Positions 1 through 64,000 of a stretch of 64,000 nt of DNA are shown in pieces. The stretch lies in NCBI GenBank assembly GCA_034509925.1, contig CM067537.1:1357501-1421500 (forward strand). Reading direction: 5' to 3'. The first letter of the stretch is position 1, and each line of letters starts with the position of its first letter. The position numbers and the translations under genes were made by a program. The notes below the pieces were generated by a model, which made no database searches, had not been told where the DNA came from, and saw only the letters and a list, made by a program, of their open reading frames with translations. The stretch is from Hirudinaria manillensis (lineage: Eukaryota; Annelida; Clitellata; Hirudinida; Hirudinidae).

Positions 1-3000
1 AGAACACGCCACTGTTTTTGCAAGTATCAATAATTTTCAAATAATATCAACAAACATGACAATAAGATTCGTTATTTATTACTAACACAACCTTACTCAT
101 ACTTTTTGGGAAAGCTTGCAAGCAGGGCTCGGGAGACTACGTGGCCTGTTCTCAGTTATTTAAATGTGCATCTAAGCACGACATGTATGGTGACTGTGGT
201 TCTGATGGTTGTAGAGACGAATTTGCCGGAAGACATTGTTTAGGAAAAGGTACTTCATTTGATCCAAACGTATCCATTGTTTAAACATTCTTATATTTCG
301 GGTAAGTGACGCGGTGAGTGAGCATTTTCCGCGAAGAACTACAAAACGAAGGCACTTTTAAAAGTTAATAACGACATTTTTGATTTTTACTGGAAAACGT
401 AAAAACATTAATTATATTGGTTAGACAAAGAGTAAAAAACAAATAATGCAATACGAACAACGTAATTATTACAATAATATTGAAATGTAATGAAACGAGC
501 ATATTTTAGATGTCATAACACTTTCATTTAGAGGTTGGCGGTGATACACTGGATATCTCCGGTGATCCAACAGGTGACCCTTTAGAAATATGCCTGGATA
601 ATCACCTGTGCGAACACATGCCTCTAACAAGTTGCAAAATGGGTGAAATCGAAGTGTTTTGTGCTTGCGTGGATGGTTATTTCAGGGATCCAGATCAATC
701 TGAATGTCTAGGCAAGTTATTGGAAACACTATATATGTAGTAACAAAGTGAAACTATCAACTTGAATAGTAACGTTAATATATTATCGTTAACGAAGTAA
801 CAGACATAGCAGTAGTAACCATTTGCTTTTTCATCAAAATCTATTTTTATTAAATTTAGTTCACATAGTTTAATAAATTATTCCTTTCTAAAAGATAATG
901 AGGCTATTCGCATGGCCTCTTACAAATTAACTGTTATTAATATTATAATTATAAACGTGATTGCCAAAGAAATGTAAATAAATAAATAAACTTAAAAAAA
1001 AGATTAGCAGTGAAAATCCGTTATTAATTATTTAGATCTAGACGAATGCTTAGGAGAACCGTGTGAAGACGAATTAAGAATGTGTTTGAACCTGAACGGT
1101 TCTTATATGTGTGCTTGCAAACCCGGCTTCTTGGAAATTGATGGCACATGCTTTGGTATTACAAAAGTTATAAAATATTTAATCAATATAAGACAAATTA
1201 TACAATTTTTGAAATTACTTTAGAATGGAATAAATAAAATAAAATAAAATAAATAAATAAATAAATGGTGGTTCATCTATTAAAAATCCTTACCCTTACC
1301 CTTACCCATCCACAAGAAAGGTCCTACCACTTCTCTTGAAAACTATAGACCGATATCAATTACATCAACTAGCTGTAGAACTATGGAAAGAATAATCAAT
1401 AAATTTCTGATGCAACACCTTTTAAACCACAAGCTCATCGACTGCAACCAGCATGGCTTTATTCCCGCACGTTCAACCACCACTAACATCCTCGAATGCA
1501 CTCACCATTGGACAGAAACCATACAAAACAGACAAAATTTGGACATCATCTACTTGGATTTTCGCAAGGCCTTCGACTCTGTATCTCACTCAAAACTAAT
1601 GCTCAAAATTAGCACTTATGGTCTTAGTGACAATGTGATAGGATGGATTAGCGACTTTCTTAATCTGCGAACGCAAAAAGTCATAATAAACGGCTCTGTC
1701 TCGGAAGAGGTTGCCGTTACTAGTGGAGTTCCCCAGGGGAGTGTTCTTGGGCCAACATTATTTTTACTCTACATAAACGACCTTCCTGGCTTATTCAAGA
1801 ACTCAGACACAATTTGTAAGCTCTTCGCTGATGACATAAAGCTTTACAATAGTTCTCCTCTCCAGCTGCAGAGATCTCTTGATACGATAGTGGAGTGGAG
1901 TGAGAGATGGCAGCTACAACTCGCTCCCGACAAATGTCAGATTCTCTCATTAATTGGCTGCAAAAGATCTTTTCATCCAAATGAATATTGTATTCACAAC
2001 CACATACTGTCAAGAGTTAACTTGATTCGAGATCTAGGAATACTCATAGATTCTTCGCTCCGACTTGACAAACACATAGATAACATCACCAGAAAGGCAG
2101 CTACAATATCCAAACTGATTCTAGCATCATTTTCCTCACGTGACCATGACATCCTCATAAGGGCATTTTGTACCTTTGTTAGGCCAATACTCGAGTATGG
2201 CTCTCCTGTATGGAACCCACACAAAAAACTTCTCATCGATAGGCTTGAACAGATCCAAAAAAGATTCACCAAGGCCATTCCCACACTGGCCAAATATCCT
2301 TATCTGCTGAGACTAAAGATTCTTAAATTGCCCACCCTAGAAAAACGAAGACTACTGGCCGATCTCACCATGTGTTTTAAATTACTAAAAGGCCTTACTA
2401 ATAGCAAAATCTCCACTACTCTCAACAGATCAACATACAATAGGACCAGAGGCCACAACTACAAACTCAGGACAAACAAATTCCGTTGTAATACTTCCAA
2501 ATACTTTTTCTCCAATCGAATTGTCAAATCCTGGAACACCCTGCCAGCCCATGTCGTTAACTCCTCTACCACGTCCCGCTTCAATGCTGAGATCCACAAA
2601 TTGAACCTTAACCAATACCTTAAATATCATGAACCCTAAGAGCTTACATCTGTACAAGAGTTTTTTTTTTGTTTTTGTTTTTAAGTCCGAATGGCGATTG
2701 TTTATGTTCTATTTGCGCTTCAGTTGTTTTTTTTTTTCGAACGTGTCAGAGGCCTCGGCCCTTCGTTCGTCTCGAATAAATAAAATAAAATAAAATAAAT
2801 AAATAAATAAATGGTGGTTCATCTATTAAAAATCCTTACCCTTACCTCAACAGCCTAATATAATTTGGAGACCCCTTTTCCCCCAATACGAAGCAATAGC
2901 TGTGTTTTCGCGTCTTAGCCAAAAGACTCTTTTGGATTTAACTTGAAAATAAGCTTTTAATAAATGGAAAAATCTAAGGAATCGTTCAAAATGTTTAATA

Positions 3001-3447
3001 ATAATTAAAATTGATTAATTAATTTAGTGAATATTCATTACGTGCAGTCAACGTGACAATAAATTCTGACGAGGAGAGTTTAGGGACTGTGATGATCCTC
3101 ATTATCCCGTTAATTATCCTAATTGCCCTGGCTCTGACCCTGGCTTGGTTTGGATGTTGTTTAATAAATTATCACATGATTATTTAATCATTTAATATTT
3201 AATTTTCATTAATATGAACAACCATTTCTCGTGTTATAGGTCCGCCGTTAATAAAAAGCCAAAGAAAAAAGAATCTATAAGCAGTAGTTCAACGGGTACA
3301 AGTAGGACTAGTAGAGGTTCCAAGACCATATCTAGTGGAATGTCCAAGACCACTATTGGATCTACGAAAAAGGGTGTTGTGGGTACAACAAAGGCTGCTG
3401 TGGGCAAAACAAAGGCTGTTGCGGGTACATCAAAGGCTAAACATTGA
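1..3447 (+). CDS. Receptor gene A (5' end outside window): WSC end, EGF-like, EGF, EGF-Ca, TM, tail
   Basis: Only the 3' half is present. Exons read as <1-23, 115-249, 532-711, 1036-1155, 3048-3147 and 3240-3447. The first 23 bases are the end of a second WSC domain (…EHATVFA). Next come a six-cysteine EGF-like module (ending GRHCLGK), an EGF (CACVDGYFRD), and an EGF-Ca starting DLDEC with the NGSYMCAC core. The transmembrane exon has an NVT glycosylation site and the helix core LIIPLIILIALALTLAW. The tail is rich in Ser, Thr and Lys and ends …SKAKH. Introns are GT-AG and in phase, except after the EGF exon (711/712), which starts GCAAGT. The intron at 1156-3047 carries a LINE insertion. The tail has three copies of a 7-residue K-x-x-V/A-G-x-T repeat. 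The family plan comes from the complete copies B and C; the exon ends are inferred. Confidence 0.85.
1229..2846 (+). mobile_element. 5'-truncated Jockey/CR1-type LINE with 72-bp direct repeats
   Basis: An open frame from about 1302 to 2639 encodes the reverse transcriptase and C-terminal region of a non-LTR retrotransposon. It contains the NYRPIS block just upstream of the first Met (1383), FRKAFDSVSH, SGVPQGSVLGP, and the catalytic FADD motif. It is followed by a 3' UTR and a 37-bp (AATAAA/AAAT)n tail. The frame has no stops, so the insertion is young. The 5' part, including the endonuclease, is missing. A 72-bp direct repeat (1229-1300 and 2775-2846) flanks it and includes a copy of the tail plus 35 bp of gene sequence. 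The empty site is visible in units B and C (around 7332 and 11837). The 5' junction falls on a CTTACC repeat shared with the target. Confidence 0.92.
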
Positions 3448-4106
3448 ACAAAAACTTAGACAATCATCCTGGTGACTAAACATATATATCAAGATGCTAA
3501 CCTTTATCCCGGTCAAAACTTTTTTTAAGAATTGTTTTCGACTTCAGAAACAACGGCAGGAATTCAGCCATCGCTTTTATTTAACTTCGATTTTGAAATA
3601 AAAATAAAAATTGCAATCGTCTTCAGTAAAAGTGAATGAAAAGAAAAATATTCAAAATTCAGTAATTCACAAGTCGATTAATTCAATGATTTTGACATTC
3701 AAAATAATCTTTTAGCCTCTCGTCCTTTCCCCTATAAACACCGATTTGCGAATGTTTTTCCACTTACTTAAAAGAAGAGATTGCCTGATATGGAATTTGG
3801 ATGGTAGCATTCATGAAATTTATTTGTTTTAAAATCCTGGTTTCATCTATCTATTGGTAAACTAAAGAAACAACACAGTTAAATGTAAATTTTAAAATAC
3901 CCAATAGAAAATGTTGTAATTATTTTCTGTTTTTAGTTTATTTAACTCTGTCAAATGAAAGAGCACTTTCTAAATCTTGTTGGTTTTTCTATTTTTTACA
4001 TTTTAGAGTGCTTGCCGTAGTAACTCCAAATTTATTAATCCAAAGAGATTAACTCTAAAAAAAAATTTTTAAATGGTATTTAAATAAAAGAATTAAGTTG
4101 GAAAGA

Positions 4107-4361
4107 GTAGATATTCTTTTAAACATCGAAACGTCATTATTATCCCTGGTAACACACAACAGACAATTTTTACTTCAATAGCCTTAACTTTGCAGTTTCT
4201 ATATATCTGAGACAATATTGTAAAGTAATTTACAGATTATGTTAATATGAAATAATAATATTAATCATTTTTCCTCTTTGAATCAGACAGTTATATTTGT
4301 ATAATTAATATCCGTAAGCATCAAATTGTATCCATTTTTTCAGATTGAAAATTTCTTCGTA
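4107..4361 (+). promoter_or_regulatory. Conserved 5' flank of gene B
   Basis: The block starting gtagatattcttttaaacat and running to the start codon is retained upstream of genes B, C, D and E, and decayed near 20.2 kb. It includes the shared stretches catcgaaacgtcat and gaaaatttcttcgtaatgaa. D and E differ from B and C elsewhere in their spacers, so retention here suggests a promoter or 5' UTR. No TATA box or start site can be placed with confidence. The rest of the spacer from gene A (3448-4106) holds a likely poly(A) signal AATAAA near 3596 and no other feature I recognise. Confidence 0.5.
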
Positions 4362-7300
4362 ATGAATTGTTGCGCGAAAGGCTTTTTTTTCTTTGTCCTG
4401 AATTTATTATCAGGTTAATTTTGTTGAAATAAACATTATTAATTAACTATTTAACCAATTATTTAACCAAACCGTTTTAGAGACTCTAGCAGTTAACCTA
4501 GCTTTATGGAAGACTGCTGCATACTGTAAAGTATATCTCTCCGATGTAATGTTTGACACTAGAAAGCTGCACACAGAAGCTATGACGCATATGTGCCACT
4601 CTAATTCGTATATTAGTGTTAGCCTCGATAATTTCTACATGGTACATTTTGTCACAATCTTTGAAGGATATGGTGAGATTATTTCACAGATATTTCCATT
4701 TGTTGTTATATCTTGGCATTACATTATAAGATTTTGAAATAATAATCATATTTTATAATCATACATTTGTCTACACGACAAAATACATTAAGAAAAAAAC
4801 ATCGAAGTGTATATGTAAAACTCTCAATAATAACTGTCTAGAATTTAACGGTATTTTAAAGGGTCTGTTAATTAATTATTGCTCGAATAATCATAGTAAT
4901 TTTTAGGCAGATGAAATAATTGTTAAACAAACCCTTTCGTAAATTCTGCCGTCCATAGTTCTGTTTGGTAAATAAATGAAATGATTAAGGTAAATTTTGG
5001 AAAAATTATTTTGAATATCTCATGCAATACCTTTATTTAAAGGAACCGGTGGAGGCCAGTTGGACTTTTTCGAGGTGTTCACCATGACTCCTCCATATAT
5101 TAAAATTATGTGCTCCAAATACCCTGGAAAGACTGGAATTAGGAGAGGCTATCGAGTCAACTGCGTACCTGTGACATTACCCACCCCAGAAGTAATAATA
5201 GATTCAATGAAAAACAAGGGTTTTTACATTACCGAGATTGAGGTTCACACTCTAGGTAGAATTGTTTTCATAATACTCGACTTAATTGGCAAATAAAGTA
5301 CATCCAACTTTATGTAATTCCTACACATTGTCAGGCGTGGGACACCCGTCGGAACACATTTTGATTCATCGCGGATGTTATGAAGATTTCGGTGAGAAAA
5401 CAATCAGTTCTAAAATGGAATTGGAAATATGCCAATCGTCTTGCTTATCGGACAGTTACATATTTGCCGGAATCAAAGTCAAGTTGCAACTTTTGTGATA
5501 TTAGAAACTGTAATGAATAGTTACTTCTTCTTGAATAGGGTAGCTCAAAGGAATGCCTTTGTGCAAATAACATCAAAGAAGGCACTGAAAGATCTTCGAA
5601 TATGTGTAACTATGTATGTGTTGACGGAGTGCACAATTGCGGTGGTGATGGTTATGCTTCAGTTTATCTGAGTAGGTGTTTGAACAATTTGTCGATCTTG
5701 TACTGAGAGATGAAAATAAAATTCTCTTACATATAATACATTCTATTCCAGTTCTTCCGCCATTGCCGCATTTCAGGGGCTGTTTGAAAATAGAACCGAA
5801 ATCTTTAGAAGTAGCTGAGAAAATTTCTGACATGACGATAGACAAGTGTCTGCTCTTATGTGACGCTCACAGATACGCATTGCTACATGTAACGGTCCAA
5901 CTTTGTTCATGTTTTTAAACTTATCATTTTTTCGTTATTATCAAATTATGTTTTCATAGGATAACTTTGAATTGCACTAAGTTATATTTTCAAAGAATGG
6001 TGATACTTGCTTTTGCAAGGATGACATCGATACCGTTATCGTCACCCATGACATGACAAATTGCAATATTATGTGCGGAGGCCAGCCAAATATTATGTGT
6101 GGGGGGCTAGAACACGCCACTGTTTTTGCAAGTATCATTAATTTTCAAATAATATCAACAAACATGACAATAAGATTCGTTATTTATTACTAACACAACC
6201 TTACTCATACTTTTTGGGAAAGCTTGCAAGCAGGGCTCGGGAGACTACGTGGCCTGTTCTCAGTTATTTAAATGTGCATCTAAGCACGACATGTATGGTG
6301 ACTGTGGTTCTGATGGTTGTAGAGACGAATTTGCCGGAAGGCATTGTTTAGGAAAAGGTACTTCATTTGATCCAAACGTATCCATTGTTTAAACATTCTT
6401 ATATTTCGGGTAAGTGACGCGGTGAGTGAGCATTTTCCGCGAAGAACTACAAAACGAAGGCACTTTTAAAAGTTAATAACGACATTTTTGATTTTTACTG
6501 GAAAACGTAAAAACATTAATTATATTGGTTAGACAAAGAGTAAAAAACAAATAATGCAATACGAACAACGTAATTATTACAATAATATTGAAATGTAATG
6601 AAACGAGCATATTTTAGATGTCATAACACTTTCATTTAGAGGTTGGCGGTGATACACTGGATATCTCCGGTGATCCAACTGGTGACCCTTTAGAAATATG
6701 CCTGGATAATCACCTGTGCGAGCACATGCCACTAACAAGTTGCAAAATGGGTGAATTCGAAGTGTTTTGTGCTTGCGTGGATGGTTATTTCAGGGATCCA
6801 GATCAATTTGAATGTCTAGGCAAGTTATTGGAAACACTATATATGTAGTAACAAAGTGAAACTATCAACTTGAATAGTAACGTTAATATATTATCGTTAA
6901 CGAAGCAACAGACATAGCAGTAGTAACCATTTGCTTTTTCATCAAAATCTATTTTTATTAAATTTAGTTCACATAGTTTAATAAATTATTCCTTTCTAAA
7001 AGATAATGAGGCTATTCGCATGGCCTCTTACAAATTAACTGTTATTAATATTATAATTATAAACGTGATTGCCAAAAAAATGTAAATAAATAAATAAACT
7101 TAAAAAAAAGAATAGCAGTGAAAATCCGTTATTAATTATTTAGATCTAGACGAATGCTTAGGAGAACCATGTGAAGACGAATTAAGGATGTGTTTGAACA
7201 TGAATGGTTCTTATACGTGTGCTTGCAAACCCGGCTTTTTGGAAATTGATGGCAAATGCTTAGGTATTACAAAAGTTAAAAAAATTTAATCAATTTAAGA

Positions 7301-7930
7301 CAAATTATACAATTTTTGAAATTACTTTAGAATGGTGGTTCATCCATTAAAAATCCTTCCCCTTACCTCAACAGGCTTATATAATTTGGAGACCCCTTTT
7401 CCCCCAATACGAAACAGTAGCTTTCGATGTTTTCGCGTCTTAGCGAAAAGACTCTTTTGGATTTAATTTGAAATTAAGCTTCTAATAGGTGTAATAATCT
7501 AAGGAATCGTTCAAAATGTTTAATAATAATTAAAATTGATTAATTAATTTAGTGAATATTCATTACGTGCAGTCAACGTGACAATAAATTCTGACGAGGA
7601 GAGTTTAGGGACTGTGATGCTCCTCATTATCCCGTTAATTATCCTAATTGCCCTGGCTCTGACCCTGGCTTGGTTTGGATGTTGTTTAATAAATTATCAC
7701 ATGATTATTTAATCATTTAATATTTAATTTTCATTAATATGAACAACCATTTGTCGTGTTATAGGTCCGTCGTTAATAAAAAGCCAATGAAAAAAGAATC
7801 TATAAGCAGTAGTTCAACGGGAACAGGTAGGACTAGTAGAGATTCCAAGACCATATCTAGTGGAATGTCCAAGACCACTATTGGATCTACGAAAAAGGCT
7901 GTTGTGGTTACATCAAAGGCTAAAAATTGA
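4362..7930 (+). CDS. Receptor gene B: SP, F5/8-like, 2 WSC, 3 EGF-type, TM, short tail
   Basis: Twelve exons give a 568-residue protein: 4362-4413, 4481-4672, 5043-5255, 5335-5477, 5539-5671, 5752-5888, 5996-6131, 6223-6357, 6640-6819, 7144-7263, 7573-7672, 7765-7930. All exons join in frame. Signal peptide is residues 1-17 (MNCCAKGFFFFVLNLLS). The F5/8/fucolectin-like domain covers about 18-152, from AVNLALWK to ITEIEVHTLG. WSC1 is 153-245 (HRGCYEDF … ECLC … NCGGDGYASVYL). WSC2 is 245-336. The EGF-like module is 336-380, EGF 381-440, EGF-Ca 441-480 (DLDEC). The helix is about 494-514, followed by SVVNKKPMKK and a Ser/Thr/Lys tail. The start is fixed by alignment with C, D and E. The EGF exon donor (6820) is GC instead of GT. 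The tail has one copy of the 7-residue repeat. A role in surface recognition is inferred from the modules. Confidence 0.88.
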
Positions 7931-8602
7931 ACAAAAACGTAGACAATCATCCTGGTGACTAAACATATATATCAAGATGCTAACCTTTATCCCGGTCAAA
8001 ACTTATTTTAAGAATTGTTTTTGACTTCAGAAACAACGGCACGAATTCAGCCATTGCTAGGAAAACAACCATTTTATTTAACTTCGATTTTGAAATAAAA
8101 ATAAAAATTGCAATCGTCTTCAGTAAAAGTGAATGAAAAGAAAAATATTCAAAATTCAGTAATTCACAAGTCGATTAATTCAATGATTTTGACATTCAAA
8201 AAAATCTTTTAGCCTCTCGTCCTTTCCCCTATAAACACCGATTTGCGAATGTTTTTCCACTTACTTAAAAGAAGAGATTGCCTGATATGGAATTTGGATG
8301 GTAGCATTCATGAAATTTATTTGTTTTAAAATCCTGGTTTCATCTATCTATTGGTAAACTAAAGAAACAACACAGTTAAATGTAAATTTTAAAATATCCA
8401 ATAGAAAATGTTGTAATTATTTTCTGTTTTTAGTTTATTTAACACTGTCAAATGAAAGAGTACTACCTAAATCTTGTTGGTTTTTCTATTTTTTACATTT
8501 TAGAGTGCTTGCCGTAGTAACTCCAAATTTATTAATCCAAAGAGATTAACTCTAAAAAAAATTTTTAAATGGTATTTAAATAAAAGAATTAAGTTGGAAA
8601 GA

Positions 8603-8858
8603 GTAGATATTCTTTTAAACATCGAAACGTCATTATTATCCCTGGTAACACACAACAGACAATTTTTACTTCAATAGCCTTAACTTTGCAGTTTCTATAT
8701 ATCTGAGACAATATTGTAAAGTAATTTACAGATTATGATAATATGAAATAATAATATTAATCATTTTTCCTCTTTGAATCAGACAGTTATATTTGTATAA
8801 TTAATATCCGTAAGCATCAAAATTGTATCCATTTTTTCAGATTGAAAATTTCTTCGTA
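8603..8858 (+). promoter_or_regulatory. Conserved 5' flank of gene C
   Basis: Same block as upstream of gene B, nearly identical in sequence. The spacer from the end of gene B (7931-8602) is also a near copy of the A-B spacer, with AATAAA near 8094 as the likely poly(A) signal of gene B and no other recognisable feature. Confidence 0.5.
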
Positions 8859-11800
8859 ATGAATTGTTGCGCGAAAGGCTTTTTTTTCTTTGTCCTGAAT
8901 TTATTATCAGGTTAATTTTGTTGAAATAAACATTGTTAATTAACTATTTAACCAATTATTTAACCAAACCTTTTTAGAGACTCTAGCAGTTAACCTAGCT
9001 TTATGGAAGACTGCTGCATACTGTAAAGTATATCTCTCCGATGTAATGTTTGATACTAGAAAGCTGCACACAGAAGCTATGACGCATATGTGCCACTCTA
9101 ATTCGTATATTAGTGTTAGCCTCGATAATTTCTACATGGTACATTTTGTCACAATCTTTGAAGGATATGGTGAGATCATTTCACAGATATTTCCATTTGT
9201 TGTTATATCTTGGCATTACATTATAAGATTTTGAAATAATAATCATATTTTATAATCATACATTTGTCTACACGACAAAATACATTAAGAAAAAAACATC
9301 GAAGTGTATATGTAAAACTCTCAATAATAAGTGTCTAGAATTTAACGGTATTTTAAAGGGCCTGTTAATTAATTATTGCTCGAATAATCATAGTAATTTT
9401 TAGGCAGATGAAATAATTGTTAAACAAACCCTTTCGTAAATTCTGCCGTCCATAGTTCTGTTTGGTAAATAAATGAAATGATTAAGGTAAATTTTGTAAC
9501 AAATATTTTGAATTTCTCATGCAATACCTTTATTTAAAGGAACCGGTGGAGGCCAGTTGGACTTTTTCGAGGTGTTCACCATGACTCCTCCATATATTAA
9601 AATTATGTGCTCCAAATACCCTGGAAAGACTGGAATTAGGAGAGGCTATCGAGTCAACTGCGTACCTGTGACATTACCCACCCCAGAAGTAATAATAGAT
9701 TCAATGAAAAACAAGGGTTTTTACATTACCGAGATTGAGGTTCACACTCTAGGTAGAATTGTTTTCATAATACTCGACTTAATTGGCAAATAAAGTACAT
9801 CCAACTTTATGTAATTCCCACACATTGTCAGGTGTGGGACACCCGTCGGAACACATTTTGATTCATCGCGGATGTTATGAAGATTTCGGTGAGAAAACAA
9901 TCAGTTCTAAAATGGAATTGGAAATATGCCAATCGTCTTGCTTATCGGACAGTTACATATTTGCTGGAATCAAAGTCAAGTTGCAACTTTTGTGATATTA
10001 GAAACTGTACTGAATAGTTACTTCTTCTTGAATAGGGTAGCTCAAAGGAATGCCTTTGTGCAAATAACATCAAAGAAGGCACTGAAAGATCTTCGAATAT
10101 GTGTAACTATGTATGTGTTGACGGAGTGCACAATTGCGGTGGTGATGGTTATGCTTCAGTTTATCTGAGTAGGTGTTTGAACAATTTGTCGATCTTGTAC
10201 TGAGAGATGATAATAAAATTCTCTTACATATAATACATTCTATTCCAGTTCTTCCGCCATTGCCGCATTTCAGGGGCTGTTTGAAAATAGAACCGAAATC
10301 TTTAGAAGTAGCTGAGAAAATTTCTGACATGACGATAGACAAGTGTCTGCTCTTATGTGACGCTCACAGATACGCATTGCTACATGTAACGGTCCAACTT
10401 TGTTCATGTTTTTAAACTTATCATTTTTTCGTTATTATCAAATTATGTTTTCATAGGATAACTTTGAATTGCACTAAGTTATATTTTCAAAGAATGGTGA
10501 TACTTGCTTTTGCAAGGATGACATCGATACCGTTATCGTCACCCATGACATGACAAATTGCAATATTATGTGCGGAGGCCAGCCAAATATTATGTGTGGG
10601 GGGCTAGAACACGCCACTGTTTTTGCAAGTATCATTAATTTTCAAATAATATCAACAAACATGACAATAAGATTCGTTATTTATTACTAACACAACCTTA
10701 CTCATACTTTTTGGGAAAGCTTGCAAGCAGGGCTCGGGAGACTACGTGGCCTGTTCTCAGTTATTTAAATGTGCATCTAAGCACGACATGTATGGTGACT
10801 GTGGTTCTGATGGTTGTAGAGACGAATTTGCCGGAAGGCATTGTTTAGGAAAAGGTACTTCATTTGATCCAAACGTATCCATTGTTTAAACATTCTTATA
10901 TTTCGGGTAAGTGACGCGGTGAGTGAGCATTTTCCGCGAAGAACTACAAAACGAAGGCACTTTTAAAAGTTAATAACGACATTTTTGATTTTTACTGGAA
11001 AACGTAAAAACATTAATTATATTGGTTAGACAAAGAGTAAAAAACAAATAATGCAATACGAACAACGTAATTATTACAATAATATTGAAATGTAATGAAA
11101 CGAGCATATTTTAGATGTCATAACACTTTCATTTAGAGGTTGGCGGTGATACACTGGATATCTCCGGTGATCCAACTGGTGACCCTTTAGAAATATGCCT
11201 GGATAATCACCTGTGCGAGCACATGCCACTAACAAGTTGCAAAATGGGTGAATTCGAAGTGTTTTGTGCTTGCGTGGATGGTTATTTCAGGGATCCAGAT
11301 CAATCTGAATGTCTAGGCAAGTTATTGGAAACACTATATATGTAGTAACAAAGTGAAACTATCAACTTGAATAGTAACGTTAATATATTATCGTTAACGA
11401 AGCAACAGACATAGCAGTAGTAACCATTTGCTTTTTCATCAAAATCTATTTTTATTAAATTTAGTTAGTTCACATATTTTAATTAATGATTCCTTTCTAA
11501 AAGATAATGAGGCTATTCGCATGGCTTCTTACAAATTAACTGTTATTAATATTAACTGTTTATAATTATAAACGTGATTGCCGAAAAAATGTAAATAAAT
11601 GAACTTAAGAAAAAAATTAGCAGTGAAAATCCGTTATTAAATATTTAGATCTAGACGAATGCTTAGGAGAACCATGTGAAGACGAATTAAGGATGTGTTT
11701 GAACATGAATGGTTCTTATACGTGTGCTTGCAAACCCGGCTTTTTGGAAATTGATGGCAAATGCTTAGGTATTACAAAAGTTAAAAAAATTTAATCAATT

Positions 11801-12456
11801 TAAGACAAATTATACAATTTTTGAAATTACTTTAGAATGGTGGTTCATCCATTAAAAATCCTTCCCCTTACCTCAACAGGCTTATATAATTTGGAGACCC
11901 CTTTTCCCCCAATACGAAACAGTAGCTTTCGATGTTTTCGCGTCTTAGCCAAAAGACTCTTTTGGATTTAATTTGAAATTAAGCTTCTAATAGGTGTAAT
12001 AATCTAAGGAATCGTTCAAAATGTTTAATAATAATTAAAATTGATTAATTAATTTAATGAATATTCATTACGTGCAGTCAACGTGACAATAAATTCTGAC
12101 GAGGAGAGTTTAGGGACTGTGATGCTCCTCATTATCCCGTTAATTATCCTAATTGCCCTGGCTCTGACCCTGGCTTGGTTTGGATGTTGTTTAATAAATT
12201 ATCACATGATTATTTAATCATTTAATATTTAATTTTCATTAATATGAACAACCATTTGTCGTGTTATAGGTCCGTCGTTAATAAAAAGCCAATGAAAAAA
12301 GAATCTATAAGCAGTAGTTCAACGGGAACAGGTAGGACTAGTAGAGATTCCAAGACCATATCTAGTGGAATGTCCAAGACCACTATTGGATCTACGAAAA
12401 AGGCTGTTGTGGGTACAACAAAGGCTGTTGTGGGTACATCAAAGTCTAAAAATTGA
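8859..12456 (+). CDS. Receptor gene C: near-identical copy of gene B
   Basis: Twelve exons give 575 residues: 8859-8910, 8978-9169, 9540-9752, 9832-9974, 10036-10168, 10249-10385, 10493-10628, 10720-10854, 11137-11316, 11649-11768, 12078-12177, 12270-12456. Every exon except the last has the same length as in gene B, and the F5/8 and first WSC peptides are identical. The main coding difference is the tail, which has two 7-residue repeats (ending VVGTSKSKN) against one in B and three in A. The EGF exon again uses a GC donor (11317). The shared open frames, in-phase introns and silent small differences argue for a working gene. AATAAA near 12620 may be the poly(A) signal. Confidence 0.88.
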
Positions 12457-13051
12457 ACATTAACTTAGACAATCATCCTGGTGACTAAACATATATATCA
12501 AGATGCTAACCTTTATAGCTGTCAAAACTTATTTTAAGAATTGTTTTTGACTTCAGAAACAACGGCACGAATTCAGCCATTGCTATGAAAACAAACATTT
12601 TATTTAATTTCGATTTTGAAATAAAAATAAAAATTGCAATGGTCTTCAGTAAAAGTGAATGAAAAGAAAACTATTCAAAATTCAGTAATTCACAAGTCGA
12701 TTAATTCAATGATTTTGACATTCAAAAAAATCTTTTAGCCTCTCGTCCTTTCCCCTATAATCACCGATTTGCGAATGTTTTTCCACTTACTTAAAAGAAG
12801 AGATTGCCTGATATGGAATTTGCATGGTAGCATTCATGAAATTTATTTGTTTTAAAATATTAAACATTCAATAATTCATAAGTCAATTAATTCAATGGTC
12901 TTGACATTCAAAGAAAAATTAAATATATATGTAGAAATATTTAACTGACAAGAATATAATAATAGATATCCAAAATATCGCTTGACCAAAAGAGATTAGC
13001 TAAAATTTTTTATAACTGATTGGATTCTCGAAAAGAATTGAAAAGAAACGC

Positions 13052-13305
13052 GTAGATATTCTTTTAAGCATCGAAACGTCATTCATTGGCATTAAACACG
13101 ATAAACCCAAAACGGACAACTCTTATTTCAGTCTTAAATACAGCTTCTTCTGTGGCCGATACAATGTTCTAAAGTAATTTACATTAATTTGTTAATGTGA
13201 AATAATAATATTAATAAGTTGGCTTCTTTTAATCGAACAATTATCTAATGAATATCGGTAAACAACAAAATTGTGTTAATTTCAAGGATTAAAAATTTCT
13301 TCGTA
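13052..13305 (+). promoter_or_regulatory. Conserved 5' flank of gene D
   Basis: Retains gtagatattcttttaagcat, catcgaaacgtcat and the segment just before the start codon seen at B, C and E. Sequence upstream of it, from about 12860, no longer resembles the A-C spacers but does resemble the spacer before gene E (about 25400-25588). Confidence 0.5.
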
Positions 13306-16300
13306 ATGAATTCTTGCGCAAAAAGCTTTTATTTCTTGGTCCTGAATTTATTATCAGGTTAATTTTATTTTAACAAACATTAATTAATCAGTTAGCTAAT
13401 TATTTATCTAAACCCTTTTAGAGTCTCTAGCGGTAAACATTGCTTTATGGAAAGATGCTGAATTTTGCTTCAAAGTAGTTCTCTCCAATAAGATTCTTGA
13501 TGGTAACAAGATAAGCACAGAAGCTATGGATTATTACTGCTACAAGACTTCATTTATTCGTATTAACTTGAATGCTTATTACAGCGTACATTTTGTCATT
13601 GTCTTTGAAGGATATGGTGAAATTTATTCATTGTTTTTTTTTATAATTTGTTTATAGAAAATAGAAATACTATTAAAGAAAATTAAATAGCGCCTTAATA
13701 AACACCGCAACGTCATTATTTGAACTGCACAAGTTAATAAATAAATATATTTTAAACTCTTCAACCCTCAGCACTATTTGATAAATGCAAAACATTGTTG
13801 TAAGTAATTCAAGTAGAACATGGATGAATATCAAGACATTTTATGCATTACCGTCCTTTTTTTTTTCAAGGAACTGAAGAACGCCAGTTGGACTTCTTCT
13901 ATGCGTACAACATTGACACTCCTCATGCTAAAGTTCCGTGCTCTAAATACCCTGGAAAGGTCAAAAGTGGTATTGGTCTTCGGGTGAACTGTGTTCCTTC
14001 AAATTCTTTCTTCCTTGAAGTGGAAATACAATCAATGAAAAACAAGGGATTCTACATTACCGAGATCGAGGTTCACACCCTAGGTAGAATTATTTTGATA
14101 ATACTCGACTTTAATGAGAAATATGCGTCTAGCATTATATAATACCTGCTCGTTGTCAGGGGAGGATAATCATCAGGAGCATGCCTTGATTCATCGCGGA
14201 TGTTTTGCAGATTTCGGTGAGAAATTAATCGGTAATAGCTCGAGTTTGAAAGATTGCCGGTCTTCCTGCATGGCGAAATATTACATATTTGCTGGAGTCA
14301 AAGTAACATGGCCCTTTTGTACCGATATTATTATTTCATGCGCTTTTATCTTATTTACTACTATATTGTTTAAGCTAAACTTTAATGGTTTCTGGAAATA
14401 ATAATAAATTATTTCACAATAATTATTACTGTACGTAAATTAGTTTAGAACAAGTACTTAGTTCAGGTCTCTTAGCAAATCATTGTTCTTCAAAGACATT
14501 CTGTTCTAATGGAGACCAACTGTCACTCATTTAATTTTTGGAGTCACAAAATTTCAATACGGACTCGAATTGACTAGTATCCTTAGAAAGCAAACTAATT
14601 TCAATATTGCTAATTTGAAAATTACAATAAAACAGCAGCATTGTAGGGCAGGGGATGCTATCTGATAAATCTGAAGAGTTGAGAGGGAAAAAATGGTAAA
14701 ATAACAACGTGTAATTAATATTTTATTATGTAATAAAATCAGTCGCCTTAGATACAATATTAGAGTCAAGAAAACTTGTTATGAGAAAAAAAGAATTTTA
14801 AATAGTACATCGATAAAGTTATACAGAACGGCTTTTGCTTCTTGGAAAGGATACAATATTGTTATGTGCTTGTGGGAATAACATTGATGAAAGCAAATCA
14901 GAACGTTTGCAAAAGTGCAACTACATGTGTAAAGACGGAGTGCGTAAATGCGGTGGTGAAGGATATTTTTCAGTTTATCTGGGTAGGAATTTGATCATCG
15001 CAACATCTTTTATATACTGTCTTGATTTTATGGACTATCTTCCATTATAATATAATTTGATTGATGTATCATCTACATATATCGTATCATTCTATTGCAG
15101 TCCTTGCGCCGTTGCCCCATTTCAAAGGATGTTATAGAATACCGCCTGGTTCATTGACTGTAACTGAACAAACGTCTGACATGACGGTGGCAAGATGTCT
15201 TCGCTTATGTGACAATTATCTATTCGCAGCGCTAACGGTTCAACATATTTTGTTTTTAAATTAATCTTATTCATGTTTTCATCAAATTACGTTTTGTAAG
15301 GATAACAATAAATCATACTAAGTTTTATGCTTTTAAGAAAGGTAATTCATGCATTTGCACGGATGATATCGACATTGAAAAAGTCACCGATGACATGGCA
15401 GAATGCAATTCTAAATGCGTAGGCCAATCAAACATCATGTGCGGAGGACCACGATATGCTTCTGTATTTAGAAGTAAAAATGATTTTCATATAATATCAA
15501 CAGGAATAATAATCGACATTTAATATTTATTACTAAAAAGTTACCTTAATTACCATACATTTCTGGATAGCTTGCAAGCAAGACTCGGGAGACTACATAA
15601 AATGTTCACAGTTATTTAAGTGTCTGAACACGTACGATATGTATGGTGACTGTGGTGGTGAATGTAAAGAAGGATTTGCCGGAAGACATTGTTTAGGAAA
15701 CGGTAATTCATTTGATCCAACCAATTCAATATACATTGAATGAACATTTAGTTATTTTGAGTAAGCAACGTGGTGAGTGGACACTTTTCATATGGAATTA
15801 CGAAACGAAGGCAATTTCGTTTCATTCATTCATTCATTCATTCATTCATTCATTCATTCATTCATTCATTCATTCATTCATTCATTCATTCATTCATTCA
15901 TTCATTCATTCATTCATTCATTCATTCATTCATTCATTCATTCATTCATTCATTCATTCATCATTCATTCATTCATTCATTCATTCATTCATTCATTCAT
16001 TCATTCATTCATTCATTCATTCATTCATTCATTCATTCATTCATTCATTCATTCATTCATTCATTCATTCATTCATTCATTCATTCATTCATTCATTCAT
16101 TCATTCATTCATTCATTCATTCATTCATTCATTCATTCATTTCATTCATTCATTCATTCATTCATTCATTCATTCATTCATTCATTCATTCATTCATTCA
16201 TTCATTCATTCATTCATTCATTCATTCATTCATTCATTCATTCATTCATTCATTCATTCATTCATTCATTCATTCATTCATTCATTCATTCATTCATTCA

Positions 16301-18306
16301 TTCATTCATTCATTCATTCATTCATTCATTCATTCATTCATTCATTCATTCATTCATTCATCATTCATTCATTCATTCATTCATTCATTCATTCATTCAT
16401 TCATTCATTCATTCATTCATTCATTCATTCATTCATTCATTCATTCATTCATTCATTCATTCATTCATTCATTCATTCATTCATTCATTCATTCATTCAT
16501 TCATTCATTCATTCATTCATTCATTCATTCATTCATTCATTCATTCATTCATTCATTCATTCATTCATTCATTCATTCATTCATTCATTCATTCATTCAT
16601 TCATTCATTCATTCATTCATTCATTCATTCATTCATTCATTCATTCATTCATTCATTCATTCATTCATTCATTCATTCATTCATTCATTCATTCATTCAT
16701 TCATTCATTCATTCATTCATTCATTCATTCATTCATTCATTCATTCATTTCATTCATTCATTCATTCATTCATTCATTCATTCATTCATTCATTCATTCA
16801 TTCATTCATTCATTCATTCATTCATTCATTCATTCATTCATTCATTCATTCATTCATTCATTCATTCATTCATTCATTCATTCATTCATTCATTCATTCA
16901 TTCATTCATTCATTCATTCATTCATTCATTCATTCATTCATTCATTCATTCATTCATTCATTCATTCATTCATTCATTCATTCATTCATGTAATTATTGC
17001 AATAATATTTAAATCAAAACTATTACAATGCAATGAAGCATGTTGTAATACTTACATGCATCTAGATGTTGGTAGTGATATCCTGGAAGACACTGCCGTT
17101 CAAACAGCAATACATCCTTTAGATATATGCCTGAATTTTGACATGTGCGCGTTCTTACCATTATCAATTTGCAAGATGATTGAAGATGAAGTTGCTTGTG
17201 CATGCATAGATGGTTTTGCAAGGGATGCAGATCAAAAATGTCAAGGGGAGTTGCTGGAAACACTGTTTACGTAGCAAAATTAATTAATTAATTAATTTAT
17301 GTATCAAAATCAATATATTATCATTGATTAAGTAATGGATACCAATGTTGTCAATATTGTCAAAAGAATCATAATCATTTTCTTTTAAAATAAGTTATTT
17401 TATTTAATTAGTTCAGACCTTCTGAATAAATTAATCCTTTCTAACTGACAACGGCATAAGCAAATGTCGTCTTACAGATTAACTATTATTAATATTATAA
17501 TTATAAAAGTGATTTTAAAGAAATGTAAGCAAATGAAATCAATACATAAAAATATCGTTTAAATATCGGTTTTTATTTATCTTTAGATATCAATGAATGC
17601 TTGGGAGATCCGTGCAGAGACAGTTTTGCAGTCTGTACGAACCTGAATGGTTCTTATTCATGTAGTTGCAAACCCGGATATATTGTAAAATATGGCTATT
17701 GCCGTGGTAATTCAAGAAAGTTATCCAATTTAAGATAAACTTTTCAATTTTTCCAATTACTTTAGAACAGTGGTTCATTGAAATCATTGAAATCATTCCC
17801 CTTACCTCAAAGCAATACGTCCTTTGGTCCTTAGCTGGGACATCTTATATTTAACTTAGAAACCCCATTCACCCCAACCCAAAACAATAGTTTTGAATGC
17901 TTAAGTGTTTGATCCAAAAGGCGCTCTTTGCATTCAATTTCCAAATGGGCTAAATATTGGATTAAATAAGCAAAGGAATAAATCAAGACTGCTTAATAGT
18001 ACTTAACAGTAACAATTAATTAATTAATTAAATTTAATTAATATATTTTATTTACGTGTAGAGAAGAACGAGACTTTTTCAGATTTCGATGAGGAAAGTC
18101 TAGAGAAAAAGGCAGTACTACTGGTACCAGCTCTGATCCTAATCATCATTGCCTTGATTATTTGGTTGGATGTTCTTTATAAAATTATTGGCATCCATTA
18201 AGTATTCAACTGTACAACCATTCGTCTCTCATATATCAGCTTGACTAAGGAGAAACTGAATAGAAGGGATTCTGTCGGCAGTGTCTCCACCAGTTCCAGG
18301 AAGTAA
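13306..18306 (+). CDS. Receptor gene D: same architecture, distinct tail
   Basis: Twelve exons, 536 residues if all are used: 13306-13357, 13422-13616, 13871-14083, 14160-14302, 14850-14982, 15101-15237, 15338-15473, 15571-15702, 17066-17245, 17587-17706, 18062-18164, 18240-18306. Signal peptide is MNSCAKSFYFLVLNLLS. F5/8-like domain covers about 18-153, WSC1 to 245, WSC2 to 336, EGF-like to 380, EGF to 440, EGF-Ca (DINEC) to 480. The helix follows the acidic stretch DFDEESLEKK. The tail is short (CLTKEKLNRRDSVGS…), Ser-rich with basic residues next to the membrane. Odd point: the EGF exon should end at 17245 by alignment, but the next bases are GGGGAG, with no GT or GC donor in the needed phase. 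It may splice unusually, skip the exon, or be impaired. The intron at 15703-17065 contains the giant TTCA repeat. Confidence 0.8.
15821..16989 (+). repeat. (TTCA)n microsatellite, about 1.17 kb, in an intron of gene D
   Basis: Nearly pure ttca/attc tetranucleotides, about 290 units, with only a few slips (near 15960, 16141, 16361 and 16750). It sits in the intron before the EGF exon. The same place in gene E (about 28345-28372) has only about three units. The period of 4 gives all three frames open as an Ile-His-Ser-Phe repeat, which is not a protein. Confidence 0.97.
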
Positions 18307-18765
18307 ATCGTAGAACACTGCAACAAAGCTTTGCTTTGAACATCAATTTTGGGTTTTTTAAAAAGTCTACTCTTGCCTTTGTTACTCCAAAAACAAAGTC
18401 TGGAACAGCAATTACTGTGAAAACTGTGATTTTATTTTATGTGGCTTTTGATTAGTATTAAAAAAAACATTGTGAAGTACGACCATATTTTTTGCAACAT
18501 CTTAGTTTCCAAACTTTGAAAAATATCCTGAGCACGCTACAGTCAGAGAGGCTCCAAATAAAGAAACCAACGTCTCCATAGATACTGCCAAAGAAATTAA
18601 TATTTTCCTAATTTAACTCAAAAAAAATGAGAAATTGGTATACATAGATATTGTGACACAGCTAAGCCATGTTGCTGTATGCAATGTAATAGAGTAGCAT
18701 TTATATATATATATACTAACAGTGTAACATATAATATATATATACATATATATGTACATATCGTT

Positions 18766-20150
18766 CAGAAAACTCTGAACAAGCTGGACGACTTGTTAAG
18801 ATGGTGTCGTATGGCCTTCAAACCTGCGAAGTCCAGGAGTATCTCTTTAGTTAGTTGGAAAATTTGCAGGGATGAATCTCCACAGTATCCGAGGAGCCTG
18901 TGAAGAGACTAGGAATGATATTTGACGATTCGCAACCGACCAAAGCATGAAGAACGCCATAATCTCTCAAACCAGTATGGGACTGCAAGCATTCGAGGCG
19001 GCGTCGTTTCAAAGTATGGCTGTTACAGTTTGTGCTTCGACCTAGACTCCTTTGGCCGTTAACCGTCTATGAGATTGGTCTATCGGAAGTCGAAGAGTTG
19101 GAGAGGAAATTCAACCGACACACCAGGGACTTGGTTGGGTCTACTCCAAGCATTCTCGTCAGTTGCCCTCTACAGCAGGAGCGCGAGCCTTAGAATGCCA
19201 CTTAGGTCAATCGTTTAGAAGTACAAACTCTCAAAATCCCGAATGCATTGGATGCTCAGTAACTCCGCGGGCGACAGGATCTGCGACAGTCGCAGCCGAT
19301 TTAGAAGGGATGAGGCACTATCCCGAGGTGCTAATTGAAAGTGGCAAGAGGCCGGATATGATGCTGATGTCGCCGTCGTCAGATGTCGTCATTTTGTTGG
19401 AGTTAACGGTCCCATTGGAGGACAGAATAGAATATAGTAATGTGCTGAAAGCGGAAAAGTATGCATATCTGGCGGTGGACCTGTAAGCGAAAGGGTTCAG
19501 AACTGACCTCTTCCCAATAGAAGTTGGCGCAAGGGTCGTGGTCGGCAAGACGACGTACGCATTCCTTGCAAAATAGGGCTATCTAGAACGAAGGCGATGA
19601 CAAAGATGTCAGAGGCGACGGAGGCAGCATCGTTCTGGATCTAGCAAATGGGAGGCAAAGAAACGTCTTCGGAAGCCACATCGAAAGGACCGGAGAAAAC
19701 CGCCGATCTCCGGTCAGAATAGAACCATCGAGGCAATTCATCGTCCGAGAGGCGCGGAGTCTGTGATAGAGATTTCTATTACCGTGCACCGCTCTAAAGA
19801 AAATTTAGCGTCCAAGATGATACTATTGGGCGGCAGGGATGACGGTAAGAAGGTCACCGAGAGCCATAAGGGCAAGGTGGCTTCGCTTCAGTAAGGGAGT
19901 GAGCGACGAAAGAAGCCAACGAAAGCTTTCAGTCACTCTAGTCTGGCAAGTGACGGTATAACTTGGCCAAAAGCCTTCCACAGCCGAAAGTACGGGAAAC
20001 TCACGGAAAACCGACAGGGACATCCGGCTGAGCACTGGATGCGCCCCACCCCGGAGAACGTCAGGGGTTTCAAAGGGCCGAAACGTTCGAAGATGGGGGA
20101 CCTCCTCTGAGGATTCCTGTCGGAGAGTTCCGATGAGGAGTTTCTAACAT
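18766..20150 (+). pseudogene. Decayed non-LTR retrotransposon (3' half)
   Basis: Broken frames read as the C-terminal part of a retrotransposon polyprotein. They include NKLDDLLRWCRMAFKPAKS (from about 18778), then FKVWLLQFVLRPRLLWPL with VYEIGLSEVEELE (about 19005-19130), then SSDVVILLELTVPLEDRIE (about 19375-19435). I recognise these as blocks of a reverse-transcriptase family common in aquatic animals, but I cannot assign the clade. Frameshifts and stops separate the blocks. The GC-rich end (about 19990-20130) matches a fragment at 48.9-49.1 kb in the opposite orientation. The stretch 18307-18765 is gene D's 3' flank; part of it (about 18640-18690) matches one arm of the hairpin near 30.3 kb. 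Confidence 0.75.
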
Positions 20151-20155
20151 CTACA

Positions 20156-20400
20156 TGTAAGCATCAAAATTGTATTACTTTCACGGGTTTTTTGCATAAT
20201 ATATGTTGAATTTGAACAGTATTCTTCCAATCAATCAGTTGCTGAAAAGGCTTTTATTTCTTTGCCCTGAATTTAATATCAGGTTAATTTTTTTAAATAA
20301 ACATTTATTAATTAAATTGGCAACTGTTTAGCTAATCCCTTTTAGAGGCTCTAGTTCAGTAAACATACCTTTGTGGAAGAATGAGGAATTCGTGGAACCT
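20156..20400 (+). pseudogene. Relic of a receptor gene: signal exon and start of F5/8 exon
   Basis: Aligns with the first two exons of genes B-E. Kept are the signal-peptide end (ctgaatttaatatcaggtta at about 20264), the intron, and the start of the F5/8 exon (aacatacctttgtggaag). The start codon is lost, and the exon-2 frame has an early stop just after the acceptor. The match ends abruptly near 20400. This is a dead paralogue fragment between D and E. Confidence 0.75.
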
Positions 20401-20454
20401 GTTAGGGGTCATCGGTCCTACAAGAATAGCACTCTGTCGGCCAGCTCTTTTTGA

Positions 20455-20590
20455 TAAAATTTAATTTGATGAAATGGAATGTAATGCCACCTTTATTTTA
20501 ACCCTTGGATGCTCAAGGTAAAAAAAAATTCCACTTTCACCCAAGGCGGGTCCAAACGTACCTCGACACATTTGTTGTTACCGAAACTGA
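20455..20590 (+). repeat. Dispersed repeat, copy 1
   Basis: About 130 bp beginning ttaatttgatgaaatggaat, repeated at 30421-30546. It includes the motif cttggatgctcaaggt beside a TTAA, similar in inverted form to the end of the second copy's region (accttgggtatccaaggttt near 30664). This suggests the ends of a small DNA transposon, perhaps piggyBac-like, but no transposase is visible. The sequence from 20591 to 21003 shows nothing I recognise. Confidence 0.5.
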
Positions 20591-21003
20591 ACCATTTTCA
20601 GAAATAAATATGTCAAATGAATTAAAAAAAACTATTCTCTATAATTTATACTTTTAAATTTCCTTTAACTCCATTTATTAATTTCATTTGACCCAAAATG
20701 TTTCTCCATTGGCTGATAACGGCCATTATTCAAATAGTTTAAATTTCAAATCTTAAAATCCCGCGTATATGTGGCCATTGCGAGGGAAATTTTTCCTTTT
20801 TTCTACTTGGAATCTTGAGATTTATCTTTTGAGTGATATATATTTCTACGATATAACTTTTTCTTTTATATGGACATACTTGTAATATTCAGAGTTTCCT
20901 CGCAGCACATACACTTGGCATAAATGCTTCTCAAAAATAAATTTCCAACAACTGGAGGATAAAAAGTTTTATTTTACATGGTTATTAAATTTCAATTTCC
21001 AGC

Positions 21004-21480
21004 CTCTATGATGCCGACGTTATAGGCTCTGACACCGCTTCATCACAACTTCAACGCTGAACTTCCCTCGGGTGAATTTATTCAAATGTTGAACTTTGGT
21101 TCACATTGGGTCACCATCTCCAATATCAATTGCGGGCCGGACGAGGTGTGTTTGTTTGATAGCTTAAATTTTGATATCAACGAACAAGCTCAAAGGTCCA
21201 TAGCTTATAAGGCTAGAAATTGCATTCGTGACAAGGAACTAAAAATTATCCGGAGGGGTCCAGCAGCAAGCTGGGTTTGATGACTTCGGCCTTATGGCCA
21301 TTGCCTATGCATATTCGTTGTGTTTAGGTTTTGACCCTAGAGGCTGCAGTTATATCCAGGAAGATCTGAGGAAGGTCGAAGTGAGGTTCTTCAAAGAAGA
21401 GGAGATAGACACACCGATAATGAGAATGAACCTAGCAATTTTGATAGCAATGCACTTGATTTAACCAATCTCATTTAAAC
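21004..21480 (+). pseudogene. Remnant of transposon-type Ulp1/C48-like cysteine protease domain
   Basis: The first frame (from about 21086) reads FGSHWVTISNINC…EVCLFDSL, a typical context for the catalytic His of Ulp1-like proteases carried by transposons. After a frameshift near 21255 it continues VQQQAGFDDFGLMAIAYAYS and then CLGFDPRGCSY, matching the usual VQQQ-G-x-x-DCGLFAIA block. The expected catalytic Cys in DCG is Phe here (DFG). A frameshift plus loss of a catalytic residue indicate a pseudogene. Family assignment comes from motif memory only. Confidence 0.6.
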
Positions 21481-21802
21481 TAACATGTTCCAAAATCTAA
21501 AGGATCGTCAAAACTAGGGAGTTATCTATGTCGAATTGTGGTGCCACAGGGTCCTGCCAATGAAGTTAAGGACATATTTCCAGTCGGGGGAAGTAATAAC
21601 GAGGCATTACCTTGTATTGTTAAGAATTGATCGCGTTAATACTTTCCAGAACTTGTTGGTGAGGAATGATTAAAGAAAGTGATAGAACATTCCATGGAAT
21701 TTGATTGGTAAAATGGACAAAGTTGACTGGGAATGTGATTAGGAATGAGAGTCAATGTCGAGATTTTATGTGAGAATTGCGAGTTCGAGTGAAGATTGAC
21801 AA

Positions 21803-22470
21803 ATGTCAGCTCAGAAACGCAAGCGAACGGTTGGCTGGACAATTTCAAGAAGCGCCACGACATCACGTTCAAGACAGTGCAGAGTGAAGCTGAAGCGGTG
21901 GTCGCGAGTCTGGTGTGATGTAAGCGTGCGATCGGCTAGACAACAAGATCTGCCGAAAGGAGATGCGATTGCCAACGATTATGAGAGCTTTAGACTGAGT
22001 TGTTGGATAACTTGAGAAAATAAAGCCATTTGTATTTGATAAAATGAGACCCTCGTTACTATGCCACTCCCGCAACTATGCCACTTTTGCTCGGTTCCGA
22101 CGGGTGGAATACTAGCGAGACTTGACTGTTTCTAGAATATTGTTAATTAACAATATATAACAAAATTACTTTACACCGCCGAAAGCAATAAAACTTTACT
22201 ACCGTGAATAAAGTAAAAATTGTTTCGAAAAAAAAGTTTGATTAGAGACAAAAAAAATCCCTACAAATCTGTTAAGATGAATTTACATTAAAATTTTTTA
22301 GCTCTCCTACAGATCCATGATGGTGCTTCTAAAACGTGTTTCGTCTTAAAAGAAGAAATTGCCAACGATTATGAGAGGTTTAGATTGAGCTGTTGTGTAA
22401 CTTGAGAGAATAAAGCCGTTTGTATTTGATAAAATAAGACCATTTTTGCAAACCCTCGTTATGGCATCTT
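21803..22470 (+). pseudogene. Fragments of a Tigger/pogo-like DNA transposon (CENP-B HTH)
   Basis: One frame reads NGWLDNFKKRHDITFKTVQS from about 21827, followed by EAEAVV. The GW-x-x-NFKKRH pattern is the CENP-B/Tc5 DNA-binding helix-turn-helix typical of pogo/Tigger transposases. A stop follows within 30 codons. A second copy of the downstream part (attgccaacgattatgagag, ataaagccgtttgtatttga) occurs at 22359-22440, so at least two broken copies are nested. From 22480 to 23277 I see no gene or clear repeat. Confidence 0.6.
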
Positions 22471-23277
22471 CGCTACTATATATACTTGACTGTATATATA
22501 TTTTTTTATTTATTCGAGAATTACGTTAAAGTCATGGCCAGGAAAGCCAGATGGAAAGTGTTTCTTCCTGCCCACTACGAAAAAGTTACGTGATCATCCT
22601 TAAATCTTGGACCATGTTAAATCTCTACATTAATCATCTCAACTCAATAGACAACTCAACTTTTCAGACAATTAATGATTGGTCTAAGAATCCAGTTGAA
22701 TTTACACTTAATTCTTAATCAAAGCAAAAAAAATTTAAGATATACATTCAATGTGAATACTATGCATATACTCTTATTTTGAGCTTTGTATGACTTAAAA
22801 TCAAGGTTATCGTAAAAAAAGTGGTAGGCCGTAAAGTTTCTTCTACCACTGTTTATAAATATATATGTATTATTTTTTTATTTATTCATCCTTAAATCTT
22901 CATAATTAAAAATTAATTCATTAGTTTATTTTATTATTTTACTTCATTATTTCAGGTCCGCCCTAATCATATGCAAATCACCCTTGTTTTTGTTTATTTT
23001 CTGATCCATTTTGTTTACGGGTTCGTATGACGCTGGTCTTTTTTTAACTGTCCGAGTGCCCGAAATAAACAATTATCCGCCATTGATCTTGCGGGCATTC
23101 AAACTCAAATTTGAGTCAAATAACAGATTTTAAAAATCCCAGAACCCTCCCTAATCAAGCAAATGTATTTTTATAAGCTGTTACATTCCAAAAGCTGCCT
23201 ATTACGGCCTAATTTCAATGCTTTCACCCACTAAAATTTCCGAAATAGGAGTTGTAACAAAAATCGGCAATTGATAT

Positions 23278-24790
23278 CTTAAAATAAAGGTTTAATTATT
23301 AGTATTATTTTCCAAAATCGGCGTAGTTTGAAATGCATTAATAACGGAGTTATCAAACAAACTTTAAATTACAGCAGCAATAACTTTTAAATTCATTTAT
23401 GTCATAGATTTCGGTCTAACTAAGCTTTTGATACATTTCCAGTAAATATAGCAGGCATTAAGTAAGAGTTTTTGAAGAAAAAGACAAAAATAATATCGAG
23501 TTATTTGAATTTCAAAGAGACGCGATCCATTTTAAGTCTAAAATTAATATATTGAGGCGGGTTTCTGAGCCCATTTTCAAATATGTTGTGTATTAATCAT
23601 ATATCTCTTCAATACCAAACTTTCGGCTTCCAATTTGTTGTGGTTTTAGAGTAAATTGGAAATAACAAATCATCGCAACTTTTGAGAATCGAGTTTGGCG
23701 ATCAAGTCCAGTGACTCGAATCCGCGCCCTATAGGCTCTTTTTCTCAATTTCGAAAATAAGAAAAAATTAAATTTAAAGTAATTCAGGTAATAGGTTAAT
23801 AATGAGAAGTACGAATGATAAAGCCGAAGTTGGGACTTCTAAATTGAATAGTTTTTCTTAAAATCTCGAAAATATAAAATGGACGCGAAACTTTAAAAAT
23901 TCTAAAACCTAAAGTTTGATAAGACATGTGATAAACTATCTTCACAAAGTTTACTTCGCTATCAACAGCGAATTTTTGTGGTAAAAATGAGCAATTTTGC
24001 ACAAGTTCTTTATAGACGACCCCTAGCATGTTTTGAAAACAATTCGTAGGGGACCGGCCTGATAAATTTAAAATATGAAGTTTATTCAAAACTAATATAA
24101 TATAACTCAAAATAAAGATTTAATTGTCAGTAATGTTTTTCTAAAATTAACTTTACTTGAAATTTATTATTAACAAAATTAGGAAGCATAAACCTTTATT
24201 TTCATTCTCATAATTTTGAAATGTAGATATGTCATGCATCTTAGTATAAATAAGCTTTTGAAATACTTTTCAAAGTACTTAACAAACATTAAATGGGAGT
24301 TTTTGGCCGAAAAGACTAAAATAATAGCGAGTTTTCTGAATTAAACTAAGCGAGGCAGTTCATTTAAGGCCGAAAATTAATATTTCTCGTTAGAGGTTGG
24401 AGTTAATTTTTACACATGTTGAAGCTTAGACATATATCTTTTCATTAACGGTTTTTTCGGTTTTAAATTTGATGTAGTTTCGACGTAAATTTGAAATAGC
24501 TCACCGAACTCCATTTTTGTGAATCGCGTTCGGAAACTAAGTCGAGTAACACTCAAAAGTAACCTATAGGCTGCTTTTTCTCAATTTTGAAAATCAAAAT
24601 ATAATTAAATTTAAAACTAGATAATAGATTAATAATATGCATTATGAATGGGGAACTCGGAGATGGATCCTGTAAAGTGAATAGGTTTCCTTATAATCCC
24701 GAAAATGTAAATTTGGCGCGAAAGTTGAGAAAACGAATCGCGAGAGATCATTTAAATTTCAAAATTATTAAGTCATACATTTTACGTTTG
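23278..24790 (+). repeat. Ancient diverged tandem duplication, period about 830 bp
   Basis: Blocks recur in the same order. aaaataaaggtttaatt (23281) pairs with aaaataaagatttaatt (24110). The stretch around aagcttttgatacatttcca (23422) pairs with aagcttttgaaatacttttc (24251). cctataggctctttttctca (23728) pairs with cctataggctgctttttctc (24561). Both copies are non-coding and much diverged. The origin is unknown; it may be an old transposon duplicated in place. The interval 24791-25075 holds only AT-rich sequence with ATA/ATT repeats. Confidence 0.6.
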
Positions 24791-25075
24791 AAATAGGTTA
24801 ATAATAATCTTATTATGTAAAAATTATTTCTTAATAATTCGTCCCTTTGCCGGACTGAGCCCATGATGAATGTCACCGGGTTTAACATGCGTTATTTGAT
24901 TCATGGTATTATTATTGTGGTAGCAAGAAATGCAATCGTTTGCCTCGGTATTAATTATTATAGTAATTATTAATTAATTATTGGCAATCGTAACAATTAA
25001 GAATAATAATTGTTATTGTGGCAAGAAATGTATTTATTATTTTTTTATTTAATTATTAGCATTAGTAATAATAAT

Positions 25076-25310
25076 AATAATAATAATTATATTAATTACG
25101 ACTGCTAAGATTAACAATCAAAGCAATAATAAATACTTATGTAAACGTTTGCGTATTTCTTGCCACCACAATATTTCTTCTGATCGCCAGTGCATGAAAC
25201 GTTGCAGGATTTGTATTCATTGAAATTTGGATGTAATATCGTATTCAAGCAGTAACACTCGTTGCCATTATAATAAACAAATAAATAAAAATAAATAAAT
25301 AAATTCATTA
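25076..25310 (-). pseudogene. Displaced, inverted copy of gene H's second WSC2 exon
   Basis: Reads on the - strand as the second half of a WSC domain: NGNECYCLNTILHPNFNEYK … CTGDQKKYCGGKKYANVYI. It is nearly identical to gene H exon 48298-48430, including about 20-40 bp of flanking intron on each side. The acceptor AG of the gene-H exon (attag) is AT here (attat), so it could not be spliced in the same way. No neighbouring receptor exon on this strand supports a gene. It is a recent duplicate moved about 23 kb. Confidence 0.85.
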
Positions 25311-25322
25311 ATTACTAAAAAA

Positions 25323-25400
25323 AATTTCAATACTATGTGCGGAGGCCAGCTAAATATCATGTGTTCAGGGGCGAGAACACGCCACTGTATTTGCAAGTTA
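25323..25400 (+). pseudogene. Fragment of an A-C type WSC2 exon
   Basis: Matches the 3' part of the second WSC2 exon of genes A-C (tatgtgcggaggccagc…cgccactgt…tttgcaagt). A frameshift lies between the CGG motif and the end. It abuts sequence resembling the spacer upstream of gene D, forming a patchwork junction. Confidence 0.75.
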
Positions 25401-25588
25401 TTTAAATGCATTAATCCGATGATTTTGGCATTCAAAAAAAAAATTATGTATATATAAATATGTATATATAAACATTTAACTGACAAGATTATAATAATAG
25501 ATATCCAAAATATCACTTGACCAAAAGAGGTTAGCTAAAAAATTTTTTAAAACTGATTGGATTCTCGAAAAGAATTGAAATGAAAAGC

Positions 25589-25838
25589 GTAGATATTCTT
25601 TTAAGCATCGAAACGTCATTCATTGGCATTAAACACGATAAACCCAAAACAACTCTTATTTCAGCCTTAAATACAGCTTCTTTTGTAGCCGAGACAATGT
25701 TATAAAGTAATTTACATTAATTTGTTAATGTGAAATAATAATATTAATAAGTTGGCTTCTTTTAATCGGACATTTATCTAATGAACATCGGTAAACAACA
25801 AAATTGTGTTAATTTCAAGGATTGAAAATTTCTTCGTA
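25589..25838 (+). promoter_or_regulatory. Conserved 5' flank of gene E
   Basis: Carries the same gtagatattcttttaagcat … catcgaaacgtcat … ttcttcgtaatgaa order as at B, C and D, and is closest to D. Similarity to the D spacer continues upstream to about 25400. Confidence 0.5.
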
Positions 25839-28800
25839 ATGAATTTTTGCGCAAAAAGCTTTTATTTCTTGGTCCTGAATTTATTATCAGGTTAATTTTA
25901 TTTTAACAAACATTAATTAATCAGTTAGCTATTTATTTATCTAAACCCTTTTAGAGTCTCTAGCAGTAAACATAGCTTTATGGAAGGATGCTGCATTTTG
26001 CATCCAGGTAGACCTCTCCAAAAAGGTCATTGATGGTAACAAGACAAGAACAGAAGCTATGGATTATTCCTGCTACAAGACTTCATTTATTCGTATTAAC
26101 TTGAAAGCTTTTTATAGCGTTCATTTTGTCATTGTCTTTGCAGGATATGGTGAGATTTATTCATAGTTTTTTTATACTTTGTCTATAGAAAATAGAAATA
26201 CTATTAAAGAAAAATAAATAGCGCCTTAATAAACACCGCAACGTTATATGAACTGCACAAGTTAATAAATAAATATATTTTAAACTCTTCAACCCTCAGC
26301 ACTATTTGATAAATGCAAAATATTGTTGTAAGTAATTCAAGTAGAACATGGATGAATATCAAGACATTTTATGCATTACCGTCCTTTTTTTTCCAAGGAA
26401 CTGATGAACGCCAGTTGGACTTCTTCTATGCGTATACCATTGACAGTCCTCATACTAAAGTTCCGTGCTCTAAATACCCTGGAAAGGTCAAAAGCGGTAT
26501 TGGTCTTCGGGTGAACTGTGTTCCTTCGAAGTCTTTCTTCTTTGAAGTGGAAATAGAATCAATGAAAAACAAGGGATTGTACATTACCGAGATCGAGGTT
26601 CACACCCTAGGTAGAATTATTTTTATAATACTCGACTTTAATGAGAAATATGCGTCTAGCATTATATAATACCTGCTCGTTGTCAGGGGAGGATAATCAT
26701 CGGGAGCATGCCTTGATCCATCGCGGATGTTTTGCAGATTTCGGTGAGAAATTAATCGGTAATAGCTCGAGTTTGAAAGATTGCCGGTCTTCCTGCATGG
26801 CGAAATATTACATATTTGCTGGAGTCAAAGTAACATGGCCCTTTTGTACCGATATTATTATTTCATGCGTTTTTATCTTATTTACTACTATATTGTTTAA
26901 GCTAAACTTTAATGGTTTCTGGAAATAATAATAAATTATTTCACAATAATTATTGATGTACGTAAATTAGTTTAGAACAAGTACTTAGTTCGGGTCTCTT
27001 AGCAAATCATTGTTCTTCAAAGACATTCTATTCTAATGGAGACCAACTGTCACTCATTTAATTTTTGGAGTCACAAAATTTCAATACGGACTCGAATTGA
27101 CTAGTATCCTTAGAAAGCAAACTAATTTCAATATTGCTAATTTGAAAATTACAATAAAACAGCAGCATTGTAGGGCAGGGGATGCTATCTGATAAATCTG
27201 AAGAGTTGAGAGGGAAAAAATGGTAAAATAACAACGTGTAATTAATATTTTATCATGTAATAAAATCAGTCGCCTTAGATACAATATTAGAGTCAAGAAA
27301 ACTTGTTATGAGAAAAAAAGAATTTTAAATAGTACATGGATAAAGTTATACAGAACGGCTTTTGCTTCTTGGAAAGGATACAATATTGTTATGTGCTTGT
27401 GGGAATAACATTGATGAAAGCAAATCAGAACGTTTGCAAAAGTGCAACTACATGTGTGAAGACGGTGTGCGTAAATGCGGTGGTGAAGGATATTTTTCAG
27501 TTTATCTGGGTAGGAATTTGATCATCGCAACATCTTTTATATACTGTCTTGATTTTATGGACTATCTTCCATTATAATATAATTTGATTGATGTATCATC
27601 TACATATATCGTATCATTCTATTGCAGTCCTTGCGCCGTTGCCCCATTTCAAAGGATGTTATAGAATACCGCCTGGTTCATTGACTGTAACTGAACAAAC
27701 GTCTGACATGACGGTGTCAAGATGTCTTCGCTTATGTGACAATTATCTATTCGCATCGCTAACGGTTCAACATATTTTGTTTTCAAATTTATCTTATTCA
27801 TGTTTTCATCAAATTACGTTTTGTAAGGATAACAATAAATCATACTAAGTTTTATGCTTTTAAGAAAGGTAATTCATGCATTTGCACGGATGATATCGAC
27901 ATTGGAAAAGTCACCGATGACATGGCAGAATGCAATTCTAAATGCGTAGGCCAATCAAACATCATGTGCGGAGGACCACGATATGCTTCTGTATTTAGAA
28001 GTAAAAATGATTTTCATATAATATCAACAGGAATAATAATCGACATTCAATATTTATTACTAAAAATTTACCTTAATTACCATACATTTCTGGATAGCTT
28101 GCAAGCAAGACTCGGGAGACTACATAAAATGTTCACAGTTATTTAAGTGTCTGAACACGTACGATATGTATGGTGACTGTGGTGGTGAATGTAAAGAAGG
28201 ATTTGCCGGAAGACATTGCTTAGGAAACGGTAATTCATTTGATCCAACCAATTCAATATACATTGAATGAACATTTAGTTATTTTGAGTAAGCAACGTGG
28301 TGAGTGGACACTTTTCATACGGAATTATGAAACGAGGGCAATTTCTTTTTATTTATTCATTCATTCATTTATTAATTTGAATTTATTATAAATAAATAAA
28401 TAAAAACTTTTAAAAGTTAATAACATTTTGGAAATTCACCAGAAAACCAAAAGAATATTAATTGTAGCGATTACATGTTGGTTTAAACAGAGAGTGAAAA
28501 CATTTGATAACAATTTATTATCAATTCTCTGAATGATGTAATTGTTGCAATAATATTAAAATCAAAACTATTACAATGCAATGAAGCATGCATATCATGC
28601 ATGTTGCATTACTTACATGCATCTAGACGTTGGTAGTGATATCCTGGAAGACACTGCCGGCGAAATGGCAGGACATCCTTTAGATATATGCCTGGATTTG
28701 GACATGTGCGCGTTCTTACCATTATCAATTTGCAAGATGATTGAAGATGAAGTTGCTTGTGCATGCGTAGATGGTTTTGCAAGGGATGCAGATCAAAAAT

Positions 28801-29945
28801 GTCAAGGGGAGTTGCTGGAAACACTGTTTACGTAGCAAAATTAATTAACTAATTTATGTATCAACATCAATATATTTTCATTGATTAAGTAACGGATACC
28901 AATGTTGTCAATATTGTCAAATGAATCATAGTCATTTTATTTAATTAGTTCAGACCTTCTGAATAAAATAATCCTTTCTAACTGACAACGACATAAGCAA
29001 ATGTTGTCTTACGGATTAACTTTTATTAATTTTTAATAATGTATTACAATAATATTATTATTATTAATAATTATAATTATAATAATGTATTATAATTATA
29101 ATTTTAATAATATGTTTATATAATATAATTATAAAGGTGATTTTCAAAGAAATGTAAACAAATGAAGTCAATAAAAAAAATATCGGTTAAAATCGGTTTT
29201 TATTTGTCTTTAGATATCAATGAATGCTTGGGAGATCCGTGCAGAGACAGTTTTGCAGTTTGTACGAACCTGAATGGTTCTTATTCGTGTAGTTGCAAAC
29301 CCGGATATATTGTAAAAAATGGCTTTTGCCGTGGTAATTTAAGATAAACTTTTCAATTTTTCCAATTACTTTAGAACTCAAAACAATAAATCCTTCGGTC
29401 CTTAGCAGGGACATCTTACATTTTAATTAAGACACGCCATTTACCGCAATCCAAAACAATAGTTTTGGATACTTAAGTGTTTGATCCGAAAGGCGCTCTT
29501 TGCACTCAATTTTCAAATGAGCTAAATATTGGATTAAATAAGCAAAGGAATAATTCAAGACATTGCTTCATAGTACTTAACAGTAACAATTAATCAATTA
29601 ATTTAATTTAATTTAATTTAATTAATGTATTTTATTTACGTGAAGACGAGAACGAAACTTTTTCAGATAACGATACTTCCTTCGATGACGAAAGTCTAGA
29701 GAAAAAGAGTTTTTCAGATAACGATACTTCATTCGATGAGGAAAGTCTAGAGAAAAAGGCAGTGCTATTGGTACCAGCTCTGATTCTAATCATCCTGGCT
29801 TTGATTATTTGGTTGGATGTTCTTTATGAACTTATTGGCATTCATTAACTGTACAACCATTCGTCTCTCACATATCAGCTTGACTAAGAAAAAAGTGGAT
29901 AGAAAGGAATCTGTCAGCACTGTCTCGACCAGTTCCAAGAATTAA
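25839..29945 (+). CDS. Receptor gene E: sister of D with duplicated juxtamembrane segment
   Basis: Twelve exons, 557 residues if all are used: 25839-25890, 25955-26149, 26398-26610, 26687-26829, 27377-27509, 27628-27764, 27865-28000, 28098-28229, 28627-28806, 29214-29333, 29646-29811, 29879-29945. Exon lengths equal those of D except the transmembrane exon, which is 63 bp longer. That exon encodes a tandem copy of SFSDNDTSFD-E-ESLEKK before the helix (LLVPALILIILALIIW). The tail CLTKKKVDRKESVSTVSTSS is Ser/Thr-rich with a Cys at the membrane edge. The EGF exon lacks a normal donor after 28806 (GGGGAG), as in D. The intron containing D's giant microsatellite has only a few TTCA units here. D and E share introns from the F5/8 region onward at high identity. 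Confidence 0.82.
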
Positions 29946-30278
29946 ATCGTAGAACACTGCAACAAAGTTTTGCTTTGAACATCAATTGTGGATATTTCTT
30001 TAAAGTCTACTCGTAGTCTTTGTTACTCCAAAAACAAAGTCTGGGACAGCAATTACTGTGAAAACAACGATTTTATTTGATATAGCTTTTGATTAGTATT
30101 TAAAAAAAACATTGTAAAGTACGATCATATTTTTTGCAACATCTTAGTTTCCAAACTTTGAAAAACATCCTGAGCTACAGTCAAATAGGCTCCGAATAAA
30201 AAAACCAACGTCTCCATAGATACTGCCAAAGAAATTAACATTTTCCTAATTTAACTCAAAAAATGAGAAAATGGTATA

Positions 30279-30392
30279 TGCTAGTCTATTACATACAGCA
30301 ACATGGCTTATCTGTGTCACAATATCTTTGCATAAAATGTTGTGACACAGCTAAGCCATGTTGCTGTATGCTGTATGTAATAGAATAGCATT
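30279..30392. repeat. Imperfect inverted repeat (hairpin-forming)
   Basis: Left arm tattacatacagcaacatgg…tgtgtcaca pairs with right arm tgtgacacagctaagccatg…gtatgtaata, with a small internal duplication in the right arm and a loop of about 10 bases. One arm alone occurs after gene D at about 18640-18690. It may be a small MITE or a palindrome formed by local rearrangement. The interval 29946-30278 is the 3' flank of gene E, similar to that of D, with no other feature. Confidence 0.7.
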
Positions 30393-30420
30393 CGAGAACA
30401 ATTTGTGAATATAGCAAGAG

Positions 30421-30688
30421 CTTTAATTTGATGAAATGGAATGTAATGCCGCCTTTATTTTAATTCTTTGATGCTCATGGTAAAAAAAATTCCACTTTCA
30501 GCCAAGGGGGGTACAAATGTACCCCGACACATTTGTTGTTACCGAAACTTTATTATTAAAAATATTTTACCAGTCAATAGGCACGTGTTCAGAGAATATA
30601 AAAATATATATTCTTCATTAAACAATTATTAAATTATGTGTTGCAGGTTTACAATTGTACCCCACCTTGGGTATCCAAGGTTTAAGGA
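30421..30688 (+). repeat. Dispersed repeat, copy 2, possible small DNA transposon
   Basis: The first 125 bp match 20455-20590. The right end ccttgggtatccaaggtttaa resembles the inverse of the internal motif cttggatgctcaaggt next to TTAA, suggesting terminal inverted repeats with a TTAA target. It sits directly against a broken receptor exon. Confidence 0.5.
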
Positions 30689-30805
30689 ACTAATGAATGC
30701 CAGTTGGACTTTGTCATTGTGTACAGCATTGCAGTCCTAAAACTCTGTGGTCAAAATACCTTGGAAAATCAAGAAATGACCTTGCACTTCGAGCTCTCGA
30801 AGTAG
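30688..30805 (+). pseudogene. Broken F5/8 second-half exon of the receptor family
   Basis: Aligns with the second F5/8 exon of D and E: the frame reads GTNECQLDFVIVYS where D has GTEERQLDFFYAYN. The match decays after about 110 bp and meets a stop at TAG. Exons before and after it are absent. The left edge coincides with the end of the dispersed repeat, so a transposon may have replaced the upstream part. From 30806 to 31550 nothing else is recognisable. Confidence 0.7.
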
Positions 30806-31550
30806 TGTTAGCACCAATGATAAAAGGTCTTTTACACACGTTGATGGTCTTACATATTAAAGTTATAATATTATACTTGTATAATATTAATACGGTTAAT
30901 ATCTAGATAAAGTAAATTTCCAGAATTCAACTCCTCCTTTGATGGGAGGATCGTGCGTATTAATGCGCTGCCTGATGTCGCCAGACGCTGCAGGTTTCCG
31001 GCTTTGGCAAATGTTTCACTTCGCTCTTTTGGATTCATACAAGATGACAATAAATATTGGCTTGTTTAAGCGTTCTTCTTACGTGTTCTTTTGTTTTTAT
31101 TACACAACTTATTTTTCAACTTTGGTTGCGTGCAGTTCAATTTTAAAATTACGCCAGACTTTGTTTACGTTTCGACAAGAAAACTTATCCATGAAAGAAA
31201 CACGAGAAAACGAACGTTTTATGGTCAAGTGAGATAACGAGACTATAATTTATATCTATTAAACATAATGCTATAAGTTGGTTACATTTTACAAGACTGT
31301 GCATCCTTTAAATGACATCCTTTAAATTATTTTATTTATATTAATTTATTTTATCACTAATTAAACATTGTACGTTGTATTGTATTGTTTTATGTCTTTT
31401 AAATGTCACTTCTAATTGCTGGGCATTCCCGTTCAAGTGTGAATAAAATAGAAAATTTTATTTAGAAAAAGAACACGTATTGTGAATATTAATAATTTGG
31501 CATTGTTAAATTTAGTTTTATTTCGATGAACATTCTGCCTAAAAAGAACA

Positions 31551-34500
31551 ATGCTGGGCGTCGCCATCTTGATTTCAGCAACGATTAGTGGTCAGTCTCT
31601 GTCACGTAACTCGTCGTGTTATCGGGATTTTGTAACCATATCCCAACAAATTAACTGATAGATATTATTATAAAAAAATTAAGTATTCTTGTAAATATAT
31701 TTTTAGATTAATTTTCAAGAATGCGACAATAGCTTCGATGAATTAATCCTTCATATGTCAAGTACACTATTTGACTCTTTAGGGCATATTGTACTGATGG
31801 CAATCATGATCTCAACAGTCAAGTTGACTGTTTAATCACGTTTAATCTTTCTCTTATATTTTTGCAGGATTGGCTGGGATAAACGTAGCTTTGAACAAGA
31901 ACATCACTTGCGATGCTCTGCTTCTAGACAAGAAAATCACTGATGGCGATCTCAGCATTAATAATCCCGTCCAAGTTAAGCTCTCATGCAGTCAACTGTA
32001 CATTTATTTGGGAGCACCGTTTAGCGTACATTATGTCATCGTCTATGAAGGAACCAAAACCTCAAAGATAGGTATTGAAACAAATGGAAATATTCTGCTA
32101 CTGTTAATATCAAGCACAGATAAATTGCAACGTGTAGTTTTTTTTTGTATCAATTCTCATTCAGTTTACTTGACATGAATGTTTAATTTGTTGAATTTGA
32201 CAAGATCTTAGTGTTCTTGGTGATAATTTTAGAATAGGTTAACTAAAGCAATCAATATTAGAACTGAACATATAATTAAACAACTTGAAAGGAAATTGGG
32301 ATTATTTCTCTGTTTACCTCAAAACTACTATGGAAGAGCAAAGAAGTTGTGCCATGTACCCTAGAAAGGCCGTAACGCCGCAGTACATGGCGGGGAACAG
32401 GGTCAACTGTATGGGATGGCCTGGCAGCTACTTTACAATGGTCGAGTTGGTGTCTCCTTTGAACCATGGTTACACGATTGCAGAAATTGAAGTTCATTCG
32501 ATTGGTAATTTTTTTATGAAATTTCACAAGAAATTGAAGAAATCATTGAACTTGAGGACCCCTGACCTTAAGGACTGCATCGTAAATGTATTAGTAGCTT
32601 TGATGTGCAGTTGAATAAGCAAACTAAGCAATGGAATAGAGAAATATTGTCAAAATAGCTTTCTGAGCAGAGATAAACAAATGTTTTTGAGGTAAGGATT
32701 AGGTTAAGTAAAAAGGGTTTATGATTAGAGCTTATAATAATAGACACGGTTGCTAATCGATACGCACGTTGATTGCACTGTGATTGAAGATATTAAACAT
32801 TTTCTTTTTTAAATATCAATTACCAGTTCTAACTTATCCAGCAAGTTCTATGCTTGCAGGCTTAGGAGAGACAAACACTATGGTCATGATATACCGTGGT
32901 TGCTACGCAGAAGATTCGTTCAGGAGGTCAGGTGAAGGTCACAGTGTTTCTACCTGTGGTCACTTGTGTCGTAATTATGGTTTTGCTTTTATGAAGGTCA
33001 GTTGGATTTCTGTAAATGGCTTTTTTTTAGCAGTTCAGAATCTGATTTCGTTCCCTTCTGTCCATGTACTGAGTTTCGTAATAGTGGTGATCGCAGTCTG
33101 CATACTTGATATTTACAATGTAACAAATATTTAATAACCCCATTACAGTACATTATCTTTTGAACAACAAATGTATTGCATGTGGATTCCAGCAGTGCTG
33201 ACAATAATTTTAAAACTAACAATGATAATAATAATAATAATAATAAAGGCATTAGTTTGCTTATTTATACTTATTATTTTTTTATCAATGGCGGATTTAA
33301 TTCTTAAAAATTTTAAACGAAACCCCGAAGGAAAAACGATGTCGTTGCAGCAACGGCTATAAGTCGAAGAATGAATTGCCCACCAACAGGTGCTACTTCA
33401 ACTGCCCCAACACTCCGGGCAAATATTGCGGAGGAAAAACGGGTTATTCTGCTTATATTGGTTAGAATCTAATTTTATTTGTTTATTTATTTTACATTAT
33501 TTTGTTTCATTAGGAAGAGGTTAGAGATTAAAATTTAAATCATTATCAATTTCAATGATGCGAATGTTTAGGGCTTTCATTTTCGAATCGTTCTCGTGGT
33601 TTTGCAGCTTTTTATTTGAAATCCATCAATACTCTTAGCTTCATTAACAAGCTAAATCGATAAAATAATGAATTAATAACCAGTCAACGTCCAGCTGCCA
33701 TATTACAACGGTTGTTATGACGAAAAAGTTGTCTGCACCGCAACCAATTGCTTGGAAGACACTAACATGTCCCCACCCAAGTGTACTCTTTTCTGTCATA
33801 AATCCATGTATGCCCTGATAAAGGTTACAAATCTTTTTTGTTTCAATCCCTATAGAATAAATAAATATATATTTATACATGTATGTATGTATGTATGTAT
33901 GTATGTATGTATGTATGTATGTATGTATGTATGTATGTATGTATGTATGTATGTATGTATGTATGTATGTATGTATGTATGTATGTATGTATGTATGTAT
34001 GTATGTATGTATGTATGTATGTATGTATGTATGTATGTATGTATGTATGAATGTATGTATGTATGTATGTATGTATGTATGTATGTATGTATGTATGTAT
34101 GTATGTATGTATGTATGTATGTATGTATGTATGTATGTATGTTTCATTAGGAGTATTCAAAGGTATTCGATGTTTCTTTTCGTTTTCAAGGAAGGCACGA
34201 TATGCATCTGCTCGGACGTTATCCCGAAAGGTACGGACGTCCGACAGAATTGCGACATTCCCTGTACTGGCGACGCCAACAACATGTGCGGCGGAGGGGA
34301 ATCGCATTCCACTTACGGGAGTATGGAACTTTTAATAGTAATAATAATGGTAATAATAATAATATATAGGTAATATAATATAACCGATATTATTAATGAT
34401 AATAGTAACTGTGGAATCAATTCTTCCCTAACCTAGAATATTTCCAATAACACCTAATAATTAACAGCTCCAATAATACTGAGAAATATATTTGACTGTT

Positions 34501-36909
34501 AACCATACTCTGTAATAGACCCTAAGTAACCATACCCCATCGTGGTCGAAACAGTTGCAACGACAAATGAATTGCCAGCTCCCCTGTATCTCACTCGCTG
34601 GGCGCTATATAAATGACCTATTACTATTATTATTATTAATATTAATATTATTATTACGTAAGGATCAGGTAGAGATATTTTTTAAATTTTTTTTCGCCTA
34701 TTTTTTTCTTTCTTTATTTATTTCTTTCCTTCCTTCCCTTCCCCTCTTTCTTTTTTTTCTTTCTTTGTTCCCCTTCGTCTTTTTCGAAGCCTGCGTCTTC
34801 GGCGGCAACATCTTGGGCTGTCCCGATATGATCCAGTGCGACTACCAGTTGGACATCTTCGGGAACTGCCTCGGAGAATGCAAGGAGGGCTTCACCGGAG
34901 ATTATTGCCTGGAGAAAGGTAAACTCTGGGGGGCGGCGGACGTTCGGTCGGTCAATCGCTTACCGCATGTTGCGAGCGAGCGGGCTTGTCGATCGGTTGC
35001 GATGTACTTATGCCAGGGCTGGGTGGTGGTTTAATGATGTGCATTACAATATTAGTATCTCGTGGATGTAATATTAATAATATGAAATAATGATAAGTGC
35101 ACTTCGTTATCTTCTCCTCGACCTTAGCGGTAATTCCAATCTTCTTGCAGATTGGAATGCATTGCGAATATTTAAGATAATAAAAGATATTTTCCATGAG
35201 ATTATGAAGGGAAAAAAAGACGTTGGAAAAATTTCATCCTGAATTTAAGTCAATGTAACGTCAGAAATCACCTCTGACCTCTGAAACTCGTAGAGAGCTC
35301 TTACGTTCATAACTCTCCTCGCATGCTAACAGACTTGAGGGGAGTTCTGTTCGACTACGATCCCGATGGGACCAAGAAGCCCGCGGCCAAGCAGTCGACG
35401 ACGAAAGGGATCGCACTAACTGCGAAAAAGCCGTCATCTACCAAAGCGAAGGACGCTTGTGAGGACAAACCTTGTAAGGACAAATCCAACACGAGGTGCG
35501 TTCCTTCAACTGAAGGGGACACTTTCACGTGCGACTGTCTCAAAGGTTACTTCAAAGTTGGAGAAACGACGGAGAAATGCGAAGGTTACGGGGAAGTGGA
35601 AGTTTATATACTTTAATCGATTCTTTGTCAAAAAAAAATAAAGAGAAAGGAGTCTTACAGATGAGCTGTGCGACAACTTGTGTTGTAACCTGCCCATTAG
35701 GTTTAGTTGTGAGATCAATTTTTTGATAGGATAGGATTGTTTGAGTCATCAACAATTACAAATGTATTGTTACGAATACAAAGTAATTGTGTGCTGTGCT
35801 GTCCAATTAACAACGTTAATAGTAATAAATTATGGAAAAAATTAAGAATATAATAAATTATATATACAAGAATATAATAACTTATTATATATATATACAC
35901 AATCAAATTTAGTATGCAGGAGAATTGATCTGTATTATTCTGAATGTCTCTAGCAGTCATTTCTAGTCATAAGAAAATAGAATTGGGAAAAATTTGTCCT
36001 TGGGGAGAATGGGTGCATCTCTTCTGGAGTTTTGCCATCTTGGCATCTCCGCCACGGGTTTTAGCCGCAATCGATTAATTATGTAACAAACCAGTTAAAT
36101 ATTAAATACTAAAATGTTAATATATTTCACAGATATCGACGAATGCCTGATGCCGGCGTGCGACCCGGGAACGTCGATTTGCAAGAACACCGAAGGAGGG
36201 TACTTCTGCGACTGCTTCCCGGGTTATGCCATGGACGATGAGAATACCTGCTTGAGTACTCGTTTACTAGTCGTTTATTTGCCTATCATATTGCGAATAT
36301 TATTATTATTATTATTATCATTATTATTATTATTATTTTTAGATTGTCGCATTGATTTCAACTCGTCCAAAACTGATCCAATAATGATCGTAATTTACGA
36401 AGTTATTGATACTGTCGTTACAGGTCCGCGATTAATTTACTAATTATTAATAAGTTTTTTAATATATTGTTTATTAAAAAAAGTATTTATTAACATATAA
36501 TAATACAAATAATAATAATTTATTGGAAAATAATAAATAAGTTTAGCTACCTTTGTTAATCAAATTTTAATATAACATCCCGAGTGTAATGTAAGTCGTC
36601 TGTTAGTCGTTATGTGTTGAATCCTTTTCTGAGGATGAGGTGATAAATCAAAAATAAACGATATAATAATTACGTTAATAAGTCATTAATCCAGTCGATT
36701 AAACACTCGATTAATCAAATTGACTTTTTTTTATAAGTAAAATTACACGAAATATAATTACAGACGTCACGGCATCGGAAGATGAATTCGACCAGGAACA
36801 GTACGTTATGTATATATTCTACGCTGCCAGCTTCGTAGTCATCAGCACTCTTCTCGGTGTCTATTGGTTATTGGCATACTTTGTCCTCCTTATTGTTATT
36901 AGTGGTTAA
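31551..36909 (+). CDS. Receptor gene F: same architecture, Lys/Thr linker before EGF
   Basis: Eleven exons: 31551-31590, 31868-32071, 32292-32504, 32860-32996, 33331-33460, 33684-33823, 34191-34320, 34790-34918, 35333-35584, 36133-36255, 36764-36866 or read through to a stop at 36907-36909. Signal peptide is MLGVAILISATIS. F5/8-like domain is about 14-152 (INVALNKN, LGAPFSVHYVIVYEG, IAEIEVHSIG). WSC1 runs to 241 (YRGCYAED … CRCSNG … YCGGKTGYSAYI), WSC2 to 331, EGF-like to 374 (CKEGFTGDYCLEK). A linker plus EGF run to 458, EGF-Ca (DIDEC) to 499. The helix is YVMYIFYAASFVVISTLLG. The last intron should be phase 2 as in its relatives, but no tail exon is convincing. A candidate at 37979-38006 would end 14 bp before gene G. 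Coding sequence is visibly more GC-rich than in A-E. Confidence 0.83.
33880..34143 (+). repeat. (ATGT)n microsatellite in an intron of gene F
   Basis: About 65 near-perfect tetranucleotide units between the two WSC2 exons, with one atga variant near 34047. It creates spurious open frames on both strands. Confidence 0.97.
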
Positions 36910-38020
36910 TTATAATGTTAATTATAAATATTATTACAGCCGTTATTATTATTATTATTACCATCTTAGATGTGATAGGTTATTATCAATATCCCAGTTA
37001 TGATTTTTGAAATTATGAAGCATATTGCATTTGATACCTGTTGCATTTGACAAAATGTCAAGCATCTTAGCGATCTTGTCTGCTTTTGCTGTGTCGCTAA
37101 GCTAGACTTTGTGATATCATCCAGGTACGATATAAATGATATCAGCGATTGAAAGTCCACGCTGCAGGTAGGAACAAAGAATTCTGTTGTGAAACAATCT
37201 ATCTGTTGTGACCGATGTAGAACGAGTTCATTTTCAGCTATGAAATTCAGCTGAATAGGAACAAGTACAGAACATCACCACACTATGAGGAGTAAGTTGT
37301 CAAGAACATCTGACAGAAATACAAACTTTTCACAAACCATTCACAGACCATTGTGATAAATAAGCTGTTTGTTTCAAGCACAACTACTTAAACATTCTGG
37401 TCAAAGATATGTCTTACAATCTTCCACGAAATGACAATATGTTTAGTGCTGTGATTGTTTCATTTTAACGAAACACAAACTTTTTACAAAGTCTTAAAGC
37501 CCCAGTGTGGAGAATTTGGCTTTTATGCCAGAATAGAATCTAACAAAAGCTCGTCGGACATATTCAGACGTGTTTGTTTGTTAATTTGTTAGTAACAAAT
37601 CTTAAAAAAGTACGGAGAAGTAGGGTTGTTCACCTCACTAACCAAATTTTTCTAAGATTCGTTGGACCACGCGTAGTAAAATTTAACGAGAAACAAATAC
37701 GAACAGTTCCAATCAACCACAGTCAGAAACAGTTCAGTAGCTTTTTTACTTCACGGATGAGAGAACCCGGCCAGCGACAATCCTACACAATAATGTGTAA
37801 ATATTTTTGTCTGTTCAAATTTTCCATGTTTTTAAAAAGCCTTTTAATCAAACGTTGGCTCGCAGTTTCGTAATAATAAATATTTATTTATATATATTTA
37901 TTTATATACATATATATTTATACATATTTATTTATATATTATATAATAAATATTTTGAAATTATTTTTTAAAATTTAGGCGGAGATTAGGTGGCGGGAGA
38001 ATTTGAAACGTTAACGTCCA
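36910..38020. other. Interval between genes F and G, no clear gene
   Basis: Mostly AT-rich sequence with ATT repeats at 36945-36965 and AT-rich tracts at 37870-37975. A tail exon for gene F is expected here but not identified. The segment 37979-38006 (acceptor tttag, then W-R-R-L-G-G-G-R-I and stop) fits the phase but is not supported by similarity. Confidence 0.4.
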
Positions 38021-41000
38021 ATGACGCAGTCCCTTCAGAAAATAAACTTCTCCGACATGTTGCTGTGCGTCTTCCTGTACATATTGCTCTATCGAAGTGA
38101 GATTAAAACGATTTTTTTTTGACTAATCATTCACTAATTTGAACATTCTAATGTGAACAAATAAATTCCAGTCAAAAATATTCTACGCGTTCGTGTGTAA
38201 CATCATATTCATCTCATTCTGTTACTAAGTAACTTTAGTAAATTTTAAATTCAAATTTTTTTGGTGTCAAATTGTTCCAATATGATCGTAGCATAAGGAT
38301 CTGTACATTTGAAGGCGCATACTAACTTTATAAAAGCAAAATGGAGACATTGAAAGCACCATTTTGCCGTGACTTGTTTTAATGCTGCAGGCCTATATGA
38401 CAGTATAAAAGCAAAAGACGACATCTGAGGATATTAATTAATAAATAATAATTAATAATAATCAGTTAATCAAGTCCAGAAAATAGTTTCAGGCTGACAA
38501 TATACTATTTTTGTTAATAATATCGTTAATTGTTGTCGTTATTACATTATTGTTAATAATAATTTTATTATTGTTATGTTGCTGAACTACGTATCTATAA
38601 GACGTATCTACGTATCTATTTCAATCTTCTAATCGTCTCATATGCCTACCCATCGATGCACAGGGGTAGAAGGAGTTAACGTAGCCTCTAGGAAGAATGT
38701 CACGTGCGGTCCCCATCTCCTCCCAGAAGGAATTACAGATGGCATTTACGATATAGAAAGTCCGGTAGTGGTCCGCAGAGCTTGTCCTTCTTTGGCAATC
38801 AACTTGTTAGATGAATACTTTATACACTACGTCGAAGTTTTCCAAGCCATAAAGCCGAAGGATTTGATGCGTGAGTTTTGCATTCTTAATTTTTTGATCG
38901 GGTCGGTTGAAAGTTTTTGTCTCCTGGCACGGATGTTTTTCTTGACTCGTCTGCAACGCTACGGTTTTTTTTTTTTTTTGAGTTTATGAGTTTATTGAAC
39001 AAACAATTATGTACACAAACGAAACAAATGAAACTTAAAATACAACATTTTGATAGAGCTAATTTATTTTATTTATTTATTTATTTATTTATTTCTCAAC
39101 AAATTGAAGGGTCATCCAATGACCACTAACACAAATTTGAATAAGTACAGCAGATTGTGCGTAAATAAAGTGCAGAAGCAAGCTTAAATTGATAGGTATT
39201 TGTTAAAGTCAGTAGTCGAGATGCAGGATTTAAATCGGGATAAAGTTGAGGAGTTTATTATATCAAGGGGTAAGGAGTTCCAGGGCTTGATGATCCGGTT
39301 GGTGAAAAAGTTCTGCCTGTGACTGGTGAGACACTTCTCTTGGCGTAGACGAAGGGGATGACCACGGGTTCAAATACAAAAGTTTCAATGTGTAGTCAAT
39401 GCTTCTTTTAGAAACGTACTTGAAACATACTTTCGGCGTAAGTTAAAGAATTAGATAAATGAACTGAGCATAAGACGCTTCCCCTCTTTCAACGATGGCT
39501 TTAGCAAGTTAATTAGCCATCAATAAATCATCAATAAATCAATCATCAATCAATAGTTTATCACCATTTTTTCATACGTTCCATCAGCTGGAGGGATACG
39601 AAACTGGGATTACTTTAACACATACTTGAAGAACGATTATGGGGGTCTTCACGATTGCGGAACATACCAGAAGATGTCCACACCACCTGAATATCGTGTC
39701 GGATTCAGAGTAAACTGCGTGGGTTGGGACAAGCCTTTCAGATATGTTGAAATAAGCTCCACTACCAACTACGGTTACTCCATTGCCGAAATAGTGGTTC
39801 ATTCTATAGGTGTGTGCTATTACTGTTACTTTGTCTTTACAACGGCAATAGAATAGCGTACATTTAATGACTAAGCAAGTCGATTAGCCAAACTTGTGAT
39901 CGCGATGCTATGGACGATTTGATAGCCGGGTAGCCACACGTGCGAAGAAAATCACTGATATCCTTCGATATTCATTCTTTTTTCAGGAAAAGGCTTACCA
40001 CGGATGGGAATTCTCCTGTATCGCGGTTGTTTGAAAGATTTTTATGTTATGCGAAAAGAGACAGGTCACAGCATTATGACGTGTGGATATTTATGTACCC
40101 TTTACGGATTTTTCGCCATGATGGTGTGAAGGTTTTTCAGTGCAATTCTAGATATAATTTAAGGGAACATGTTATTTTATCTAATTTATTTATTTTTATT
40201 TTAGCGCGAAGCCAATTTCTGCGCTCTCGGCTAACTTCTGGACTGTCTGTAAGACTTATTCCCATAAGAAAGGCCTATGTAACCTTGCCTACCAGCCCTC
40301 TTGTTCCGACTTCTACGAACATCAAGCGGGCGCTTTATCCTTTTCCCTCTAGCTCCATTGACAGCTCTTCGTAGCGGTCGCTCTTCAGAGCATTACTGAG
40401 TTCCATATATATATATATTATTTTTTGTATATATATATATATATATAACCGGTGCGGTTAGATTTCACGTTCCATATCCGGTTAATTTCAATCTCAGTGA
40501 AAATTTCAATCTCCAGGTCCTTGCATTTGCAATTTTTTTCAGCCTCTTTAAGCGCTACGTTTTTATCATCTGAAGCGTCAATTAGCATAGACGACTGGAT
40601 GGATGGTGACTTGGATTTCCTGTCATGGACGGCAGTCCCAAGTCTGTTGGCCAATAGTTTCCTGTCCGTGGTTATCGCGAAGTTATCATAAGATGGTACA
40701 CTCGTTTATATTTATCACAGTGTTGAGGTGTGTTCGTACCGTTTCTTTGGAACTTCACATCCTAGCTCACGGCATACAACCCAGTGAATGTAACTGGCCA
40801 CCTTATTATGTCGGTGCAGATATTCAGTTGCTGCTAGCACGGTGAAACTCGACGTTATGTGGCATATGGTTTCTTGGGCCCTGCCACAGATTCTGCAATT
40901 GCCATCTATCTGTTGCTTCAGTATCATTCGTTGATGATATTTTGTGTGTAGTGTTTGGTCCTGAGCTGCCATGACTGAAACTTCAGTTTCGCCTTTGAGC

Positions 41001-41285
41001 CAACGCTTCTTGACGAAGCACGGCTGCTCTTTTGTCCTCACAAGGCTTTTCTAAAAAAGAATTGTCCATGCATGGGTTTTTCCCTCAATTCATTTATTCT
41101 TTCTTTCTCCATGTTGTCCTTTAACATTTCTTTCAAGGATGTTTGAACTGTGGGCAAAGGCAGATATTTATTTTTAATTGTCTTTGCTTCCTTAAGGAGA
41201 GATTATTTTGCCTTCCCTGCTTCATGCTTTTTGTTTAAAGAGCCTGCCTTTGCCTTATTCAATAAAATCTCTCAAACTAAACATG

Positions 41286-41380
<95 letters not shown>

Positions 41381-44338
41381 CTTCCGAAAACCTGATTGTG
41401 TTGGGGTTCCAGCCTGATTCACCTGAGAACGTCTTTGTCCTTTCTAGTGTAGGACAAAATAGCTGGGTAGTTACAGAACCTTTAAAAGTTGATTTTTTTT
41501 TGTAGGAAAAAACTTGCTACTGCTTTAAAGATTTTAAACCTCCTGACGAGATCGAAACAAAGAGATGCTATTACAAGTGCCCGGTTGAACCAGAATATTA
41601 TTGTGGCGGGAGGATTGGTTATTCGTATTATCTATGTAATTATGAATATGTAATTGTTCGATCGTTTATTGATTTATCTATGGACGTAGTTATTGTAACT
41701 ATTTATTAAGTGCTATTTAAGCATTGGTAAGCTTTTTTTTTTACAAATGAATTAAATTTAATTCTTATTTTCAGCACATTTCCAGCTGCCATATTACTAC
41801 GGTTGCATGCAAGGAAAGTTGAACTGCAGCAATAGGATATGCACAATAGATTACGAAATGACAGTAGAAAAGTGCCAGGCATTCTGCGAGAAAAGCATAT
41901 TTGCCAATATACAAGTAATTTGACTTTAGATTTTTGATTTTTTTTTTAAATTTACGATATTGATTACCATCATTGTAAATTACAGTATTCATCCTCTTTC
42001 CAGGGTCATTACTGTTTGTGTGATGATATTGAAGGAATAAGGCCTGTTTTTTTTAAGAAGTGCACCAAGAACTGCACCGGAAACCCAGATGATATCTGCG
42101 GCGGAAATCAAACTCACACCAGATACTCAAGTGTTACGACTTTATTTTTTTTTCTTTTTGATTTTTTAATAACGAACGATTCATTCTCAAGCCTGCCGGA
42201 ATACTTTTAACTTAATGCCTTGTTCCGTGCTGATACAATGCAGTAACTGGATAGACAAATTTGGGGTCTGCAAGGGCGCATGCAAAATAGGTTACAAGGG
42301 AGAATACTGTTTGGAAAGGGGTAATCGAGCGTCGTGAGATTTTGTTCTTGTACAGCGTAGAGACCTGCTGGCGGGCTTTCAAAGCACTTCAAAGCGGGCC
42401 ATTATGTTCTCAGCCAAGATTTTACTTTTAAGATCGCTTAAATTACGGCTAATACTAACCTTTCTATAGCGATTCAACCTCCTAGAAATCTCAGAAATTA
42501 AGAAATACAAGATCTTCTGTGGGATGCATAATGGCGTGGTCGGGCCGGACATTCACATATCGCATTAGAAGCTTCGAGCTATTCACCTCTAGCGGGACGG
42601 GCTTAGGAAAAAAAAAATCCGGCCCGTGCAGGTCTCTAGTTTAGTTTTATTTTTCTTATTTTTTATATCCGATTCGAAATGTTAACTATTTAATTAAGCA
42701 AGATTAGATCGAGCAAAACAAAAACGAAATTGTGTACTCGACGTGTAAAGCGCTACGTAATGATTCGTCCTCGAATGTTCAGATTTGAGTCGCATACTCT
42801 TCGACTACGAGTACCACGAATCGACCACACCGACTACTAGTACGACGACAGTGACGACAACGACTACTACACAGTTGACCACGACCACTACCGTAAAGAC
42901 CACGCCCACCACCAGAACGACCAAACTTAGGACCACAACAAGGACTACCTCGGTTACTTTCAAAATCTATATTGACGCCTGCCAGCCGGAGCCCTGTAAA
43001 AAAGATAACAAATCCATATGCATCAACATTCCAACTGAAGATTATTTTTGCCAATGCGTCCCAGGATATGCCAAGAAAGATTCCAACACACGCTGTGAAG
43101 GTCCATCGCTTTTAGTTTCATTGTTGGTTGCTATCTCTGTTACAACATCCCTGTTACAATTTTTTTTAACGCTACTCATTGGAGCGTTGTTGAGCTGCTC
43201 ACTCAGGCGGATTAATTGATTGATCAATTGATTAGTCAAGAAATTAAAAAATGTATCAATTGACGGTAAGTCAGATATCGACGAGTGCAACGAGGAGGAA
43301 TCTGTGTGCGACCCTCAAACGACCAAGTGCAAGAATCATCCCGGATTCTATGAGTGCGATTGCAAAGATGGATTCACGAACGATGAATTCGACATCTGCA
43401 CAAGTACTTCTACCATTTATCTGCCGGCCGCGCGCTAACAAAATGATTTAATTTCAATTTTCGGCACGACTATCTTTCATTTTTCTCTCTCATTCTGCAC
43501 GCAATTTATGTCGTTATCTAAGCGACAGGAGTGGCGCTTTATTCTTTAATTGTTTATTTTTTTTTTTTGTACTCAGATACCTTCGTATCCTTCGTAAGGT
43601 CTCACGCCATAGCTATTCCAACATTTGTAACCGCTACCTCCACTTTCGAGTTCTACCTTTTTTTATATTTTTTAGCGAAAAAAAAAAGAAAATTCTTATT
43701 TAAAGCTTAAAATTAGTTAATAAGTTATCTGATTATTTCGTTTTCACCTAGTGAACGTAAGTGCAGTCACCGGCGTTGAATACGATACGGACAGCTATGC
43801 TATGACTTTGTTCTACATTGCTTGCTTGGGACTGATAGGCGTACTCCTGGCTATATACTTGTACGTCTTGCAATCCATTATTATTTATTTATTTATTTAT
43901 TATTTTGTAATTAAAATTGTTTTCTCAATTAAAAGTTAGTTAAATAGTCGGACAAATCCCTTCGACATTCTGATAAAAACTCATAATTCTTGAGAGTTAT
44001 ATTTTTAAAGAAAATATAACGCAATGAGATTCTAAAAAGCCCTGCTGGGCGACTGATGACTTTGACAAGAAAGAAGACCCTGCACGCGCCCATTGTTGAC
44101 GACCTTAAAGGTTTAAGTACCAAACTAACAGCTTAAAAAACATCCAAGATGGACGGCGCATGAGTTTTCACACTTAATTTAGATATTTAGCATTCATTCA
44201 TCCATCCAACCATCTATTCATCCATTCATCCATCCATTCATTCATTCATTCATCCATTCATTCATTCTTATTTTCTGCCATTCAATTGAATGTGAATTCA
44301 GTTACGACACGGCAATCGACGTAGACGATGAAGATTGA
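38021..44338 (+). CDS. Receptor gene G: same architecture with Thr-rich mucin-like linker
   Basis: Twelve exons, 586 residues: 38021-38096, 38664-38870, 39588-39809, 39987-40123, 41506-41635, 41775-41914, 42004-42130, 42192-42320, 42783-43100, 43275-43403, 43752-43860, 44302-44338. The signal exon has a hydrophobic core MLLCVFLYILLY, so Met13 is an alternative start. F5/8-like domain to about 168 (VNVASRKN, YSIAEIVVHSIG), WSC1 to 257, WSC2 to 346, EGF-like to 389 (CKIGYKGEYCLE). Then comes a linker of about 50 residues, mostly Thr, likely O-glycosylated, and an EGF to 495. EGF-Ca (DIDEC) to 538. The helix follows NVSAVTGVEYDTDSY. The tail is only about 12 residues and acidic (YDTAIDVDDED). 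Its WSC2 exon lengths match F almost exactly. Introns hold two retroelement fragments and an ATT repeat. Confidence 0.85.
38965..39370 (-). mobile_element. 5'-truncated LINE 3' end in an intron of gene G
   Basis: On the - strand, codons from about 39365 down to the stop at 39184-39186 read TRGHPLRLRQ … FFTNRIIKPWNSLPLDIINS … STLSRFK. This parallels the C-terminus of the LINE in gene A (TRGHNYKLR … FFSNRIVKSWNTLPAHVVNS). A 3' UTR and a poly(A) tail (poly-T at 38965-38979 on +) follow. The same UTR end occurs at 56518. It is another member of the Jockey/CR1-like group, heavily truncated. Confidence 0.8.
40440..41041 (-). pseudogene. C-terminal fragment of a second non-LTR retrotransposon family
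   Basis: On the - strand two adjacent frames read as the tail of a retrotransposon polyprotein. The first has GETEVSVMAAQDQTLHTKYH and CRICGRAQETICHITSSF, a C-x2-C-x6-H knuckle. It then has HNKVASYIHWVVCRELG. The second has ITTDRKLLANRLGTAVHD, ALKEAEKNCKCKDLEIEI and RIWNVKS. I recognise the block order from a widespread reverse-transcriptase family but cannot name the clade. It lies between the two WSC1 exons of gene G in the opposite orientation, with frame breaks. Confidence 0.75.
41286..41380 (+). repeat. (ATT)n microsatellite in gene G intron
   Basis: About 31 uninterrupted trinucleotide units between the two halves of WSC1. It produces false poly-Ile and poly-Tyr frames. Confidence 0.97.
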
Positions 44339-44490
44339 CTCCTCCTCCTCCTCCTCCCTCCTTTTTTGGTAACAAAAAAAAAAGTAAGATCTGAAAAGTG
44401 AATTATTTTTTATTGCTAATTTATTTTTGTGCCAAAAAATGCAGCAAATTTAAGCAACTAGATCGTGTCTCAGGAAAACGTGCGAAGGAA

Positions 44491-44640
44491 CGAATCAATC
44501 AATCGAACGAATCAATCAATCTAACGAATCAATCAATCGAACGAATCAATCAATCTAATGAATCAATCGAACGAATCAATCAATCGAACGAATCAATCAA
44601 TCTAACGAATCAATCAATCGAACGAATCAATCCCCATCGA
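44491..44640 (+). repeat. 17-bp minisatellite downstream of gene G
   Basis: About nine copies of a unit like aatcaatcaatcgaacg, alternating gaacg and taacg ends. It lies between the convergent 3' ends of gene G (+) and gene H (-). Confidence 0.85.
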
Positions 44641-44743
44641 ACGAACGAAGAATGAAAGACGTCTTTAGAAGCCGAAAAGTTCAAGATCACACCTTTTAGA
44701 TCATCATTGTCTGGTAAGAACTCTAGGAGGCGTTTTAAACTCC

Positions 44744-47700
44744 TTAAACATCACTTCGATCTGACACGCATAAAAAAAAAATTTTTTCATAAATTCTTGA
44801 AAATCTGTCGGAAAAGAGAAGAAAAAAACACATTTTATTCCATCGAATCGATTTCTGGCTCTTCTTCAATAAACTCTTCCGCAAACTCTTCTTTCGGGTC
44901 TTCGACTTCTTCGGGGGAGGTCGCCTCTTGGCGTCCCTCCTCGGTCTTTGGAGGAGCCACGAAGCTAAACGAGATTTCACGTTCTCGTCACATCGGTTGC
45001 GGTTGCGTTTTGCTGGCTCGGCTTTCACGGGCCGATCGTTAGCGGGGAACATGCGGGGTTGCGAGAGGCTGCTGGCATCGCTTGTCCGAGTCGTTTGAGA
45101 ATTGTTCGCGAGTTGCAAGCGTTGTGTGCGCCTAGCTTTTAAGCTTACTAAAACTCTAGAAGCCTGATGGTCACCTTAGGGGGGGAGTTTACTGTGGCTT
45201 GCAGTGATCACTGTCGATCGAGCCAGCCTGCTACCGTCTTTATGTTATGGTGAAGTCGACGACGATGGTAATGGTGATGATGGGACACGAGAACTAACCA
45301 CGAGAGTATGGAAATGGCCAGAGCCCCGAGGAGAGGAATGATGACGAGGATGTGGTCCAGAATGCTTCCCTCGCCGCCAGTTTCGAGTCCGGTCTTATTG
45401 GCTGAATAATGGAGGTGGTTGACATGATGGTTTGATAGTTAAGAACCATTTAGAGAGATTTTTTTCTATGTCAGGTATCAGAACGACGTCCTAATTTGAA
45501 GCCACGATTTAACTTTTATTTTCAATTTTTAACACTTAATAGACTTCTACACTAGCTCATTTAAAGAGTGGATGGATGAATGGAATCGATGGATGGATGG
45601 ATGAATGGAATCGATCAATGGATGGATGAATGGAATCAATGGATGGATGAAATAGACTTCTCCTAAGCTAGCTCATTCAAAGAGAGATATTAGATGAATC
45701 CACATAAAAATATGACAATGAAATTGCAGAAATAGAAATAAATAAAAAAAAATAAATAAATGAATAACAGTCACCGTACAGGTGCAAACGTCCTGCGAGA
45801 CCATGTTGTGTCCGAGTTTGCAGCTGCAACTGTACGTCCCTCGTTGGTTCTGACAGGTGGAAGTTCTCGTGTCACAGGGTTCGAAGGTGCATTCGTCCAC
45901 GTCTGTCGAAAAGAAACAAGAAAAGGAACGCAATTTTAGCTAGAATTTCGAAAAAAAAAAAAAACAAATTATGCGCCCGAGTTACCCGCATTTGGGGTAA
46001 TCGCAGCCTTCAGCCAACCCCGGGTGCAATGGATCGGCCTCCGACTGGGTGTGCTGCCTTTTTGATCACGGCTACCACCTACGCTGGGAAATAGGATGAC
46101 AAAATGACGATTTGGGACCAAATTTGGCACTCCTGGATCAGACAAAGGTGGTTTAGAGTCGAGAAATACGAGCAAAACTGCCGAAGGTCCCGTTAACGTT
46201 CAGGTGCATACGTCTCACAACACAACGCCTCCTCACTAAACGATTAGATACTTCCTCCTCTGGGGATCCATCTCCGGTCTTTTCAAAGGTCGACGGTCAC
46301 TTGCAGGTCTTGCTTCCGAAGTCCGTGGTTGCCACACCCCCCCTACCCCTATGCAGACCGACAAATGTCAATTCAATTCAATTCCTCCAATATTTTAAGT
46401 GCCTTTTTTATCCAAGTCCTAGGATGTCAAGGCACTGCCGACGCACATTACCATAGACACGACCGAGCACAACATAATGAAATAATGAGAACAAAAGACA
46501 ATTAAAAAAAAAAAATAATAATATGCAAACTAAAATATTTAAGAATAACATTGAATAAACAAATGAGTCTTTAAATGTTGAATTAGTACGATTATAAAAT
46601 TTGCACTCACCTATGCAGACTGACCCGATGTGATCCATTTCGAACCCGGCCCGACAGACGCACCTGTACGAGTTGCTGTTGAGTCGGATGCACACGGTGT
46701 CGGAGACGTTCTTGCAAGCATCTTTGGGCACGCATTCTTCATCCTTAAAAAAACAAAAAACAAAATAATAAATATATGAATAAAAAATAAAAATAAATAA
46801 ACAGAAAACGATTTCCCTTGATTGGAATTAAATATAAAATATGTAAATTTATAATAAATATAATAATATAATAAAAATAAATATAATAATAATAAATATA
46901 TAACGATAAATAATAATAAAATAATAAATATATAACTTAATATATATATATATATATACATAAACATGAGTAAAAATGTTAATGTACAGAGGAATATCAT
47001 CATCATCATCATCATCATCATCATCTCCTGTACTAACAGAAACCACGTGACCCAGTTGAGGCATTGGCGCCGTGACCGCAAATGGGCCCCCGGTTGGCAT
47101 AAAAGCTGCGAAGGTGGTTGGAAAAATAATTAAGTTATAAATTCTGGAAATGCCGTTAACTTAATATTAAAAAGTTGGACTTTATGTTATATATATTATG
47201 TTGAATGTTATATTTTATATATTATATTGTATATTATATTTTACATATTGTGTTATATATTATATTATATATTATATTGTATATTGTATTTTATACATTC
47301 TATTTACATATATTAACGTATCAAAATTAATAAATTGGCTGCATCTATTATAGATTAAATATTATATCATATTTTGTGTTACATATACATTATGTATATG
47401 TATGTGTTAATACATCACACTTAATATATTGGATGCATCAAGACAATCCAACCAAACTGACAAGCTTAGAATAATTCGAGAGTCTGATCAACAATTTACG
47501 ATTGTTTAAGGAAAACCATTTCCCTCTACGTTTAGCTCCTGATTAGATTTTAAATTAAATTTAATTTTGAATAATTATTTATTTATTTATATATTTATTT
47601 ATTTATTTGCTTGTTTATTTTTGTTTTTACACATTTCGAGGCAGAAAGAGCCTATGAAACCCAGTTGACATTTGCTCCTGCAAACTCCGAACTCATCCCA

Positions 47701-47959
47701 GTCCTCACACTGCAGTCTCCCCAGCCACGGCACTCCATTGTAGAACGCCCCGTCTGTGATTGGATTAATTAATTAGCATAATTAACATTAACATAATTAA
47801 TCAACGTAATTAATCTGTTATATGCTCCGGCAGACCGAGCTTGATTCTTTGTCCATTGTCTGGGACGACACATTAAACTAATTAATCATATTTACTTATT
47901 TATTCATTCATTCATTCATTCATTCATTCATTCATTCATTCATTCATTCATTCATTCAT

Positions 47960-48002
<43 letters not shown>

Positions 48003-51000
48003 TTATGTTAATTACATAACTTTATGACAGGCAAGACATTCCACTACGGCCATTGAACGAATCATTGAAAAATAAAATTGTTCAAATGATTTGAAGAAGA
48101 AAACAAAATAAAAGAAAGGAAAAAAAATGGCTGAAGCAATAATAAGTTATCTCGTTAGCTAAATGTATTTCCAGTCCAAACTAACAATAATAATAATAAT
48201 AATAGTAATAATAATAGTAATTATTATTATTATTATTATTAATACTAATTGCTATGACTGCTAACAATTAATTAACAATCAAAGCAATAATAAATACTTA
48301 TGTAAACGTTTGCGTATTTCTTGCCACCACAATATTTCTTCTGATCGCCAGTGCATGAAACGTTGCAGGATTTGTATTCATTGAAATTTGGATGTATTAT
48401 CGTATTCAAGCAGTAACACTCGTTGCCATTCTAATAAACAAATAAATAAAAATAAATTAATTAATTTAATTAATTATTATTATTAATTAATTAGTAAATA
48501 AATTAAAAAATTGAAACTGGGGATCAAAAGATTCTGTCTGCATACTGCTTCTTCTTCTTCTTCTTCTTCTTCTTCTTCTTCTTCTCCAATAGATAAAAGC
48601 ATATACAAGAAATAATGAAATAATGTTTTTGATGGAATTTTTGTGAAATTTGATAAAAGAGTTTTCACTTTTGAATTGAAAATTAAGATATATCCAGATT
48701 ATTATTTATTATTATATTATATTATTAAGATATATCCAGATTATTATTTGTTATTATATTGTATTATATTATTTATTATCCAGAGTCTATCCATAGCTAA
48801 TGAGTATCTAATGCATTTTTACACATTTAATTTATTTATATATATATATATTGATAGAAACTCTTGAGCGAGCGTTATGACAGGGATCTTCAGAGGAATG
48901 GCCCCCTCTACGAGTGTTTCGGCCCTGAATCCTGACACCCTCGGGGGCTGGGCCGCATCCGTTGATCAAGCGGATGTCCCTGCCAGATACTTTCTTCCGA
49001 TAACCAGACAACGACTTCCGACAAACAAACAATACTTGCACCGCCATTTTACGAAAAATTCCGCGAGGGCTCCGCGATATATATATATATATTCTCTCTC
49101 TCTCCCACTCTCACCTATATATATATATATATATATTATTTTATATTATTTATTATCCAGAGTCTATCCATAGCTAATCAGTATCTAATGCATTTTTACA
49201 CATTTAATTTCAAGCATTTTATTTCATAAAGAAAATATATCCTATACATATCCTCTTATTTTGAGCTTTGTATGACTTTTAAAATCAAGGTCAAAATCAA
49301 TACCCAGCCAGTCAGAGGACCCTAAAAGGCCCACTAATATGACCGACCATAGGAAGAAGAAAAAATAACGAGCAAGATGGCAAACAAGCAAACAAACAAA
49401 CATTAAATTACAAAATTTACAAAAAAAATTACATTTAAAAATTTATTAAAAAAAAAAAACTCGCCCCCAAACATCACCTTGACGATAGAGACGATGGCAT
49501 TCCTGCACCTGACGAGGCACCTGAGGACGGTCATGTTTCCAAAGATCGTGATTCCGTTTATTTCTGAAGTTTCGCGATGGCAACCGTTGCTATAGGGCAG
49601 CTGGAGATTCACTGAGAATCAAATTCTGAAATTATTCTTCACGTTTTTTCCGGTCGCTTTTTGAATCGCTTCTTAGGGAACTTACAAAAAGTATTCGTAC
49701 AATAGGAAATCATGGTTTCAAAACGTACAAAAAGTATTCGTACAATAGGAAATCATGGTTTCAAAACGTACAAAAAATATCCGTACAATAGGAAACACGA
49801 GATTTCAAATTCAAAACTATATAATAGAGCCATTAACTCTTAGCATTCAAGCAAATTTATTTAAGTATTTATATATATTTAAAGTAACTTAATTTACGAA
49901 AATTTTTAAATAAATAAAAAAAAAAGTTTAGCAACAAAAACAAATGAATATATATTTGATTGACAAATGACTTTTGAAAAGCTTGAGTGTACTTTTGATT
50001 GTACTTTTGATTATACTTTTGATTGTACTTTTGATTGTACTTTTGATTTTACTTTTCTAACAAGAAGCTTATTAATGACACGAACCTATAAATATGGAGA
50101 AGATGTCTTGACCACCGCAATACTGACCGTTGCATCTCTCGTTGCACAATTCCAAAGGCAATAAATCGGCCTGACTCGGGAAATTCCCGCAATGGCATTG
50201 TTGACCTTTCTGCAAAACAAAACTTAACTTGAGTTAGTGCTGGCTGCACTAAGATCACATCATCATAAAAAAAAAGGGATTTGAAGTCCAATTCAGGTTA
50301 TGAAATGTTAATGTTATTTTTTTGGCAGTTGTGCCCTGCGATGGGATTTCTGAAGGCAATGTATCTGCTTGAAAGTGTTGCAAGTGTTGTATTGCAATAA
50401 CTCTATTATTGTTTTGTATATATAGTGTAGTTTATTGTATATGTGGTATAACTTTATTATTGTATTGTATATATAGTATCATATTACAATAACTCTGTTA
50501 TTGTATTGATTACATAATATTGTATTGCAATAACTCTATTATTATATTGTATATTTAGTAATGTATTGCAATAACTCCATAACTGTATTGTATATTATTG
50601 TATCGCAATACAATACAATTAATCGTCAATCGATTCGTTACTTTTAGTCCGGCAAAGACGTAACTCTTCCCGCATTTGTTGACACAATCCCTGAAACTCG
50701 TGAGGTTCGACTTCTCATAAGTTTCGAATCCTTTCGAACATCCGTAATGTATCGTGAGCGCATCATTTGGATTTCCCGAAGCTGAAATGATTGGTCATTG
50801 ATCCTGGCCATTTATCAATATTAATCAATATATATATATATATATATGTTACTGTTGTTGTTGTTGTTATTTCTGCGGATGTTGCTGCTGTTAATTTATT
50901 GCAAATTAACTAAGGTCGCCTTTTTAATTAAGTTATTCGTTAACCATTAAACGACAACAATGACAACAACGTTAACAGCAGCTGTCCCAAATGTTGTGAT

Positions 51001-51799
51001 GTTCAAATTACAAACAGTTTATACTGACCTAGGGTGTAGATTTCGATTTCTGCTATTGAAAAGCCAATGTTGATGTGGGATTTTAATCTGACTTTGACGC
51101 TCAAATCTACGAGACAATTGACCCTCATTTTCTGCGGGCCAACGCTGACGCCGGTGAACATGGAACACGGGTACACAGTTCCGTCGGATTTTGTGTTTTC
51201 GACCAAAAAATAATCCAGCGATCCTAAATTTATTAATCTATTTGATTGCAATCGAAGAGGAAAATGTCGACAGATTTCAATAACATTTTCGACTACATGT
51301 TCCCAAAAATTTTGGAATTTGTAAAATCTGATAATCGCTTCCATGGATACTTGACCAGGACGGGTCAAAACTGATTTAAACCGATTAGTTTTTGGGTGGA
51401 ATTAATTTATTGAAGTGAAATCTTGGCCGATGAAATGGTCACCTATAGCGAAGGAAGTTACTCCACTGAAGTAGATAATTTACTGAAGGTTTTGTCCTTA
51501 CAACGTAATCATCGCTTAATCAAGACATCTCTATACAAAAGAAATATGCCCCATTTAATCTATTTAAAATGAATATAATTGTATTTACCATGCAAAACAG
51601 GTTCCCCCTCGTAAACGATGACGTAATGTACGTAGTACGAATCTCCCAGTTTAATATCTATGTACGAGTACTCTTTACATGGAGAATCAATTCTATCGGC
51701 ATTTATTGGGTTCGTATCGCCGTCAACGACCTTAGAAGATAGGAGTGTACTGCAGTAGGTGACCTCTTTGTTCAGTGCCAAATTTACATCGGTGGTTCC
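44744..51799 (-). CDS. Receptor gene H: same architecture, long basic tail, possible frameshift
   Basis: Exons on the - strand: 51799-51589, 51223-51029, 50781-50642, 50209-50086, 49611-49478, 48430-48298, 47753-47631, 47105-47038, 46743-46611, 45902-45780, 45401-45299, 45131-44744. The signal exon was not found upstream. F5/8-like domain has LGDSYYVHYVIVYEG and SIAEIEIYTLG. WSC1 has HYGCSKGF, QCHCGNF and YCGGQ. WSC2 has YSNGCHRE, ECYCLN and YCGGK. Then follow EGF-like, a short Pro/Thr linker exon, EGF, EGF-Ca (DVDEC), and the helix HILVIIPLLGALAISILSW. The candidate tail is about 128 residues, with many Lys and Arg (PPPKKSKTRKKSLRKSLLKK). In the first listed exon an extra T shifts the frame before ALNKEV, with an in-frame TAA. 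An acceptor a little downstream (ending 51770s, aaag) would restore phase but drop the conserved start of the domain. Confidence 0.75.
47893..48004 (+). repeat. Compound (ATTC)n(ATTT)n microsatellite in a gene H intron
   Basis: About 14 attc units run directly into about 12 attt units. A (TTC)n run of 14 units lies nearby at 48544-48585. Both are intronic on gene H's - strand. Confidence 0.95.
48860..49080 (-). mobile_element. Retrotransposon 3'-end fragment between ~70-bp direct repeats
   Basis: A GC-rich island read on - as gacatccgcttgatcaacgg … ggcccagcccccgagg … gggccgaaacactcg … ccctgtc. It matches the end of the decayed retrotransposon at 19990-20130 (gacatccggctgagcactgg … gggccgaaacgttcg … cctgtc). 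The flanks carry a direct repeat of about 70 bp (48765-48833 and 49139-49210) containing tattatccagagtctatcca, with one visible difference. This looks like an insertion with a long target-site duplication, in the intron between the two WSC2 exons of gene H. Confidence 0.75.
49684..49800 (+). repeat. 43-bp tandem repeat, about 2.7 copies
   Basis: Units begin acaaaaagtattcgtacaat. Two are identical, and the third has several changes. It lies in a gene H intron. A related piece (aaaagtattcgtac) recurs near 53482. Confidence 0.9.
50380..50640 (+). repeat. Imperfect repeats of ~45-60 bp in gene H intron
   Basis: Repeats of ttgcaataactctattatt followed by gtattgtatatatagt variants, four or five degenerate copies. 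No coding potential. Confidence 0.8.
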
Positions 51800-52493
51800 T
51801 GCAATTTTTTGGCATTATGTTAGTGGAATGTAATTCATGTTCTAAATAATTTGGACATTTCTGATTTGGAAAAGGGACCTAATGTCTCAAAATCTTTTAA
51901 AGGGACTTGAAGCGTTTTCAGGTGGAGGATGAGGTCAAAATAGGTTTTAGCGAGGGTAAGTTAAAAGCGTACATTACTAAAGTTTCCTATTGCCCAACTT
52001 ATGCCAAAATAAAATTAATGACGAAATTAATGATGATAATCGACCTTGTTTCAAAGAAATCATTAAAACAATTGCTAGCAACATTGTTTACATATTTCTG
52101 TGACGTTCTTCAATTTTTAATTCCCTAAAAATGTCCAGAATAACTTCAAAGAAATCTCAGAATCTTTGTACTGAAATTTTTTTCCCGTGTGATTGATCGA
52201 CACACATAATTGAAAATTTTAGCCTTCTTTTTATTCCGTTTTGTGCTTAAATTAAATAAGAAAATTTTAAAAATGATAATCAAATGCAGGCTTTCTTTAA
52301 AGAGAGATGAAAAATTATAAACATGTCACAATCTACGCTGTAGTGCGCACGCATTTGCCTGTGTTGACATGTTATGTCGCTTATGCCTCGGCTTAATTCA
52401 TTAAATTTACGTCAATATTATTCATGATTTGAGGCGATTGATTTCCTTTGAGAATTCTTGATCTTCTCCGTCATCTTTTGAGTTCTGGCGCAA
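51800..52493. other. Interval between divergent gene H (-) and DHHC gene (+)
   Basis: No complete gene is seen. The signal-peptide exon of gene H should lie here or further right on the - strand, but no convincing Met plus hydrophobic exon with a phase-1 donor was found by eye. It would also hold the promoters of both divergent genes. Confidence 0.4.
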
Positions 52494-54912
52494 ATGGTGT
52501 TCCACAGCGATCCTTGTGGAATCATATGCATTATCATTGTATATTCGGCAGTTTTCTATGCCGACTACGTCGTTGTACGGCACATCATAGAACCAACAAT
52601 GTCCGATACGTAAGTCCGGGATTTATTTTTTCTTGATTTTTAATTTACTGCTTACTTACTGTAATTGAGAAATTATGGCAGTTTTATGTCAGATGTGTGA
52701 ATGTTTAGTGTTTGTTTGTATCTTGACTAGCGTGTTTGGTTTTAATTGTTTTATTTTGAAGGTGCTCTAAAGTAGATTGCCTTAGGATAAGTTTCTGGGA
52801 GCAATTTGTAAACAAATCAATCTGTAATTATCCTATGTTGAAAACAATAGACTGGTATTAATTACAAGTGGTCTGGAGAGATAGGATTGCATAATTAATA
52901 TACCACCATAATTAATCAGTATTTATTAACAAATATTCATAATTTAATTGTTGCACACTATTATTATGTTAAGATAATAATTGAAAGAAGAATGGAAAGT
53001 GATTGTACAGTTCTGAGAATCAGAGCTGATTATTAAATAAAATACACAGGTATTATACAGATTACTAAATGAAATACACAGGTATTATACAGATTACTAA
53101 ATGAAATACACAGGTATTATACAGATTATTAAATAAAATACACAGGTATTATACAGATTGCTAAATGAAATACACTGGTATTATACAGCTTATTAAATAA
53201 AATACACAGGTATTATACAGATTATTAAAAGAAAAAATACACAGGTATTATACAGATTATTAAATAAAATACACAGGTATTATACAGATTATTAAATGAA
53301 ATACACAGGTATTATACAGATTATTAAATAAAATACACAGGTATTATACAGATTATTAAATAAAATACACAGGTATTATACAGATTATTAAATAAAATAC
53401 ACAGGTATTATACAGATTATTAAATAAAATACACAGGTCGTATTATACAGCATTTCTGATCAGAATTACATGATAACGTTCAAAAGTATTCGTACTTTTT
53501 ATGGCTCGCGTTGCTTGCTTTTCGCGCGAATTCCAAAGAAACACGTCGACAGGCGACATCTCGAGTCACGCCGTTGAACGAGTCCGAGATTGATTCGTCC
53601 TAAGAAAACCCATTCTCAAATTTGGTCACAGTTCAATGACTAGCGACGCATAGAGCAGTCGTCTGCTCACTCGTGACGCGCGTTGACGCGACTCGGTCGC
53701 GATGCCGGCAGGAAGGAAGTCGCGACGTGGTCTTGCGATTTTCATCCAAGTTTCAAACAAATAAATAAAACAAACGAAAACGTCGGACATTTTTCTCCGA
53801 GCAGGTTGTTGGGAGCCGCCAACGTCGTGGCCTTTAACCTCATCATCTTCTTCATCGTCGTCGCCCACGTCCGCTCGGTCTTCTCCGATCCCGGCACAGT
53901 GCCACTCCCGAGGACGGGACTGGACTTCTCGGACGTCCACGCGGGGCAAAGGATCACGAAAGGGGTTCGGATGGATTTTGAATTGTGTTGACGATGTTGT
54001 CTTTGATGGTAGTTATGGTGGTGGTGGCGGCAGTAATAATAATATTTATTTTATTATAATAATAATAGTAATAATATACAAGTTATAAATAAATAATGCC
54101 AGTATATTCAGGAGTATGGTGGTGGTGGTATTCTGGGAACTTGTATGCGGTGATGGTAGTAATAATAATAATAATAATAATAATGATAAATATAAATTAA
54201 TCAATAACATTAATAATAATAACAATAAAAAAAATTATTATTATTAGTATTATTACAGGAGAATCGTAGTGGTGAATGGGGGGTGATTGGGAACTTGTAT
54301 GGCATTCGAGGGGATAATAAATCTTTTTTTGTGATTTGTGAAATAATAGACAATAATATGTTATTGCAATATTTATAATAGTATTTATATAATATATACT
54401 GTGATAATTAATATTATTATTGTTATCTTGGAATATGATTATGGGTATTATCATGACATTTATGTGGTATTAAGCATTAATATTTTAATAACAATATTTA
54501 TAATATTTAATATAATATTTATAATTACATAATATAGACTATAATAAATATTATTTTAACATCAAAGATTATTTTAATTATGATTGTGGGAATGTCTTCA
54601 TAATAACAAATGTGGGAACAAATAATAATAATAATAATAATAGTAACTTGTCTGCAGAGGTAATTAATGGTAATTATAGATAAATTTGACACTAATAATA
54701 ATAATAATAATAATAGTAACTTGTCTGCAGAGGTAATTAATGGTAATTATAGATAAATTTGACAATAATAATAATAATAATAATAGTAGTATCTAAATAG
54801 TATTTAATTTTAATAATAGTAATAACACCATAATTATTAATATTCATTGTATAATAATAATAATAATGTCTAAATAACATTTACTAATAACAATAATAGT
54901 ATTTAATTTTAA

Positions 54913-54953
<41 letters not shown>

Positions 54954-55576
54954 CAGGAGAACGGCTGGACAATCTGCCTGAAGTGTGAGACGTACAGGCC
55001 ACCACGGGCCCATCACTGCAGGGTCTGCAGAAGGTGCATCAGGAGGATGGATCACCACTGCCCCTGGTAGTTGTGATGATGATGATGATGACGACGATGA
55101 TGATGATGATGAGGACCATGATGATGATGATGACGACGACGATGAGGACCATGATGATGATGATGATGATGATGAGGACCATGATGATGGGTCTAAGAGA
55201 GGAAGCCAGTCTTTTTAAAAAATGTTTAATGGGCATTTGTCATGTGTTTTGAGATGATGATGGTGATGATAATATTATAATAGTAATAATATTAATAGTA
55301 ATAATAATAATATGTAGATTAACCAATTACAACCACATCGTATAAACATTGTTATTTTTTTTAATGTTGTTTGCTATTATTATTATTTATTATTATTATT
55401 ATTTATTATTATTATTATTATTATTATTTATTATTATTATTATTTATTATTATTATTATTTATTATTATTATTATTATTTATTATTATTATTTATTATTA
55501 TTATTATTATTATTATTTATTATTATTATTTATTATTATTATTATTATTTATTATTATTATTATTTATTATTATTA

Positions 55577-55615
<39 letters not shown>

Positions 55616-57212
55616 TATTATTATTATTTATTATTATTATTATTATTTATTATTATTATTATTTATTATTATTATTATTTATTATTATTATTATTATTAT
55701 TATTTATTATTATTATTATTTATTATTATTATTATTTATTATTATTATTATTGTCATTTTTTTTGAAGGATCAACAATTGCGTGGGTGAAGCGAACCAAA
55801 AGTTCTTCATTCAGTTCCTGTTTTTCGTTGGTGAGTTCAAGGCGGGGTCGTTGGGTGCCGAGCCGAGGTCATCGCTTCGCGAATTAAAAATTAATTCCGA
55901 CAATTTCTGATTAAGCGATGATTAATTAAAATATTATAAATAATAATTTCGTAATTTAAATATTATAACTTCATAATTTACATAATAATTTTGCCATTTA
56001 ATAATTTCCAGGAATAGCATGCCTCTACTCCATTAGTCTGGTTGTAGCTTCTTGGGTCATTCAACCCAACAGCAAGCCCCCAACCTCCCACCAATACAGA
56101 GTGTGAGTCACTCATTTGCATGAATATTAATAAGCCTTTGAATATTAATTGCCTATCGATTGATTTGATTGGTGGGAATTAATAAGTTCTCTAATAATGG
56201 CCAATTGGGCTGCAAATCATTTAGAAATTGATTTGAATTGATTTATATATAATTTATTAAAAATATTAAAAATTATTTCATGATTTAAACGAATATGTGT
56301 GTGTGTTTAACATAATTTAATAATTAATTTTTAATAATTAATTAGTTTAACAATTAATAACAACTCGGTCGACTTCTTGCTCGTCCAGGATACATTCCAG
56401 TGTTCTTGTCATTGAATCGATTCTCTTTGGACTTTTTGTGGTTGCAATCGGCTGTGATCAAGTAGGTTCGATGTTGTTGTTGATGTTGTTGTTGATGCTG
56501 CTGTGGTTGTTGTTGTGTTTTTTTTTTTTTTGAGTTTATGAGTTTATTGAACAAACAATTATGTACATAACACAATGAAACAAATGAACTTAAAATACAA
56601 AATAAACTCATAGGGTCAGTCTTAAGGAAGCGCAAGCTTCCGCTAAACAGACTGGCCCTGGAAATCATAACATATATATTATTACTTTACTGTTTATTTG
56701 TTGTTGATGCTGTTGCTGTGGTGGTTGTTGTGTTATTGGTGTGGTTGTTCATGCTGTTGTTGTTATTGCTGTGGTGGTTGTTGTATTGTTGATGCTGTTG
56801 CCATTCCAGGATCGTTTGTTGACGTTCTAAAACTATAGGAGAGGCCTAATTGAAACTAATTGACCACTTGCTTAAGACTTAATTCATTAAGCAAATAAGA
56901 TAATTAATTAATTAAGTAAATCATCGTCGTCGTCGTCGTCATCATCAGATGCATTCCATACTCGGAGACGAGACCGCAGTGGAGCAGGCCAAGAAGCAGG
57001 GTTCGTACAGGGGGAACGTGTCCAGGATGCACCTCCTTTCCGAGGTCTTCGGGAGAGGTGAGCAGCGTCTCCGTGTGTGTGCGTGCGTTTTAAGGCATCA
57101 TGGTTCATCTTTTCCAAAACTATTTCCAGGTCCTGCCGTATTCTGGTTGTGTCCCTTCCAGTCGCAAACTCCCTCCTCGATCGACCCGTATGCAGACGAC
57201 TACGTCGTCTGA
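52494..57212 (+). CDS. DHHC palmitoyltransferase, ZDHHC3/7-like
   Basis: Eight exons join in frame to 267 residues: 52494-52609, 53805-53964, 54957-55066, 55769-55830, 56012-56102, 56389-56461, 56949-57057, 57130-57212. The order is TM1 ([20 protein letters not shown]), TM2 ([16 protein letters not shown]), SDPGTVP, then the cysteine-rich domain [16 protein letters not shown] with the catalytic MDHHCPW at residues 123-129 (Cys127). Next come [13 protein letters not shown], two more helices, [13 protein letters not shown] and a C-terminus [10 protein letters not shown]-acylates membrane proteins, usually at the Golgi in ZDHHC3/7. The DPG and NNCVGE-N motifs and the end DPY-x-YVV fit that subfamily. 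The ATG is the first in frame after an upstream stop. The introns hold large microsatellites. The C-terminal YVV could bind PDZ domains (inference). Confidence 0.92.
53031..53440 (+). repeat. 29-bp minisatellite in intron 1 of the DHHC gene
   Basis: About 14 head-to-tail copies of attaaataaaatacacagg plus tattatacag, with scattered single changes (attaaatgaa, actaaatgaa). Copies are contiguous with no spacers, so this is not a CRISPR array. Confidence 0.95.
54622..54785 (+). repeat. 73-bp duplication in intron 2 of the DHHC gene
   Basis: The segment tagtaacttgtctgcagagg … gataaatttgac occurs twice, 73 bp apart, each copy preceded by an AAT run. Confidence 0.9.
55068..55195 (+). repeat. GAT/GAC repeat directly after the DHHC exon
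   Basis: Runs of gatgat with gac and gaggacc interruptions begin a few bases into intron 3. Reading through the DHHC exon gives a false Asp-rich extension, so the splice donor after CCCTG is what keeps the protein in frame. Confidence 0.9.
55376..55756 (+). repeat. (TTA)n with regular TTTA interruptions, intron 3 of the DHHC gene
   Basis: About 380 bp of tta units broken every 4-8 units by an extra t (attattta). All frames on + are open as Leu, Ile or Tyr runs, with no protein meaning. Confidence 0.95.
56518..56670 (-). mobile_element. LINE 3' UTR fragment in DHHC intron 6
   Basis: A poly-T run followed by gagtttatgagtttattgaa and acaaacaattatgtac is the same 3' UTR end as the LINE fragment at 38965. 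It keeps little or no coding sequence. Confidence 0.7.
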
Positions 57213-60200
57213 GAAGCAGACGATGACCACGCAGTCGAAACTATTTGTTGATGTTTCGTCTTTGCTCGACGAAAATCGTATTTTTCTTCGTTTCTGACGG
57301 TTTTATACACTTTTAGTGTTTACAAGTGATGTTTATTTATCTTCGTTTCCATCTCTATGATCCCAGATTTTGCGGGCAAGCTATGAGGTTATAAGGATGT
57401 CGGAGGCGGCCGTTTTTGTCGCACCCTTCTGTCGGTGTCGCGCTCTCGGTTTGTTGTTGTTGAACAACAACAACTTTTGAGTTGAGAGAAGTTGCGCAAA
57501 AGTACTTTTCAGGCTCTTGCATGGTCACGATGGCCGTGTTGCTGATCTCTGAAGTGGAAGAAATTATTTTTGACGAAACTTTCCGCCTAACGTGAGGCGT
57601 CTGCTTCTCGCGAGTCGCGTCGGTTTGCATAGTCGTTTCGGTCTCCTTCGACCTGCACGCAACGTCATCGGACGTCTGTCAATGACCGACGTAGTGCTTA
57701 CTGTTGTTGTTGCTGTTGTAGTCATTGTTGTTGTGGTTGTTGATGTTGCAGTCGTTGCTGTTGCAGTCATTGTTGTTGTTTTTGTAGTTGTTGCTTTGTT
57801 TTGTGAGACCAACGTATTCCAGGGGCTTCTCCATTCGGGCGTCTTGGAGTTTCTACATTATTTTGCTACCTTTAACTTTAAGCTTTCTACGTCGACGTCC
57901 AAGTTCGACGGTCATGGAATGACATTGGTTGTCATGACGACGCTGCGAGTTGACGTTCTTTTTGCCAGTCGATCGATCCTCAACTCTGCTTTAATGCCGC
58001 ATCCTCCAATCCGATCCTCGATCGAATCTTTTCGTCGAAAACCCCGCAACGCCCACGACCCCGATCAGAACGCACTTTCCACCTACATGCCCCCGATCAG
58101 GATGCACTTTGATCTCTTCGAGTCCCTATGTGAATGAATGAAGCATGTGTTCCTTACTGTTTTTAAATCACCTTCACCACTCTATTGTGATCGATTTTCC
58201 TGAATATCAATTTTTTTTTCTTTGAGTTGATGCTTTGTCACTGACCTACCGTTTTTAGGAATACTTTGTGGATTGCCTACCTTTTGAATTGGTTTTGTTT
58301 TAATTAATTAATTAATATTTTATTAATTATTAAACTTAAATATTTCGTTAACATATGACCTTTGATCTTCGACCTTCGCTCGAGTATACTTTTCTTTTTT
58401 CTTTATATCCAGTGTTTTTACTGTATTTTTGCTGTAATTTGCAATCAAATCATCAAAATGTTTGCATGAATTGCTGCTACAGCACCTTTGTTTTCAAAGG
58501 TTTTCGTGTGCATGGATTCATCTCCGAGCATGCATTTTGGAGGAGAACAACACTCTAGTAACGGTGTTACTACAGAGGCATCATCATGCCTTGAAGTTTT
58601 GATTTTTTTTTTTTAGTTTTTCTTTTTCTGCTGTCTGTGATTCGCAAGAAACTGAGAGCTGCATGAACCCCGATTATTATTAGATCAATGGATCGCTCAC
58701 TCAATCAATCAAAACGGTAAAACTTTGAATCGTCGACGTTGGTGCCTGTCGGTTTGTTTTGTATGCGGGCGTCTTCGTATGCGAATGTACGCCGTTGTAT
58801 CGCTCACTCGCGTCGGGTCTGCTTTGATAGGCTTCACCGCGTTTTAGATTCCCAACCGTGCACTGCAATCCCACTTTGCTCGAATCTTTTACAGTTTGGC
58901 GCCCCCGATTGCAGACGCCTATCGAAATAAACCTATTAGTGGCCATCATGACAACGCCTGCCGAAGTTGTAGTCGTTTTCCTCGGCCGAGCGAGCAGTGA
59001 GTCGCCAAAGACGGCGAATGTCGAGCCGAGACCTGTCAAAATTTGGTGCACAATACTTTGGATTTGGAGCATTTTGATGAAAAGTTACAGGGACATTTCA
59101 GTTTTTTTTTATTCAGTGGGGGCAGGCTGACCCGTGGACAAGACAGGGGGGGGCCTCTTTGTTTCTTACAAATATTTGTGGGATGTGAAGAAAATGAAAG
59201 TTCTGATTACGTAACATTATGTTCTGGAAGCCTTTTGTGGACAAAATACCGACATCTTTTTGTACTGTTTATTTTTATTTTACTGTTTATTTGAGGTTTA
59301 TTCCGAACCGGGAGTAGAATCCACCTGCGGTTCATGCTAGTGGGGACTTTGCGATTTGCTTTGATGAGTTTTGAATTTATTTTGATAAACGTTGAATATC
59401 GTTTCAAGTAAAGTCAGAGTTCCTGAGTAAAACACAAAGTCACGGATCAGCTTCCCAAAAATTCTGGGACTTTTTTCTAAAGAAGAACAAAATCAGAGAT
59501 TAATTTGGTATGTTTTATTTTTAATTCTGTGAATTCTTCAAATCCAATTAAGAGTTGAATCCCTTGAAATCCATAAACGGAGGACGAATGGTTCTGTCCT
59601 CCGCAGTTCTGTTCCGAATCTCCGGAGCACAAATGAATTACCCATTCCTAGGTCATACCATTGCAACCAATACTGTTGCATAAGATAAAAGCTAAAAGTA
59701 TGTGCTGCAACAGTTACGCAATCAAATCAAAATACAAACACAAACGCCAAAGATTGCATCTGATGCTAAGAATTTATGGCGCCATACAAATGAACTTAAT
59801 GATAATAGTATCATCACCACCACCATCGTCGTCGTCGTCGTCTTCTAAAAATGGCGCCGGACGGCATAGTAGCAATGCAAATAGATTCGAAATAACACGA
59901 CCTAATCACTCGATCGTAACACTTTTTATCCGACTTCAATCCCAACCTACATGTATTCATCGGACGATTTGTTATTTTCTTGTTTTAATTATTTATTAAA
60001 TATTTTCCCGGCACAAAATGCTTAAAACAGAAATAATTCAAGACGAACATGGAATTAGGCCATTAACAGTTTGAGGAACAAGAAGGAACAACCAGTAGAT
60101 TCTAGGTAAATATTAAATAAATGTTAAATATAAATAAATATGATAAAGGTAAATTATAAATAAATAAATAAAATGATAAACTGGTTGTGATAATATTCAA

Positions 60201-60830
60201 AGTTATAATATTAAAAGTGGAAATGAAAATGAATTGATGTTTCTGACATTAAAAATGGACGATGAAAATTCCAAAAGAACTTTAACTAGGCGGAAGTTGT
60301 TTCTGAAATTCCAGTGCTCAAAGTTTTTGTGATTGACCAACTGTTCCTAGATTGAAAGATGAATCGGTTAATGAGAAATTATGACGATAATATAATTTAT
60401 ATAATTTATATAAAGTTCGTTAATTAATACAATGTTAGTTCTTTTAAACATAGAATGATGAACTAAATAGATAAGTAGATAAATAATAATAATTATTATT
60501 ATTAATATTATTATATTACATGTTATTATTATTAATTTTTATTTATTATGTTATATTAATATAATATTATTATTACACTATTATTATTATTATTATATTG
60601 TTGTTATAATTTATAATGATTATTATTATTATTATAAATAATAACTATATAATAAATATCATAATACATCGTGTGTCTACAATTTCTGAGTTCGTCCGTA
60701 ACAGTGTACAGATCTCAACTGTTGTACTGTACTGTGCTGTACAGAACACAACACGAAGAGTCTGTTCAGTTGTAAGAGGGCGTAATTAAAAAGTAAAATT
60801 ATTTATTTGTTTATTTATTTATTTATTTGT

Positions 60831-60869
<39 letters not shown>

Positions 60870-60923
60870 TTTGTTTGTTTATTTATTAATGAATCTAATT
60901 AAGCATCTAATTTGCAAACTGAC
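57213..60923. other. Gene-poor interval after the DHHC gene
   Basis: No credible exon or domain is found on either strand. It may begin with the DHHC 3' UTR; no clear AATAAA is seen in the first 200 bp. A GTT/TTG-rich stretch lies at 57695-57800, and ATTT repeats at 60800-60890. The last exon (tail) of gene I on the - strand is expected just below 60924. A weak candidate after an acceptor near 60750 (C-T-V-Q-Y-N-S, stop) is not supported by similarity. Confidence 0.5.
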
Positions 60924-63900
60924 CAACAGAAAATGATAACCATGATAGTCATTGGAATCATGAACCAAATAATGTTCACCAGGATGGAAATTGGAAAATT
61001 CTTCTGCATTTCACTGAAATTTCCTGTTGGACAGAAAAATATTGTTTTATTTATTTAATTAATTAATTAATTAATTATTTAATTATTTACTTATTAATTA
61101 TTAGTTATTTATTTATTTAATTTATTTATTTATTATTATTATTACACTATTATTAGGCATTAATCTAGTAACAAGTACCTATGCAAATGTCTTCAGTCTT
61201 GATGAAATGCAATTTACAAACACAAACGAATGAACCGAACGTGTTTTCGCATTGTGATGTTTTCGTGTCGCAAGGTTCGAAGATGCATTCGTCAACATCT
61301 GATGTTGTAATATTATTAATAATTATAATTATAATAATAACAAAAAAATAATAATAATAATAATAACAATAATTATAATAATAATAAATAGTAATAGTAA
61401 TGGTGATAATAATAATAAATAGTAATAATAATGGTGATGATAATAATAATAATAACAATTATAATAATAATAATAATAACAATAATGATAATAACAATAA
61501 ATGGTAATAATAATGGTGATAATAATAATAATAACAATTATAATAATAATAATAACAATAACTAATAATTGGTTTTAAATTGGTTATCAGAACGTTTTTG
61601 AGGAAGCAGTGCCTACCCTTACATATCCTACTATCGAAGCTTTCATCTTGGAACCCAGGTAAGCATTCACAGGCATAAGTACTTTCCGTTCTCAGGCATT
61701 CCGTATGAGGTCTGACTACGCACGGATCGATGTCAATGCACATTTTTATTTCTGGATTTGTATTTGAACTTTTACACAAAGTAATTTCGTTCATCGGAAT
61801 CAGAGTTTACGAAATTTTACAATCGCCTTTTAGGTGTATTTTCGTGAATAATTCGTGAATAAAATCCGTTATATATGAATTATTATTATTATTATTATTA
61901 TTAATGGCAAATATTTCAGTATTAATAGAATATTTAGAATAAATGGAATAATAGGCAAACAAAACAATAGCATATGGAAAACATATTGCATCGTATCACA
62001 TTACCAAGCAAGCAGACGACCCTCTGGATATCGGATACCTTTTTCAAGGCAGTGTTCTCCAATGAATCCGTTCACACATCTACCAGTACAGGCTCCGTAC
62101 TCGTTCCACTTTCCAGAACATCGAAACAACTTCGTACAAGACGTTACAACATTAGAGGGTCCTGTACAAACTGTTTAACGTCAGTACGTATCAGTACAAA
62201 ATAGTTTCCAAAGAGTAGGTTTATAAACCAAGCCAAGCCAAGTTACTGTGGTAGACAGAAACGTGATCTTGTCCACCGCAAAACGATTCAGAATCTCCTG
62301 AGCACTTTGAATTGCAAGCCTCTGATCGTTCATGAGGCGTGCTTTCTCCATTTGAGCACAGGCAGAAAGAGCCATCCTTTGGGAGACAATTTTTTGTTGA
62401 AGAGACTACTACTGTATTCTAGACTCGAACTTATTTGGAAATAAAATATGAAAACAAAAAAAAAACAATTATGTCAAAAAATGCTCTAAAATCATGGATT
62501 ATCGTTCGTTTAGAACCTACCAACAGCGCTGCCTCAGAATGGTTTTCACAGTGATGGAGACATTTCGAAACTGTCAGATCTTTGAGTTTCTTGGGAATAC
62601 TGGTGTCGTCACTGGCATTGTGATTCTTGCATCCGTCATAAAGTGGCAGTTGGACGTACACTTAAGCAGATACACGTAAGCAATTAATGATGCAAAAAAT
62701 AAATGAATTATTAAATGTTATTTTACGGTAATTAATGTATTTAACAGGATTTCTTGCGTACCGAGATAAACAGAATAAGTTCCGTTACCACCACATTGTA
62801 TGTCGGAATCGTAGCAAAAGTACTGGCATTCCTTCAGCGAAACTTCGTGTTCATCGCTGTATTCATTTCCGCAATAACAGGTTTCGTTATCCTTAGCAAT
62901 GAAATCATTTCTATTTTTTTGATCAAATATGGGATAAATTAATGAAAATAAAAACTATTTCTAGTCATAAACTATGATATGTATTTCAATGTTTAATCAA
63001 ATGTTAATGATTTTGGAACTCGCCCAAAAGGATACTATTAGGTAATTATATTAGTACGATATTATTATAGATATTATTATTGCAGAGCTAAAAGTACCTT
63101 AATCGCTATAAAGGGGTAATACTTCAACGAGCAGAACGTTTGGCACGATTTGTAGTTCGTGAGTCTGGTCGAAATGTTACTAGGGAAAGACTCAAAACAT
63201 CCACGAAGCAGTAGAACATTTTCTCCCGGTTCCCCAGAACCTATTTTGAAGTCCAGAATTTAAGATATTTTAAATTAAATTAAAAAAAAACCAGATATTT
63301 AACAAATACTCAAATACGAATTTAATTAGCAGCTAATTTAATTCCAACGATTTACCGAAAGTGTTGACTTCAATTTCGGCGATGTTTAATCCATAATTTT
63401 TTTCTGACCTCAGTTCGACCACGGAGGACTTCCGGTTAGTTGATTTGCAGTTGACCCTCATCGGCTTCCTGCTCCGTTTGCTGGGCATCGGAAATTGTGC
63501 GCAAAGGCGCGAAGCCATGTCGGAACTTTCGGTGTAAATCCAGAAATAATCCAGTTGGCCTTTGTATTTCTCTAGAGCGGATTAATATGTCTGAGTCAAT
63601 CACTTGGGATATAAAGCGGGAATACAATTTGTGTCATTATATCATGTTCTTCAAGTCTAACGGGACAAAGTAAAAAATAAAATAAATAAATAAATAAACG
63701 TATTTAAAAAAATAAATTGTACACCCTTGGAAAAGTGTCTGGCAAATGTTGCTTTCATTAGAGCCACTACATACGTCGTCTCCTCTCTTTACCAATTTCT
63801 CAGTCGATGATATATCAGAAATTGTCTAGAAAATGGCGGAAGATTTGCTAACCATTGCCGTAACTTCCCTCGTAGACGATCACGTAGTGAACGTAGAATG

Positions 63901-64000
63901 ATCCATCGAGACCAATCTTTATGTAAGCATTAATAAGGCAATTCCGGTCTATTCTTTCTGCCGACGAAGCATTAAAGATGCCGTCGACAATGATTGGAGA
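60924..64000 (-). CDS. Receptor gene I (5' end outside window, tail exon not found)
   Basis: Exons on the - strand: >64000-63853, 63571-63356, 63240-63098, 62891-62762, 62660-62521, 62376-62247, 62170-62039, 61751-61617, 61298-61179, 61023-60924. The partial F5/8-like domain has FYVHYVIVYEGSYGN and ends NIAEIEVNTFG. WSC1 has LRGCFESF, TCYCGN and QCGGNGTYSVYL. WSC2 has LYDGCKN, FCLCSNGES and FCGGQDHVSVYH. EGF-like has GRCVNGFIGEHCLEK. EGF has CIDIDPC and YACECLPGF. EGF-Ca begins DVDEC. The helix exon has NFS and then ILVNIIWFMIPMTIMVIIF. Phases agree with the other members throughout. It has the same orientation as gene H, with the DHHC gene between them. Confidence 0.83.

Follow-up and report, generated by a model that had tools for sequence, protein, structure and literature searches.

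A tandem array of at least nine predicted membrane receptor genes with divergent F5/8, WSC and EGF modules in the leech Hirudinaria manillensis

Several described proteins share modules with the genes analysed here. Kremen is a Kringle-WSC-CUB membrane protein with a single WSC domain, lacking both F5/8 and an EGF stalk, and acts as a developmental co-receptor. The discoidin domain receptors (DDRs) and neuropilins carry F5/8 on a single-pass receptor, have no known WSC and are not known to occur in large tandem arrays; the DDRs also have a kinase. Fibrillin (FBN1) has many calcium-binding EGF (Ca-EGF) repeats and TB modules, and no WSC. Alr in hydroids and FuHC in Botryllus are loci made up of tandem, multi-copy, divergent surface receptors. 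In the annelid Glycera, the venom protein glycerotoxin is described as having two WSC domains, Ca-binding EGF and at least three paralogues (excerpts of PMC5336659). On platelets and endothelium, the proposed ligands of the salivary F5/8 (discoidin) proteins described in leeches are collagen or phosphatidylserine (excerpts of PMC7191736). FBN1 is reported among the most expanded leech genes, with twelve copies in two bloodsucking leeches versus four or none in non-bloodsucking ones, and its expression is reported to rise during bloodsucking (excerpts of PMC10087013).

The stretch of DNA analysed here (the window, 64,000 nucleotides) contains nine gene units lying side by side, A to I, all with the fixed module order F5/8-like, WSC, WSC, EGF, EGF, Ca-EGF and transmembrane (TM). 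Exon HMMs find the domain exons F58a, F58b, W1a, W1b, W2a, W2b, E1, E2 and E3 as a full ordered set in 9/9 units, and each unit also has a hydrophobic, predicted TM exon. At E<0.01 there are 106 exon matches in the window (some exons score with two related HMMs), against 0, 3, 0, 0, 0, 0, 0, 1, 0 and 1 in ten first-order Markov surrogates. This bears out the original prediction of at least nine receptors of the order F5/8-WSC-WSC-EGF-EGF-EGF, together with its strand assignment, seven on + (A to G) and two on - (H and I). The first exon HMMs were trained on C, E, F, G, H and I, so that only A, B and D are independent detections. Unit B is nearly identical to the training unit C.

Seven units (B, C, E, F, G, H and I) have spliced models; the window cuts through A, and D has open exons but no spliced model. 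The exons of A before EGF1 lie to the left and were taken from the flanking locus, as was the remainder of the first F5/8 exon of I, which crosses the right end. Intron phases were imposed in the final models; in unconstrained modelling G and H deviate at the EGF1 intron, E deviates at one intron and I yields no chain. A signal-like first exon was placed in five units (B to F). The features are as follows, exons being given in the order of transcription.

117 to 3444, + strand: unit A, 3' part, HMM exons without a spliced model; EGF1 117-248, EGF2 525-710, EGF-Ca 1038-1154, TM 3050-3181, assumed tail 3196-3444 (Ser/Thr/Lys-rich open frame); earlier exons begin at C12:1355875, left of the window.
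1284 to 2633: reverse-transcriptase ORF between the EGF-Ca and TM exons of unit A.
4362 to 7930, + strand: unit B, spliced model and HMM exons; signal-like 4362-4413; F5/8-like 4490-4672 and 5043-5255; WSC1 5335-5477 and 5539-5671; WSC2 5752-5888 and 5996-6131; EGF1 6223-6357; EGF2 6640-6819; EGF-Ca 7144-7263; TM 7573-7672; tail 7765-7930.
8859 to 12456, + strand: unit C, exon set as in B, Pfam run; signal-like 8859-8910, tail 12270-12456.
13306 to 18300, + strand: unit D, HMM exons, outer ends approximate and set by eye; F5/8-like 13427-13624 and 13873-14082; WSC1 14162-14302 and 14853-14981; WSC2 15103-15237 and 15338-15472; EGF1 15573-15701; EGF2 17029-17244, separated from EGF1 by a long ATTC-type microsatellite; EGF-Ca 17589-17705; TM 18067-18195.
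25138 to 25278, - strand: orphan WSC2 second-half exon, clear, 91% identical to the unit H exon.
25302 to 25388, + strand: possible orphan partial WSC exon, weak (E 0.0046).
25839 to 29945, + strand: unit E, spliced model, HMM exons, Pfam; signal-like 25839-25890; F5/8-like 25964-26149 and 26398-26610; WSC1 26687-26829 and 27377-27509; WSC2 27628-27764 and 27865-28000; EGF1 28098-28229; EGF2 28627-28800; EGF-Ca 29214-29333; TM 29667-29811; tail 29879-29945.
31551 to 36904, + strand: unit F, spliced model, HMM exons, Pfam, last exon unplaced; signal-like 31551-31590; F5/8-like 31868-32071 and 32292-32504; WSC1 32860-32996 and 33331-33460; WSC2 33684-33823 (the HMM end; the spliced-model exon extends to 33880) and 34191-34320; EGF1 34790-34918; linker and EGF2 35333-35584; EGF-Ca 36133-36255; TM 36764-36904.
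38664 to 43936, + strand: unit G, spliced model, HMM exons, Pfam, signal exon unplaced; F5/8-like 38664-38870 and 39588-39809; WSC1 39987-40123 and 41506-41635; WSC2 41775-41914 and 42004-42130; EGF1 42192-42320; Thr-rich linker and EGF2 42821-43100; EGF-Ca 43236-43403; TM 43752-43936; a tail exon may lie near 44029-44136.
45235 to 51798, - strand: unit H, spliced model, HMM exons, Pfam, signal exon unplaced; F5/8-like 51798-51589 and 51223-51029; WSC1 50781-50642 and 50209-50086; WSC2 49611-49478 and 48430-48298; EGF1 47753-47631; EGF2 46746-46611; EGF-Ca 45902-45780; TM 45401-45235; tail possibly longer, below 45235.
59570 to 59635, - strand: possible orphan partial WSC exon, weak (E 0.00043).
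60908 to 64000, - strand: unit I, spliced model, HMM exons, Pfam, signal and last exons unplaced; F5/8-like 64000-63853 (start beyond the window, in L011) and 63571-63356; WSC1 63240-63098 and 62891-62762; WSC2 62660-62521 and 62376-62247; EGF1 62170-62039; EGF2 61794-61617; EGF-Ca 61298-61179; TM 61023-60908.

Judged from their sequence, these are repeated tandem units encoding a divergent F5/8 domain, two WSC, two EGF-like domains, a Ca-binding EGF and one predicted TM helix. Pfam was run on six of the nine units (C, E, F, G, H and I). WSC (PF01822) scores above its curated cut-off in all six models, at 29.5-63.4 bits versus 27.8, in two stretches per model, and EGF_CA (PF07645) exceeds its 27-bit curated cut-off in five, unit E reaching 26.8. 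Pfam F5/8 is found in none of the six models at E<=0.1, and in none of 17 N-terminal domains from C12 at E<=1. The profile-HMM check suggested with the original prediction thus supports its WSC and Ca-EGF modules and gives no direct detection of F5/8; the F5/8 call itself holds as homology, by way of a paralogue on C11 and of profile comparison.

The C11 paralogue (L008) has the module order of the window units and a Pfam-positive F5/8 domain. Its unconstrained intron phases, 1,1,0,1,0,1,1,1,1,1,1, resemble those of the unconstrained models of C and F. When the N-terminal profile was aligned by hhalign with eight F5/8 rows, of which one (L008) was itself shown to be Pfam-positive and four came from loci fetched with PF22633, a match of 96.7% probability was obtained over columns 4-137, whereas reversed and five shuffled controls gave 0.0-0.7% and WSC and EGF profiles 0.1-5.4%. 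Against three vertebrate fucolectin rows alone there was no match (2.2%). A PDB search with the N-terminal profile returned two sequences at E<=10, both of one fucolectin-type F5/8 domain (E 0.073 and 0.092). On these profile comparisons, the N-terminal domain is a divergent F5/8 (discoidin-type) domain that Pfam does not detect. Four cysteines peculiar to it are strongly conserved, and in the copies read an intron divides it. The pattern H-X(20-28)-R-X-D-X(3-5)-R/K, which we take to be the fucose-binding motif of fucolectins, is absent from all 26 N-terminal rows (two being partial reads of unit I); glycan binding can therefore not be assumed, and the N-terminal head may lack sugar binding.

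The window units are members of a larger family of several dozen copies. The second F5/8 exon (F58b) occurs in at least 60 copies genome-wide, 55 of them on C12 at 0.15-1.65 Mb, this count being a lower bound from a search that favours good matches. Within 219.5 kb of C12 there are 37 exon groups, 22 with at least seven of the nine exons and 15 with fewer, some of the latter being merely cut or split by the grouping. Recent duplicates (A to C at 98-99% identity, D and E at 92%, as measured for unit E versus unit D over the nine domain exons) occur together with divergent members at 29-41%, and the tree consists of young tandem clades and old branches. Unit C is 99% identical to unit B over the nine domain exons, and the assembly may contain some such copies as haplotype duplicates.

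That level of identity, the 15 smaller C12 groups and the orphan exons might suggest that the array consists mostly of decaying copies and assembly duplicates with little function. This appears very unlikely to us: none of the 60 F58b matches has an internal stop, albeit in a search biased towards good ones, the divergent units F to I have each of the nine domain exons and keep most of their cysteines, and dN/dS values lie mostly below 1. The original prediction counted at least five broken pieces between the units; this number is not reproduced, the exon HMMs locating three orphan WSC pieces in the window, two of them weak. These two, at 25302-25388 and 59570-59635, score near the surrogate matches.

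Pooled dN/dS for close pairs is 0.20-0.97 across ten exon types, and 1.10 for W1a in the class of six mid-divergence pairs; pairs with zero differences, more than 25% difference or fewer than 25 aligned codons were dropped, and the pairs kept are non-independent. These values show mostly purifying selection, and positive selection at gene scale was not found in them. Receptors for self/non-self (allorecognition) or for gamete recognition would fit a tandem, multi-copy set of divergent surface receptors like the Alr and FuHC loci. However, the pooled dN/dS gives the self/non-self role put forward in the original prediction no support, and tyrosine is lacking in the tails as modelled (B, C and E). 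Mitochondrial sequence speaks for a leech and against a sponge or another colonial animal: AGR stands at conserved Ser, ATA at conserved Met and AAA at a conserved Lys site, and COX1 shares 96-97% identity with H. manillensis and Poecilobdella javanica. To our knowledge, the leech is a solitary worm rather than a fusing colony, with no colony fusion known. We regard such a role as scarcely probable at all.

A full-length search of 5.8 billion proteins, which relies on shared words of five letters and may overlook relatives, gave no full-length relative and one EGF-driven match. The corresponding N-terminal search gave one 75-residue piece on a 4.4-Mb ENA contig, apparently an F58a exon from a different genome. 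No named family with the order F5/8-WSC-WSC-EGF-EGF-Ca-EGF was found in the literature (open-licence PMC papers). The earlier suggestion that the family may be undescribed is in keeping with both searches, and this predicted leech receptor family is apparently undescribed.

In the PDB, the full-length profile best matches EGF-type proteins (CD97, NELL2, NELL1, LTBP1 and fibrillin). The EGF modules are stalk-like, and a family of extracellular-matrix or adhesion proteins serving tissue stretch and feeding, its members perhaps auto-annotated as fibrillin from their best Ca-EGF matches, would also fit the FBN1 expansion in bloodsucking leeches (excerpts of PMC10087013). Such a matrix role is nevertheless somewhat unlikely, as all nine units have a predicted TM exon. 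They also contain WSC and F5/8, which as far as we know are not fibrillin modules. The identity of the published FBN1 copies with genes of the window type is a guess.

The predicted TM exon of 9/9 units also argues against ectodomains being shed, or alternatively spliced, into saliva, where they would act on host haemostasis or immunity. The salivary F5/8 proteins of leeches (excerpts of PMC7191736) and the Ca-EGF and two WSC of another annelid's venom protein (excerpts of PMC5336659) speak for this, but the terms WSC and EGF have no occurrence in the main text of PMC7191736 or PMC7303139, and we consider it highly improbable.

The reading that we favour, and to which we give an even chance, is that the family consists of leech type I membrane receptors in tandem, which would most likely serve defence cells or gut/epithelial cells in lectin-like recognition or in adhesion. 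At the cell surface, the F5/8 and WSC heads would bind ligands such as the glycans or glycoproteins of host blood, of gut microbes or pathogens, or of neighbouring cells, with the EGF modules forming the stalk. Tandem duplication would enlarge the repertoire, while individual copies are born and lost. That the tails modelled for units B, C and E are short and free of tyrosine points to capture, adhesion or a co-receptor function rather than direct tyrosine signalling. A putative role in immune or microbe recognition is possible. A more far-reaching proposal, which we think unlikely, is a leech recognition system of several dozen to more than 100 germline genes with divergent F5/8-WSC heads, mostly near one chromosome end and kept young by tandem duplication, whose combinatorial expression on gut cells or defence cells would allow vertebrate blood, symbionts and pathogens to be distinguished, the reported 'FBN1 expansion' being this family misnamed.

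If the favoured reading is true, a medically used blood-feeder has a large receptor family whose N-terminal domain is invisible to Pfam, and the units are a concrete gene set for studying annelid recognition of microbes or host blood. Best matches to Ca-EGF proteins such as FBN1 may conceal the family in leech gene counts linked to blood feeding.

In comparison with known systems, glycerotoxin resembles the window units in being an annelid protein with two WSC and Ca-binding EGF, but it is a venom protein of ~140-150 kDa that contains a CCP domain and, at its C-terminus, no known domain, and excerpts of its description report no F5/8 and describe no membrane anchor (PMC5336659). Kremen, a surface protein as the units are predicted to be, shares WSC with them, and PDB chains of Kremen 1 match their second WSC (E 3e-8 to 6e-8). 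DDRs and neuropilins have F5/8 on a single-pass receptor, as is predicted for the units, and differ in having no known WSC. Unlike FBN1, the units contain WSC and one Ca-EGF, with no TB module in the Pfam matches of the six models. Fucolectin and F5/8 type C domains are homologous to the N-terminal domain by way of the leech C11 F5/8 domains, although the N-terminal domain has no fucose motif, has its own four cysteines and fails against the three vertebrate sequences alone. On C11 itself, L008 has the module order in common with the window units, and the intron phases as far as the first Ca-EGF, and is distinguished by three Ca-EGF and its Pfam-positive F5/8. The C11 genes L036-L038 share the modules in a different order, with WSC first, F5/8 next, and then EGF and Ca-EGF (frames by eye).

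The nine gene copies of the window (C12:1357501-1421500) have a common exon order: a signal-like exon, two F5/8-like exons, two exons each for WSC1 and WSC2, then EGF1, EGF2, Ca-EGF, a transmembrane (TM) exon and a tail. This order was obtained from reading frames, a splice-site chain builder and exon profile HMMs, and upholds the original prediction of nine units with a single module order, as well as its count of seven on the plus strand (A to G) and two on the minus strand (H and I). All nine domain exons and the TM exon are present in 9/9 units, A and I having been completed from the flanking loci using the exon HMMs. The signal-like exon was placed in B to F, and the EGF2 exon comes with a linker, which is Thr-rich in G. 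The exon HMMs, which were partly trained on these window genes, gave 106 matches in the real window and 0–3 in ten Markov surrogates. At least five further broken pieces had been noted originally; these were not reproduced, the exon HMMs finding one clear and two weak orphan WSC exons in the window. Other features within and beside the array are listed here.

Other sequence features, in window coordinates unless stated
1284-2633 (+): reverse-transcriptase ORF (RVT_1, 132.5 bits) inside an insertion in A, between the Ca-EGF and TM exons
15760-17000: long ATTC-type simple-repeat tract between exons of D, whose domain exons are open
33860-34130: long tetranucleotide tract reading MYVC between exons of F, whose domain exons are open
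54900-55067 (+): exon from an unrelated DHHC palmitoyltransferase gene, situated between H and I (Pfam on six window ORFs)
1402-2163 of L012, a locus to the right of the window: forkhead gene exon (Pfam Forkhead, 56.8 bits)

Profile-HMM scanning of six of the nine spliced proteins (C, E, F, G, H and I) bore out two of the three predicted domain types. WSC is above the Pfam cut-off in 6/6 and EGF_CA in 5/6, the exception being E (26.8 against 27), while F5/8 was found by Pfam in 0/6. The same was true of isolated N-terminal domains (0/17, taken from 26 distinct rows extracted). Across the genome (148.4 Mb, 23 contigs) there are at least 96 WSC exon matches, 150 of 333 candidates having been scored.

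On the basis of its sequence relationships, the N-terminal domain is nevertheless F5/8 by descent, though far diverged. The decisive evidence is a paralogue on contig C11 (L008), a gene with the module order F5/8, WSC, WSC, EGF, EGF, three Ca-EGF and TM. Its joined protein is above the Pfam cut-offs for PF22633 (33.5 against 27.8), PF00754 (29.0 against 28.2), WSC (87.1) and EGF_CA (65.2). With none imposed, its intron phases are 1,1,0,1,0,1,1,1,1,1,1, and the unconstrained pattern of C and F is identical. Unconstrained phases deviate in G and H at the intron after EGF1 and at the last exon end, and in E after the first half of WSC2; I gave no exon chain, and in the final window gene models the pattern was imposed.

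Profile comparison supports the same assignment. The 17-row N-terminal profile matches eight F5/8 rows, comprising five from leech (hand-joined from frames) and three eel and bass fucolectins, at a probability of 96.7% across columns 4-137. Controls made by reversal or by column shuffling (five of the latter) gave 0.0–0.7%, and WSC and EGF profiles 0.1–5.4%. Taken separately, the five leech rows gave 97.4%; with just the three vertebrate rows the probability fell to 2.2%. Against the PDB (E<=10), the N-terminal profile found two sequences (E 0.073 and 0.092), which represent a single F5/8 domain of fucolectin type. The fucose motif is absent in 26/26 N-terminal rows.

With 150 of 232 candidates scored, PF22633 matches at least 49 places genome-wide, of which 21 are on C11 (one of them in L008), 20 on C10 and 8 elsewhere. 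The one match among these on C12, the contig of the array, is at 9.2 Mb, far from it. A separate cluster at C10:2.55-2.89 Mb holds 18 of the at least 49 F5_F8_type_C_2 matches. Three loci at C11:2.36-2.45 Mb (L036, L037 and L038) read by eye as WSC, a Cys-rich piece, F5/8, EGF and Ca-EGF; the different order suggests module shuffling within the same animal. A third arrangement, also by eye, is seen at C11:1855423 (L039): F5/8, then Cys-rich repeats resembling those of laminin or MEGF, along with a WSC-like exon.

The family extends well beyond the window. C12:1,240,001-1,459,500 (219.5 kb) contains 37 exon groups, of which 22 have seven or more of the nine domain exons; from 1,421,560 to 1,459,500 the exon HMMs gave no group. 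The second F5/8-like exon (F58b), used as a single query, has at least 60 copies genome-wide at E<=0.001, with internal stops in 0/60. This is a lower bound, because the query recovered 6/8 such window exons and missed those of F and G. Of these copies 55 are on C12, between 153,819 and 1,652,246 (four past 1.46 Mb); C2 has two, and C13, C4 and C9 one each. As a separate observation, mitochondrial COX1 is located on contig C23, and a COX1 stretch (L033, L034) is also found at C9:3026485-3027174 with equal score and identity, which points either to a recent transfer of mitochondrial DNA into the nuclear genome or to a mistake in the assembly. In COX1, AGA/AGG occupy sites conserved as Ser, ATA sites conserved as Met and AAA a site conserved as Lys, a usage consistent with mitochondrial code 5 but not with the codes of sponges, cnidarians, tunicates, echinoderms or flatworms. 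Among named sequences COX1 is closest to Poecilobdella javanica (97%) and Hirudinaria manillensis (96%), with Haemopis, Hirudo and Whitmania following at 86–88%; H. manillensis is the likely species.

A tree built from the 22 groups places A, B and C together with three upstream copies in a young clade, and pairs D with E in a second young clade. F+G is an old branch, as is H+I, less surely (81/71, flagged as long branches meeting). Divergent window units are 29–41% identical to one another; C is 91–98% identical to the units of its clade across introns and exons. A and the copy at C12:1,340,207 have a common insertion of ~1.6 kb at the same place ahead of the TM exon. The clades, the identity and the insertion fit tandem duplication with birth and death of copies.

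Among close pairs, pooled dN/dS spans 0.20–0.97 across ten exon types, with the smallest values in W2b, W1a and E1 and the largest in W2a and W1b (a and b being exon halves of WSC1 and WSC2). More distant pairs gave 0.23–0.78, except W1a (1.10 from six pairs). For the most part, the copies are maintained as proteins; over the ten exon types, pooled pairwise dN/dS demonstrated no diversifying selection.

What the sequence shows is an ectodomain of several domains joined to a predicted membrane helix, in many copies that turn over by tandem duplication. The F5/8 and WSC heads would bind surface ligands, with the EGF modules as a stalk. Since the gene models of B, C and E end in short Ser/Thr/Lys-rich tails that lack tyrosine (A and D are similar by eye), we infer use in adhesion, capture or as a co-receptor. 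Of the possible roles, recognition by defence or gut/epithelial cells is the most probable, and we give the receptor reading as a whole an even chance. A matrix or feeding role ranks next, as a possible but distinctly less probable explanation. Allorecognition, the self/non-self role among those first suggested, is unlikely in a leech.

The proposed search for proteins of the same architecture gave no full-length match among 5.8 billion: the full-length profile matched one, the EGF part of a scallop jagged-1-like protein, in a search that needs shared five-letter words and may miss relatives. The N-terminal profile, under the same restriction, matched one 75-residue piece on an ENA contig, so such a domain probably exists in another genome.

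Fibrillins belong to the Ca-EGF proteins, and the top PDB matches of the full-length profile are proteins of EGF type. For these reasons we would guess that some of the FBN1 copies reported in PMC10087013, which links expansion of that family to blood feeding, may belong to this receptor family. WSC as a term is absent from the main texts of PMC10087013, PMC10494388, PMC11371463, PMC10671345, PMC7191736 and PMC7303139. The nearest described module set is that of glycerotoxin from the bloodworm, as presented in PMC5336659, with its Ca-EGF, two WSC and CCP.
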